A model generated the notes under the pieces. That model was not told where the DNA came from. It made no database searches and was given only the letters and a program-made list of their open reading frames with translations. From NCBI RefSeq assembly GCF_015476545.1, contig NZ_JADMKV010000032.1, forward strand, positions 1 to 49,150: 49,150 nucleotides of DNA. The letters run 5' to 3'. The translations under genes and the position numbers were made by a program. Shown one piece after another: positions 1 to 49,150 of the stretch (the stretch's first letter is position 1; the number at the start of each line of letters is the position of its first letter). Origin of the DNA: Methylobacter sp. BlB1 (GTDB lineage Bacteria; Pseudomonadota; Gammaproteobacteria; Methylococcales; Methylomonadaceae).

Positions 1-2
1 AT

Positions 3-107
3 AAGGATGACTGGTTTGGCGGCGTTAGCACAGATGGTCGGACTGGACGCTTACAGTTCTTTTTGGACTTCAAGGCATTTAGCCTGAGATATTTTGCATT
101 TGTTTAG
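3..107 (+). other. Possible 3' end of a gene cut by the left edge
   Basis: The third plus frame is open from the window edge to a TAG at 105-107 and gives 34 residues that include KDDWFGGVSTDG. The composition is protein-like but too short for recognition, and the first frame also stays open to base 85. Treat it as a possible gene tail only. Confidence 0.2.
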
Positions 108-184
108 CATTATCAAACCCTGTTAATTTCTTATTATTAATTCAATGGTTTGGGTATATGCTCAGAGGGAGAAGAGTGAGTGAA

Positions 185-237
185 TTGGCAATACTCTCCC
201 AAAGCCGGCAAAAAAAAGCCCGCTTTGGTATTGCCAA
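185..237. repeat. Long imperfect inverted repeat with an A8/T8 loop
   Basis: TTGGCAATA (185-193) pairs with TATTGCCAA (229-237). CCAAAGC (199-205) pairs with GCTTTGG (222-228) and GGC (207-209) with GCC (218-220), leaving a loop of eight A. On the minus strand the loop is T8, so a terminator-like role is possible, but the T-run is inside the hairpin rather than after it. Confidence 0.5.
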
Positions 238-675
238 AAGAAGTTATGCCCGTCGGTCGACTTCGCTCGCTTCATTGGGTTCGGTCATGTATGGTTCCCG
301 AACTGCAAGTTTTACGGCCACATAACGCCGCCCATGCCCCGCACTTGCTATGATTAGGTGAAACTGCGCCCAAGGCCAAAACCAGCCAATATAAGCGCGC
401 TATACGCCTTCATCATTACTCTTCTGGGTGTCTACTCTGCACGGTCCCGCTGGTAGTAGACTTTAGCGACGTATTACTTACGTGATACAATCGCCCACCT
501 TTCGCTGCCAGTGACACTTACCCTACCACCCGGCGAAGGTTAGAGGCTCAGGTTGGTTGCAGCCTTCCTGAGTCCTCGCTTCTAATCAAATTTTTGTTGT
601 TTTCTCTTTTATTCCTCCTGTTTTCGTTTCAGCTAATTAGGATGGACACTGGCAACAATGCCCATCGTGATTAAC
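238..675. other. 438-bp stretch without a convincing gene
   Basis: No long open frame is present. The minus strand holds several very short frames, for example MMKAYSALILAGFGLGRSFT starting near base 415 and MTEPNEASEVDRRA near 290, none with support. A clear hairpin CTCAGG (547-552) / CCTGAG (567-572) is present. The region lies downstream of the minus operon at 676-1633. It could be an untranslated or structured RNA region, but I recognise no known RNA family. Confidence 0.3.
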
Positions 676-1179
676 TTATTGGGTCAATAATTGGGTGTTT
701 CTCTCCGCCTTAATCCGTTGCTCGATCTCGTACAAAGCCTCATCGCTCCAGCCTGAAACGTGCCGCATGTGCAGGATTTCGTGGAATAGCCGGAAGCCTT
801 CAGCGTCCAAGTGGATCAACTTCCCCAGGCTATGCTGAAAAGGTGTGTCGGTCCGATAGGCGCTGATAAAGGCATCGGCCAGAAACAGCCCGGAGTGTCC
901 GCCTTGGGCCACGCGCTCGATCAATAATTCAGGCTCCAGCTGCAAAGGCGTGATGCCGAATTCCCGCTCCTGCCGGGCTATGAGCTCATCAAGGCTGATG
1001 GTGCGGTCCGGTTCCAGTGCGTCCAGGTCATCAGCGGCTTGGTTTAACTGAGTCGCCATCTTGCGCAGGCTGTCGGGGTATATTTCGGCATCCAGTCCCG
1101 GAAAATTCTTGATGATGGCCAGCGGTTTGAAGTGTCGATCTCGGATTAGGTCAATATGGAGCGTTCTGTTTTGGTTCAT
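676..1179 (-). CDS. Hypothetical element protein, last gene of a coupled three-gene operon
   Basis: 167 residues starting MNQNRTLHIDLIRDR. I chose this ATG (1179-1177) over an upstream one because it overlaps the stop of the preceding gene in an ATGA arrangement, the classic signal of translational coupling. The protein is soluble, mixed charged, with no signal peptide or membrane segment. A central stretch around residues 45-75 is acidic and probably helical. An HEILHMRH stretch near residue 136 is histidine-rich but does not form a complete HExxH zinc motif. I do not recognise the family. Context is the lysogeny/immunity end of an integrated element, downstream of a C4-type RNA, so a regulatory or host-interaction role is a guess. 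Confidence 0.6.
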   Translation of the reverse strand: MNQNRTLHIDLIRDRHFKPLAIIKNFPGLDAEIYPDSLRKMATQLNQAADDLDALEPDRTISLDELIARQEREFGITPLQLEPELLIERVAQGGHSGLFLADAFISAYRTDTPFQHSLGKLIHLDAEGFRLFHEILHMRHVSGWSDEALYEIEQRIKAERNTQLLTQ

Positions 1180-1445
1180 TGTTCCGTCTCCGCTTGTTCG
1201 GCATTCATGCGGTGCATTCTTTCCTCTTCCAGCCATTCCGCCGCCAGATCTGAAGTTTCGGAGGCTACTTTAAGTGCATCCAGTAAGCCGCCTATGACAT
1301 ATCCGTTTTTAATAGACTTAGAAATTTCATCCCCACATTCAGAATCAACTTGAAATTCAAGCAGTAAATGGGCAATGGCAGAAATTGCGTTGTTACAATC
1401 TCTGATTTTTTCAATCTGTTGTTTAGAGAAATCTATTGGGCTCAT
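1176..1445 (-). CDS. Small hypothetical protein with a paralogue at 26285-26617
   Basis: 89 residues, predicted all-helical and acidic. Both ends are coupled: its ATG overlaps the upstream stop (ATGA at 1445-1442) and its TGA overlaps the downstream ATG (1179-1176). Residues 11-75 align with the protein at 26285-26617: both carry IEKI, then AI-AI, then FQVD-EC, then I-IK and LLDA/MLDA spacing. That similarity makes both genes real and suggests that two different mobile elements in this window carried the same accessory protein. Function is unknown. Nothing in the sequence indicates catalysis; a small protein-binding or DNA-associated role is possible. Confidence 0.7.
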   Translation of the reverse strand: MSPIDFSKQQIEKIRDCNNAISAIAHLLLEFQVDSECGDEISKSIKNGYVIGGLLDALKVASETSDLAAEWLEEERMHRMNAEQAETEQ

Positions 1446-1633
1446 TGTGCAGCCTCCATGCGTGAGAATTTCACAATAGTGGCAGGAATTTCGGCCAGCA
1501 GGCCGGCTGCTTGGGAAAAGGTTAAATCACGGCAAATAAGGCGCAATCCTGCCGGTGTGCGTTTGAATAAATGGAATAGGGAAATACGGCAATTGCCCTT
1601 GGTAAGGGACTCTGAAGGGGCTTTGTTAGTCAT
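1442..1633 (-). CDS. Small Icd-position protein downstream of C4 RNA
   Basis: 63 residues starting MTNKAPSESLTKGNC. The ATG at 1633-1631 is preceded by GGAG about eight bases upstream, which decides the start over a longer reading. Its stop overlaps the next ATG (ATGA). The protein is basic in its first half (HLFKRTPAGLRLICRD). In phages P1 and P7, and many prophages, the gene just after the C4 RNA is icd, a cell-division inhibitor or a similarly sized protein. Position and size match, but I cannot claim sequence homology to Icd. Translation is likely tied to the leader region upstream, including the C4-like RNA about 50 bases before the start codon. Confidence 0.6.
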   Translation of the reverse strand: MTNKAPSESLTKGNCRISLFHLFKRTPAGLRLICRDLTFSQAAGLLAEIPATIVKFSRMEAAQ

Positions 1634-1682
1634 GATGGACTCCAGTTGTAGGTTAATTACCCGGCAACATGACGCCAATCAT

Positions 1683-1764
1683 GGGTGCCGGACTGAGCGA
1701 AGTTGGCGTACCGGAACCTACGAACCGGCCAGTCTTGCAACTGCTTCACCCAGCCCGACATAAT
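1683..1764 (-). ncRNA. C4-type antisense RNA
   Basis: The minus strand has the layout of phage C4 antisense RNA. An outer stem TGTCGGGCTG (1760-1751) pairs with CAGTCCGGCA (1695-1686) over ten positions including G-U pairs. Inside are two small hairpins, CAGT/ACTG and CCGG/CCGG. The words GGGCTGGG, GACTGGCCGGTTC and CAGTCCGGCACCC match the conserved C4 pattern as I remember it from enteric prophages. C4 RNA in P1/P7 base-pairs with the antirepressor message and maintains lysogeny; in satellite P4 a similar RNA is the immunity determinant. It sits directly upstream of the coupled operon 1633-676, the usual place. A covariance-model search (Rfam C4) would settle it. Confidence 0.7.
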
Positions 1765-1785
1765 GAAAGCTGAGATTTCGCACAT

Positions 1786-1805
1786 AAAAAAACCGCATGA
1801 TGCGG
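1786..1805 (-). terminator. Short GC hairpin followed by T7
   Basis: On the minus strand, CCGCAT and ATGCGG form a tight hairpin followed by seven T (A7 at 1786-1792). It lies just upstream of the C4-type RNA. In prophages a terminator-like hairpin commonly precedes C4, so it may attenuate leader transcription rather than end a gene. Confidence 0.6.
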
Positions 1806-2089
1806 CTGTGTGCCGTAGGATATTCCAGGACGCCAATCCCGACACTCAAATGTGTGAGTGCGAGGAAAGAATAGTTCACCACTCAACACTATGTCAAGCG
1901 GGCGATTGAATTATTAAACAATCAGGCTGAAAAGTATTGCGTATTAGCCCGTATTACTTTTTATGGAATTTGTGATAGGGTCAAATTTTTTCATAGTATC
2001 GAGCCTAACTTTTAGGCGGCTAAGTTTCGGTGTTACAATCGCTGGCTGATTTTTGGCGGTTATTTTTTAATTAGAGGGAAATTATCAGG

Positions 2090-2881
2090 ATGGAAAAAAT
2101 AATTTTAAGTTTGATTGCCGGGTTAATTCCAGCTGTTGGATTTGCTGGGATGTATGGGGGCGCAAAAACAATGGAGGCTGCCCAAGAGGACATGAGGAGG
2201 TATGTAGAACTGCGTACCACAGGGTATGAAAAACCAGAAACATTGTGCAGGTCTACTGGATTATATTCATTTAAAAGTGATGAAGGTATTTATCCAATCG
2301 ATCAGTGCTTGCAGTTTGCTCAATCAATAATTACTGAAGCTCAAAAAGAAGATGAAGCAAAAGAGCAGGCTAAACTAATGATTAAACAAAAAGAAGAAGC
2401 CGAGTTAGCTGCAAAAAAAGCAGAAGAGCAGCGACAACAACAAGCACTTGAAATAGATCTTAAATCTGGCAAGAAGCAACCAGAAACACTTGAGGAAGCA
2501 TTAATAACTTTTGATGCATCAAGAGGCGATTCTCTGTCTAGCGCTCCAAAAATCAAACCAGATGGGGCTTTTTATGGAATGCCTGGAAAAATCGCCATTG
2601 CGCACGATGACGATACTTTTGTTGGCGAATTGGTTTCAGACAATGCCCAACAGGCAGTTATGAGTATGCTTGGCATTAATAATGGATATGCTCAATATCC
2701 TAAATATTATCAAATAAAAATACCGCAAGAACTTAAAGAATATTATTATCAAAATGCGAAAATTAATGGGATTTTTGTATTTGTTGGAAAGTATAGTGCC
2801 AACCAACAATATACAATGGTTGACGGTGAAACAGGATCAATGCCGGTATTTGAAGCAGTATTTTTTAAAATGATTTATTAA
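2090..2881 (+). CDS. Hypothetical exported protein with a central coiled coil
   Basis: 263 residues. The N-terminus is hydrophobic (LSLIAGLIPAVGFAGMYGG), consistent with a signal peptide or anchor. Residues about 85-130 are rich in E, K, A and Q (KEDEAKEQAK, KQKEEAELAAKKAEEQ) and are probably a coiled coil. A C-terminal globular part follows, with many Tyr and Phe. The ATG has AGGA immediately before it and GAGGGA about 14 bases upstream. It is one of only two genes on the plus strand of the element and is visibly AT-rich, unlike the chromosomal genes further right, so it looks like a cargo ('moron') gene. I do not recognise the family. It pairs with the small membrane protein gene 14 bases downstream. 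Confidence 0.65.
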   Translation: MEKIILSLIAGLIPAVGFAGMYGGAKTMEAAQEDMRRYVELRTTGYEKPETLCRSTGLYSFKSDEGIYPIDQCLQFAQSIITEAQKEDEAKEQAKLMIKQKEEAELAAKKAEEQRQQQALEIDLKSGKKQPETLEEALITFDASRGDSLSSAPKIKPDGAFYGMPGKIAIAHDDDTFVGELVSDNAQQAVMSMLGINNGYAQYPKYYQIKIPQELKEYYYQNAKINGIFVFVGKYSANQQYTMVDGETGSMPVFEAVFFKMIY

Positions 2882-2895
2882 TATTTAGGTGAAAA

Positions 2896-3162
2896 ATGGC
2901 TATAAAAAATAAAGTAGTACGCCTATCTTTAGCAGGCGGATTAATCGGACTATTAACAACTAATCCACGTCGCGCATTGGATGATTTAATAGATCAAGAA
3001 AATCAGCGGGGTTGGGGAGCAATACAAATTCAGCCGCATAGAACAACGAATTTATTTGTGATCCTGCTGCAACTTCTTGTTTTGCTTTGTACCCTTGGGT
3101 TATGGACATGGGGAGCCGGCTATCTGGTACTATTCCAGATGGACACCGGGGCACCTAAATAA
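2896..3162 (+). CDS. Small single-pass membrane protein
   Basis: 88 residues. AGGTGA sits six bases before the ATG. Residues 55-80 (IQPHR, then NLFVILLQLLVLLCTLGLWT) form one strong membrane helix. The N-terminal half is basic and soluble and should face the cytoplasm. Spacing of 14 bases from the preceding gene and the same strand suggest a two-gene transcript. Downstream lies a long hairpin shared with the convergent gene. No family recognised. Small membrane proteins encoded beside exported coiled-coil proteins in prophages often modify the envelope or exclude other phages, but that is inference. Confidence 0.6.
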   Translation: MAIKNKVVRLSLAGGLIGLLTTNPRRALDDLIDQENQRGWGAIQIQPHRTTNLFVILLQLLVLLCTLGLWTWGAGYLVLFQMDTGAPK

Positions 3163-3188
3163 CAATACTAAATCACAGGCATAAATCT

Positions 3189-3241
3189 ATCCTATGCCAA
3201 TTTCACTGCCGATCATTCAGCAGTAAAAATTGTCATAGGAT
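3189..3241. terminator. Long hairpin between convergent genes, likely bidirectional terminator
   Basis: ATCCTATG (3189-3196) and CAATTT (3198-3203) pair with AAATTG (3227-3232) and CATAGGAT (3234-3241). An inner ACTGC/GCAGT stem tightens the loop. It sits exactly between the plus gene ending at 3162 and the minus gene ending at 3247. There is no T-run, so termination is inferred from position. Confidence 0.5.
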
Positions 3242-3246
3242 GGGCA

Positions 3247-5331
3247 TTATCCGCTACTTAGTCCTCCAGTAGCTATTAACGCTATTTTTCTACAGCTTAC
3301 GTCCTGGCTCACATCGCCAATGGGCAAGCTGACAAAAATAGGCTTGCCATCCTTTATGCTGCCCATTGGCTCTTTTACGCCAGGCGATTCCTGAATAGCA
3401 ACGGGCGCCGGGGCTTTCGGAAGTCTTGGTGAAGGCACGAACACCGATTGAGCCGGCGCTATAGCGGCTGCTGGTAAAAACGACCGTATATCTTTGGCGA
3501 ATATATCCCCCCGACTCATTGCGGCGGTCATATTTGCATAAGCCTCAGCAACGGTTATTTTACCGTTTCCGTAAAGTCCCTTATTGCCATTGATAACAGA
3601 ATCAGTAAATCCTTTAATGCTATTCACAGGGGCGTTGGGGTTATTTTTTAGAGCCTTTAGAAAGTTAGCGCCCGTTCCAGATCCAAGGTTATGAAGGGCA
3701 TATATGTTGGCATCGTCATTTGTACCGCCAAGCGCCCTACCTTTTTCAAGGTTTTCTTTGGTAAATTCGGCCAACATGGCGGCCTGCAGATCTTTATCGG
3801 ATCTAAGATTGGCGGCTTCTTCTTTGGTCAAATTGGCAGCATTCTGAACACCATACTTGGCTCCGTACTTGTTGAGCATATTCGTCCAGGTGGCATCCAG
3901 AAACTGGCCGTAACCGTGCGCTGACGATATGCGCGATCCATCCTTTCTTGTTGGCCTGGCTTCCGAATTGAACCCGCTCTCGAACCCGGTGATTTTTGCC
4001 ACTATGCCGGGATCTATGCCGGCTTTTACAGCAGCGGCGCCGAGATATTGTTTAGCATCATTCCATCGATCCATCAGCTTTTTGGGTACGGCTTTTACTG
4101 ACTCTACACCTTGGCTTATCAATCCAGAAGCTGGCGCCAAGACGTTATCATTTAGCACCGATTTAACTGATTCAACGCCTTTGCTGACCGTATCACTGAC
4201 AATTCCGAGCTTATCTTTGAAAAAGTCAGCTATCGGCTTCCATAGCTCGGCAATATCATCGGCCACATTAGTAAAAGCTTCGGTAATGCCAGGGAAGGTT
4301 TCTTTGAACAAATTAATCGCGCTATCCCAGCTTTCGCTTATGCGCCCGCCAATGTCAGCAAAGAACTTGCGCCCATTCTCAGTAAACAACCCCCAAGCCG
4401 CCGTTGCCGCCGCACTGATCGCCAGGCCGATAGGTGAGAAAATAACCCGTAAAACAGAGCCAATGCCAGATAGTAATGATCCGCCCAGGCTGGCTATTGC
4501 CGCCAGTATCCAAGGTGAAATACTACCCAGCAAGCCGCCCATAAAACTCTTGCTGCCGCCGTCGCCCGCGAATACCGGCTTATCTTCAATGGCCTTGAGG
4601 CTCTTTTTGACCGCTTTGTTATAAACGGTATCCTCTTTGCGGAAGAGCTTTATTTCACCCAGGATGCGCCGAAACCAGCGGGTATTATCCTTATCCCGGT
4701 CGCCGCCGAAAAACGCCTGATAGCCACGCGCTAAAGGCTGCGCCACTTCGTTAAAGGCTTTGACGGTCGGGTCCACTTCCTCCATGCCCGTATCCAGGCC
4801 GGTAACGGCTTCAGCTATCTTATTGCCCAGACCGTTAATCAGGTTGCGCTGTTTTTGCTCATCGCTATCGCCATTGGAGGTAAACCGCCCCCGGTTATCG
4901 CGGCCTGTTTTTGGCTCGGCTACGGTGCGGGATTGCAGTGTATTGGTGACAAATCGCCCCGCTGCGTCGTGTTTTCGAACGGCTTTGGGTTCTGCCGCTT
5001 TCTGCACATGCGGAACCGCAACCGTTCCATTTTTAACCGCGGCATTCTGTTGATCGTTTGGCCCCGTGCTTTTATCAATAGCTCGTACAATCGACTTCCG
5101 GGCAAGCGGCACGACTACGGCACCCTGTTTGACAGGCGTTTGCCGGGCATTGTGCGCTACCGGATTGACGGTCTTGACCGTATCAACATCCCCGCTCTTG
5201 CTCATGCCTATGACGGCGCGCTTGATCGCGGCCACATCGTTTTTAATGGTGTTGAGCAGATTATTGGAGCGCTTTATGTCGAAGAGGGTTTCACCGACTA
5301 GAAAGCCGGCTGTGTCATGGCTTAGTTTCAC
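3247..5331 (-). CDS. Large phage-type protein with C-terminal-half lytic transglycosylase domain
   Basis: 694 residues from a GTG start that overlaps the upstream stop (GTGA at 5331-5328). Residues 1-170 are low complexity and basic, with DNRGRF-type words often seen in phage tail and virion proteins. Residues about 262-315 are strongly hydrophobic (GGLLGSISPWILAAIASLGG), resembling the membrane-active part of tape-measure or ejection proteins. Residues about 430-560 are a lysozyme-like SLT fold: candidate catalytic Glu451 in ITGFESGFN, followed by SSAHGYGQFLDATW. The protein would open peptidoglycan, most likely as a virion-carried enzyme. It is odd in a unit without visible capsid or tail genes; structural genes may lie left of the window, or the element may use a helper phage. 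Confidence 0.7.
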   Translation of the reverse strand: MKLSHDTAGFLVGETLFDIKRSNNLLNTIKNDVAAIKRAVIGMSKSGDVDTVKTVNPVAHNARQTPVKQGAVVVPLARKSIVRAIDKSTGPNDQQNAAVKNGTVAVPHVQKAAEPKAVRKHDAAGRFVTNTLQSRTVAEPKTGRDNRGRFTSNGDSDEQKQRNLINGLGNKIAEAVTGLDTGMEEVDPTVKAFNEVAQPLARGYQAFFGGDRDKDNTRWFRRILGEIKLFRKEDTVYNKAVKKSLKAIEDKPVFAGDGGSKSFMGGLLGSISPWILAAIASLGGSLLSGIGSVLRVIFSPIGLAISAAATAAWGLFTENGRKFFADIGGRISESWDSAINLFKETFPGITEAFTNVADDIAELWKPIADFFKDKLGIVSDTVSKGVESVKSVLNDNVLAPASGLISQGVESVKAVPKKLMDRWNDAKQYLGAAAVKAGIDPGIVAKITGFESGFNSEARPTRKDGSRISSAHGYGQFLDATWTNMLNKYGAKYGVQNAANLTKEEAANLRSDKDLQAAMLAEFTKENLEKGRALGGTNDDANIYALHNLGSGTGANFLKALKNNPNAPVNSIKGFTDSVINGNKGLYGNGKITVAEAYANMTAAMSRGDIFAKDIRSFLPAAAIAPAQSVFVPSPRLPKAPAPVAIQESPGVKEPMGSIKDGKPIFVSLPIGDVSQDVSCRKIALIATGGLSSG

Positions 5332-5510
5332 GCTTTTACCTCTATCTCATCAATCAATTTGCAAGCGGCCATAGCTCGGGCATCCGGGCTGGCTGATTCA
5401 TCTTGCATGATTTGCTCGAGTGTCTTAATTGCCATTTTTTTTATTGTTGCCGGCGCTTTATATCCGGTCCTACGACCGCATTTTTTTGACGTTGAAGCTT
5501 TGGTTTGCAT
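5328..5510 (-). CDS. Small basic element protein, coupled to the transglycosylase gene
   Basis: 60 residues starting MQTKASTSKKCGRR. Its TGA overlaps the GTG start of the large downstream gene, which supports both. The N-terminal half is very basic (KKCGRRTGYKAP). The C-terminal half is a helix with ESASPDARAMAACKLIDEIE, a pattern like the end of many phage small-subunit-type DNA-packaging or structural proteins. A longer start 45 bases upstream is possible but adds no recognisable sequence. Function unknown. Confidence 0.5.
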   Translation of the reverse strand: MQTKASTSKKCGRRTGYKAPATIKKMAIKTLEQIMQDESASPDARAMAACKLIDEIEVKA

Positions 5511-5585
5511 GTTTTTTGCTCTGTTTTGGACTGTAATAAACCGGTGATAAAGCACTTTGCTTTGGACTGTAAAAATTCCGGTGAT

Positions 5586-5786
5586 TTATTCATCAACAAA
5601 TCGGATATCGTTAAGCAACGACACAACGGCCTTACCGGGATACCGGCCCTGATGATATTGTCTTAAGTGTGGCTCTAATCGTCGCCATAAGTCGGGTGGA
5701 ATGTAGATATCAAGCCGCACCGCACCCGAATCGATGAGTTTTTTTCTGTATTGCCGCTGCGTTTCTGCTTTGCTTTTTTTAATCAT
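5586..5786 (-). CDS. Small ribbon-helix-helix-like protein
   Basis: 66 residues from the ATG at 5786-5784 (MIKKSKAETQRQYRKK). This start lies 23 bases past the stop of the previous gene; the longer frame would overlap it by 68 bases, so I prefer the short one. RLDIYIPPDLWRRLEPHL looks like the beta strand plus helix of a ribbon-helix-helix DNA-binding fold, in which paired strands enter the major groove. It is likely a small repressor or accessory DNA-binding protein of the element. The assignment rests on pattern only. Confidence 0.5.
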   Translation of the reverse strand: MIKKSKAETQRQYRKKLIDSGAVRLDIYIPPDLWRRLEPHLRQYHQGRYPGKAVVSLLNDIRFVDE

Positions 5787-5808
5787 ATGAAGTTTTTGAA
5801 GTTTGAAT

Positions 5809-6168
5809 TTAGGCTTGATTTCCAAGCATGGTAACTTTTTTACAAGCTTGATTTCCAAGCTCGAGCAACTTCTCACAAGCCCGTAAAACCACGTCTGGCG
5901 GTGTCTGTGGGCTTTCGATCAACCGGATTAGTGCGTTGTTAATTTTTGTTAAGGTAACTTTTTGAGCAACTTTTTTATTAACATCGGCATTAACATCTGG
6001 GGCAGTATCGCCTCGGGACCAGCCATCCCGGTGGGCTTTTCTGCTGATTGCCTGACGGGTAAGTTGGAGTTCAGGCGAAAGGTCTGCGAAACTCATATTG
6101 GGATTGGACTCCCAACGCCTGCGGACTTCTGCCCATTGTTCTTTTGAAATTTTTGATTTTGCTGCCAT
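5809..6168 (-). CDS. Helix-turn-helix protein of the terminase-small-subunit type
   Basis: 119 residues. The N-terminal third reads EVRRRWESNPNMSFADL, then LTRQAISRKAHRDGW, a helix-turn-helix of the kind found in phage terminase small subunits and related regulators. The C-terminus ends with a small internal duplication, ELGNQA and MLGNQA, reflected in DNA as two copies of TTGATTTCCAAGC. Such a protein would recognise phage DNA for packaging or act as a regulator. No large terminase gene follows in this window, which favours an orphan or helper-dependent role. Confidence 0.55.
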   Translation of the reverse strand: MAAKSKISKEQWAEVRRRWESNPNMSFADLSPELQLTRQAISRKAHRDGWSRGDTAPDVNADVNKKVAQKVTLTKINNALIRLIESPQTPPDVVLRACEKLLELGNQACKKVTMLGNQA

Positions 6169-6187
6169 TTTTGATATTTTTTCTTTT

Positions 6188-6904
6188 TTATCTGCTTTGA
6201 TAAAACCGCTTGACCTCAGTGTTGGCGCGGCTTTGGTCGGCTTTTGATTTCAGTTCGTCAAGGGCTTTTTTTGCTTGGCAATGGTCCAGGTGATTGCGGT
6301 CGTTGACCGGGTGGCGCGGATCCTGCAAAACCTCGTCGATCACCAGCTCGGCCTCGCGCAATTTCCGCAACTCGTAATCTAGCCCCATGGCTTCTTCTGC
6401 TGTTTCGGCCAACACGCGCAGCAGTTTGGCGCCGCCGCGCAGGCTGTCGAACACCTTATTGTTCTGGCGTACATGCTTGACACATTCGAAGTTTTCTTTC
6501 GATCGGCGCAGGGTCCGGTCAATTGCTTCCTTCAACTCGACCTGTTTGTCGTGCAGCGTCTGGATTGCGCTGTCTTGGGCATTCTGTGCCTGTTCCCAAT
6601 GGGCTTCCAGCCACTTTTCGACGTGCTGTTCCTGAGCGGCCGTCGGATCCCGCTGCCAACAATCCGAAACCCCAAACAGGAAATCGATTGATACCCGATA
6701 CACTTCGGCCGCCTTCGGGATCAGCCATAATGGAACTGCATCGATAGAGCCTTCGACCTTGGCCAGCTTTGACGAATTGGCATAGCCAAGCAAGCTGGCG
6801 GCCTGTATTTGAGAAAACCCGCAAAGCTCGCGCGCGGCCTTCATGCGCTCGCCCAGGGTCTTAACAATTTGCTCATATTCATTGCGTCGGGACTTTATTT
6901 GCAT
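6188..6904 (-). CDS. XRE-family regulator with a long C-terminal coiled coil
   Basis: 238 residues from the ATG at 6904-6902, preceded by AAGGTG and overlapping the end of the upstream gene by ten bases. Residues about 18-75 form an XRE/Cro-type helix-turn-helix (GERMKAARELCGFSQIQAA, then LLGYANSSKLAKVE). Residues about 100-235 are long charged helices that probably dimerise or bind a partner. It is a clear paralogue of the next gene upstream: G-RM--AR--C, LG, LA--E, IPL/VPL and SVDF/SIDF-LG-S motifs recur in the same order. The pair most likely controls the lytic/lysogenic choice or the replication genes of the element. Confidence 0.65.
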   Translation of the reverse strand: MQIKSRRNEYEQIVKTLGERMKAARELCGFSQIQAASLLGYANSSKLAKVEGSIDAVPLWLIPKAAEVYRVSIDFLFGVSDCWQRDPTAAQEQHVEKWLEAHWEQAQNAQDSAIQTLHDKQVELKEAIDRTLRRSKENFECVKHVRQNNKVFDSLRGGAKLLRVLAETAEEAMGLDYELRKLREAELVIDEVLQDPRHPVNDRNHLDHCQAKKALDELKSKADQSRANTEVKRFYQSR

Positions 6905-7446
6905 GCTTGCACCTTGTGGCGAATCAGCGCACAACGGGCTTCTAGGGCCTTCTTGCTGGCCTTGTTGATGCGAAATTGCAACTGCGATCCGGCCGGCAGT
7001 CGATCAAAGTCCGGGTTTAATCGTTTGAAGGTGGCCAGAGCCTCGACAACCGCTTCGATCTCGGCCGGCAGCACGCCAACTGCCGCCGCCATCACTTCAA
7101 CTTGGCGCTCCAAGGCCATTTGCCGGACCGCCCACTGGCTGAACAGCTTTGCTTGCTGATGGTGTATCCAAGCGCCGATTTCGCGTCCCAGCTTGGCTTC
7201 TTCGGAAACTTCCCACTCGCTTGAAAAACCAAGCATGAAATCGACGCTCGTGTCATAAATCAAGCTTGCCAGCCGTACCAGTTTCAAAGGGATGGTCTCG
7301 ATATCTACGCCGTTTTCAATCCTCGCCAGGAATGAATCCGAAACACCCAGCCGATCAGCGGCCACATGCCGCGGCAGTTTGCAAATTGCACGGGCCTCGG
7401 CCATCCGGCTTCCAACAATTTTGGCAATTGCGATCTCGTCTTTCAT
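6895..7446 (-). CDS. XRE-family regulator, first of a tandem pair
   Basis: 183 residues. The XRE-type helix-turn-helix covers about residues 10-65 (SRMAEARAICKLPRHVAA, DRLGVSDSFLARIENG). A segment YDTSVDFMLGFSSEWEVS follows, and then a helical C-terminal half. It is homologous along its first 90 residues to the overlapping downstream gene, so the two arose by tandem duplication. Its stop codon (6897-6895) lies inside the start region of the partner, indicating coupled translation and probably a heteromeric or balanced regulator pair. Confidence 0.65.
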   Translation of the reverse strand: MKDEIAIAKIVGSRMAEARAICKLPRHVAADRLGVSDSFLARIENGVDIETIPLKLVRLASLIYDTSVDFMLGFSSEWEVSEEAKLGREIGAWIHHQQAKLFSQWAVRQMALERQVEVMAAAVGVLPAEIEAVVEALATFKRLNPDFDRLPAGSQLQFRINKASKKALEARCALIRHKVQACK

Positions 7447-7450
7447 GATT

Positions 7451-8035
7451 TTATGGGTAGGTGATAGCGGTACCGTTCAGTAAATCAACATCGTATAAAC
7501 CAGGCTGAGGGTAGGGGCCGGACTTAAAGAACGAATGGAGCTTATTGGCCTCGACACGCGCATCTGCAATTGCCGCTGTTTCATTGGCAAAATCGGCATC
7601 CGTAGACGCAGGGTAGAGCGTCACAAATTCCTCATCCGTTAATGACCTGTGTGGATTGTCCCGCGTCGCATAGTAGCCATTGAGTTTGACAGCTTTTGCC
7701 ATTTCTAACTCATGCCTTTCTTGTGCGAGGCTGCTGAGTCCACCAGCAATGCTCGCGCGTTTACCTGGGTCGGTATTGAATTCCGCGAGAAGCGCCTCAT
7801 GCTTAGCTTTCTTGTCAACAATCTGAGTATCTTCTTCGATAAAAGGCGGGTTTGGGTACAATACATTAAATTCCACCTTTGTCATTGACCGACGTTTTGC
7901 CCGCTCCCGCCTTTCACTATAGCTATCTAGGACATTCTGGATAGCGAGATAATTTTCAGAGACAATACCTTGAAGCTCATCCATTCGGACTGCGGCCTGT
8001 TTTAGGATATCGTCGTGTACAAATTGCATATTCAT
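7451..8035 (-). CDS. Hypothetical element protein
   Basis: 194 residues. Its ATG overlaps the upstream stop as ATGA (8035-8032), so it is coupled to that gene; the next gene downstream begins only five bases after its stop. It is a mostly helical soluble protein with charged segments (SERRERAKRRSMTK). Two similar short segments, EFNVLYPNPP and EFVTLYPAST, may mark an internal repeat. No recognised domain. It sits between the origin-like arrays and the XRE pair, so a role in replication or its control is plausible but unproven. Confidence 0.6.
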   Translation of the reverse strand: MNMQFVHDDILKQAAVRMDELQGIVSENYLAIQNVLDSYSERRERAKRRSMTKVEFNVLYPNPPFIEEDTQIVDKKAKHEALLAEFNTDPGKRASIAGGLSSLAQERHELEMAKAVKLNGYYATRDNPHRSLTDEEFVTLYPASTDADFANETAAIADARVEANKLHSFFKSGPYPQPGLYDVDLLNGTAITYP

Positions 8036-8580
8036 TGCACAACCTCCTCAGATTGCGACAACTGAGTATTTTTGAGCAGTTCAGTCGAGAAGCGCGGAGC
8101 ATCGGCTAGGAACTCCTGAATAGCTTCTGATTCGGCTTCCAGTTCTGCTACTCGCGTACAAGATAGAGCAATCTCGTCACTGCTGACGGGAGGAACGACC
8201 CTATCAATTTCTTCGTCGCTGAAGCCCTTCTTGAGCAGTTCTTTAGCTTTGATATCACGTGTACTGATACGCGCCTTGAGGCCGGCCTTTTCTAATTCTA
8301 TTTCTTTCGGAATGTCACTATTCAACCGGGCAGCCGCCTTATCGATCAATTCAATTGGCCTGTTGGCATATTGCCGCTGTCCTTCATCAAGAACGGCCTG
8401 GTGTTCATTGTTGATTTTAGTCAGAGTCCGCTTGAATGATTGAAGGCTGGACATCGCCTCGATATCGCCTTTTAACGTCTCGGCATCGACTTTTTGAAGC
8501 GCTTTCAGCACAGGTTTGATGTTTTCGACTGAATGCTTAGCGGCTTTATATTGGATTGGTGAAATTGTCTTTGGGGTCAT
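8032..8580 (-). CDS. Hypothetical helical element protein
   Basis: 182 residues, almost entirely predicted helix with heptad-like stretches (LNSDIPKEIELEKAGLKA) and no signal peptide. It is the first gene after the iteron arrays in the minus direction and is coupled by ATGA overlap to the next. The 120-base stretch upstream (8581-8699) would hold its promoter; I see no clear consensus. Function unknown. A location beside an origin suggests an accessory replication or segregation protein as one possibility. Confidence 0.6.
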   Translation of the reverse strand: MTPKTISPIQYKAAKHSVENIKPVLKALQKVDAETLKGDIEAMSSLQSFKRTLTKINNEHQAVLDEGQRQYANRPIELIDKAAARLNSDIPKEIELEKAGLKARISTRDIKAKELLKKGFSDEEIDRVVPPVSSDEIALSCTRVAELEAESEAIQEFLADAPRFSTELLKNTQLSQSEEVVQ

Positions 8581-8699
8581 AACTGCCTCTGGCTTGTGAA
8601 TTTAGAAGCAGTTTACGACTGATTTAGAGGGGTTAATGCGGGGTTTTCCGATTCTGAATCATGGCTTAATGAGTTAATTCAATTTCTGGTTTCTTCAAA

Positions 8700-8948
8700 C
8701 TTGGTTCAGGTATTGGTTCGGGTATTGGTTCAGGTAAAAAAGCAAAAAAGCCCTTATAAATCAATGGTGGTTCAAGTGTATCAGTCGGTTCACCTCAAAA
8801 AACGCTTACAGGAAAAAAACAATATTCCATCTAAAAATATTTTTCTGTGAACTTATATTTGCATGAACCAATTGAACCATTGAACCAAACCAGATAAATC
8901 AAGGCTTCCAGTGGTTCAGGGTGGTTCAAGTAAAGGTTTTTTGGTTCA
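8700..8948. repeat. Iteron array A (GGTTCA words), origin-like
   Basis: Eleven copies of GGTTCA or its complement occur, one degenerate as GGTTCG. Three are in a perfect 12-base period at 8703, 8715 and 8727; others are at 8769, 8787, 8913, 8923 and 8943, and inverted TGAACC at 8864, 8873 and 8881. Between them lie an AT-rich core and the words CTTATAAATCAA, TTACAGGAAAAAA and AGATAAATCAAGG, all repeated in array B. Clustered short repeats around an AT-rich core beside a helicase gene are typical of an initiator-binding replication origin. Confidence 0.7.
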
Positions 8949-9035
8949 GGCAGTTTTGGCAATACTCCACAATTCGGATAATTTGACCTTTTCGTACTGC
9001 TCAAACAGTTCGATAGTAGTTTCAAGTTCTCCATG
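8946..9035 (-). pseudogene. Remnant of the 3' end of a second helicase gene
   Basis: The last 29 codons of an open frame end in FEQYEKVKLSELWSIAKTA. This matches the C-terminus of the intact helicase (FEQYEKVNLDELMSESPE). At DNA level, 8971-9006 aligns with 9344-9379 with only a handful of differences. The rest of the helicase is missing. The fragment is directly followed by iteron array A, just as the intact gene is followed by array B. Confidence 0.75.
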
Positions 9036-9043
9036 TGCCAGTA

Positions 9044-9311
9044 TGGGCGCTTCTGGGCGTTGAGATGTGCCCAAGTTGAACACTTCTTTTTTAAAAAAAT
9101 CTTTATAAATCAAAGCTTGGACACATTGGGCACTTTGGGCGGGCAAAATTTCGTTTACAGGAAAAAATTCATTACACATGAAAAAAGCAATTTATTTATT
9201 TTTTTCTGTAACTAAATATTTTATGCGCCCAATGTGCCCATATGCCCAAAATCTAGATAAATCAAGGGTTCTAGCTGGGCGCTTCTGGGCACTTCTCTTA
9301 TTTTCTGGGCA
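9044..9311. repeat. Iteron array B (TGGGCRC words), origin-like
   Basis: About eleven copies of TGGGC[AG]C-like words or their complements: near 9044, 9054, 9127, 9137, 9276, 9286 and 9305 direct, and near 9067, 9225, 9234 and 9242 inverted. The AT-rich core contains CTTTATAAATCAA, TTTACAGGAAAAAA, TTTTTCTGTAACT and AGATAAATCAAGG in the same order as array A. The two arrays therefore share a scaffold and differ in the iteron word. This is the array next to the intact helicase and is the likely working origin. Confidence 0.7.
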
Positions 9312-9321
9312 CTTCTTCTCC

Positions 9322-10749
9322 TTATTCTGGCGATTCTGACATCAATTCGTCTAAATTGACCTTTTCGTATTGCTCAAATTTGGCTTTTGCATCCTCAAAC
9401 CGTCCAAAACCAATACCCCTGCCGCGCTTGCCTACACGCTTTAACGACTTAAATACTTTTCCCAGATATGATGCAACTTGGCGCTCTGTTAATATCCGAT
9501 ATTCGCTTGTTTTAGCGGTATTGCAGAACTCGATATATTTTGCGTACAGATCTTTAGTTGTCAGCTCTGTTAACCATCCACGCCCATCAACGGGCTTTTC
9601 TAGCGTTTCGTCGTAGGCATAGCCAAAAGTTCCATCAATCAATGACTGAACAATCCATTTTTGAACCGTATCCATTGAGTAATAGCGTTGTTCTCTCAAT
9701 CCTGCGCTATCGGGAATGTCGCCAGTGTGCCAGCCTGATAAATCAATATTGAGTATGAAATCAAGGAACGCTGATTGAACCGCCTTGTCTGATACGTCCT
9801 TATTTAATGCGTCAAAGTATTCCCGGTTCCCAATGTAGGCATCAGAAACATCGTACACGGCATATCTGCGCTCATCCTTCGACGCTGGAACGGCATGATT
9901 TGAGTTAGTCGCCATTAATACCTTTAGGTAATTAGGCTGTTGAATCGCGTCTATGCCTTTGCGTTCAATCATCAAAGTGGGTTCTGTTATCAGAGCTTTT
10001 AAAACGGATTCGCCTTGCTTATCGCCAGAGTAAAAAGCTTCATCTGCAAACATGAAGCAAACGTCTGTTAAATGCCCGTTAAAACTTCCGACTAGATGTT
10101 TAGCGTTAGCGATATGCGCCGAATGATTTCCCCAGATATTGCACAGGAACCGGCCTAGTGTGCCTTTGCCGCTGCCTTTATTACCACGCAATACAATCGC
10201 CGCGCCTGCTGGCTTATCTGGATTCTGAACCGTGTACGCTATCCATTTAATCAGGTATTTGTACATGGCTCTATCGCCAGCACAGACAATCTTTTTCATG
10301 TGTTTGAGGATGCGTTTTATCAGCGTAGGGTTCTGTGCTGGCCCAACCGCGAAACCTTGCCAAGTGTTGTAATAGTTCCTTGGTGGATTCTTGGCCGGCA
10401 GGAATACCACGCCGCCAGTATATGAGCGCGAGCGGTAATCCTCGGCCCATGCCATTACATGGGTTTTGAATATGTCCTTAACGCCGCTCTTGAGCTGTTT
10501 TTCACCTGCCTTTATAGCAGTATTGGTATAGACCAGGTTAAGTTCATACCTAGAGATAAACTCGTATGAATCGCGCCCGGTCGGTGTTGCATTGGCAGGA
10601 ATAAACCTCATAATTTTGTGTTTGCCGCCGATCATTACCGACGCATGAGTTTTATTCCATTTCTCAATGTGGGCGTCTAGTTCAATTTCCCATTTTGGCC
10701 GGCTGTCTGCGGTCAATTCGTCGCGCATTGCTTCAAGTGTGCTTGTCAT
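9322..10749 (-). CDS. D5/DUF5906-like replicative helicase of the element
   Basis: 475 residues. Walker A GNKGSGKGT is at 189-197, Walker B CFMFADEAF at about 231-239 and a sensor ATNSN at 280-284, followed by the DERR-Y segment usual in superfamily 3 helicases. An all-alpha/beta N-terminal region precedes the motor. Such proteins unwind phage or satellite DNA at the origin, as in P4 alpha or D5. Its start overlaps the stop of the primase-part gene (ATGA at 10749-10746), giving a split primase-helicase. Its C-terminus (FEQYEKVNLDEL) is duplicated as a fragment at 8946-9035. The origin-like array lies just after its stop, matching helicases that bind their own 3' flanking repeats. Confidence 0.8.
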   Translation of the reverse strand: MTSTLEAMRDELTADSRPKWEIELDAHIEKWNKTHASVMIGGKHKIMRFIPANATPTGRDSYEFISRYELNLVYTNTAIKAGEKQLKSGVKDIFKTHVMAWAEDYRSRSYTGGVVFLPAKNPPRNYYNTWQGFAVGPAQNPTLIKRILKHMKKIVCAGDRAMYKYLIKWIAYTVQNPDKPAGAAIVLRGNKGSGKGTLGRFLCNIWGNHSAHIANAKHLVGSFNGHLTDVCFMFADEAFYSGDKQGESVLKALITEPTLMIERKGIDAIQQPNYLKVLMATNSNHAVPASKDERRYAVYDVSDAYIGNREYFDALNKDVSDKAVQSAFLDFILNIDLSGWHTGDIPDSAGLREQRYYSMDTVQKWIVQSLIDGTFGYAYDETLEKPVDGRGWLTELTTKDLYAKYIEFCNTAKTSEYRILTERQVASYLGKVFKSLKRVGKRGRGIGFGRFEDAKAKFEQYEKVNLDELMSESPE

Positions 10750-11171
10750 CTTGAAACCTCCTTGCGCAGCTCATCAATAATGGATTCAGCCTTGTTAATG
10801 CTTTGAATATCGGCTGGTGACAACTCCTTGCCGTTAAGAAGCCGCCTAATGCCCAGGCCGAGAATGATTGATTCATGCAGAAGCCTGTCGAACATTTCAG
10901 ACTTAGAAAAACGTGGAACTCTGGCATGTGCCCTGTCATAGCCCTGCGGCTTTTCCGGCATTAAATCCGACAGCGTTAAACCGATAGCTCCAACAATTTC
11001 GGTAACTTGGCATCCTGCCCAGCATTTGAGCAAAATTTTGTCGTCATCCGTTAATTTAATGGATAGTGATGGGCGCCTGTCGGCGTGTGATGGGCAAATG
11101 GCTATATATTTACCCGGTCCTGTGTTTTTGACTTTATCAAGGCTGCTTAGCAGGGTATTAATGTCACTCAT
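10746..11171 (-). CDS. CHC2 zinc-finger primase part
   Basis: 141 residues from the ATG at 11171, with AAGGGGG six bases upstream, which excludes the longer TTG reading. Residues 26-54 (CPSHADRRPSLSI, then LLKCWAGCQ) are the zinc-binding finger of DnaG-type and P4-alpha-type primases, with Cys26, His29, Cys50 and Cys54 as candidate ligands. A toprim catalytic domain is absent: the protein ends after a helical tail. It therefore probably recognises template DNA or recruits the helicase encoded next, with which it is translationally coupled. Synthesis of primers would need another subunit or the host primase. Confidence 0.75.
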   Translation of the reverse strand: MSDINTLLSSLDKVKNTGPGKYIAICPSHADRRPSLSIKLTDDDKILLKCWAGCQVTEIVGAIGLTLSDLMPEKPQGYDRAHARVPRFSKSEMFDRLLHESIILGLGIRRLLNGKELSPADIQSINKAESIIDELRKEVSR

Positions 11172-11319
11172 CAATCCCCCTTGCAATTGATACCCAGACA
11201 GCCGGACTGATAAGCTCGGCTTTCAAATAGTCAGCAATTGATTTAAAATAATTGCGCAGTTTTTGATAAGTGGCCGCTCCGGTGTCGCGCCTGGCGGCCT
11301 GCTTTCTATACTTCATCAT
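11164..11319 (-). CDS. 51-residue coupled element protein
   Basis: A short frame, MMKYRKQAARRDTGA through VSIARGIDE, uses the ATG at 11319 or 11316. GGGGGA precedes it, it overlaps the end of the upstream gene, and its TGA overlaps the primase start. Overlap at both ends in a tightly packed operon is the main evidence. It is basic at the N-terminus with a helix (TYQKLRNYFKSIADYLKAE) in the middle. Function unknown; probably an accessory DNA-binding or replication peptide. Confidence 0.55.
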   Translation of the reverse strand: MMKYRKQAARRDTGAATYQKLRNYFKSIADYLKAELISPAVWVSIARGIDE

Positions 11320-11650
11320 TCCCCCGCCTGCCCTCGAAACGCCGAACGGCGTCGATGAATTTTTCTACCCTTTCGCCCAGAAGCTTTTTTAACTCCATCA
11401 GGATCTCGGGTTCGATCAGATATCGTCCATAGATCGCAGTCCTGCCGGTCGGGTCGCTTGTTGGCGAGGTTTCTTCTTTCGTTTCAATCGGCCAGTTATG
11501 CCGGGTGCGTAATTGCCTGATGTATTCTGAAAGCCGATAAGAGGCTGTTTCGTTTTGGAAGTCGCGATGGGTGAATTGTCGGCCCGATAATAACCGCATC
11601 AGGGCGCGAGCTGTGAGGCTGTCGAGGCGGGGAAATGTTGGGGTAATCAT
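11306..11650 (-). CDS. Winged-helix-like element protein
   Basis: 114 residues. Its ATG overlaps the stop of the AlpA gene (ATGA, 11650-11647). Residues 10-55 (LTARALMRLLSGRQFTHRDF, then YRLSEYIRQLRTRHNWPI) look like a helix-turn-helix followed by a wing, a form common in small replication or transcription regulators of phages. The C-terminal half is charged and helical. Position between AlpA and the primase part suggests that it belongs to the replication operon. No precise family can be named from the sequence alone. Confidence 0.6.
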   Translation of the reverse strand: MITPTFPRLDSLTARALMRLLSGRQFTHRDFQNETASYRLSEYIRQLRTRHNWPIETKEETSPTSDPTGRTAIYGRYLIEPEILMELKKLLGERVEKFIDAVRRFEGRRGNDEV

Positions 11651-11904
11651 TGCACCCCCCCATTTTGAGTTCTATCGGTATGCAATTGCACGACAAGTTT
11701 TTTGATTTCTTCATTAGATTTGCCGGCAATTCTCGCCTGATTGATTACTGCAACCTCGTGAGCTGGCCAGGCGGATGCGCGTTTGCCGATTTTAATAGGA
11801 CTTGTGAATAGGCCGCGTTTGATGTCGTCATAATGCTGAGTTTTACGAACTCCACGCTCATGAAGAACATTTGGAAGGCGTAAAAGGGAAGTGATATTGG
11901 TCAT
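11647..11904 (-). CDS. AlpA-family transcriptional regulator
   Basis: 85 residues from the ATG at 11904, with GGAG seven bases upstream; an in-frame ATG four codons earlier lacks a ribosome site. The protein has the MerR/AlpA-like pattern: a short helix-turn-helix (RLPNVLHERGVRKTQHYDD) followed by GLFTSPIKIGKRASAWPAHE, where W and E sit as in AlpA. AlpA proteins of P4-like elements activate integrase or excision and replication genes. It heads a run of overlapping genes (AlpA, winged helix, 51-residue protein, primase part, helicase), so it may control them. The promoter should lie in 11905-11980. Confidence 0.7.
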   Translation of the reverse strand: MTNITSLLRLPNVLHERGVRKTQHYDDIKRGLFTSPIKIGKRASAWPAHEVAVINQARIAGKSNEEIKKLVVQLHTDRTQNGGVQ

Positions 11905-11980
11905 GAAAATCTCCATGTTGGTTGTTGCCGGATATCGGCGGACTATGGAGATATAGTGAGATATACATGCATCAGGCAGT

Positions 11981-12019
11981 GGGGCAACTCGTCGCGCAAA
12001 TACAGGCGCGAGTTACCCC
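11981..12019. promoter_or_regulatory. GC-rich hairpin over a gene end, upstream of AlpA
   Basis: GGGG, AACTC and GCGC on the left pair with GCGC, GAGTT and CCCC on the right around an AAATACAG loop, with a small bulge and mismatch. It overlaps the stop codon of the gene ending at 12013. No T-run follows on the minus strand, so it may be an RNA stabiliser, a weak terminator or an operator near the AlpA promoter. Confidence 0.4.
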
Positions 12020-12726
12020 GATTTTACTTCTTTAATAATATCTTTGACGTCATCGCGTGTTATGTCTTCACTGTATGATTGCCTTGCAAAAGCAAGAATC
12101 AATGATTCAGTTCCTCTTTTTTCAAACGGAAAAGCGTTTTGCTTAAGAACAAATAGAAATGCCCGTAGATACTCGCGCTTGGGTGATTTTTCCCGGCTCT
12201 TTATGGCTGCGCAAACAAAGCTTTCGGCGTGAACCTGTGTTTTGTCATAGGTTCGGATCTCCCAAAGCAAACCATTCAAAGCCTCTTCAAGTCCGGGCGT
12301 GCCTAAATGTGCTCTAAATGCTGCGCCACCGACAAGCCGGTTATGACCGGCAATTAATTCGCGTAACTCCTGAACTTTATCTTCGATTTCTTTTTGCTTT
12401 CCGCAAATCTCAATTTTTAATGTTTCACCAGCCTTTCCGCGTCGGTAACGAAATTGGTTATAGTCAATCCTCGTTATCCAAGCCGCATCAAAAAACCTAA
12501 CCTGTTCTGCTGTGTTAGGAAGAATTTTTGCCAGCTTTTCCCATTCGGATATATGGGTATATTCGATAATCCGCTTGATCGTCTCTTTGTCATAATCGGT
12601 TAAAAAATGCTCGATAATGATAGTAGTGCCGCATTCTCGGCGGTTTCCTGCAAATAATTTTTTAATATGCGCCTTAACATGAGGTGGCACACCATAGCGA
12701 AAAGATATTTCTTCAAATTTAATCAT
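12013..12726 (-). CDS. Hypothetical protein between integrase and AlpA
   Basis: 237 residues from the ATG at 12726 (MIKFEEISFRYGVPPH), 14 bases after the integrase stop. A longer reading would overlap the integrase gene and is less likely. The protein is soluble and basic, rich in Phe, Arg and Lys, with no recognised motif. It probably shares a transcript with the integrase. Genes in this place in P4-like elements are highly variable and often encode accessory or defence cargo; there is nothing here to show which. Confidence 0.6.
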   Translation of the reverse strand: MIKFEEISFRYGVPPHVKAHIKKLFAGNRRECGTTIIIEHFLTDYDKETIKRIIEYTHISEWEKLAKILPNTAEQVRFFDAAWITRIDYNQFRYRRGKAGETLKIEICGKQKEIEDKVQELRELIAGHNRLVGGAAFRAHLGTPGLEEALNGLLWEIRTYDKTQVHAESFVCAAIKSREKSPKREYLRAFLFVLKQNAFPFEKRGTESLILAFARQSYSEDITRDDVKDIIKEVKSG

Positions 12727-12739
12727 TCCGTTTATCCGT

Positions 12740-13969
12740 TCAAAGAGAAACCTTGCGGATGGGAATAATATCTGCGCCTGCAGCATCGCTGGCGGTTTCG
12801 CAAAACTTTAGCCAGTCTTCCATCAGTAAGCGCCGCTTTTCTATCAAGTCGCCGCGTCGGTAGGCAGCTTCTGCTTGGTTGCGAATTGTGTGTGCCAGCG
12901 CCATTTCGCAGACCTCATGCGGGTAGGCAGTGCGTTCGGATGCCCAATCACGAAAGGTCGAGCGCATGCCGTGAACGGTGGCATCAAATCCTAAAGTTTG
13001 CTGCAGTAGCTTATCCATTGCTGCGTTCGACAAAAAGCCGCCCTTTGAGCGGCCCGGAAAAATAGCATCGTTCGTTTTCAGCGCGTGCATTTCCTTGATG
13101 ATATCGAAAGCCCGACTTGATAGCGGTATGCGGTGCTCGCGGCCGGCCTTCATACGGTCGGCCGGAACGATCCATAGCTGATTATCGAAGTCGATTTCAT
13201 CCCAGCAAGCGCCAATTATTTCTCCGGTGCGTGCAGCGGTCAAAATCAGGAACTCAAGCGCCTTGGCCGATACGCTACCATTGGCGCGTAATGCCAGAAT
13301 CAGTGGATTGATTTCGGAATAGGGCAGGGCTTTAAAATGGCTGTTCTTTTGCACTTTGCCAGGTGACGCCAGAAGGTTGTCAAGATGGCCTTTCCAGCGC
13401 GCCGGGTTTTCGATGGCCCGGAAGCCTTGCACTGCCGCCCAATCGAGGATGTTTTCCATGCGCCCACGTAACCGGCCGGCCGTTTCATTTTTCGCCAGCC
13501 AGATCGGCTGGAGGACGCGCATGATTAGCGCGGTGTCCACGTCCTTGATGATTGTTTCACCAATGACTGGGTAAGCGTACTGCTCCAGGGTGTTTGCCCA
13601 CTGCTGGGCATGCTTGACGTTCTTCCAGCCGTGTCGATGGGATTCAATGTATTGCTCGGCACAGAAAGCAAAAGTCACGGCACTATTTCGTTCGGCACGT
13701 TTTGCGGCCTGCTCGGCCTTGCGCTGCTCTATTGGGTCGATCCCCGACTTTACTAATCGACGTAGTTCGATGACGGCTTCACGAGCTTTCTCCAAGGTGA
13801 TTTCGGGATAAGGACCGATTCCCATTTCTCGACGTTTGCCGTCAAGCGAAAACCGGAATATCCAACTCTTGGAATTTGACGAACTGACTTGCATGTATAA
13901 GTTGTCGCCGTCCCCGTAATAACCACTTTGCCTTAAGAATTCAACCTTTTTTGCTGAAAGTTTACCCAT
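12740..13969 (-). CDS. int: P4-type tyrosine integrase
   Basis: 409 residues. Residues 1-85 are the arm-binding domain (LYMQVSSSNSKSWIFRF, GIGPYPEITLEKAREA). A core-binding helical domain covers about 95-190, and the catalytic domain about 205-385. Catalytic residues are all visible: Arg247 in TAARTGE, Lys274 in DRMKAGREHR, His333 and Arg336 in VHGMRSTFRDW, His360 in LAHTIRN and Tyr370 in AAYRRGD. It integrates and excises the element by site-specific recombination, usually at a tRNA gene. Direct repeats resembling arm sites lie just before its start and a tRNA-Ser-like 3' end lies about 170 bases further out, consistent with this being the attR end. Confidence 0.93.
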   Translation of the reverse strand: MGKLSAKKVEFLRQSGYYGDGDNLYMQVSSSNSKSWIFRFSLDGKRREMGIGPYPEITLEKAREAVIELRRLVKSGIDPIEQRKAEQAAKRAERNSAVTFAFCAEQYIESHRHGWKNVKHAQQWANTLEQYAYPVIGETIIKDVDTALIMRVLQPIWLAKNETAGRLRGRMENILDWAAVQGFRAIENPARWKGHLDNLLASPGKVQKNSHFKALPYSEINPLILALRANGSVSAKALEFLILTAARTGEIIGACWDEIDFDNQLWIVPADRMKAGREHRIPLSSRAFDIIKEMHALKTNDAIFPGRSKGGFLSNAAMDKLLQQTLGFDATVHGMRSTFRDWASERTAYPHEVCEMALAHTIRNQAEAAYRRGDLIEKRRLLMEDWLKFCETASDAAGADIIPIRKVSL

Positions 13970-13977
13970 TGCTATTT

Positions 13978-14014
13978 TTACCCACCAGTTTTTTACCCAC
14001 CATTCTACCCACCA
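13978..14014. repeat. Three TACCCACCA repeats, probable integrase arm sites
   Basis: TTACCCACCA occurs at 13978-13987 and 13993-14002, and CTACCCACCA at 14005-14014. A shortened TTACCCA overlaps the integrase start codon. Short direct repeats between an integrase gene and the attachment site are typical arm-type binding sites, and could also let the integrase repress its own promoter. Confidence 0.55.
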
Positions 14015-14111
14015 ATTAGGGCTGGGTTTTAGTGTACTTTAGCGGACGTTAATAAACAATAGTCTTGTAAGATGTTGATGATATTAAACAAAAAAATGAC
14101 GGTTCTGATCG

Positions 14112-14149
14112 ATGGCGGATATAAGTTAGGCGGACTGTCTCTCCGCCAT
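14112..14149 (+). other. Candidate attachment site with tRNA-Ser 3'-end sequence
   Basis: ACTGTCTCTCCGCCA (14134-14148) reads like the 3' end, including CCA, of a bacterial tRNA-Ser gene, but the bases before it do not fold into a tRNA. P4-type integrases often use such ends. ATGGCGGA (14112-14119) is an exact inverse of TCCGCCAT (14142-14149), and GGCGGA/TCCGCC forms an overlapping hairpin. The intact tRNA-Ser would be expected at the left end of the element, outside this window. Confidence 0.5.
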
Positions 14150-14937
14150 TTCATACTTTCCTTTCTAAAAATAATCACCCGGCATTCATTCAAAATCTTA
14201 TCTAAGCGAAGGTGTTGCTTTGATATGGTAGTAATGCATTAATTGATTATCAAATTTTCATCTCAATATTATCTAAATTTTATTTTATTTCAATAAATTA
14301 AATATTAATTTATTGATTCTCGTCGTACAGGTTTTCATAATCCAGTAGCGCGAAATTAGTTGCAATAGCTAACGATTTGCGAAATTCATCTTCAAATTTG
14401 CGCTTAAAAGGGACAAAGTCATTTTCGTGCGCGATAACCCACCTTCTCCCATGACTCATGTCGATTGTTCAAGAGCTCTCGGTCGTATTTGTACTGAGAG
14501 GCTTCGGATCAACCTCATCACCGAAAAATGGCTGGGCGTCCAGCTGATGGGTGGAGAAGTGGTCAATGCCGAGAAGAACGAAGACATTGTCGAGGTGTGT
14601 GGGGTTCTTGGGGACAGCAGTTGGCGCTGCAAATCTAAAATTGAGCCATTGAATAACCCTGAAAGCCACTGTTGAGTTTTCTGGCAAGCCGAGAGGACTG
14701 TTGGCGGTAGAAGAAGCGTAGTCTGACCCGGCGAGCTGTATGTGATGAATCAGTTTGGAATCAAAGCCGCATGAAGCGGTCAACAGTTATTGATTCGAGT
14801 GCAGCGGGTTATGGCTTAGTTATAGAGATTTGCAGTTAGCGCATAATCATGAAAACTATCTCCCAGGCGCGATTTCATGCTTCATCTGATTCTTTTGAGT
14901 AGCCGTTTAATCAGTAATAGAACTTTGAGAGAAGCAA
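14150..14937. other. Intergenic region right of the element
   Basis: AT-rich DNA from 14150 to about 14310 holds no gene. A short minus frame is listed separately at 14310-14459. From 14460 to 14850 both strands carry moderately long frames with no recognisable protein; the more GC-rich composition could reflect decayed coding DNA. GAGAG before 14938 is the ribosome site of the next gene. Confidence 0.35.
14310..14459 (-). CDS. Possible 49-residue protein or gene fragment
   Basis: The minus strand reads MSHGRRWVIAHENDF through FALLDYENLYDENQ, then TAA. The composition is convincingly protein-like (amphipathic, ending in an acidic tail), but no ribosome site is visible and a TGA lies four codons before the ATG. 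It may be the surviving C-terminal piece of a chromosomal gene disrupted near the attachment site, or a small gene. Not recognised. Confidence 0.3.
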   Translation of the reverse strand: MSHGRRWVIAHENDFVPFKRKFEDEFRKSLAIATNFALLDYENLYDENQ

Positions 14938-15327
14938 ATGAGTTTACAAACAAAATTAATAGTAGCTGCCATAATGGGCAGTATAGTTAATAGCGTAAAT
15001 GGTTCGTCAATCTCAAGCGATCAATCCAGCGAGCCGACTTACATTAAGATGGCTGGTGTTGAAGCATTTGGCGTCAACACGTCAGATACACCTGAAGTCG
15101 ATACGCCTGATACACCAGACGTACCTGAAGTCGATACACCTGATACACCAGACGTGCCTGATGTTGACACACCTGATACACCAGACGTGCCTGATGTTGA
15201 CACACCTGATACACCAGACGTACCTGAAGTCGATACACCTAATACACCAGATGTACCTGATGTTGACACACCTGATACACCAGATATTCCTGAAGTTGAT
15301 ACACCTGACGTTGATACTTCCGATTAA
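14938..15327 (+). CDS. Secreted protein with acidic proline repeats
   Basis: 129 residues. The N-terminus KLIVAAIMGSIVNSVNG resembles a signal peptide with a short hydrophobic core. From residue 54 onward the protein consists of six near-perfect 11-residue units, VDTPDTPDVP[ED], then a shortened last unit. The repeat has no Lys, Arg or aromatic residues, is strongly acidic, and should be an extended rod. No enzyme domain is present. It may be a surface or secreted spacer, a calcium-binding or matrix protein, or a periplasmic tether. GAGAG lies eight bases before the ATG. The family is not recognised; similar D/T/P repeats occur in unrelated surface proteins. Confidence 0.6.
   Translation: MSLQTKLIVAAIMGSIVNSVNGSSISSDQSSEPTYIKMAGVEAFGVNTSDTPEVDTPDTPDVPEVDTPDTPDVPDVDTPDTPDVPDVDTPDTPDVPEVDTPNTPDVPDVDTPDTPDIPEVDTPDVDTSD
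15097..15294 (+). repeat. 33-bp coding tandem repeat, six units
   Basis: Six consecutive 33-base units encode VDTPDTPDVPE or close variants (one with N for D, one with I for V). The units differ mainly at synonymous positions, and the second and third are nearly identical, pointing to recent slippage or unequal exchange. Confidence 0.9.
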
Positions 15328-15990
15328 GCTGCCTAGTGTTTAAGCACGCCACCTTTCTATATTCGTCGGCGCATTTTGACGTACTACTGAAAAAACTCAA
15401 GGCTGGAACTATCGGAAATGGACATTGCTCCACTGATCTGCCAAAGATCAATTAATTTTTAAATTGATTTCTCAATATTGACAGGATCGCACCGTTGCCA
15501 CCCTGGTTTTTTCGTTTCTACATAGAGATATACCCCTGTATGGCGAAAAAACAGATAACCAATTTAATTTTTGCTCTGTCTCGGAATGACTTGATATACA
15601 TAAGATTATTGGAGCCATTCTTTATGCGAGCCTGATATTCAATGGCGGCAGGGTAATACATGGAATATATTTATTTATGTAACATCCTAAAATTCAGTTC
15701 GTTAAGCTCGCATTAAGTTTTCAAGATGAAAATATATTCAAATAATTCAGACTAAGAATAAATGAGTTATTTGAATACTTGAAACGTTTATTAAATAAAA
15801 CTGTTAGCGCCAGTTAATTGCCACAAAAGCGCATCAAAATTGACTGTATAAAACTCTGATCTATTATTTCTTAATAATATTGACGAGAAAAAGGTAAAGA
15901 TAGGCGCTGAAAGTGGACAACATTAAAAAATGCTTAACTTAATATATAAGTTATTTTTGTAACAATAATCTATAACAAGGAAAAAATAAT
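15328..15990. other. 663-bp AT-rich intergenic region
   Basis: No open frame of interest on either strand. The last 100 bases are very AT-rich and should contain the promoter of the lipoprotein gene; AAGGAAAA sits ten bases before its ATG. I see no repeat or RNA element that I can name. Confidence 0.4.
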
Positions 15991-16269
15991 ATGAAAAAAG
16001 TAATAAAATTATCAATGATTTCCCTGATTTTCAGCATGGTTACGGCTTGTGCGACTACTTCGGACGTTGAAAATTTACAGTCGCAAGTTGATGGCCTGAA
16101 TTCTAAAGTATCTCAAGCATCCGCTGATGCGGCTAACGCACAGACTGCAGCGGCTGATGCGGCTGCAAAGGCTGAAGCGGCTGAAGCCGCCGCTAATCGG
16201 GCAGCCGAATTAGCTCAAGATACCAATAACAAACTGGACAATAGGTTCAGAAGATCAATGATGAAATAA
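15991..16269 (+). CDS. Lpp/OprI-like alanine-rich outer-membrane lipoprotein
   Basis: 92 residues. Signal peptide with lipobox VTAC, so Cys20 would be lipid-modified. The mature part is an Ala-rich coiled coil (NLQSQVDGLNSKVSQASAD, AQTAAADAAAKAEAAEA) like Braun lipoprotein Lpp and Pseudomonas OprI. Lpp ends in Lys that joins the peptidoglycan; this protein also ends in RRSMMK with a terminal Lys. It probably anchors the outer membrane to the wall. It stands alone, with a strong ribosome site and a hairpin after the stop, as expected for an abundant monocistronic lipoprotein. Confidence 0.8.
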   Translation: MKKVIKLSMISLIFSMVTACATTSDVENLQSQVDGLNSKVSQASADAANAQTAAADAAAKAEAAEAAANRAAELAQDTNNKLDNRFRRSMMK

Positions 16270-16276
16270 ACCCTTG

Positions 16277-16303
16277 TCGCTGGAGCGGAAAATAGACCAG
16301 CGA
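16277..16303 (+). terminator. Hairpin after the lipoprotein gene
   Basis: TCGCTGG (16277-16283) pairs perfectly with CCAGCGA (16297-16303), eight bases after the stop codon. There is no clear T-run, so termination is likely but not certain. Confidence 0.5.
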
Positions 16304-17240
16304 GAAAACTCCTTGCTCTTTTGGAGTCAATTTCTGCCTATCTAAAGCTGTGACACGGCTTTAAAGGATTATTGATAAATATTATCAAAACTGACAGTCA
16401 ATAATATGTATGTTTTTGTTTTAAATGATGATTATTTTCAGTCGGTAAAAATTGGAGGCCGAAAAGGGAACCTATCGGACGCTGATTCCCATGCTTTAGA
16501 TAGGTTTTTTGTATTAATCACTATCAACAACAGTTATCATGTTAAGGCACTGAAAAATAGCAGTGCTTTAAGTTTTAGAGTATTGATAGGGCTTTAATCC
16601 TTTGGAATGCTCAACCGGACAGTGCTTCAGATGAGGCGGCAGCTGGCGTAGTCAAGCTATTGCTGGTTGTCTGGCTCTTCTGTCAGAGAAAATAGAGACA
16701 CTGACTAATGCACTGATGCGGATTATAAGAATAACTGATGAGGGTAGTGAATTGATTGCAACAAGTGTTTATATTTTAACGTGTGTTTTTACAACCTATG
16801 TCTTTTATAGAGCGCGTAAAAGCTAATTCGCTTTAGCTTGGGTTGTAAACAATATTCTACGCAGTCACATATGCGGATTTTGAAAAATAGCTAAATGCGC
16901 ACAATAGGCTCATAGCGTTAACAGTTTCTGTATCTGTGGCTGTGTAGATCATAACTTCCATGACTTTATTTTCGGCATTCAAGCGATACCGCTGTGCCAA
17001 TTTTTGATAACCTTCCTCGGTTAGCGAAACTGTCAATCTCAGGCGTATAGGCGAAGCGGCTTGATATCCAGCTAAATGATCTTTCTGATTTGATCAGAAA
17101 TGCCCGGGCCATGGGCTTCACGCCAAATGCTTTCGAAAGACATGGCGCGAAATTCGAGAGCGAACTGCAGATGGCGCGTATGCTTTGCGTTCGACTTTTT
17201 CAAGTTTTCAGGCGGTTTTTTACTCATAAAATTCTTTTTT
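16304..17240. other. Gene-poor region with decayed coding traces
   Basis: No intact gene is recognised. A 63-residue plus frame at 16406-16597 has no ribosome site or family. On the minus strand near 16910-17040 the words VSLTEEGYQKLAQRY, NAENKVMEVMIY look protein-like but have stops around them. A second minus frame at 17072-17323 is unrecognised. The stretch looks like old insertion debris. Confidence 0.3.
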
Positions 17241-17393
17241 ACGATCAATGCGCCAGAGCCGCCTATCATCGGCCATCTCAAATCCGGCTCCCGTCTGGCT
17301 GGAATCTTCCTCAAAAACTTCATCGGCGATCACATCAGCTTATTGATGGCGGCCGCAGCTAAATCTCTCGCCATATTGCTTGCCGGCCTTTGA
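17241..17393 (+). pseudogene. C-terminal remnant of an IS5-family transposase
   Basis: The plus frame reads EPPIIGHLKS, FLKNFIGDHISLLMAAAA and ends at a stop. IS5-type transposases end in EPxIGHLK, LKGxxGDxIN and LLAAAA in this order, containing the last catalytic Glu. Only about 50 codons remain; the upstream DNA does not continue in any frame. No terminal inverted repeat was found. Confidence 0.6.
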
Positions 17394-17588
17394 GGAATCC
17401 CGCGGAAATGATTCGACAATAGCTATGAAATCTTTTTTCAGAATCGACTAAATCCTGTCTATTTTAGCTGTCTTGAGTATTGTTTATGTTATGCTTGAGC
17501 TCCCTAAATCAGAGTAATGTAGTTATAGGCTAAGTAACGTCTAGTAATTACAATTTAGGCTAACTATTGAACGAGATATAAAGAGACA

Positions 17589-18092
17589 ATGAACATCAAA
17601 TATTATCAATTCTATCTGGGCGGCCTGATGGCAATCATAAGTGCAGGGGCAATAGCCGAGGAAAACGCGGCAACGGAAGACGCCTGTCGAAAAGCCGCCA
17701 ACGAGTCCGCAAAAGGCGAAATCGTCAAAATCGAATCGAAAAAGGTAATAGACGGCGGCGAGATTTATGAAATCGACCTTAAAGCGACCGACGGATCTCA
17801 ATGGGAATTTAAGTGCGATAAAACCAGTGGCAAAATAATCAAGAAGGAACAGGAATTGCCGAGCGCCGATCATTCGGCTTTCGCCGCCTTGAAAAAAATC
17901 GATGAAGCTGAAGCCCGTAAAATCGCTTTGACGCAATATACCGGCATAATTAACAAGGTTGCGTATGAAATTGAATCGGATGGCACCGCGGTTTACGAGA
18001 TTATCATCCAAACAGGAGACGGGCTTGAAATGGAAGTCGAAGTCGATGCGGCTACCGGCAAAATTATAGAAGCCGACGAAGACTCTGATTAA
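17589..18092 (+). CDS. Exported PepSY-domain protein
   Basis: 167 residues. Signal peptide about residues 1-24 ending AGAIAEE. Two PepSY-like units follow: the first around 28-85 (ANESAKGEIVKIESKKV, YEIDLKATDGSQWEF, TSGKIIKKEQ), the second around 100-165 (ARKIALTQYTGIINKVAYE, DGLEMEVEVDAATGKIIE). PepSY domains are small periplasmic modules often attached to proteases or redox proteins and thought to inhibit or sense. The protein is very acidic at its end (ADEDSD). AAGAGA precedes the ATG. It has no obvious partner gene next to it; the following gene is an unrelated membrane protein. Confidence 0.8.
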   Translation: MNIKYYQFYLGGLMAIISAGAIAEENAATEDACRKAANESAKGEIVKIESKKVIDGGEIYEIDLKATDGSQWEFKCDKTSGKIIKKEQELPSADHSAFAALKKIDEAEARKIALTQYTGIINKVAYEIESDGTAVYEIIIQTGDGLEMEVEVDAATGKIIEADEDSD

Positions 18093-18153
18093 AATGGCCG
18101 GCCGGGTTAGGCAATAGCCATAACCCGGCGTTGCTGCCCTGACTTGCCTGGTT

Positions 18154-18657
18154 ATGTCTATGACATACCCCATGTTTGGATGGCTTTTTGCATTTGCCGT
18201 TACTCTGCACAATGTGGAAGAGGCAATACTTTTGCCAAAATGGTCGATGCGTACCGGAAGATGGCATGCTCCGGTGGGCGAACTTGAATTCAGACTGGCT
18301 GTAGCAGTGCTTACGCTTCTCGCATATGGGGTTGCATATCTCTGCTCAATACAAGGGCCACAAACAGTTGCAGCTTATGCGCTAGCTGGCTACGCTTTGA
18401 CAATGTTGCTGAATGTTTTTTTTCCGCACGTGCTGGCGACAATTGTATTGCGAGAATATGCGCCTGGTACGGCAACAGCTTTATTATTCAATCTGCCTGT
18501 GTGCAGTGCATTACTGTATGTTGGGGTTCAGGATGGATATATCAATGTCGAAAAGCTTGCGTGGTTTGGCCCAGCGAGTGCTGCAGTCATTTTGGCGAGC
18601 ATACCGATACTGTTCTTGATTGGTCGAAAGTTGGTCGGTGCAGTAAAACATTCTTAA
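18154..18657 (+). CDS. HXXEE-family membrane protein
   Basis: 167 residues with four or five membrane helices. The family signature HNVEE (H-x-x-E-E) lies at residues 19-23 in TLHNVEEAILLPKW, and NVFFPHV later supplies the second conserved His. HXXEE proteins are small integral membrane proteins of unknown activity, suspected to be metal-dependent. An alternative ATG two codons later is possible; no strong ribosome site helps to choose. The 61-base gap after the PepSY gene may mean co-transcription. Confidence 0.7.
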   Translation: MSMTYPMFGWLFAFAVTLHNVEEAILLPKWSMRTGRWHAPVGELEFRLAVAVLTLLAYGVAYLCSIQGPQTVAAYALAGYALTMLLNVFFPHVLATIVLREYAPGTATALLFNLPVCSALLYVGVQDGYINVEKLAWFGPASAAVILASIPILFLIGRKLVGAVKHS

Positions 18658-18797
18658 TCCGAATCTGACGATATTTTCACTGTTCCCTTTAAAACAGCCA
18701 AAGACTTTTTGAGCAATTGCTTCTTCTTGCCGGTCGTAGCTTAAATAGATTCTGTTAGATTCTGCGATCGCCCAATTTAACTTGCCGGAGGTTTCGA

Positions 18798-19820
18798 ATG
18801 AGCATTCAAAGCGAATTACAAGCCACCATTGCCGATATGGTAGTCGAGGGTAAAGGCATCCTGGCGGCCGATGAGAGCCTGCCGACTATCGCCAAGCGTT
18901 TCAAGGCGGTCAATGTGGAATCGACCGAGGAGAAACGTCGCGCTTACCGCTCGTTGTTGCTGACTACGCTAGGTCTGGGCGAATTCATCAGCGGCGTGAT
19001 CCTGTTTGAAGAAACGCTGGGGCAGAAAACCGCTGACGGAAAACCTTTGCCGCAAGCTGCGGCCGAGCAGGGCGTTGTGCCCGGCATCAAAGTCGACAAA
19101 GGTACGATTCCGTTGGTCAATGCGTCGGGTGATCTGGTCACGCAAGGGCTGGACGGTCTGGCTGACCGGCTGACAGGATATAAAGAGCAGGGCGCGCGCT
19201 TCGCCAAATGGCGCGAGGTCTATCCGATTGCCGGACACAATCCGACAATGCTGGGCATAAAGACCAATGCCGAGGTGCTGGCCCGCTATGCGGCCATTTG
19301 CCAGTCGCTGGGCATCGTACCCATCGTGGAGCCGGAAGTGCTGCTGGACGGCGATCACACCATCGAGCGCTGCTTTGAAGTCACGGAAGCTGTTCAGCAT
19401 GCAGTCTTTCACGCCTTGCATCGACACCGCGTAGAACTGGAACATATCATACTGAAACCGAGCATGATCCTGCCGGGCAAGGATGCGCCGAAGAAAGCCG
19501 GCCCCGAGGAAATTGCCGAAAAAACGCTGGTGCAGTTGCGCCGGACCGTGCCGGCAGCCGTACCCAGCATTAATTTCCTGTCCGGCGGCCAGACGCCGGA
19601 AGAAGCGACCGCCAACCTGAATGCCATCAACGCGATGGCCGGCAATGCGCCCTGGCAGTTGAGCTTTTCCTATGCGCGGGCGCTGCAAGACCCGGTATTA
19701 AAGACTTGGCAGGGCAGGGCCGAAAATGCACAGGCAGCGCAGCAGGCGCTTTATAAACGCGCAAAACTGAACAGCGTGGCGCGCACCGGCAGTTATACTT
19801 CTGAGATGGAAAAGGATTAG
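18798..19820 (+). CDS. Class I fructose-bisphosphate aldolase
   Basis: 340 residues, the usual length. GGAGG precedes the ATG. Signature features of the animal/plant-type class I enzyme are present: GKGILAADESLPTIAKRF near the N-terminus, GVILFEETL, and the Schiff-base lysine Lys220 in IILKPSMILPGKD. It cleaves fructose 1,6-bisphosphate to two triose phosphates, or the reverse, without a metal. In methanotrophs using the ribulose monophosphate cycle, aldolase links hexose formation to triose recovery. The acetate kinase and phosphoketolase genes follow 170 bases later on the same strand, separated by repeat hairpins, so they are a functional block even if not one transcript. Confidence 0.93.
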   Translation: MSIQSELQATIADMVVEGKGILAADESLPTIAKRFKAVNVESTEEKRRAYRSLLLTTLGLGEFISGVILFEETLGQKTADGKPLPQAAAEQGVVPGIKVDKGTIPLVNASGDLVTQGLDGLADRLTGYKEQGARFAKWREVYPIAGHNPTMLGIKTNAEVLARYAAICQSLGIVPIVEPEVLLDGDHTIERCFEVTEAVQHAVFHALHRHRVELEHIILKPSMILPGKDAPKKAGPEEIAEKTLVQLRRTVPAAVPSINFLSGGQTPEEATANLNAINAMAGNAPWQLSFSYARALQDPVLKTWQGRAENAQAAQQALYKRAKLNSVARTGSYTSEMEKD

Positions 19821-19830
19821 CGGCTGGGGC

Positions 19831-19871
19831 TGTAGGGGTGAATTCACTTGTGCCCCTTGCGGGTATTCGCC
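19831..19871 (+). repeat. REP-like palindromic repeat, copy 1
   Basis: TGTAGGGGTGAATTCACTTG continues into TGCCCCTTGCGGGTATTCGC. The ends GTGAAT and ATTCGC, and inner GCC/GGG, can form a hairpin. Closely related units occur at 23581-23620 and, inverted, at 24945-24985. All are between genes. Confidence 0.65.
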
Positions 19872-19906
19872 TTCTGGGTGCTTGTGCCCTTTAGGGTGCC
19901 CACCCT

Positions 19907-19924
19907 GGGCGACTGAAGTCGCCC
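19907..19924. repeat. Perfect 8-bp hairpin GGGCGACT/AGTCGCCC
   Basis: GGGCGACT, two bases, AGTCGCCC. It follows REP copy 1 and the GC-rich words GGGTGCCCACCC. It may terminate the aldolase message or be part of the dispersed repeat. Confidence 0.5.
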
Positions 19925-19989
19925 CACAATGGGCAGCGCACAATCAGATAAACGCCTGTTCTCAAAATCAACAACAAAATGAACATCTT

Positions 19990-21159
19990 ATGCAGGAAGT
20001 CATAATCGTCATCAATGCCGGTTCATCGAGCATCAAGTTCGCCCTGTTCGCCGCCAACGGCAGCCAATACCCCGATATGCTGTATCGAGGGCAGATTTCC
20101 GGTATCGGCAGCGAGGCGCGGTTTACCGTTCAGGGCGATAGCCTCTCGCTGCCGATACGCGATCACCAGGAAGCCTTGCGCGTCCTGGTCGATTGGCTGG
20201 ACGCGCATGACGACGACTTGAGGCTGCTGGCCGTCGGGCATCGCATCGTGCATGGCGGCAGCCGATACGTCCGCCCGGCGCTGATCGATGAGGCCGTGAT
20301 GGCCGACCTCGAGGCGCTGGTTCCGCTGGCGCCGCTGCATCAACCGCATAATCTGAGTGCTATCCGCGCCCTGCGGCAACTGCATCCCGGCTTGGCTCAA
20401 GTGGCCTGTTTCGATACGGCCTTCCACCACACGATACCCGAGCTCGCCCACACGTTCGCGCTGCCGAAATCCCTGCATGAAGAGGGCGTGCGCCGCTATG
20501 GCTTCCACGGTCTGTCCTACGAATACATCGTCAACGTACTGCCGCAGCATTCGGAAGCCGAGGCCGGCGGGCGCATCGTGATCGCGCATTTAGGGCAGGG
20601 CGCGAGCATGTGCGCGGTCAAGAACCGGCAAAGCATCGCCACGACGATGACGTTCACGCCGCTGGACGGCCTGCCCATGGGCACGCGCTGCGGTTCCATT
20701 GATCCGGCCGTCGTGCTGTATCTGCTGCGTGAGAAAAACATGACGGCCGATGCCATTTCGGATCTGCTGCATCACCGGTCCGGCCTGGCTGGCTTGTCCG
20801 GCATCAGCGGCGACATGAAAACGCTGCTCGGCAGCGGCCACGCCGATGCCCACAAGGCTGTCGACATCTTCGTTTACCATATCTGCCGCGAGCTGGGCTC
20901 TCTGGCCGCGGCACTGGGCGGCCTCGATACGTTGATTTTTACCGCCGGCATCGGCGAACGCGCGGCCGTGATCCGCGACAAGGTCTGCAAGGGCGCCGCC
21001 TGGTTCGGCATCGACATCGACCCGGAAGCCAATCGCAACAATGCGGCGCGGATCAGCAGCGCGAGAAGCCCTGTCTCGGTCCGCGTGATTCCGACCAATG
21101 AAGAACAAATCATCGCGCATCATACCTATACCTTAACCAGCGGAGGCCATAATGAATAG
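19990..21159 (+). CDS. ackA: Acetate kinase
   Basis: 389 residues from the ATG at 19990; the longer open frame upstream translates the repeat region and is rejected. ASKHA-fold motifs of acetate kinases appear in order: [32 protein letters not shown] with the catalytic Asp, [30 protein letters not shown] and FTAGIGERA. It interconverts acetyl phosphate plus ADP and acetate plus ATP. The phosphoketolase gene starts inside its last codons (8-base overlap), so acetyl phosphate from that enzyme is directly used for ATP. This pairing is well known in methanotrophs and lactic bacteria. The ribosome site is weak. Confidence 0.93.
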
Positions 21160-23536
21160 CATTCAGGACCCATCGGTACTGCCCCTTTGCGAGCAGGAAG
21201 CCGCGCGCATCAACGCCTACTGGCGCGCGGCCAATTATCTGTCAGTCGGGCAGATTTACCTGCTTGACAATCCGCTGCTCAAAGAGCCGCTGCAACTGAA
21301 GCATGTCAAGCCGAGGCTGCTGGGCCATTGGGGCACCACGCCCGGCCTGAATTTCATCTATGTGCACTTCAACCGCGTGATCAAGGCGCGCGATCTCGAT
21401 GTCATCTATATCGCCGGCCCCGGCCACGGCGGGCCCGGACTGGTCGCCAATACCTATCTGGAAGGCAGCTATAGCGAGTTCTATCCCAATGTCTCCCAGG
21501 ATGCCGAAGGCATGCAGCGCCTGTTCAAACAGTTTTCGTTTCCGGGAGGCATTCCCAGCCATGCCGCGCCGGAGACGCCGGGCTCCATCCATGAAGGCGG
21601 CGAACTCGGCTATGCGCTATCCCATGCTTACGGGGCGGCGTTCGATAATCCCGATTTGCTGGTATGCTGCGTGGTCGGCGACGGCGAGGCCGAGACCGGA
21701 CCGCTGGCGACCAGCTGGCATTCCAACAAGTTTCTGAATCCCGAGCGCGACGGCGCGGTGCTGCCGATACTGCATCTGAACGGCTACAAGATCGCCAACC
21801 CAAGTTTTCTGGCGCGCATCGATAATGACGAACTGTGCGCTCTGTTCACCGGCTACGGCTACATGCCCTATTTTGTCGAGGGCGACGAACCTGAAATCAT
21901 GCATCAAAAAATGGCCGCTACGCTCGATGTCGTGCTCCAGGAAATCGCCGATATCCAGAAAGACGCGCGCACCAACGGCTATTCCGGACGCCCGCGCTGG
22001 CCGATGGTGATCCTGAGAACGCCGAAAGGCTGGACCGGCCCTGAAGTGGTGGATGGCGTGCCGGTCGAGAATACCTACCGCTCGCATCAGGTCCCGCTTG
22101 CCAAGCTGGCCGAGAACCCCGCGCATTTGAAAATGCTGGAACAGTGGCTGCGCAGTTACAAGCCGGAGGAATTATTTGACGACAATGGCACGCTGATCCA
22201 GGAGCTGGCGGATCTGGCTCCGAAAGGCGAGCGGCGCATGGGCGCCAATCCGCACGCCAACGGCGGTTTGCTGCTGCGGGATCTGAAAATGCCGGATTTT
22301 CGCGACTATGCGGTGAAGGTGAAAAATCCCGGCGCCGAATCGGCTGAATCGGTGCGCGTGATGGGCAAATTTCTCCGGGACATCATGAAAGCCAACGAGG
22401 ATCAGCGCAATTTTCGCATCATGGGGCCCGACGAGACGGCCTCGAATCGGCTCGATGCCGTGTATGAAGCTACCGACAAGGTTTTCACCGGCGAGATTAT
22501 CGCCACCGATGATCATCTGTCGGATGACGGCCGGGTCATGGAAGTGCTCAGCGAGCATCAATGCCAGGGCTGGCTGGAAGGCTATTTGCTGACCGGGCGT
22601 CATGGCCTGTTCTCCTGCTACGAGGCCTTCATCCATATCATCGATTCGATGTTCAACCAGCACGCCAAATGGCTCAAGGTCACCAAGGACATCCCGTGGC
22701 GCCGGTCCATCGCCTCGCTGAACTACCTGCTGACGTCGCACGTCTGGCGCCAGGACCACAACGGCTTCAGCCACCAGGATCCTGGCTTTATCGATCACGT
22801 CGTCAACAAGAAGGCCGAGGTGATCCGCGTCTACCTGCCGCCCGACGCCAACACTTTGCTCTGGGTGACCGACCACTGCCTGCGCAGCCGCAACCGGGTC
22901 AACGTCATCGTGGCCGGCAAGCAGCCGCAACTACAATACCTGGATATGAGCTCGGCCATCAAGCATTGCACGACCGGCATCGGCATCTGGGAATGGGCCA
23001 GCAACGACCGCAATACTGAGGCCGATGTGGTAATGGCCTGTGCCGGCGATATTCCGACACTGGAAACGCTGGCCGCCGTATCGCTTTTACGCGAGTTTTT
23101 CCCAGAGCTCAAAATCCGCGTCGTCAATGTTGTCAACCTGATGCGCCTGCAGCCGAGATCAGAACATCCGCACGGCCTGTCGGACAAGGATTTCGACTCG
23201 CTGTTCACGGACAGCAAGCCGGTTATCTTCGCCTATCACGGCTATCCGTGGCTGATCCACCGTCTGACTTATCGCCGGACCAACCATGAGAATCTGCATG
23301 TGCGCGGCTATAAGGAAGAAGGCACGACCACGACACCATTCGACATGGTCGTGCTCAATGAGATGGATCGGTTCCATCTGGTTATCGACGTTATCGACCG
23401 GGTACCGCACCTGCGCTATGTCGGCGCTCATGTGAAGCAGATCATGCGCGACAAGCTGATCGAGCATAAGGAATATATCATCGAGCACGGCGAGGACATG
23501 CCGGAGATTCGCAATTGGGCCTGGCCGGTTGGATGA
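21152..23536 (+). CDS. xfp: Xylulose-5-phosphate/fructose-6-phosphate phosphoketolase
   Basis: 794 residues, full family length. GCGGAGG lies nine bases before the ATG. Thiamine-diphosphate enzyme motifs are visible: [17 protein letters not shown] (89-105), [15 protein letters not shown] (147-161), and the cofactor-binding [11 protein letters not shown] (174-184). It splits xylulose 5-phosphate or fructose 6-phosphate with phosphate to give acetyl phosphate and a sugar phosphate, bypassing decarboxylation losses. Overlap with ackA indicates one operon. In methanotrophs this gives acetate and ATP under low oxygen or carbon overflow. Confidence 0.95.
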
Positions 23537-23580
23537 GGGATAAGCCGTTGGAGATTTGCTTTAGCAGTGAGCATGAAACT

Positions 23581-23620
23581 TGTTGGTGCGAATTTACTTG
23601 TACCTTTTAGGGTATTCGCA
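23581..23620 (+). repeat. REP-like palindromic repeat, copy 2
   Basis: TGCGAAT (23587-23593) and ATTCGCA (23614-23620) form the outer stem; ACC and GGT the inner. TTTACTTGTACCTTTTAGGG aligns with copy 1. It lies after the xfp gene and before a divergent-family membrane gene. Confidence 0.6.
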
Positions 23621-23692
23621 TTGTACGGAAGTCCGCGCCTGTGCCGGAAAATCCAAGCGCTCTCGAGAAAGTTATAGAACACAGCAAAACTT

Positions 23693-24052
23693 ATGAAACA
23701 GAGCAGAAATAAACACCTCATTATCAAGCTAGTGACAATCGGTTTGCTGATCGCCGGTCTGAGCTATATTCTCCATCCGGGCCTGGGGCAGTTCAGTCTT
23801 ACTATCAATGGTCATCCGGTCGCCGAGCCCCTGGCCCGGCTAACGGCGATCCCGACCTTGCTGCTCACGCTGTTGTTTACCGGCTTGCTCGTGCTGTTGC
23901 TGTTTTTGGGCGTCGGCATGATGCTGTTCCTGGGCACATTGTTATTTGTAGCGCTGGGGATTTTCATCATAGCGCCTTATTTGTGGCCGGTGCTGGCTGT
24001 TATTTTTCTGGTCGTCATGCTCATGTCATTGGGTGGCGATAAACAGGTCTGA
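23693..24052 (+). CDS. Small hydrophobic membrane protein
   Basis: 119 residues. One membrane helix near the N-terminus (LVTIGLLIAGLSYIL), then a short polar loop (PGLGQFSLTINGHPVAEPL), then two or three helices rich in Leu and Val up to the end. No motif beyond hydrophobicity. It ends nine bases before the mtfA start, so the two may be expressed together. The family is not recognised. Confidence 0.65.
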   Translation: MKQSRNKHLIIKLVTIGLLIAGLSYILHPGLGQFSLTINGHPVAEPLARLTAIPTLLLTLLFTGLLVLLLFLGVGMMLFLGTLLFVALGIFIIAPYLWPVLAVIFLVVMLMSLGGDKQV

Positions 24053-24061
24053 TTTTTGCCG

Positions 24062-24873
24062 ATGAATATTCTTAGACGCGCACGGGTCCGGTACATCCTG
24101 CACCGCTACCCGATCAAGCATGACGTATGGGAGGCCGTCACAGCCAAGCTGGCCGTGTTGCAGGGACTGACTTCAGTCGAAAAAGCGCATCTGCGCGAAC
24201 TGAGCACATTGTTTCTGCATGACAAAAGGATTTACGGCGCGCAGGGTTTTGAGGTGAGCGAGGCGATGCGCATCCATGTAGCGGCCATAGCCTGTCTGCC
24301 GATTCTGCATTTGGGAATCGGGTTGTTTTCGCATGGAGCGATGTGGTGATTTACGCCGACGCTTTTCGGGTCAGCCGTGAGGAAGTTGACGAGATGGGCA
24401 TCGTCCATTATCAGGATAGGGTATTAAGTGGCGAATCGTGGTCGCGTGGGCCGGTGATCCTGTCCTGGCGCGATATCGAGCAGGACACTCAAAGAGGTTA
24501 TGAAGGACACAACGTGATCATTCATGAAATCGCGCACAAACTGGACATGCTGGACGGCAGCGCCAACGGCATACCGCCGCTGCATATGGCCATGCCCGTG
24601 CCGCCCTGGACCGATGCATTCAGCACGGCCTATGCCGCATTGAATCATCGCCTTGAACACCATCATGAGGTTTGTGTCGATCCGTATGCGGCAACCAGCC
24701 CTGCCGAGTTTTTCGCCGTGTTCAGCGAATACTTTTTCTGCGCGCCCGACATTCTGCATGCGCACTTCCGCGACGTATACCGGCAACTGCAACTTTATTA
24801 CCGGCAGGACCCGCTGAGCCGGATTCATACGGATAAAACAGCCGATCAGCCGGTTCATGAGGCCGCGGAGTAA
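24062..24873 (+). pseudogene. mtfA: MtfA-type zinc peptidase gene split by a frameshift
   Basis: Two frames together give an MtfA protein (E. coli MtfA is about 265 residues). The first part, from ATG 24062, ends CLPILHLGIGLFSHGAMW at a TGA near 24347. The second continues VVIYADAFRVSREE, then holds the zinc site HEIAHKLD and the conserved DPYAATSPAEFFAVFSEYFF. In E. coli MtfA the equivalent residues run straight through (CLPVLKLG, then VLIYP). One base lost (or two gained) near 24338-24345 explains the break. MtfA binds the glucose repressor Mlc and is a peptidase. It may be a true pseudogene, a sequencing error, or use frameshifting. Confidence 0.8.
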
Positions 24874-24944
24874 AGGGTTTGAATTCAGCTGTAGGATCGA
24901 ATTCATTCGACCCGAAACGCGGCTATTTTTTAAATGGGGTTAAG

Positions 24945-24985
24945 TGCGAATGCCCGCAAGAGGCACAAGTGAATTCACACCTACA
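24945..24985 (-). repeat. REP-like palindromic repeat, copy 3 (inverted)
   Basis: Read on the minus strand, TGTAGGTGTGAATTCACTTG continues into TGCCTCTTGCGGGCATTCGC, nearly identical to copy 1. It lies 71 bases after the mtfA stop. Confidence 0.65.
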
Positions 24986-25233
24986 CGCGCATCACTATTC
25001 AGGCGGCAAGGTCCGCCGTGAGTTGAATGAAAAGCGCGGCAACCAGGATAAAAAACAGTCCGTACCTAATATCAGTTATTAATGTTGACAGTTTAGAAAC
25101 TGATAATGTCGATTTGAAGAGGTAGCTTAGCCTTGGTAAATGATCGCCTGCCAATCAGCCGGAAGGAGAGGGCGCTTGCAGAAATCAAAGGTTGCGGCAG
25201 TTGTTGTGTTTAATATTGATGAGGAGATGAATA

Positions 25234-25809
25234 ATGGCCGATAGAATTGAAATCGAAATTCGGGAAATGCAACAGAGAATGCAGGAATACCTCCAGATGC
25301 ACTGGAAGTTCTTCCTGGCGGAAGGCGCTTTTTTTATCATTCTCGGCATAGCGGCCATCATCGTGCCGCAGGTTTTCACCATAGCCATCGCCTTATTCAT
25401 TGGCTGGCTACTGCTGCTGGGCGGCATCTTTCAAATCGCCAGAGCCATCCGCTTCAGCTCGATGCCGGGCTTTGGCATGTGGCTTCTTATCGGCGTTCTG
25501 CAGGTGTTAATCGGTTATTTTCTGATCGCGCAGCCCATGAAAGGCGCGCTGACTTTAACCATGCTGATGACGCTGTATTTTGCCGTGGAAGGCATTGCAA
25601 AAATATCCCTGGCATTCATGATGCGTCCATTGGCTCATTGGGGCTGGGTATTTTTTAGCGGTTTTACCGCCCTGATGCTGTCCGTTGTCGTCTGGGCCGG
25701 CTGGCCCGGCACGGCCGCCTGGGTGCTCGGCCTGCTGCTGGGAATTAACATGATCTTTCTCGGCGGTTCATTGGTCAAGATCAGCTTGCATCATGGAGGA
25801 AACGCTTGA
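25234..25809 (+). CDS. HdeD/DUF308-family membrane protein
   Basis: 191 residues with six predicted membrane helices after a polar N-terminal helix (EIEIREMQQRMQEYLQMHWK). The repeated pattern of paired helices with GIAAIIVPQVFTIAIALFIG and GVLQVLIGYFLIAQPM is typical of HdeD-type proteins, in which three DUF308 two-helix units follow one another. E. coli HdeD aids acid resistance at high cell density; others are of unknown role. GAGGAGATG gives a good ribosome site. It stands alone upstream of a tRNA gene. Confidence 0.8.
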   Translation: MADRIEIEIREMQQRMQEYLQMHWKFFLAEGAFFIILGIAAIIVPQVFTIAIALFIGWLLLLGGIFQIARAIRFSSMPGFGMWLLIGVLQVLIGYFLIAQPMKGALTLTMLMTLYFAVEGIAKISLAFMMRPLAHWGWVFFSGFTALMLSVVVWAGWPGTAAWVLGLLLGINMIFLGGSLVKISLHHGGNA

Positions 25810-25915
25810 GCTGACCATTTTGTAACAGGAATTAAAAAAACTTGCCGTTCATAAGCTTTTGTTTTGGATTTTTAGCCGAGAATATTATATAATTGTTATT
25901 CTAAATTCCTAATTC

Positions 25916-25991
25916 GGGGTGTTAGCTCAGTTGGTAGAGCAGTGGACTCTTAATCCATGGGTCCAGGGTTCGAGTCCCTGACGCCCCACCA
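25916..25991 (+). tRNA. tRNA-Lys (CTT)
   Basis: A complete 76-base cloverleaf. The acceptor stem GGGGTGT pairs with ACGCCCC and is followed by an encoded ACCA. The D arm contains AGCTCAGTTGGTAGAGC. The anticodon loop CTCTTAA gives CTT. The T arm contains GGTTCGAGTCC. DNA beyond the CCA shows remnants of a mobile element, so this tRNA was probably used as an integration site. Confidence 0.97.
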
Positions 25992-26002
25992 TTAAAATCA
26001 AG

Positions 26003-26034
26003 GGGTTGCAGACAAAAATCTGTAACCCTTTTTT
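26003..26034 (+). terminator. Rho-independent terminator after tRNA-Lys
   Basis: GGGTT-CAGA pairs with TCTG-AACCC across a CAAAAA loop, with one mismatch, followed by six T. It lies about 11 bases past the tRNA. Confidence 0.85.
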
Positions 26035-26075
26035 ATTGTCTCAAAGAAATGTAACCAATATGTAACCGGATTTAC

Positions 26076-26183
26076 TCAACAGGAACGCAACAATTGCCGA
26101 TTCATCAGGCACAAAAAAGCCCCTATTAAAAAGGGCTGAATAAGGACTTTGTATTGAGGGTGAGAGCGTAAACCCTCGCTCAT
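26076..26183 (-). CDS. Mini-ORF of leader unit, copy 1
   Basis: Minus frame MSEGLRSHPQYKVLIQP continues 18 more residues to TGA (35 in total). Its first half matches the mini-ORF of the second unit (MTEGL, Y, IQP). The T-run terminator hairpin lies inside the frame, so only a read-through transcript would encode the full peptide. The conservation of the start region in both copies is the only support for translation. Confidence 0.35.
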   Translation of the reverse strand: MSEGLRSHPQYKVLIQPFLIGAFLCLMNRQLLRSC

Positions 26184-26236
26184 GATGTTACCGTTAATTT
26201 CTTATCGACTAATTAATGAGCCACAAAAAAGGCCAG
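26113..26236 (-). repeat. Terminator - mini-ORF - terminator unit, copy 1
   Basis: On the minus strand the unit reads: a hairpin with T6 (26222-26250 region, wobble-rich stem), AATTAGTCGATAAGAAATTA, GGTAACATCATGA, the GAGGGT/ACCCTC hairpin, then AGCCC/GGGCT with T6 (26113-26137). The same order and many of the same bases occur at 26758-26885. The upstream terminator also ends the gene at 26285-26617. Confidence 0.7.
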
Positions 26237-26284
26237 CATATAGCCAACCTTGATTGATGATTGTTCTTTGATGTAATGCTTCGG

Positions 26285-26617
26285 TTACTTTAGGTGGAGT
26301 TTCTCTAAATATTCCGCTGATTCCCCGATTGTATCGGCTAGCAGATTGACAGCGTCTAGCATAGTCACTTTGTTAAAGTTGCTCTTGATGGCTTCCGGTA
26401 TAAGACTTTCGCATTCCTCATCCACTTGAAACCGTCTAAGCATGTCTGATATTGCCAATATTGCTCCACTTGCCTGTTTAATCTTCTCAATATGCTCCTG
26501 AGTTACGTCATAGGGCCTAAAAGCGGGTTCTTTTCGGCGGTCATGCTTTCTCTTATCTTTAGCACGCGACTCAATAAATCTATACAGTTTTTTATCTGGT
26601 TCTGTCTCTAATTTCAT
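26285..26617 (-). CDS. Small hypothetical protein, paralogue of 1176-1445
   Basis: 110 residues from the ATG at 26617 (MKLETEPDKKLYRF). The first 45 residues are very basic (SRAKDKRKHDRRKEPAF) and absent from the homologue in the left element. Residues about 42-108 align with it: HIEKIKQASGAILAISD, RRFQVDEECE, AIKSNF, LDAVNLLAD. No ribosome site is obvious. It is flanked on both sides by copies of the same short repeat unit, and lies beside tRNA-Lys, so it is accessory DNA of a degraded mobile element. Function unknown. Confidence 0.65.
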   Translation of the reverse strand: MKLETEPDKKLYRFIESRAKDKRKHDRRKEPAFRPYDVTQEHIEKIKQASGAILAISDMLRRFQVDEECESLIPEAIKSNFNKVTMLDAVNLLADTIGESAEYLEKLHLK

Positions 26618-26757
26618 ATTGTTTGTACTGTGCAAGAAACACAAGATAAGCATAGTTGACAAAAATAAAACTGCCAGTAAATGGTGGGCTTGGCTGAGCT
26701 TTGATGCTCACCATTGGTTGTACTGACTCAATCGCTCGCAATGGAAGAACAAAAGGC

Positions 26758-26885
26758 AAAAAAAGCCCCTAAATTAAAGGGGCTGAATAGAGACTCCACT
26801 GTAAGTGAGGGTGGGGTTTAATCCCTCGGTCATGATGTTACCGCTCATTTCTTATTGGTTAATTAATGAGATACAAAAAAGCCAA
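26758..26885 (-). repeat. Terminator - mini-ORF - terminator unit, copy 2
   Basis: On the minus strand: AAAGCC/GGCTTT hairpin with extra T, AATTAACCAATAAGAAATGA, GGTAACATCATGA, GAGGG/CCCTC hairpin, then AGCCCC/GGGGCT with T7 (26758-26784). Compensating differences from copy 1 keep both downstream stems. Confidence 0.7.
26774..26833 (-). CDS. Mini-ORF of leader unit, copy 2
   Basis: MTEGLNPTLTYSGVSIQPL, 19 residues, ending TAA in the loop of the terminator hairpin. The matching start region in copy 1 supports a conserved leader peptide or RNA, but a translated product is not shown. Confidence 0.35.
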   Translation of the reverse strand: MTEGLNPTLTYSGVSIQPL

Positions 26886-27009
26886 TGTGCCCCGGCTTTG
26901 ATTAAGTATTTTCTGATTACAGCTATTCGCAAACAGCCTCTAATTTTTCCCAAGTCGTCATGTGTTGGTGTTTGATCGCTGATACTGAGCCGGTCAGCGT
27001 TGAGGTGGT

Positions 27010-27129
27010 CTAATTCGGGTGGACATCAAACTCGGCCGACAATTCGGCTAAGGTCTTATCGCCTCTCAGCGCTGCCAAGGCCGTCTTGGCTTTGAACTGG
27101 GGCGAGTGATTGCTTCTTTTCTCACTCAC
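27010..27129 (-). pseudogene. N-terminal fragment of an IS3-family OrfA transposase
   Basis: From GTG 27129, with AGGAG upstream, the frame reads SEKRSNHSPQFKAKTALAAL, GDKTLAELSAEFDVHPN and stops at 27012. This is the start of the OrfA helix-turn-helix protein of IS3-group elements (KRRNHSPAFKAKVALAAL, DVHPNQI). Only 39 codons survive. OrfB and the other end are missing, so a deletion removed the rest. Confidence 0.75.
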
Positions 27130-27211
27130 GTTTTCTCCTCATGCGTTGAGATCACCATAGAGCCACTTTATCACTTAAGCCACTGCCTAATTCTCTGGGG
27201 CCATTTCTGTT

Positions 27212-27312
27212 CATGTAAATAAATCACATATTGCCTGTGTAATTTTTCACAGATTTCAACGATCCATTTCTTCAAACTATCCTGCAAGTACTTCGATGTT
27301 CAACAGGGCGGA
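27212..27312 (+). repeat. 100-bp repeat, copy I
   Basis: CATGTAAATAAATCACAT, GTGTAATTTTTCACAGATT, TTTCTTCAAACTAT and TTCGATGTTCAACAG line up in order with 34062-34160, at roughly three-quarters identity by eye. It is close to the IS3 fragment. Either a shared mobile or regulatory element, or a duplicated promoter region. Confidence 0.65.
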
Positions 27313-27722
27313 ACTTGGCATTTCAATTTTAATGCGAGGTGTGAGTTAAGGTTCAGCTGGTTCTATCCAGAAGTATTTGGTACAGAGGGTGTATTTAATA
27401 CGGATGATGCAACGGTCTCGTCTGGGGTTGAAGATTAGCCGATCTCATCAACCTAAGGAGAAAAGTGAAGGAGCATTAGAAGTTGCGATTGAGATGGCGT
27501 TTACGGATTATCTGGGTATCAGCGTGTCATGCCGTTATCCGATGGCACGGCATTACTCAAGCTGATGCTCTAGCTTGCTACCAGTTAGTTAATGCTCGAT
27601 AATTTTTCTGCATCATTAGCATTAGTAGGCGCCGCTCAGCTACGTTAAAAAAGGAAGCCCCAAGCAGCGCCGGAGTGAATATAACAAGTAGAACAAATCA
27701 GCTCATAATTGGAGAAAATCTT
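27313..27722. other. Intergenic region before the di-haem gene
   Basis: A 62-codon plus frame at 27377-27565 (KSEGALEVAIEMAFTDYLG) has no recognised family and no ribosome site. The rest is non-coding. The di-haem gene's ribosome site GGAG lies near 27710. No terminator or named element is seen. Confidence 0.3.
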
Positions 27723-29201
27723 GTGGAGCAGCAATATAAATTAATACCTTACATTTTATTCGGGCTTTTATCCTCTCATTTTGGCAGTGCGGTCGCAGCC
27801 GCTCCTAAAATCTGTCCGCCCGGACTTGAAGCGGATTCCCCGACCGTTCCTTTCTCAATAGAACAGGCAGACATCAATAGTGGCGCTCTCAGCTTCCAGC
27901 AAATCAGCAACCACGGTAAATCGCTGTTTGACGCCAGATTCAACCGTTGCGACGGTTCAGGCCGACCTGAAACGACTGGCGGCGGCGACAAACGCGACAT
28001 TCCCAGCTTCTCGGAAGAGGGGGAACCCATCACCGCGGCACAGGTTGAAAAACTGCGCACTTCGGCCCCGGATTCCGATGCCTGTTCCGGCTGCCATGCT
28101 CAGCCCGAAAGCGGCGGCGCGGGCGATTTTGTCGCCAACGTATTTGTTTTGGCCCAGACGCTGGACCCTGTCACGCTGTCTGTAAGCCCGACAAGAAGCA
28201 ACAGCCGCAACACCCTGGGCATGCACGGCTCAGGGCCGATCGAAATGCTGGCGCGTGAAATGACGGCGGATCTTCAGGCGCAAAGAGCCGGCCTGGGTGA
28301 CGGCGTTCATACGCTGACCACGAAAGGCATCAAGTTCAAGGTCAAAATTGCTAACGGGCAAGTGGTTGAATCGGAAGGCATAGATCACGATCTGATAGTC
28401 AAGCCTTTTCATCAAGCCGGCAAAGTCATTTCATTGCGCGAATTCTCTAACAATGCCATGAACCACCATCACGGCATGCAAGCCGAGGAGCGTTTTGACT
28501 TGAATCCGTCTAAAGGGATGGATTTTGATGGAGACGGCGTCGAGCGCGAGCTGACCATCGGCGACGAGACCGCCATTAGCATCTGGCAGGCTCAATTATC
28601 CACGCCGGTGCAGGTCATGCCGGAAAAACACGAAGAGCGCGAGGTTGTTAAACACGGTGAAAAGGTATTCAACGATGTCGGCTGTACCTCCTGTCACGCG
28701 CCTTCAATGGTGCTGAACACCCGCCATTTTGTCGAGCCTAACCCGTACAACCCTGCCGGCAACTGCAAATCCGCCGAGGACGGCTGTCCGAATTTTTCCT
28801 TCGACATGACCAAAACCGGCGACAAGCCCAGACTTGAAAAAGGCCCCAAAAATACGGCCATTGTCCGCGCTTATACCGATCTTAAACGCCACAACCTGTG
28901 TGATGACGCCAATAGCGCCAATCCTATCCGCTGGTTTTGCAATGAGCAGCTCGCGCAGGGCCGGCCGGACCAGAACGGCAAGCCCGGTTCCGAATTCTTC
29001 TTGACCCGCAAATTATGGGATGTCGGCAATACTGCGCCTTATGGCCACCGCGGCGACATTAGCACCATTACAGAAGCCATTCTGTACCACGGCGGAGAAG
29101 CCCGCGCCTCTCGCGACGCCTTCGCCGCGAAACCGGTAGAGGATCAAAAAGCGCTTGTGGCATTTTTGAAGACACTGCAGGTCGTGCCGCAAAAAAAGTA
29201 A
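27723..29201 (+). CDS. Periplasmic di-haem c-type oxidoreductase
   Basis: 492 residues from GTG 27723, with GGAG eight bases upstream; the longer frame has no ribosome site. Signal peptide about residues 5-27 ends SAVAAAP. Two haem c motifs are present: CSGCH at 121-125, and CTSCH at 321-325. The region LWDVGNTAPYGHRGD near the end is typical of the di-haem oxidoreductase/peroxidase group (DUF1111, MauG-related). Such proteins accept electrons in the periplasm or act as peroxidases or cofactor-maturing oxidases. A 16-bp hairpin and a TPR lipoprotein gene follow on the same strand, so the two may work together in the periplasm. Confidence 0.7.
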   Translation: MEQQYKLIPYILFGLLSSHFGSAVAAAPKICPPGLEADSPTVPFSIEQADINSGALSFQQISNHGKSLFDARFNRCDGSGRPETTGGGDKRDIPSFSEEGEPITAAQVEKLRTSAPDSDACSGCHAQPESGGAGDFVANVFVLAQTLDPVTLSVSPTRSNSRNTLGMHGSGPIEMLAREMTADLQAQRAGLGDGVHTLTTKGIKFKVKIANGQVVESEGIDHDLIVKPFHQAGKVISLREFSNNAMNHHHGMQAEERFDLNPSKGMDFDGDGVERELTIGDETAISIWQAQLSTPVQVMPEKHEEREVVKHGEKVFNDVGCTSCHAPSMVLNTRHFVEPNPYNPAGNCKSAEDGCPNFSFDMTKTGDKPRLEKGPKNTAIVRAYTDLKRHNLCDDANSANPIRWFCNEQLAQGRPDQNGKPGSEFFLTRKLWDVGNTAPYGHRGDISTITEAILYHGGEARASRDAFAAKPVEDQKALVAFLKTLQVVPQKK

Positions 29202-29229
29202 ATTCAGTATAGCGGCTGAATTAGCCAGC

Positions 29230-29267
29230 CCCGTTGCCGGACCGGTATCTTCCGGTCCGGCAACGGG
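29230..29267. terminator. Perfect 16-bp hairpin after the di-haem gene
   Basis: CCCGTTGCCGGACCGG (29230-29245) pairs without mismatch with CCGGTCCGGCAACGGG (29252-29267) around TATCTT. No T-run follows. It is probably a terminator or an mRNA-stabilising hairpin between two genes. Confidence 0.6.
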
Positions 29268-29305
29268 CATTGAAACGCTAACCGAATAATGACACGTCGA
29301 CTCTT

Positions 29306-29884
29306 ATGAAATGGATCAAGAGTAAAACCCTGTTCTCACTATCACTGCTGTTACCCCTGGGCAGCTGCAACTACAACGACGCCAGAATTGACTATGACAA
29401 ACAGATAAAAGTCTGTTCGACCGCTGAAAGCAACGGGCTGATAGATATGGCGGCTCAAGCCTGCCATCAGGCGCTGAAGATTGCGGACGATCAGGTCTTT
29501 GCGCCCTCGGAAGTCTCGGAGCTGTTGTATCAGCTAGGCTATCTGGAGCGCCAGCGAGGACAGTTTAAAGACGCGGAAAAGCTTATCCGGCGCTCACTGG
29601 CGATCGAGGATCTTCTTAAAAATCAAGGAAAAATCGCCTCCCGGCTGATTGAACTGGCATTGAACCAAGCCGGACAGGATCTCTGGCTGGATGGCGCCGA
29701 TACATTGAAACACGTTGTCCCTTTGCTCGAGAGCTTGTCAGGCAATGATCGGAAAGCGGCGGCCGGTGCGTTCAGGTTATTCAACGTACGGCTTGAGGCG
29801 CGTGGTTATGCCGCAGAGGCCAAACTATTTAAAGCCGATTTCTCTGATCAGGGAAATTTTAGCGGTCCAGCTATCATTAATTAA
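29306..29884 (+). CDS. TPR-like lipoprotein
   Basis: 192 residues. Signal peptide with lipobox LGSC, placing the lipidated Cys at 21. Residues about 35-130 are two or three helix pairs with the tetratricopeptide pattern (AAQACHQALKIADDQ, LLYQLGYLERQRGQF, DAEKLIRRSLAIEDL). TPR lipoproteins act as scaffolds at the inner face of the outer membrane. It follows a di-haem protein and precedes the biosynthetic cluster by 13 bases, with AGAGGG between, so it could be the first gene of that transcript, although its function does not require this. Confidence 0.7.
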   Translation: MKWIKSKTLFSLSLLLPLGSCNYNDARIDYDKQIKVCSTAESNGLIDMAAQACHQALKIADDQVFAPSEVSELLYQLGYLERQRGQFKDAEKLIRRSLAIEDLLKNQGKIASRLIELALNQAGQDLWLDGADTLKHVVPLLESLSGNDRKAAAGAFRLFNVRLEARGYAAEAKLFKADFSDQGNFSGPAIIN

Positions 29885-29897
29885 GAGGGTATAAACA

Positions 29898-31115
29898 GTG
29901 GAGCAAAAAGAAATTAAGGGCATCTACGCCAATATCCCTGACAAAATCGAGACGATTGATTGCACCTTGCGCGATGGAGAACAGGCGCCGGGCGTCTGGT
30001 TCTCGCTGGAAGAAAAGCTAAGGTTGGTAAAGTTATTATCGGAAGCGGGGGTTGATGTTCTGGATGCGGGCTTTCCGGCCAGCAGCTGCGCCGATACCGA
30101 GGCTATGCAGGAAATGAAAAGCATGGGGCTGCGCTCAAGCATAGGCGCAACCGCCCGCGCCGTTCATAACGATATTGTCGCGGCCGAAAGAGCCCATGCC
30201 GATGAAGTGTTTTTGTTCATTCCGACCAGTGATTTTCGTATTCAGCAAACCCTTGGCGCAGACCGGTCCAAGGCGCTCGGCATGCTCAAAGCCGCGGCCG
30301 AAGAAGCGGCCGGCAGGGCCATGGGCGTCAATCTGGTTTTCGAGGACGCAACACGGGCAAGCTTTTCATCATTGATGCTTTTTATGAATACATTGCTGGC
30401 CAGTGTACCCATAAAGAGAATTATTGTTTGCGACACGGTCGGCTGTACTTTTCCCTACGCCATGGAGCGGTTGATAGCGCACCTATACGATGCGGTCCCC
30501 AAAGACGTCAGGCTGTGTGCTCATTGCCACAACGATTTTGGTCTGGCTGTCGCCAATACGCTGGCCAGTGTCGCTGCGGGCGCATCCAGCATTACCTGTA
30601 CTGTCAATGGCATCGGGGAACGCGCCGGAAATGCCGACCTGGCGGAGACTATCGCCGCTCTGGAGCATCTTTTGTTCGTCGGACATTCAATTCGTCCCGA
30701 CTATCTGCCGGTTCTGGCCAGGGAAGTTGAGCGGATCAGCGGCATTCATACCAGTCCGACCAAACCTGTCACCGGCTTTAATGTGTACCGTCACGAGTCG
30801 GGCGTACATGTCGACGGCATGCTCAAAAATGCAAAAAGTTATGAATATCTGCCTTCTTCATGGGTTGGCGCGCAAACCGAATACGTGCTGGGCAAGCACA
30901 GCGGCGCCGCGCTGGTGCGCCATCTGTTGAAACAGGCCAATATCGACGCAGAGGAAGAAATGGTCCATCAGATACTCGGCAGCGTCAAGAAGGCTATGGA
31001 AAAACGCGGCAAGGAACGCCACAAACAAGCTTACAGTGATTGCCTGCAGTTTCGTACCCAGGCTTTGTCAGGCGTGAGAATTGCCGATTTTCTCGCCCAA
31101 CATGTCAGTGACTGA
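29898..31115 (+). CDS. Homocitrate/2-isopropylmalate synthase-family enzyme
   Basis: 405 residues from GTG 29898 after AGAGGG. TIM-barrel signature [13 protein letters not shown] at 21-33 with Arg25-Asp26, and metal ligands His209 and His211 in [23 protein letters not shown] and [18 protein letters not shown] follow, then a short C-terminal domain. Length and the last motifs resemble NifV and archaeal AksA rather than full LeuA, which has a longer regulatory domain. It condenses a 2-oxo acid with acetyl-CoA. CDTVGC replaces the usual specificity segment, so the 2-oxo acid cannot be named. The LeuC- and LeuD-like genes next to it carry out the isomerisation step. No 3-isopropylmalate or homoisocitrate dehydrogenase is seen. 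Confidence 0.85.
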
Positions 31116-31130
31116 TTCGGAGATAGTATT

Positions 31131-32381
31131 GTGCGGGAAACATTAAGCGACAAGGTCATTCGCAGCCATGCCTTGAACGGCACCGGCCAGGAAGACTATG
31201 TGCATGCCAGGATAGATGCGCTACTGGGCCATGACGCAACCATTGCTTTGCTTATCAATGAGTTCGAGCGGCGCCAATTATCCATTTGGGACAAGAGCAA
31301 AGTCATTTTTACCAATGACCATTTCTCACCGGCGGCCAGCATTGAACGTGCCGATATTTCCGCCAATTTTCTGCGTTTTTCCCGAAACCAGAAGATAGAC
31401 CACTTATTGGTGGATAAAGGCATTTGCCACCAGTTGCTGGTCGAAAACAGCCTGTGCCAGCCGGGCAGCCTGATTGTCGGCGCCGACAGCCATACCATTA
31501 TGGGCGGCGGATTGGGCGCTTGCGCCACCGGCATGGGCTCTACCGATATTCTGTTCGCGCTGGCCACAGGCACGACCTGGCTGCGCAAGCCGAAAACGAT
31601 ACGCGTCATTTTCCACGGCAGCCTGCCTGAAACCTGCAGCGGGCGGGATATCATCCTGGAGCTGCTGCGCCTGCTGGGCGAGGACGGCGCCCAGTATCGC
31701 TGCCTCGAATTTCACGATCATGCCCAGCCCAAATTGTCTCAGGATGACCGTTTCGCGATCGCCAATATGGCGGTTGAAATCGGCGCCAAGTTCGGGGTTT
31801 TTGTTCCCGACGAGATTACTTTGGCTTACTGTCATGCGCGCGACAAGCAGACACCGGGCAATTTGGTGCTGCCGGATGCCGATGCCGACTACGAATACAC
31901 CCTGGAGCTTGACTTATCAGCGCTCAGCCCAAGAATAGCCAAGCCCTGGTCGCCGGCTAATGTAGTCGCGCTCAGCGAGCTTGACAGCATACCGATCAGC
32001 ACGGCTTTCCTGGGCTCCTGCTCCAGCGGCAGAATCGAGGATATTCAGGAGGCCGCCGAAGAACTGGAGGGAAAAACCATTCATCCCGACGTGCGCCTGA
32101 TCATTATTCCGGCCTCAATCAATATCTTCAAACAGGCGCTGGACAAGGGTTATGTCAAAACCCTGACCGAAGCCGGGGCTATTTTCAATCAAAGCAGCTG
32201 CGGGCCGTGCGGCGGCATAGACAAGGGCGTATTGGGCTCCACCGATGTCTGTATTTCCACGTCCAACCGCAATTTTCGCGGGCGCATGGGGCATTGGGAC
32301 AGCAGGACCTATCTCGCCAGCGCCAGGACGGTGGCGCGGGCGGCACTAAAAGGTTGTATCAGCGGAGATTTATATTCATGA
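31131..32381 (+). CDS. LeuC/AksD-type hydro-lyase large subunit
   Basis: 416 residues, GTG start after GGAG. The length fits the archaeal-type large subunit of 3-isopropylmalate dehydratase/homoaconitase rather than the longer bacterial LeuC. Iron-sulfur cluster ligands are in [12 protein letters not shown] and [28 protein letters not shown] and [12 protein letters not shown] are further family signatures. With the small subunit encoded next it moves a hydroxyl group by dehydration and rehydration of the condensation product. Its TGA overlaps the ATG of the small subunit, so the two are made in equal amounts. Confidence 0.88.
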
Positions 32382-32878
32382 ACAGTATCCAGGGCAGCGT
32401 CTGGTTATTTGGCGATAACCTCAACACCGATGTGATCCATCCGCCCAATTGTTACAGTCTGGACCCGGTCGTGGTCAAGCAGGGCCTGTTTTCAAAACTG
32501 GACGCCACGCTGCAATCCCGCCTGAAGCCGGGCGATATTCTAGTGGGCGGCAAGAATTTCGGCTGCGGCTCCAGCCGGGAGACGTCCATTCGAAGTCTGT
32601 TGCTGAATGAGATAGGCGCGATTGTCGCAGTCGATTTTGCGCGCATTTTCTTCCGAAATGCCACCAACAACGGCCTGCCTTGCCTGCAATTTGCCAATGC
32701 CGAAGACAAGCAGAAGCTGGCTGAAGGCGAAACCTGGACGATCTCTCTCGATGACTGGACGTTGACAAGCAAAACCGGCTTGACCATTCCTTTAGTGCCG
32801 GCCGGTTCCTTTGTCAGGAAAATCTGGTCGGAAGGCGGTTTATTAAATCTGTTGCCGGCTTCGGCTGAAGACGCATGA
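32378..32878 (+). CDS. LeuD/AksE-type hydro-lyase small subunit
   Basis: 166 residues from ATG 32378 (ATGA overlap with the large subunit). [11 protein letters not shown] and [14 protein letters not shown] are the swivel-domain signatures. In characterised archaeal enzymes the loop after NTD/DTD sets specificity: YLRT for homoaconitase, YLVY for isopropylmalate isomerase. Here residues 24-28 are NCYSL, matching neither. That is a visible sign of an unusual substrate. The gene's stop overlaps the next ATG (ATGA at 32875), tying the module to the binding-protein-like gene. Confidence 0.88.
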
Positions 32879-33891
32879 CGCAAGCAAAACTTTTTGACAA
32901 ACCCGAATGCCTCGATGTGATGACCTGGGCCGGAAAATGGGGAGACAGCCTCGAAAAGGTGGTGTCGGCCCGTTTTACCGAATTGACAGGCGTGCCTGTC
33001 AGGCATCATACGAACATCGGCCTGCGTTTGCCGGAGCGGCTTCATGATGCGCTGCGCACCCGAGAACGCCCGCCTTATGACGTGGTCTGGTCCAATGCGG
33101 TACCGGCGGTCGCCATGGCAGAACTGGATTATTGCCAAGTGTTCGATGAAGATGACATGCCATCACTGGCTGAGCTTTATGAGCGCGCCCGGCCGACGGG
33201 CTTTGTCGACCGGCTGGTGTTTCCCTACAGCGTGCATTATGTGCTGGTCTATTTAAAGCCGGCCGTCGAGGCTCGTGCGCTCAAAAGCTGGGACATCCTC
33301 ATGGAGCAAAGGCATGCCGGCAAGATCGCCGTTTACCCGAACGGCAAGGGGTTCTATCCGATTGCCCAGGTGCTGGGCGGCGGCAGTATTGATAGCATGC
33401 CTGAAAACATGCAGCCCTGCTGGAATTACTTGGCCGGGTTCCGGCCCCGGATAGCCGTTCTGGATTACAGCATCGGCATGGAATCCCTGTTCAGGACGGG
33501 AAGTATCAATCTGTGTTTCCGGGCCTTGCCGAATGCGCTGGGCTTTATTGAAGCGGGGCTGGATGTCGGCTGGACCCTTCCTGAGGAAGGCACCTCGGAT
33601 ACCACCGACGCGCTGTGGATTCCGCAGCATGTGCCAGAAGATCGCGCCTACTGGGCAAGGAAATACATTGATGTCGCTCTGTCCGCCGGCGTGCAAAGCG
33701 AATGGTGCAGCAGATTAGGAGCTTTGCCCGCCAACAAGAGAGCTGAAGCTTCGGCTATTTTCGATGGGCCGGGCTTCCCGCGCAACATGGATGACACTGG
33801 CGGTTTTCTGTACGTGCCTGACGCTGTGATGTGGCGACACGAAGCCCAATGGGAAGCGATCTTCGAACAATTGCCATCGGTAGGTTGCTGA
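32875..33891 (+). CDS. Cytosolic protein with periplasmic-binding-protein fold
   Basis: 338 residues. Sequence resembles PotD/iron-type extracellular solute-binding proteins: DVMTWAGKWGDSLEKVV, YDVVWSNAVPAVAMAE, LVFPYSVHYVLVYLKP, KIAVYPNGKGFYPIAQVLGG. It lacks any signal peptide or lipobox ([14 protein letters not shown]), and no ABC transporter gene is nearby. Similar folds without export are known as enzymes, for example the THI5/NMT1-type pyrimidine synthase. ATGA overlap with the LeuD-like gene argues for a cytosolic role in the pathway, as an enzyme or a ligand-holding protein. Catalytic residues cannot be assigned. Confidence 0.65.
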   Translation: MTQAKLFDKPECLDVMTWAGKWGDSLEKVVSARFTELTGVPVRHHTNIGLRLPERLHDALRTRERPPYDVVWSNAVPAVAMAELDYCQVFDEDDMPSLAELYERARPTGFVDRLVFPYSVHYVLVYLKPAVEARALKSWDILMEQRHAGKIAVYPNGKGFYPIAQVLGGGSIDSMPENMQPCWNYLAGFRPRIAVLDYSIGMESLFRTGSINLCFRALPNALGFIEAGLDVGWTLPEEGTSDTTDALWIPQHVPEDRAYWARKYIDVALSAGVQSEWCSRLGALPANKRAEASAIFDGPGFPRNMDDTGGFLYVPDAVMWRHEAQWEAIFEQLPSVGC

Positions 33892-34061
33892 AAAATTCGA
33901 CGATTTGCCATTGGCCTAGTTAACAGGCCGTTTTTGCCGCTACATTCCGTCTCGTCTCAGCGCATCAGATGCAGCAATTTTTATAGTGAGTCAAAAGATC
34001 TCATTCAGCTGATTTCAGGCGACGGCTCATTATGCTGGTGCAACAGAACCGGCGAGCTATC
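33892..34061. other. Short gap before the second half of the cluster
   Basis: 170 bases with no gene. It precedes the 100-bp repeat and probably separates two transcripts: the keto-acid module and the long downstream operon. Confidence 0.4.
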
Positions 34062-34160
34062 CAGGTAAATAGATCACACTTTACATGTGTAATTTTTCAC
34101 AGATTCCGTCGGCCTGTTTCTTCATACTATTTCACAAGGTTCGATGTTCGACAGAACTCG
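34062..34160 (+). promoter_or_regulatory. 100-bp repeat copy II, upstream of the GHMP-type gene
   Basis: Aligns with 27212-27312 (CAGGTAAATAGATCACAC, GTGTAATTTTTCACAGATT, TTTCTTCATACTAT, TTCGATGTTCGACAG). It ends exactly at the likely ATG of the next gene, so it occupies its promoter and leader. No clear -35/-10 pair is visible. Confidence 0.5.
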
Positions 34161-35294
34161 ATGAGTGAATCAAACTTGAGATGTCATGCTATGACCGATA
34201 AATCTTCCACCGATAAATTATTTCTTCCGGGACAGGATTTCACAATCCGTCCGGAATGGCGAAGAACAGCACAGCCACAGTACGCACAAGCCCTGGTTTA
34301 TGCGCCCGGCAGAGTGCATTTTTGCGTATTCGATTTTTCCAAAATGGGCCCCGGCCTGGGCGGCGGGGGGCTCGGAGTCTCCACGTCAACCGCGGTCAAT
34401 AAACTACTTGTTTCCAGAAAGCGCAATGCCAGTCAGGAAATGACTGCCACCACACGGCATCTGGTGCAGCTTTTTAAGGAACTGGTCAATTACGCCGACG
34501 ACGATATTTTTGTCGACATACAGGAAAAGATTCAGTTTTCCCATGCGGGCCTTGGCTCCAATGTCAGCCTGAATACGGCTGTGATTGCAGGGCTGAATGC
34601 CTTGTTCGGCAGTCCTTTTTCCGTGGAAAACATGTGGGACATCATCACCCGTAATTACGTCGAGAACGCCGCGGACGGCCATTCCATTTATCGCGGGCTG
34701 GATACCGGCGTCGGCGAGGCCTGCCTGTTGTATGGCGGTCTGGTATGGATCGCCGAAGGGGAGGGCATGGGCGATGGACGGTATATCGGCAATCTGGCCA
34801 CCGATGGCCTTTGGATAGTGACCGCGGTAGGCGATGTCGGGAAATTGTCCGGTGATGTGCTCAAGGCGTTCGGCGCCGATGCGGATATGTCCGGAAAAAC
34901 CGAAAGCGAAGTCGTTGCCGGCAAATGCAACGAGTATCAACGCCAGTACGGCGATGCGCTTCACGCGGTGCTGCACAGAATGCGAGCCGATCTGTTGAGA
35001 AATGATCTGCGTGGTCTTTTATCGACTTGCTGGGACATGAATGAAGTCGGCAACATTAAAGTGCTGGAAGGCATCTATGAGCCCGCCATTTTGCATAAAC
35101 TGGTCAAAACCCTGCGCAATGCAGGAGCCTTATACGCCGGCATGAGCAGCGCCGGTCCAGGGTTTTTCGCGTTTGCTGATTCAGAACACAGTGCGCTAAG
35201 GCTGCAATCCGTTCTGCAGGACCGGTTTGGCGATTATTTCAATAATTTCGCCGTGGGTCAGGCGGGCTCAAAACTGAGCATCTATCTGGATTAG
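34161..35294 (+). CDS. GHMP-kinase/beta-RFAP-synthase-like protein
   Basis: 377 residues from ATG 34161; the longer frame upstream translates the repeat, and a second ATG at 34191 is possible. ALVYAPGRVHFCVFDF and GPGLGGGGLGVSTST begin the fold, and QFSHAGLGSNVSLNTAVIAG is the glycine-rich GHMP loop. A C-terminal GAGAxYxGMSSAGPG segment completes it. The nearest layout is beta-ribofuranosylaminobenzene 5'-phosphate synthase, an enzyme of methanopterin assembly, which uses PRPP. It is not next to other methanopterin genes here, so it is likely a paralogue that performs phosphoryl or phosphoribosyl transfer in this pathway. Confidence 0.7.
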   Translation: MSESNLRCHAMTDKSSTDKLFLPGQDFTIRPEWRRTAQPQYAQALVYAPGRVHFCVFDFSKMGPGLGGGGLGVSTSTAVNKLLVSRKRNASQEMTATTRHLVQLFKELVNYADDDIFVDIQEKIQFSHAGLGSNVSLNTAVIAGLNALFGSPFSVENMWDIITRNYVENAADGHSIYRGLDTGVGEACLLYGGLVWIAEGEGMGDGRYIGNLATDGLWIVTAVGDVGKLSGDVLKAFGADADMSGKTESEVVAGKCNEYQRQYGDALHAVLHRMRADLLRNDLRGLLSTCWDMNEVGNIKVLEGIYEPAILHKLVKTLRNAGALYAGMSSAGPGFFAFADSEHSALRLQSVLQDRFGDYFNNFAVGQAGSKLSIYLD

Positions 35295-35343
35295 TGCCCA
35301 TACCGAACTTCAATCATCAAGTCCATCAGAGAACACGCTTAAA

Positions 35344-35652
35344 ATGACACCGCAGGCTGAACATCATTTGACCAGGGATCATATTTTTACCGTTATGCAG
35401 GCGCAGCTGAAAAAGCTGGCCGACAGCTACGAGACCATACCCGAAGAGATCCATTGGTCCGATTCCATTATGACCGATCTGGGCTTTGACTCGATAACCG
35501 TGGTCGAACTTTGCTGCGCTGTTGAGGAAGCCCTGCAGATAAAGGAACTGCCATTAAACCAGTGGCTTAACGAACAATCGGAAAAAGACGGTGAGCGTTA
35601 TACGATTGCCTCATTCGTTGATCTGGTTCTCAGCGCCAATGCGCCGCATTGA
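35344..35652 (+). CDS. Acyl carrier protein
   Basis: 102 residues. The phosphopantetheine attachment site is Ser50 in DLGFDSITVVEL. An acidic four-helix body surrounds it, with a tail slightly longer than in a standard ACP. It would carry the acyl group activated by the fatty acyl-AMP ligase at 42862-44577. It stands directly before the kinase-like gene (16 bases) and has no ketosynthase neighbour, so the chain is probably not assembled here but received ready-made. Confidence 0.85.
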   Translation: MTPQAEHHLTRDHIFTVMQAQLKKLADSYETIPEEIHWSDSIMTDLGFDSITVVELCCAVEEALQIKELPLNQWLNEQSEKDGERYTIASFVDLVLSANAPH

Positions 35653-35668
35653 CAGGGAGTAGACTGTC

Positions 35669-36382
35669 ATGGAACAGGTATCAACAGCACTGCCGTTCGA
35701 GGCCATCGGCACCCGCCGTGCCAATGCGCTGTCCCTGCGGCCACACGGACTGCCCGGCACGTTAATAACGCTGTGCGGCATTGATGGCGCGGGCAAAACG
35801 TCCACCATAAAGGCCATCACGGATTATATCGGCAGTCAGGGCCTGCCGGTATTCTGCACCTACACGCCCACCGAGCGGGTCAGAACCAACAGCTTGTTTC
35901 GCGCTTTGGTTGACGCCGCGGACGACAAGGCGCGCAGCCAGATAGACATTCTCGGCCTGTGCCTGACCATTCTGGGGGATTTGATCCAGCACATCAGCGA
36001 CACCATCATCCCTCATCTTGAGCAGGGACATGTCGTGATCTGCGACCGCTACATCTACACCAGCCAGGCCGAAGTCCACAGCCGGGCGGCCGATGAAATT
36101 CCCAAAACCGTGCTGGCCTATATCGCCCGGCACGTCATACGTCCTGACCTGGCCATCGGCATGCATATCGATCCGGATACGGCCAGACAGCGCATACAAC
36201 AGCGCGAGCATGAGCGGGACAAACCGCTTGATCTCGAGTTCATGAAAATCCAGGCGGAGGCCTATCTCAATGTCGCGCGCGACAACGGGCTGCTCATGAT
36301 TACAACCGATGCGCCGCTGGAGTCCACTTTTGCCCTGCTGAAGCCCAGCCTGGATTATTGTCTGGCAAGGTATAAAAAATGA
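35669..36382 (+). CDS. Thymidylate-kinase-like P-loop kinase
   Basis: 237 residues. The P-loop GIDGAGKTS lies at 37-45 and the DRY-like CDRYIYTSQAEVH in the middle. A lid region contains RIQQREHERDKPLDLEF. The fold is that of thymidylate kinase (Tmk), but residues 1-30 are extra. A housekeeping Tmk would not be expected in such an operon, so a changed acceptor is likely: a nucleotide or a pathway intermediate bearing phosphate. The next gene begins in its stop codon (ATGA), showing tight coupling. Confidence 0.75.
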   Translation: MEQVSTALPFEAIGTRRANALSLRPHGLPGTLITLCGIDGAGKTSTIKAITDYIGSQGLPVFCTYTPTERVRTNSLFRALVDAADDKARSQIDILGLCLTILGDLIQHISDTIIPHLEQGHVVICDRYIYTSQAEVHSRAADEIPKTVLAYIARHVIRPDLAIGMHIDPDTARQRIQQREHERDKPLDLEFMKIQAEAYLNVARDNGLLMITTDAPLESTFALLKPSLDYCLARYKK

Positions 36383-37326
36383 TTTCCAACAGCCAAAGCG
36401 AACAACGGCGTAAAAAATTCGCCGGCGTGTTGCCGGCTCTGTGTTGGTTTCGCTCTTATGCCCGCACCCGATTGCCTTTCGGCAGCCTTATTCTGCCGCT
36501 GGCGCTGAGCTTTCCTTTATCCTGTATTTTATATCATAGACTTAGTGGTCAACCAATTAACCTCAGTCTCGTATCTGTCGCTGAATGGTTGAGCTTCATT
36601 CTGCTTTTTGTCCAGTTGCGCCTGATCGATGACCTGGATGACGTGCAGGATGATCACCGTAATCAACATCAGCAAAATGAGCTGACACAGCATTTATCCA
36701 TGCTGCTGATCATCACGGCCAGCACGTTAATCGTGCTGAACATGGCTTCCTTCAGGACCCTGTCGGCGGTTATTTTTTCAACCTTGATCTCATACGCCGG
36801 GCCGTTCCTGATCAAGCGCTTTCTTCCTCCGCATCCGGCCAGCCTGATACTGGGCTGGCTGGTTTTTGAAGGGGCTCCGGCGTCCTTTTTTGTTTACATC
36901 TATTTCGCCTGGTTAAGCCATTCCCCGGCAGAAGCGCTCTCAATCACGCAGATAGCCCCGGTGGCCGGCATATTCTGGCTGGCTTACGAAATCTGGAAGT
37001 TTTCCCGCAAAGTGCATGTTAATGCCATGCAGCCCTATTTTCTGCCAAAAAAAGGCGTCAGGGTGGTGTTGAGTTTATTGCTGGTTCTGGCGGCGGCCTT
37101 GATGGCGGCCTTGGCCGACATGGCTGATTTTTCAGCCTTCGGACGTTACAGCGCCGGTTTGTTGCCTCTGGTTTTTTTAGTCTGGATGAACAGCACATGG
37201 CCTGATCTTTCAGGGCTTGAGGGCCGCGAAACGATCACGGCGCCGGCTTGGAACGGCATGAGCTTTCTGGTCATCTTTGAAATCATGCTGGGCATTGAAT
37301 TTATTTTTGAATGGGTACGGTTATAA
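36379..37326 (+). CDS. UbiA-like integral membrane protein
   Basis: 315 residues with about eight or nine membrane helices. The only acidic cluster is RLIDDLDDVQDDHRN at 81-95, matching the first D-rich motif (N/DDxxDxxxD) of UbiA-type prenyltransferases. The second acidic motif is less clear: a YEIWKFSRKVH segment occupies its place. UbiA proteins attach isoprenoid or other activated groups to aromatic or lipid acceptors in the membrane. If active, it would join the water-soluble head and the lipid part. The weak second motif could mean altered chemistry. Confidence 0.65.
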   Translation: MISNSQSEQRRKKFAGVLPALCWFRSYARTRLPFGSLILPLALSFPLSCILYHRLSGQPINLSLVSVAEWLSFILLFVQLRLIDDLDDVQDDHRNQHQQNELTQHLSMLLIITASTLIVLNMASFRTLSAVIFSTLISYAGPFLIKRFLPPHPASLILGWLVFEGAPASFFVYIYFAWLSHSPAEALSITQIAPVAGIFWLAYEIWKFSRKVHVNAMQPYFLPKKGVRVVLSLLLVLAAALMAALADMADFSAFGRYSAGLLPLVFLVWMNSTWPDLSGLEGRETITAPAWNGMSFLVIFEIMLGIEFIFEWVRL

Positions 37327-37328
37327 CT

Positions 37329-38411
37329 ATGCAAATACTGGTAACAGGCGCGAGCGGTTTAGTGGGCGCAGAAGCCATCGCCAGGCTTCTGAAAGCCGGG
37401 CACACCATTGTGGCGCTCGTTCATTCCGTCGGTAATATTGTTACCAACGACGGTACGCTTTTGCCCAGCCGGCCTTATACCGGCGGGCGGGGCAATCCGG
37501 GCGAACTGCTGACTGTTAAAGGCGATCTTCAGCAGGACGGTTTGGGGTTAGATGCCGAACTCTACAGGCAGCTTCAGTCCTCCGTGGATAGGGTGCTGCA
37601 TTCGGCGGCCCTGACCAGCTTCGGACGTCCCGAGGAACGCTACGAAGCCATCAATGTGGCCGGCACGCAGCGGATGATTGACTTTGCCATGAAAAAGCCA
37701 GGCGCCTGCATTCCTTTCATCTACATCAGCACGATGTATGTCTGCGGCGAGCGGCCCGGCATTTTTTCGGAAACGGCGTTCGACCGCGGGCAAAGCTTCG
37801 GCAGTCCTTATGAGGCCAGCAAATTCAGGGCCGAATCGCTGATCAGGAAGGCCCAGGACAATGGACTGCCCACGGTTATCGTGCGCCCCGCCATTATCGT
37901 CGGCGATTCTGTCGACGGCACCATGCGCAAATTCGACACCATCTATGCGGTTTACCGCATCACCACGGCCGGACTGGTGCGGACCATACCCGGCGATTAC
38001 GGCGCGACGCTGGATATCGTGCCGATAGACTGGGTGGCGGACGGCGTGGTGGCCGCGCTGGAAAATTTCAGTCAAGCGCAGGGCAGAACCCTGCACCTGT
38101 GCTCCGACCAGCCGCTGGCCTTGCGCGAAATCAACGACGTCTGCGCCTTGTTTCCTTCTTTCAGCGTGCCCCGGTTTGTGCCCGGTCACGTGTTTCACAG
38201 CTACGGCATGAAAGGCCTGGAAAAGCGCTACTACGATGAAGTGATCAGCCTGTACGAATCCTACTTTCGCCGGCAGACGGTTTTTGTCCGGGATTCGACC
38301 CGGGACATTTTTGCCAAGGCGCCGCCGGCGCAGGGCAAGGAATTGCTGCACAAAGTTTTCAGCTACGCCGTCAAAGTCGGCTATTTCAGAAGAACAACCC
38401 ATGAAATCTAA
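37329..38411 (+). CDS. NAD(P)-dependent epimerase/reductase (extended SDR)
   Basis: 360 residues from the ATG at 37329, just after the UbiA-like stop. GASGLVG (7-13) binds NAD(P). The catalytic pair Tyr161-xxx-Lys165 (SPYEASKFRAES), and Ser134 in YISTMYVCGERPG, are all present. Layout and a C-terminal segment (RRQTVFVRDSTRD) resemble the thioester-reductase-like and hydroxysteroid-dehydrogenase-like branch of the family rather than sugar epimerases. It could reduce an acyl-ACP thioester or oxidise/reduce a hydroxyl group of the intermediate. Confidence 0.75.
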   Translation: MQILVTGASGLVGAEAIARLLKAGHTIVALVHSVGNIVTNDGTLLPSRPYTGGRGNPGELLTVKGDLQQDGLGLDAELYRQLQSSVDRVLHSAALTSFGRPEERYEAINVAGTQRMIDFAMKKPGACIPFIYISTMYVCGERPGIFSETAFDRGQSFGSPYEASKFRAESLIRKAQDNGLPTVIVRPAIIVGDSVDGTMRKFDTIYAVYRITTAGLVRTIPGDYGATLDIVPIDWVADGVVAALENFSQAQGRTLHLCSDQPLALREINDVCALFPSFSVPRFVPGHVFHSYGMKGLEKRYYDEVISLYESYFRRQTVFVRDSTRDIFAKAPPAQGKELLHKVFSYAVKVGYFRRTTHEI

Positions 38412-38429
38412 CCGTCAGGGAGAATGTTG

Positions 38430-40100
38430 ATGTCGCTTAATCATTCATTTCTGCTGCAGCTCTGGGAGCAGTCCCGCCAGCAGCTATACGCTCAGCTGGG
38501 TCAACGGCAGCCATCGGCGGTCTTTCTTGAAGGCTCGATCGCCGAGGGTTTTGGCAACGAGCGCTCGGATATCGACTTCGTTGCCATCATTGACGACGGC
38601 ACGGAAATGGCCACCATGCCTTATATCTTGTTTCTGGAAAACCGGCGCGTCGAAGTGCGTCTGCTCAGCCGGGAGCGGCTGCAGCGTGAACTGCTGCAAG
38701 TAAAAGAAGCCCTGAATGCGGGCATCGAATCCGTGGCGCAGATATCCTGGAACCAGCTGGAGCGCTGCCAGCGGTTCATCGGCTGCCTGCCTATTGAAAA
38801 CGAAGCCTACATCAAATCATTGCAGGATCTGCTGGGCAAGGAGTCGCTGGGCAGGGCGGTCGCGCTGTGGTTCGAGGATTTTGCCCGGCAGACCGGACGC
38901 TATGCGGTGGCCATGCTGGCGCTGGAGCAGGATGATTATGCCCGGGCCTGGATAAAGACGTCGGTTTTTCACGCCGCCAAAAGTTTTGTCGCCCAGCGCG
39001 GTGAACGCTATCTGGGCTCCAAATGGCTGTCGCTGCAGCTGGATCGCGCCCAGGTCGATAAAAAGCTGGTGCAACGCTTTTGGGATTTTTATACCGAAAA
39101 ATCCCAAGACAGCAGCGCCATCGACTATTTGCATAAAGGCATTGCCCTGCTGGAAGAATTCTCGGTTTCCGGCGTTGAGCTGAATTTTGAAAAAGTGCTC
39201 GCCGACAGCCGGGCCGGTGTCAGCACCTGGCAAATAGGCCGGCATCTGCACATTCTTCGCGACGAAGACATCTTTCGACTGGACGACGGATCTGCCCGCG
39301 TCTGGCGCCGAATTATCTGGAATACGCCCTGTATACAGATAGCTCATGACAAACGCAGTGCCCAGGCGACAACAGACGCCAAAAATCATTTGGCCGATTT
39401 CAGCCGCGCCGGTCTGATCTCCCTGTGCTGGGGAGGCGAGGGCGAAATTCGGGCCCGGCAGCTGGGAACCTCGTGCCCATTGCTGACGGGTAAGGCAGCG
39501 CTGATCTCGGTCGACGGGGCGCGACTGTCCGCCAGCAGCCCGGCCGGCATTCAACTGCTGCCGGTTCCTGCCCGCCGCCTGGCGGAAGCCGGCGTCGAAC
39601 TGACCTGGGCGAACATAGGCGTGGAAAACTCCCGGGAAGATTCGGAAGGCGCACTGCGTAGCGGCCAGCTGCGGGTGCTGCAGTATACCCTGCAGCGCAT
39701 GATTCAGACCGCCAGCATGGTCGCCCTAGCCGGGTACGGCATCACGCCGCAGCCGCCGCTGGAAGAAGCGGTTCTTGAAGCCTTGCGCCTGCTGCCGTTG
39801 AATCCGTCTCTGGTCGAAGCCATCCAGCGCATTGAGACCGAGTCCATCCATTCCAGGGAACAAGGGCAGGAACTGTTCGAGCTTGCCGGACAAATTGTCA
39901 GAGAACTGCGGCAACTGGGCGGCGATGAGCAGTTTCCGGCCAGTTTTGACACGGCCTCGGGCTGGTGCGAAACGGTCATGTATGGTTATGACTGGATTAA
40001 TCTGGCCACGCATTTGAACGCACGTTTTCCGGCCAGTGCGGTGGGCGGGCGAGGTTCCGCTGAAGAAGCCCGTGATTTGCTCGCCTCGAGCATCGGTTGA
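38430..40100 (+). CDS. Nucleotidyltransferase-domain protein
   Basis: 556 residues. I prefer the ATG at 38430, seven bases after AGGGAG, over 38424. Residues 31-50 have the minimal nucleotidyltransferase pattern: LEGSIAEGFGNERSDIDF, with Gly35-Ser36 and Asp47/Asp49 as metal ligands. The rest is a long helical region with no named domain. Such domains transfer NMP to a hydroxyl, amine or phosphate (as in aminoglycoside or tRNA-modifying enzymes). In this cluster it may adenylylate or nucleotidylate an intermediate. A regulatory role is also possible. Confidence 0.7.
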   Translation: MSLNHSFLLQLWEQSRQQLYAQLGQRQPSAVFLEGSIAEGFGNERSDIDFVAIIDDGTEMATMPYILFLENRRVEVRLLSRERLQRELLQVKEALNAGIESVAQISWNQLERCQRFIGCLPIENEAYIKSLQDLLGKESLGRAVALWFEDFARQTGRYAVAMLALEQDDYARAWIKTSVFHAAKSFVAQRGERYLGSKWLSLQLDRAQVDKKLVQRFWDFYTEKSQDSSAIDYLHKGIALLEEFSVSGVELNFEKVLADSRAGVSTWQIGRHLHILRDEDIFRLDDGSARVWRRIIWNTPCIQIAHDKRSAQATTDAKNHLADFSRAGLISLCWGGEGEIRARQLGTSCPLLTGKAALISVDGARLSASSPAGIQLLPVPARRLAEAGVELTWANIGVENSREDSEGALRSGQLRVLQYTLQRMIQTASMVALAGYGITPQPPLEEAVLEALRLLPLNPSLVEAIQRIETESIHSREQGQELFELAGQIVRELRQLGGDEQFPASFDTASGWCETVMYGYDWINLATHLNARFPASAVGGRGSAEEARDLLASSIG

Positions 40101-40113
40101 AACAGGACAGGAT

Positions 40114-42792
40114 ATGGAACATAGCATGATTGCACCGCTCACCCCGGCAAATCGTCTCGAAGATATTGAACGGTTTGCTGGCAACAAGGGGAAATCCCTT
40201 TACCTGCTAGGAAACAATGGGGTTCCTGTGCCTGCCTGGATCATCCTGGGCACGGACGTCTTTCAATACTACCGGAAAGCGGTCGGTCTCGATAAGGTGA
40301 TTGCGGCTCTTTTAGAGAGCTTCAATGCGGACAATGCCGGCGACATAGCGGCTCAGATTCAAAATGCCGTGCTGTCGGCACCGCTGCCCGAAACGGTCAG
40401 CGCCTTGATCAAGGAAGCGCTGACTTCATTGGGGGAGGGGCCTGTCGCCATTCGCTCTTCCGGCAAGGAGGAGGACAGCAAGGACTTTTCCTTTGCCGGC
40501 CAGTTTGATACGTATCTGGGCATCGAAGGCCTGGATGACATCCTGCTCCATGTGCAGAAATGCTGGGCATCGGTGTATTCGGAGCGCTCGCTGCTGTATC
40601 GGCACCGCCACAATCTGGGCTTTGCCCATATCGATATTGCCGTCATTCTGCAACGGCTGGTCATGGCCGACCGCAGCGGCGTGGTATTTACCGTCAATCC
40701 CGCCAGCGGCAATGCCAATGAACTGGTCATCAGCGCCGTTTACGGCTTGGGGGAAGGACTGGTTTCAGGATTGGTGGACGCGGATACGGTCGTCGTCGAC
40801 AAGCGTAACGGCGCTCTGATCAGTCAGGTGATTGGGGAAAAAGCCCAGCAGGTAGGGCCGAACGGCAACATCAGCGATGTCCCGCCTGAGGCCCAGCAGC
40901 AATTGTCCCTGAGCAGCGAAAACATACAGGCGATCTGCGCGTCGGCCAGGCAGATCGAGCAGAACTTCAAAGCGCCGCAGGATATTGAATGGTGCCTGCA
41001 GGAAGGCCGTTTATGGATACTCCAGGCCAGGCCGGTCACGGCTTTCAAAGAGGAACCGAAAGGCGATTTTCAGATTTGGGACAATTCCAACATTATCGAG
41101 AACTATCCCGGTATCGTCAGTCCGTTGACCTTCACGTTCACACAAAACCTGTATTCGACAGTGTTTCGGGAATACTGCCGCCTATTGCGCATTCCCGAAA
41201 AACAGCTCAAGGAAATGGACGGCTTCCTCGGCTCGGTGCTGGGCTATATGAACGGGCGGGCCTATTACAACCTGCTGCATTGGTACAAACTGGTCGGCAC
41301 CAGCCCGTTTTATAACCTGGGCCATAAAATGCTGGAAGTCCAGATGGGGCTGGACGAGTCGCTGGACCTTGTCGCCTGCGAGGAAAAAATCCAGCCTTAC
41401 CACGCCGATTCCCGCCTTGAGTATCTTTGGATTCGCGCTTTGAGCGGGGCAATGTTTTTCTGGTATTTTTTTACGCTGAAAAAGCAGGTGCGCAAATTCC
41501 GTGCGGCCTTTTACAAACTGTACGAGACCTTCAATGCCATTGACTACAGCGAATTGCCCGCCGACCGGATCTATGCCCACAGCAAGCAGTTCGAGCAGGC
41601 GATTATCGCCCGTTGGGGCATCATGATTTCGCTGGAATCCTCCATCGGCTTGCCCTATGGCTTGTTAAGGCTCCTGATCCGCCGCTGGCTGCCCGATGCG
41701 CCTGACTGGCTGGAAGTCGCCGTAATCGGCGGCATTCATGATATGGAATCCATGGAGCCGGCCTTGAAAATGGCTGAGCTGGTCGGCCATGCCAGACAGA
41801 ATCCCGAATGGGAGCGCATTATCAGCCAGACGCCGGCAAAGCAATGCAGCCAAGCGTTGGCCGCGGCGGGAGCCGATGCGTTTCTGGCCCGGATTGACGC
41901 CTACATTGCCGCTTACGGCTATCGCAGCAACAATGAGCTGAAGCTGGAAGAGCCCGATTTGCGCGAGGAGCCCGGCGTATTGTTTGACATGCTGAAAGTG
42001 GCCCTGGCCACAGGCGCCAAAGAGCAGGGCGCGCCGGCGGCCTATGAGCGCGATCTGAAAGCGCTGCTTGATAAGGGACTGAATCCCGTGCAGCGCGTTC
42101 TGTTCAATATTGTCTTGCGCAAAGTCCAGTCTGCCATTCAGGCGCGGGAGACCGTGCGTTTTTGCCGCTCCCGAACGTTCGGCGTCTTCAGAAACATGTA
42201 CCGGGCCATAGGCAATGACTTTGCCCGCCATGGACTGTTTGACGACGGGCGGGATATTTTCTATCTGCGCCTTGAAGAATTGAAAGGCTGCTTCGAAGGC
42301 ATGGTTTCTGCCCGTGAGATAAAACCTTTAATTGTTCAGCGCAAGGCCGATATGGACGCTTATCGCGCAATGAAAGCCTTGCCACCGCGTTTTGTCACCT
42401 TCGGCTCGGTGCTCGGCTGGCTGCAGCGATGGTCGGAAACGGATGGTCAGCAGCATGAATCGGCCGCAGCCGATGACGGCAGCCGCGAGCTGCGCGGCAC
42501 GGCCTGTTCCCCCGGCTTTGTTGAAGGCCATGTCCAGATCGTGCAGGAGCCCGGCGAGTTCACGGGCGGCATCCTGGCCACTTACCGCACGGACCCGGGC
42601 TGGGTGGCCGTGTTTCCGTTTGCCGAGGCGCTGCTGATCGAGCGCGGCAGTCCGCTGACGCATGCGGCGATTGTCGCCAGAGAAGTCGGTTTGCCCACGA
42701 TCGTGCAAATACCGAAACTGACCCAAATGCTCAAATCCGGCATGCGGGTCAGAGTCAACGGCCAGTCAGGCACGGTCACCATTCTGGACTGA
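40114..42792 (+). CDS. PEP-synthase/rifampin-phosphotransferase-like enzyme
   Basis: 892 residues from ATG 40114. The N-terminal third is an ATP-grasp/PEP-pyruvate-binding domain (AIRSSGKEEDSKDFSFAGQF, VFTVNPASGNANELVI). The last 90 residues are the swivelling phospho-histidine domain with His850 in RGSPLTHAAIVAREVG. The middle (about 330-750) lacks the PEP synthase TIM barrel and resembles the substrate domain of rifampin phosphotransferases. The enzyme would move the beta-phosphate of ATP through His850 to a small-molecule acceptor. It follows the nucleotidyltransferase gene by 13 bases and lies in the middle of the operon. Confidence 0.82.
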   Translation: MEHSMIAPLTPANRLEDIERFAGNKGKSLYLLGNNGVPVPAWIILGTDVFQYYRKAVGLDKVIAALLESFNADNAGDIAAQIQNAVLSAPLPETVSALIKEALTSLGEGPVAIRSSGKEEDSKDFSFAGQFDTYLGIEGLDDILLHVQKCWASVYSERSLLYRHRHNLGFAHIDIAVILQRLVMADRSGVVFTVNPASGNANELVISAVYGLGEGLVSGLVDADTVVVDKRNGALISQVIGEKAQQVGPNGNISDVPPEAQQQLSLSSENIQAICASARQIEQNFKAPQDIEWCLQEGRLWILQARPVTAFKEEPKGDFQIWDNSNIIENYPGIVSPLTFTFTQNLYSTVFREYCRLLRIPEKQLKEMDGFLGSVLGYMNGRAYYNLLHWYKLVGTSPFYNLGHKMLEVQMGLDESLDLVACEEKIQPYHADSRLEYLWIRALSGAMFFWYFFTLKKQVRKFRAAFYKLYETFNAIDYSELPADRIYAHSKQFEQAIIARWGIMISLESSIGLPYGLLRLLIRRWLPDAPDWLEVAVIGGIHDMESMEPALKMAELVGHARQNPEWERIISQTPAKQCSQALAAAGADAFLARIDAYIAAYGYRSNNELKLEEPDLREEPGVLFDMLKVALATGAKEQGAPAAYERDLKALLDKGLNPVQRVLFNIVLRKVQSAIQARETVRFCRSRTFGVFRNMYRAIGNDFARHGLFDDGRDIFYLRLEELKGCFEGMVSAREIKPLIVQRKADMDAYRAMKALPPRFVTFGSVLGWLQRWSETDGQQHESAAADDGSRELRGTACSPGFVEGHVQIVQEPGEFTGGILATYRTDPGWVAVFPFAEALLIERGSPLTHAAIVAREVGLPTIVQIPKLTQMLKSGMRVRVNGQSGTVTILD

Positions 42793-42861
42793 GGGCTGAA
42801 CCGATCAGTCTTTTATTGCCGAACGATCCCTTATCCATTTTGAAAAAGCCGGTTTGCATTT

Positions 42862-44577
42862 ATGAGTGAAACCCTTGCCGATATTTTGTTTGCACTGCCG
42901 CACGACGAAGAGCGCGGCATGCGTTTCATTACGCAACAAAACGAAGAACACTATTATCCCTGGCATTTGCTGCGGCAGCAGGCGCAACGGGTCGCCGCCA
43001 ATCTGCAGTTCATGGGCGTCAAAAAAGGCGACCGCATCGCGCTGGTGATTGCCGAGCAGGAATATTTCATGCTCGGTTTTCTCGGCGCCCTGCTGGCGGG
43101 CGCGGTGCCGGTGCCCATGTCCTCGAATTTTATTGCCACGACCCGCAGCCGGCACAGTTATTTCGCCACGCTCGGCCACATCATTCAGGCCGCCGGCGCC
43201 CGCATGCTGCTGTGCATGGCGGCGCATGAAACTTTTTTGCAACAGGGTTTGCGCGATGCAAGCGGGGCAACCGTCAATCCGGCTTTGCTGGCCGTCGAGA
43301 CTTTGCTGGCAGCAGAAGGCGGCGCTTTTAATCCGCCCAAAGTGAGCGGCAGCGACCTGTGCTTTCTGCAGTTCACCTCCGGCAGCACGTCGATGCCCAA
43401 GGGGGCGATGGTCAGCCATGGCAATGTCATCGCCAACGCCAGAGCCTTTCTCGGCAATAAAGGCAGTCTGAAAAGGCGCGATGACGATATTACTCTGGGC
43501 TGGGTGCCGTTCTACCATGACATGGGACTGATGTGTTTTGGCCTGGGGCCTTTGGTGGTTGATCTGCCGGCGGTCCTGATTCCAACCGAACGCTTCGCCA
43601 GACAGCCCTGGTACTGGATGATGGCGATATCGCAATACCGCGCGTCCATCACGTTCGCCCCGAATTTTGCTTTCGATATCGCCGCCCGCCTGACGCGCGA
43701 GCGGCACTTGGCCGGCATGGATTTGAGCCGGCTGCGCGCGGCCGGCTGCGGCTCGGAACCGATAAACCCGAAAGTCCTGCGTCAATTCTCTGCCTGTTTC
43801 GCGCCGGCAGGATTGCGTGCGACGGCCCTGATGCCTTGCTATGGCATGGCGGAAGCTACGGTAGGCATTTCTTTTCACACGGTCGATGCGCCGATCATCA
43901 CCGATCTCGTCGATGCCAGCGCCTTGCGCAACGGTGAAGCGCTGCCGGCTCAGGCCGGCAGCGGGCAGACTGCGGAAATGATCAGCTGCGGGCAGGTCAT
44001 TCCTGACCACCAGCTTAAAATTGTCGGCCCGGACGGCCAGGCCTTGCCTGAGCGCCAGGTGGGGGAGATCTGTTTTTCCGGTGCAAGCGTTACGCAGGGC
44101 TATTACCGGAATCAGGATGCAACCCTGGAAAGCTACCGGGACGGCTGGCTGCACACCGGGGATCTGGGCTATATCGCCCAGGGCGAACTGTATATCTGCG
44201 GCCGGCTCAAAGACCTGGTCATTATCCATGGCGTCAACTACTATCCGCAGGATATCGAGTGGATCGCCTCGCAGGCCGAAGGGATCAGGCCCAATAAAGT
44301 GGTTGCCTTCAGCGTCATGCGCCATGGCCAAGAATGCCTGATACTGTGCGTCGAGCCCAATAGTTATAAAAATATCGAGGCCCTTAAACATGCTCTGGTT
44401 GAAGACGTCGAGAAAGGGCTGGGGCTGCGCATCAGCGAGGTCGTGGTCTTAAAATCGGGCGCTCTGCCCCTGACCTCGAGCGGCAAGGTACAGCGGCGCA
44501 AAACCAAAGCCCTGTTTGAGAACGGGGATCTGCAGGCCTATGAGGAACTGGATGAGGCGGAAAGCCTCCCGGCGTAA
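42862..44577 (+). CDS. Fatty acyl-AMP ligase
   Basis: 571 residues. The adenylate-forming P-loop FTSGSTSMPKG is at 171-181; GWVPFYHDMGL, AGCGSEPI, MPCYGMAEAT and GWLHTGDLGYI follow in order. These match FAALs (as in mycobacterial FadD and PKS-loading ligases). SSGKVQRRKTKAL near the end has the catalytic Lys. It activates a fatty acid as acyl-AMP and loads it on an ACP, here most likely that at 35344-35652. The ribosome site is weak. A separate LuxE gene follows, giving a second acyl-activating enzyme. Confidence 0.88.
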   Translation: MSETLADILFALPHDEERGMRFITQQNEEHYYPWHLLRQQAQRVAANLQFMGVKKGDRIALVIAEQEYFMLGFLGALLAGAVPVPMSSNFIATTRSRHSYFATLGHIIQAAGARMLLCMAAHETFLQQGLRDASGATVNPALLAVETLLAAEGGAFNPPKVSGSDLCFLQFTSGSTSMPKGAMVSHGNVIANARAFLGNKGSLKRRDDDITLGWVPFYHDMGLMCFGLGPLVVDLPAVLIPTERFARQPWYWMMAISQYRASITFAPNFAFDIAARLTRERHLAGMDLSRLRAAGCGSEPINPKVLRQFSACFAPAGLRATALMPCYGMAEATVGISFHTVDAPIITDLVDASALRNGEALPAQAGSGQTAEMISCGQVIPDHQLKIVGPDGQALPERQVGEICFSGASVTQGYYRNQDATLESYRDGWLHTGDLGYIAQGELYICGRLKDLVIIHGVNYYPQDIEWIASQAEGIRPNKVVAFSVMRHGQECLILCVEPNSYKNIEALKHALVEDVEKGLGLRISEVVVLKSGALPLTSSGKVQRRKTKALFENGDLQAYEELDEAESLPA

Positions 44578-44683
44578 TCCCAGGCGATCGCCGGCAGCCC
44601 GTTGCCAGAAGCATAATTCATATTCACAAAAGCCATGACTCCTAGATTGATTCAAATGACTACCCATTCCATTCAGGCCTGCC

Positions 44684-45745
44684 ATGTTCCGTTATAAAGA
44701 TCCGTTCGTACAAAACCTGGCTGAGCAGATAGCCGCCCTTATTTCAGGCGAAGCCATCGACAGAGAGTCTGTCGAGCAGGCATTGGAAGAGCTTGCCTTG
44801 GCCAACCTGCCTCAGCTTGCCGACTACTGGCGAAAAACCGGCTGCCGTCTGGGCATACCGGATGCCGCCTTTAAAAACAGTCATGTCTACTATTTTCCGG
44901 ACCAGCCCGCGGCAAGGGTTTTTCGAACCAGCGGCACCAGCGGCGCCGATAGGGGAGCCGCCTGTTATTCGCCCTTGGGACTGAAGCTGATGGACCTTTC
45001 GATCATCGAAAACGCCAGACGGCATCTTATTCAAGAACTGGACATGCCCGTCATCATCCGCTTCGTGCCTACCGTTTCACAGGCGCCGGAGATGATCATG
45101 GCTTATGGCATGGAACTGATCGCGACGACGTTTGGCGACAAGTCCCGTAGCGCTTCGGTCATCACCGGCAACGGCGTCGATTTCGAGCGTCTGCGTTCCA
45201 TTCTGGACCAGGCCGTCAGCGACGATCAGCCTGTGGTTCTGCTGGGCGGTTCGTTCGCGTTTGTAAATATCTGCGATGCGCTGGAAAAGCTCGGGTGGTC
45301 ATGGCAGTTGCCTGAAGGTTCAAGAACGCTGGACGGCGGGGGCTTTAAGGGGCGTTCCCGCGTCGTCAGGGCCGGCGAGCTGAGATCGGCCATCACGAAA
45401 ACGTTCGGCATTCCGGCCGGACGGGCTTTCAATGTCTTTGGCATGACCGAACTGGCGAGCCAGCTTTATGACGCCAATGACCGCGAGATAGGCCCGCTCG
45501 ACGAACGCCCCAAACGCAATCTGCCGTTTCTGCAGGCGCGGGTCCGGGACAGTTATACGCTGGCCTACTGCGATAGGGGCGAGGGGCTGGTTGAAATTAT
45601 GGATTCGTGCATCATCGACCGTCCTCATCGCGTATTGACCGGCGACCTGGGGCTGGCGTCCGAGGACGGCGTAGCCATTATCGGCCGAGTAGAGCGCGGA
45701 CAAGCCCGCGGCTGCTCTTTGTCTCTGGAAAGCATTAAATTCTGA
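44684..45745 (+). CDS. LuxE-type acyl-protein synthetase
   Basis: 353 residues. The signature RTSGTSGADRG (81-91) is the phosphate-binding loop. QAPEMIMAYGMELIATTFGD, and VLLGGSFAFVNICDALE lie in the middle, and NVFGMTELASQLYD near the adenylate site. In luminous bacteria LuxE activates fatty acid as acyl-AMP and passes it to LuxC, which reduces it to aldehyde. The LuxC gene follows four bases later. No luciferase (LuxA/B) or LuxD thioesterase is present, so the aldehyde is an intermediate for biosynthesis, not for light. Confidence 0.88.
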   Translation: MFRYKDPFVQNLAEQIAALISGEAIDRESVEQALEELALANLPQLADYWRKTGCRLGIPDAAFKNSHVYYFPDQPAARVFRTSGTSGADRGAACYSPLGLKLMDLSIIENARRHLIQELDMPVIIRFVPTVSQAPEMIMAYGMELIATTFGDKSRSASVITGNGVDFERLRSILDQAVSDDQPVVLLGGSFAFVNICDALEKLGWSWQLPEGSRTLDGGGFKGRSRVVRAGELRSAITKTFGIPAGRAFNVFGMTELASQLYDANDREIGPLDERPKRNLPFLQARVRDSYTLAYCDRGEGLVEIMDSCIIDRPHRVLTGDLGLASEDGVAIIGRVERGQARGCSLSLESIKF

Positions 45746-45748
45746 CTT

Positions 45749-47194
45749 ATGCCTACTAATCGTAATATTTCCTGGATACCCGCCTGGGTGGATGCCAGCC
45801 AGCTGGAAACCTTCAATGCCAATATCATCAATGACCAGGGCGGTCAGCCGTGGCGGTGCACCCGGCCCTTGAGCGATCGCTGGAGCGTCATTGCCGATGG
45901 GCTCAGAGAGTCAACGGCTGCGCTGCGGGCCATGCCCATCGCCCATATTGTCGAGACGATCGATAAAGTCACCGCCAAATGGTGTGACCGGAACTGGCCG
46001 GTGCGGCAGGCGGCGCGTGCGGCCGTCGTTGAAGCGACCGGCTTTTCTGCGGAAGCGGTTGACAGAAGCTTCGATGTCGAACTGAAAAACTACCGGGCCG
46101 ATTCCCTGTGGCGGGTGTTATACCGCGAGCTGGGCGATGCGGCAGCACTGGACGGTTTCGTGGCCGATGCCAGACTGCCGGGGCGCACTTACGCCATAGG
46201 CCCCGAGCTTACGCTGGCGATCTTTACCGGCAACGTGCCGGGCTTGCCGGCGCTGTCCATGGTCAGAGCCTTGCTGGCCAAGTCGGCAGTCATCGCCAAA
46301 GTAGCCAGCGGGGAGCCTACTTTTGCCGCCCGTTTTGCGGCAAGCCTGGCTGAAGAGGACGCGCGCATAGGCGACGCCCTGTTGGTCACTTACTGGGAAC
46401 GCCATGAGCGCGACCTGCTGAAAACCGTTCTGTCTCAGGCAGAAGCCGTCATCGCTTATGGCAGCATCGAAGCCTGCCGTTCGGTTCGGGAATTGGCCCG
46501 CGATAACCGCATTTACATGGAACACGGCCATAAGTTCTCCGCGGGGCTTGTGGGGCGCGACTATCTGGCCCGGGTCGGGGCGCCGGTCATTGCCGGGCGC
46601 ATTGCCGAGGATGTAGGCACATTCAATCAGCATGCCTGCATCGCGCCGCAGGTTTATTTCGTGGAAGGCGACAGGGCGGCCGTCCATAAGCTGGGCGATG
46701 AGCTCAGCCGGGCCATGCAGGCTTACGCCGAAAAATACCCTTTGGGCAACTTAAGGCTCAAGGATGCCCAGACCCTGCAATTGCAGCGTGCGGCGCAGGC
46801 TTGGAAGGCGACCGTCGCCGATGCCGATAGCGGCTTATGGCAGGATTCCGCGCTGAACTGGACCATAGCGATTGAAAAAGACCTGGCTGAGCACAGCCTG
46901 TCAGGCAACCGTTACATCGGGCTTATTCCCGTGGACAGTCTGGAACAGGCACTGAAAGCGCTGCGGCCCTATGGCGAATTTCTGCAGAATCTTGCCTTGG
47001 GCGCTGATGAGCCTGAACTGTCGGTTCTGGCGAGACGGGCGGCATTGCTGGGCGCCAGCCGTATCTGCCAGCCGGGACGCATGGCGGAGCCCAGCATGAT
47101 GTGGCATCATGACGGCCAGATGTGCGTCGCCGGGCTGTTGCGCTGGTGCGACATAGAAATGCACGACGCTTTACATGAACAGGAAGAACAATAA
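45749..47194 (+). CDS. LuxC-type acyl-CoA/acyl-protein reductase
   Basis: 481 residues, the usual LuxC length. It has the aldehyde-dehydrogenase fold: GNVPGLPALSMVRALLAKSA (161-180) binds NADPH, and Cys297 in FNQHACIAPQ should hold the acyl group. It reduces an activated acyl chain to a fatty aldehyde with NADPH. Its stop overlaps the start of the next gene (TAATG at 47192-47196). With LuxE just upstream (four-base gap) it forms a fatty-acid reductase pair. Confidence 0.88.
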   Translation: MPTNRNISWIPAWVDASQLETFNANIINDQGGQPWRCTRPLSDRWSVIADGLRESTAALRAMPIAHIVETIDKVTAKWCDRNWPVRQAARAAVVEATGFSAEAVDRSFDVELKNYRADSLWRVLYRELGDAAALDGFVADARLPGRTYAIGPELTLAIFTGNVPGLPALSMVRALLAKSAVIAKVASGEPTFAARFAASLAEEDARIGDALLVTYWERHERDLLKTVLSQAEAVIAYGSIEACRSVRELARDNRIYMEHGHKFSAGLVGRDYLARVGAPVIAGRIAEDVGTFNQHACIAPQVYFVEGDRAAVHKLGDELSRAMQAYAEKYPLGNLRLKDAQTLQLQRAAQAWKATVADADSGLWQDSALNWTIAIEKDLAEHSLSGNRYIGLIPVDSLEQALKALRPYGEFLQNLALGADEPELSVLARRAALLGASRICQPGRMAEPSMMWHHDGQMCVAGLLRWCDIEMHDALHEQEEQ

Positions 47195-47982
47195 TGCGCA
47201 GATTTCATTTGTTTGAAACAGTCGACTTGAACTGGTGGCCGCAGGTTTTGCGCGACGGCGTCATGGACTGGCTACGGTTTATGATAGACAGCCACAAGAA
47301 CTTCAATCTTATGGCGCCCAGGCTGCGCGATACGCTGGATAAAATGGGCACCAGCCAGATTATCGATTTATGCGCCGGCGGTTCCGGGCCCTGGCTGACG
47401 CTGGCGGCGGAACTGGAGAAAACCGGCGAGGTGCAAATTCTCCTGACCGATTTTTTCCCCAATGAGAAAGCCTTTCGCTACACGCTGGAGCAGTCCGGCG
47501 GCCGCATCCGCTTTCACCCTGAGCGCGTGGATGCCAGGAACGTGCCTTCATCGCTGAAAGGCGTGCGCACCATTTTTAGCGCGTTGCATCATTTTCGTCC
47601 TGACCAGGTGCAGGCGATTCTCGCCGATGCCGTCAACACCCGGCAGGCGATCGTGGTCATTGAGGGCTCCGATCACCGTCTATACGGCAGTCTGTTAATG
47701 CTGACCATGCCGCTGTTCATGCTGCTGTTGATGCCTTTCGTCAAGCCGTTTCGCTGGTCGCGCCTGTTTTTTACCTATCTGGTCCCCATCCTGCCAATAG
47801 CCGGCCTGTGGGACGGCATGGTCTCCATGCTGCGCACCTACACACCTGATGAACTGCGCGAAATCATCGACCGCATTCCAGGGCAGGAGGCGTTTTCCTG
47901 GGACATCGGCACGCAGGCGATCCCCGGCTCGCCCATAGGCATTACCTATCTTATCGGCACTCCAGACTCAACAGTTTCTTAA
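47194..47982 (+). CDS. Methyltransferase-fold protein with membrane segments
   Basis: 262 residues. IIDLCAGGSGPWLTLAAELE (56-75) matches motif I of SAM-dependent methyltransferases. ILLTDFFPNEKAFRY supplies the acidic residue after strand 2 and ALHHFRPDQVQAILADAV the motif-4 region. Residues about 165-215 are hydrophobic (SLLMLTMPLFMLLLMPFV, LVPILPIAGLW), probably one membrane hairpin or two helices. This is unusual for class I enzymes and would hold it at the membrane, near a lipid substrate. Its TAATG overlap with the LuxC gene ties it to the aldehyde step. Confidence 0.7.
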   Translation: MRRFHLFETVDLNWWPQVLRDGVMDWLRFMIDSHKNFNLMAPRLRDTLDKMGTSQIIDLCAGGSGPWLTLAAELEKTGEVQILLTDFFPNEKAFRYTLEQSGGRIRFHPERVDARNVPSSLKGVRTIFSALHHFRPDQVQAILADAVNTRQAIVVIEGSDHRLYGSLLMLTMPLFMLLLMPFVKPFRWSRLFFTYLVPILPIAGLWDGMVSMLRTYTPDELREIIDRIPGQEAFSWDIGTQAIPGSPIGITYLIGTPDSTVS

Positions 47983-47985
47983 ACC

Positions 47986-49150
47986 ATGAATACAAAACCG
48001 CAAATAGTGCGCAGAACGCTGCGACAGTATTTTTCCGAACTGGGGCTGCTGCTCGACAATCCCCTGTCGGGCTTTGAAGTTTACCAGCAACGCTGGGGGG
48101 ACGTGGTTCCGCTGCCGATTCCCGGCTTGCGGGCTTTTCAAATCACGCATCCTGAACAGGTGGGCGTGGTCTTGAAAATACCCCATCGGGACCAGATGGC
48201 GACCAAGTCCCTGAAAGACCTGCTGGGCAAAGGCTTGCTGACCAATCAGGAAGACGACTGGCACTGGCGGCGGCGCATCATTGCCAAACCGCTGGGGCCC
48301 AAGGCCATCACGGCCTTTGTTGATGATATGTTTCGCCTGACCGAAAGCTGGTTTATCCGGCTCAATCCGGAGGGCAGGGAAGTCGACGTGACGCCCGAAT
48401 TAATGGGGCTGGCTTTCGATATTCTGATACACACGGTTTTCGGGGCCAATATCAAAATCAACAAAGACAGCATATTGTCCTTGCTGGAACAGTATATGAG
48501 CGAATTTACCCTCGACAATACCGGCTGGCGCCGCTGGCTGCCTCCGTTCATTGTCACGCCGGGCCGTCGTCAGCGGCGCCGGGCGATTGCCGGCATGCAG
48601 GATTTGATCCGCACCGCCATCGCGCAGCGCCGGGCTGCGCCGGAAAGCGATGATCTCCTGTATCGCCTGATGACCGCCCGTGATGAAGAAGGCAACAGCC
48701 TCAATGACGAGCAACTGCGCGATGAATTGCTGACCATGATTCTGGCCGGTTACGACACGGTAGCGTTAATGATCGGTTATGCCTTGTGGCTGTTGGCAAG
48801 GCATCCTGCCATTCAGCAGCAGGTTCATGAGGAATTGAAAGCGATTATCGCCGACGGCCCCATCAATGCCGAAACGCTCGCCAGACTGCCGCTGCTGAAT
48901 GCGGTGTTGGATGAGTCGCTGCGCCTGTTTCCGCCCGCCTACATCATCGGGCGCGAGGCCGATAAAGACCTTGATCTGAACGGTTTCCAGATAAAGCGCG
49001 GCGACCAGTTGCTGGTTCCGCTGTGGGTCGTGCACCGCGATCCGCGCTGGTGGCAGGCGCCGGACGCGTTCAGGCCGGAGCGGTGGCTGAATGGCGAGAC
49101 CGCGCACCTGCCGGCCAACGCCTTCTTCCCGTTCGGCGGCGGGCCGCGCC
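47986..49150 (+). CDS. Cytochrome P450, cut by the right edge
   Basis: 388 residues remain from ATG 47986. AGYDT (254-258) is the oxygen-binding I-helix; ESLRLFPP with Glu310 and Arg313 is ExxR; FRPERWL is the PERF segment; FFPFGGGPR at the end is the start of the haem loop, whose Cys lies just outside the window. The layout resembles CYP102/CYP4-like fatty-acid oxidisers and plant-type P450s. It would oxidise the lipid chain or the assembled product. Its ATG follows the methyltransferase stop by three bases, so it belongs to the same operon, which probably continues to the right. Confidence 0.9.
   Translation, partial: MNTKPQIVRRTLRQYFSELGLLLDNPLSGFEVYQQRWGDVVPLPIPGLRAFQITHPEQVGVVLKIPHRDQMATKSLKDLLGKGLLTNQEDDWHWRRRIIAKPLGPKAITAFVDDMFRLTESWFIRLNPEGREVDVTPELMGLAFDILIHTVFGANIKINKDSILSLLEQYMSEFTLDNTGWRRWLPPFIVTPGRRQRRRAIAGMQDLIRTAIAQRRAAPESDDLLYRLMTARDEEGNSLNDEQLRDELLTMILAGYDTVALMIGYALWLLARHPAIQQQVHEELKAIIADGPINAETLARLPLLNAVLDESLRLFPPAYIIGREADKDLDLNGFQIKRGDQLLVPLWVVHRDPRWWQAPDAFRPERWLNGETAHLPANAFFPFGGGPR

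Follow-up and report, generated by a model that had tools for sequence, protein, structure and literature searches.

What does the gene-dense right-hand part of this methanotroph contig make, and does it work as a single cluster? The window, i.e., the whole stretch of DNA analyzed, comprises 49,150 nt (positions 1 to 49,150, forward strand) of contig NZ_JADMKV010000032.1 (GCF_015476545.1) from Methylobacter sp. BlB1. Using the open reading frame list together with Pfam and NCBIfam scans, we found 16 plus-strand genes from position 29898 to the contig end, in agreement with the initial annotation, which had placed a single-strand, packed set of lipid-type families here. The window is the entire contig and its end falls inside the P450 gene, which is therefore truncated. 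The families named earlier are present, but the solute-binding-fold protein was missing from that list and two assignments are weak, namely the methyltransferase fold, with a Pfam E of 0.02, and UbiA. The latter has one aspartate motif and scores 38.9 bits against an annotated UbiA member; at 0.001, neither Pfam nor NCBIfam gave a match. The genes are as follows:

29898..31115, +, LeuA/NifV-like acyltransferase (HMGL fold, homocitrate-synthase type); PF00682 5.9e-64, HCS_D2 3.5e-18; several LeuA/NifV models, all under cut-off
31131..32381, +, LeuC/HacA-like aconitase large subunit; PF00330 7.2e-86; NF001614, TIGR02086 and TIGR01343 cut-offs exceeded
32378..32878, +, LeuD-like aconitase small subunit; PF00694 1.1e-12; TIGR02087 117.6 bits vs. 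cut-off 108.95
32875..33891, +, PotD/PotF-type solute-binding-fold protein (SBP_bac_8) without leader peptide; PF13416 5.4e-18; leader absent relative to one aligned relative
34191..35294, +, GHMP-fold protein, beta-RFAP-synthase-like; NF040726 1.6e-12, under cut-off
35344..35652, +, acyl carrier protein (ACP); PF00550 6e-6; GFDS motif
35669..36382, +, thymidylate-kinase-like protein; PF02223 2e-21; P-loop and DRY motifs
36379..37326, +, UbiA-like membrane protein; DDxxDxxxD motif, 7 hydrophobic segments
37329..38411, +, thioester-reductase-like SDR protein (NAD_binding_4); PF07993 1.8e-44; TIGR01746 3.1e-40, under cut-off
38424..40100, +, nucleotidyltransferase-domain protein (NTP_transf_2); PF01909 5.8e-5; GS...SDID motif
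40114..42792, +, PEP-synthase-like protein (PPDK_N and PEP-utilizers); PF01326 1.7e-75, PF00391 1.9e-18; NF004881 passed
42862..44577, +, fatty-acyl-AMP-ligase-like protein (FAAL, AMP-binding); PF00501 4.6e-63; NF006624 456 bits, under cut-off 600
44684..45745, +, LuxE-like protein; PF04443 1.9e-11; conserved Cys
45749..47194, +, LuxC-like acyl reductase; PF05893 1.9e-70; conserved Cys
47194..47982, +, methyltransferase-fold protein, single hydrophobic segment; weak PF13649
47986..49150, +, cytochrome P450, truncated upstream of the haem cysteine where the contig stops; PF00067 5e-62

Eleven of the 15 junctions are ≤16 bp or overlapping, while the other four measure approximately 300 bp (between the solute-binding and GHMP-fold genes), 49, 69, and 106 bp; thus, the tight packing with overlaps described previously applies to most of the cluster, though not throughout. 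Pfam scans of the 16 proteins revealed no PKS or NRPS core, as had been noted, so rule-based finders may miss the cluster. In PDB sequence searches with the GHMP-fold, UbiA-like, nucleotidyltransferase, methyltransferase-fold, and solute-binding-fold proteins no match fell below 0.001, the best being the putrescine-binding protein 7xjm (0.0074), consistent with a PotD-type fold; judging from its sequence, the solute-binding-fold protein is probably cytosolic. Predicted structures were unusable for the GHMP-fold (one sequence, mean pLDDT 37) and UbiA-like proteins (two sequences, 42). A PqqD-like domain suspected by eye in the nucleotidyltransferase had no Pfam match.

The same 16 genes, in identical order and of nearly the same lengths, are found in the closely related Methylobacter luteus with 84–95% identity. 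In neither species is any of the 16 reading frames interrupted, and the catalytic motifs that were looked for are present. Between the window and M. luteus, dN/dS ranges from 0.032 to 0.198 over the 16 genes (the P450 being compared across its 388 available codons), i.e., the cluster is under purifying selection, and together with the shared order these values rule out a chance assembly. The initial annotation proposed extending the window to the right; in M. luteus the P450 is complete at 445 aa and is followed by a gene on the opposite strand, so the cluster stops there. Between the fourth gene (solute-binding) and the fifth (GHMP-fold), the M. luteus copy also carries two genes on the opposite strand. 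They contradict the idea of one unbroken unit and point to two probable transcription units. An HD-domain gene of M. luteus is absent from the window copy. Synonymous divergence differs along the cluster as well, with dS of 0.90 for leuA and 0.80 for leuC, and lower values (0.35–0.72) for every later gene.

The gene set is rare and patchy within the genus, and its members occur together. LuxC was detected in two of 201 genomes of the order and the nucleotidyltransferase in two of 201 genomes of the family, these being the same two genomes. The GHMP-fold protein was detected in one of 369 genomes of the class, with no genome of the same genus among the matches listed, M. luteus apparently lying outside that sample. 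One other genome among 398 carries a PEP-synthase-like match at ≤1e-55, and no further cluster match was found within the surrounding 20 kb at E 0.1. The other loci examined have at most four gene types in common with the cluster.

As for the GHMP-fold protein, it had been assigned to phosphoryl transfer. Beta-RFAP synthase (MptG) and ForT couple PRPP with an aromatic acid, and sequence comparisons place our protein closest to these enzymes rather than to a kinase: the RFAP model ranks ahead of the homoserine and mevalonate kinase models, and the protein scores 23.7 bits with MptG vs. 3.4 bits with the genome's own IspE. It stays below the curated family cut-offs (TIGR00144 28.9 of 113.5 bits; NF040726 47.2 of 328 bits). 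In single-sequence hhalign, the aligned region covered only 59 columns for MptG (E 0.009) and 30 for IspE (E 0.02); a combined MptG and ForT profile aligned the protein better than the single sequence did, IspE having been compared as a single sequence only. The ForT residues touching PRPP are Arg19, the His99-Ser104 turn, Thr106, Arg135, Ser139, and Ser142 (PMC8183095). In our protein, Arg41, His118-Ser123, Arg168, and Thr172 align with Arg19, His99-Ser104, Arg135, and Ser139 of ForT; Thr106 is replaced by Val, and Ser142 by Gly, the residue that MptG also has there. At the acceptor site (RFAP-synthase numbering), Asp19 is kept and Arg26, which binds pABA (PMC6787355), falls on Pro. These replacements suggest that the acceptor, and perhaps the reaction too, differs.

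The LuxE-LuxC genes show the general features of such reductase pairs, namely adjacency, Pfam matches, and conserved cysteines, which presumably have enzyme-bound roles in reduction. Both proteins score below the bioluminescence cut-offs (NF052251 65.3 of 750 bits; NF052244 26.1 of 550 bits). Their relatives are non-luminous pairs of Pantoea, Azospirillum, lactobacilli, and Priestia, which are likewise adjacent, about 28–34% identical, and keep both cysteines, but have reductase and transporter genes alongside in the four loci examined; no other cluster gene type was found there, except for a weak partial thymidylate-kinase-like match in one of them. Since such pairs occur in other settings, LuxE-LuxC does not in itself indicate fatty acids, contrary to the earlier reading. 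Scattered conservation of parts, raised initially as an argument against a cluster, is seen for LuxE-LuxC and for the LeuA-LeuC-LeuD triad, but not for the whole set.

We tentatively favor, as somewhat short of probable, an intact specialized-metabolite cluster of a new type. Its product would be an undescribed small molecule, probably containing a fatty moiety and perhaps a sugar attached through a carbon-carbon bond; we infer both the lipid and the C-glycoside parts. That a biosynthetic set is co-conserved in two species upholds the initial proposal of a biosynthetic cluster. Its lipid character is plausible, given the UbiA-like membrane protein, the P450, and the pairing of FAAL with an ACP. 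In the proposed pathway, the LeuA/C/D-like enzymes would lengthen a 2-oxo acid using acetyl-CoA, with the probably cytosolic solute-binding-fold protein acting alongside. FAAL would load a (fatty) acid onto ACP, from which the thioester reductase would release an aldehyde, and LuxE-LuxC, using enzyme-bound cysteines, would reduce a second carboxylate. From PRPP, the beta-RFAP-synthase-like protein could transfer a phosphoribosyl unit to a carboxylic acid as CO2 is released; the resulting C-linked sugar phosphate could be activated by the thymidylate-kinase-like protein and the nucleotidyltransferase. The PEP-synthase-like enzyme would then phosphorylate one partner and couple the halves, similar to prodigiosin ligases, and the UbiA-like protein, the methyltransferase-fold protein, and the P450 might finish the product at the membrane. 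The recurrence of partial sets speaks for this explanation: Roseinatronobacter groups UbiA with PEP-synthase-like and AMP-binding genes, and in Streptomyces durmitorensis a PEP-synthase-like gene lies together with P450, nucleotidyltransferase, thymidylate-kinase-like, and two KASIII genes. The lack of any evident source for an aromatic acid speaks against it.

The LeuA-to-solute-binding block may be a separate unit, as the gap of about 300 bp, the two genes inserted in M. luteus, and the higher dS of leuA and leuC indicate. Taken further, two independent adjoining units would share a position rather than a product, LeuA-LeuC-LeuD and the solute-binding-fold protein making a small chain-extended acid and the GHMP-to-P450 genes a lipid-type metabolite. 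LeuA-C-D triads do occur elsewhere without the remaining genes; yet the blocks adjoin in both species having either, and the nucleotidyltransferase and LuxC, the two genes used for this comparison across genomes, coincide in two genomes, so we regard full independence as rather unlikely. Drift of formerly useful genes could account for the interruption of the M. luteus copy by two foreign genes and for the missing HD-domain gene in the window, but with 16 open frames in both species and dN/dS of 0.03–0.20 such a relic is highly improbable.

Phytol salvage for tocopherol provides the model for another route, in which the GHMP-fold protein would be a small-molecule kinase, the thymidylate-kinase-like protein would add a second phosphate, and the UbiA-like protein would use the diphosphate to alkylate an acceptor. 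The closeness of a GHMP fold, a P-loop kinase, and an aspartate-motif membrane protein suits it, as does the UbiA gene adjoining the PEP-synthase-like gene in Roseinatronobacter; however, the MptG and IspE scores and the ranking of the RFAP model above both kinase models run against it, the UbiA assignment is weak in itself, and we consider it unlikely. Within the favored reading of a single new-type cluster, a C-glycosidic nucleolipid is a similarly doubtful specification: the RFAP-like enzyme, perhaps recruited from a methanotroph's methanopterin pathway, would form a C-C bond between ribose phosphate and the acid built by the LeuA/C/D-like enzymes, the thymidylate-kinase-like enzyme would phosphorylate the C-nucleotide further, and the PEP-synthase-like ligase would couple it to a fatty aldehyde. 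If true, it would represent a lipid-carrying C-nucleoside pathway outside actinobacteria.

The natural products of methanotrophs have been explored little so far. In a Methylobacter genome survey, one section lists tundrenone, ectoine, terpenes, redox cofactors, aryl polyenes, and polyketides and does not mention such a gene set (PMC12810054). The cluster offers candidate enzymes, including an RFAP-synthase-like protein with an altered acceptor site, a solute-binding protein seemingly turned cytosolic, and a PEP-synthase-like member of NF004881.

The initial annotation knew of no described pathway with this set, and we likewise found no described cluster of the same kind among the matches listed in the literature searched, which covers few subscription journals. 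MptG and the C-nucleoside synthases ForT/PyfQ are the families nearest to the GHMP-fold protein, which retains the PRPP-contact Arg, the His turn, and the second Arg, but no other methanopterin or pyrazole gene was recognized among the 16 by Pfam/NCBIfam. FrbC-type LeuA-LeuC-LeuD sets with PEP mutase (Bradyrhizobium p1S06B, Streptomyces scopuliridis) resemble the cluster in LeuA (35–37% identical) and aconitase-type neighbors; they differ in carrying PEP-mutase-family and isocitrate-dehydrogenase-family genes, and a phosphonate cluster was rejected as neither type had a Pfam match among the 16 proteins. In turn, the S. durmitorensis plasmid p1 locus groups PEP-synthase-like (27%), P450, nucleotidyltransferase, and thymidylate-kinase-like genes with AfsA, nitroreductase, and the two KASIII genes. 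However, its nucleotidyltransferase and kinase hardly align with ours (best E 0.41 and 0.003), and LeuA-C-D, LuxE-LuxC, RFAP-like, and FAAL matches were not found there. The Roseinatronobacter sp. S2 plasmid locus, where UbiA adjoins the PEP-synthase-like gene (30%) and an AMP-binding gene occurs, had no match for LeuA-C-D, LuxE-LuxC, RFAP-like, nucleotidyltransferase, or kinase; the phytol-kinase look of a protein encoded there, noticed by eye, had no Pfam or NCBIfam match. Prodigiosin ligases phosphorylate one partner and join the halves, and the PEP-synthase-like protein matches PigC/RedH over its full length; membership in that group was rejected (NF052631 322.3 of 1300 and NF052632 351.1 of 1350 bits, both under cut-off), while the protein passes NF004881 (PRK06241.2-2) with 1109.9 bits vs. 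a cut-off of 883.

The locus is a real, conserved and rare biosynthetic cluster, undescribed as far as searched: none of the literature matches listed describes it, in agreement with the initial annotation, which knew of no pathway with such a gene set. ORF calling and Pfam/NCBIfam scans placed 16 plus-strand genes between 29898 and the end of the window, which is the entire host contig; thus, the proposed one-strand cluster is borne out. The genes bear out the families originally named, the UbiA-like and methyltransferase-fold ones weakly, but the list was short of one member:

32875-33891, plus strand, PotD/PotF-type solute-binding-fold protein (SBP), added to the original list

SBP is probably cytosolic, as the N-terminal leader is missing in comparison with the one relative aligned, from Pacificitalea. 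In our judgement, the cluster is very probably a working specialised-metabolite locus.

A scan of genome contigs, which detects close relatives only, returned Methylobacter luteus IMV-B-3098 as the sole relative (LuxC 91% identical). It carries 16 of 16 cluster genes in unchanged order, 84-95% identical, with dN/dS values against the window of 0.032-0.198 (for P450, computed on the 388 codons present in the window). The catalytic motifs searched for in the cluster proteins are present, their roles being assumed. Extension to the right, suggested earlier, could be followed in M. luteus, where a complete P450 (445 aa) precedes an opposite-strand gene, which sets the right end of the cluster. This gene codes for a second, convergent P450 (M. 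luteus locus L013:8450-9880, 476 aa, ~48% identical to the cluster P450). Conservation between the two genomes continues upstream of the cluster, in the genes for a TPR protein and a di-haem (DHOR) protein. The di-haem protein (window 27675-29201) is 89% identical in M. luteus, and since two other same-genus genomes (G128, G958) give weak matches only, its gene may move together with the cluster. Between SBP and GHMP, M. luteus carries two genes on the minus strand (locus L012:5714-8704), encoding proteins of 435 and 480 aa, neither with a Pfam match; therefore, the LeuA-LeuC-LeuD-SBP block is separable from the GHMP-to-P450 block. M. luteus also has an HD-domain gene (PF01966, 1.3e-6) between FAAL and LuxE (L013:3090-3725), missing from the window copy, with no remnant seen in the 106-bp FAAL-LuxE gap.

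Individual cluster proteins are seldom encountered. LuxC was detected in 2 of 201 order genomes (1e-20 or better), the nucleotidyltransferase in 2 of 201 family genomes (1e-5 or better) and, among the matches listed, in two of the four same-genus genomes, and the GHMP-fold protein in 1 of 369 class genomes (1e-8 or better), a sample apparently excluding M. luteus. The PEP-synthase-like protein occurs in 1/398 phylum genomes at 1e-100 and 2/398 at 1e-55. The GHMP-fold protein, the nucleotidyltransferase and the UbiA-like protein had no match in 72,556 plasmid records. Because the genome samples come from one phylum, others being covered by plasmid records and the close-relative scan only, this rarity is established for Pseudomonadota only.

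The methyltransferase-fold protein (47194-47982) has near full-length plasmid relatives, 37-43% identical, in Gemmatirosa, Persicobacter, Rhodococcus and Pseudonocardia, beside which LuxE, LuxC and LeuA gave no match. Elsewhere in the window, positions 1-14000 are prophage- or satellite-like, with integrase-like (12740-13969) and helicase/primase-like (9322-10749) ORFs named by eye; Rfam hits at 1681-1861 correspond to C4 antisense RNA and isrK. Consecutive aldolase-like, acetate-kinase-like and phosphoketolase-like ORFs, also named by eye, occupy 18798-23536.

The GHMP-fold protein was initially assigned to phosphoryl transfer, a reading less favored than a resemblance to beta-RFAP synthase, its top NCBIfam model (NF040726, 1.6e-12, under cut-off); the kinase models rank behind, homoserine kinase at 4.4e-6 and mevalonate kinase at 4e-5. 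The host's canonical RFAP synthase (MptG), on another contig, scores 181 bits with the RFAP-synthase model TIGR00144, and the window protein 28.9. IspE is a GHMP kinase; the window protein reaches 23.7 bits against host MptG and 3.4 against host IspE, while single-sequence hhalign was weak against both. A profile of MptG and the C-nucleoside synthase ForT aligned over 275 columns (E 2.5e-6, probability 88.7). The PRPP contacts of ForT are Arg19, the His99-Ser104 turn, Thr106, Arg135, Ser139 and Ser142 (PMC8183095). In our alignments their counterparts in the window protein, numbered from Met1 at 34191, are Arg41, His118-Ser123, Val125, Arg168, Thr172 and Gly175. The profile alignment retains Asp19 of RFAP synthase but has Pro in place of Arg26, a residue required for pABA use (PMC6787355) and located in MptG from its spacing to Asp. 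The aligned contacts and this replacement make it likely that the protein binds PRPP with a different acceptor, a reaction that we infer.

LuxE and LuxC had been taken as a sign of fatty-acid activation and reduction. They score 26.1 of 550 and 65.3 of 750 bits, far under the luminescence cut-offs, as do the plasmid relatives tested. Relatives of both occur in the same 27 plasmid records, adjacent in all 27 by listed positions (LuxC 28.4-33.6% identical to the cluster LuxC), and each of the four plasmid loci examined has transporter genes nearby, as well as a gene for an SDR or a 3-oxoacyl-ACP reductase. At 1e-15 or better, LuxC is found in 6 of 396 phylum genomes, the host included; LuxE adjoins it in the other five, with no other cluster protein at 1e-3 within the 20 kb around. 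Thus, LuxE-LuxC is a two-gene module with broader use, recurring in other settings, and does not on its own point to fatty acids.

A route combining a LeuA/C/D-extended acid, a PRPP-derived C-linked sugar phosphate, a FAAL/ACP fatty part and PEP-synthase-like coupling is put forward tentatively, and could well be wrong in its particulars. Many LeuA/NifV models recognise the LeuA-like protein, but all with scores under their cut-offs. Three loci with a LeuA 35-37% identical were compared: two hold PEP-mutase-family and isocitrate-dehydrogenase-family genes, the third, by annotation, the latter only, whereas Pfam finds neither in the window cluster. The PEP-synthase-like protein exceeds its NF004881 cut-off (1109.9 bits against 883); the RedH and PigC models match it over full length, but reach roughly one quarter of the respective cut-offs. 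Its two plasmid relatives at 1e-60 are from Roseinatronobacter and Streptomyces durmitorensis. The S. durmitorensis gene adjoins P450, nucleotidyltransferase and thymidylate-kinase-like genes, of which the latter two are too distant from the cluster ones to be called orthologues (best E 0.41 and 0.003). In Roseinatronobacter, the PEP-synthase-like gene adjoins UbiA, three genes away from an AMP-binding gene.
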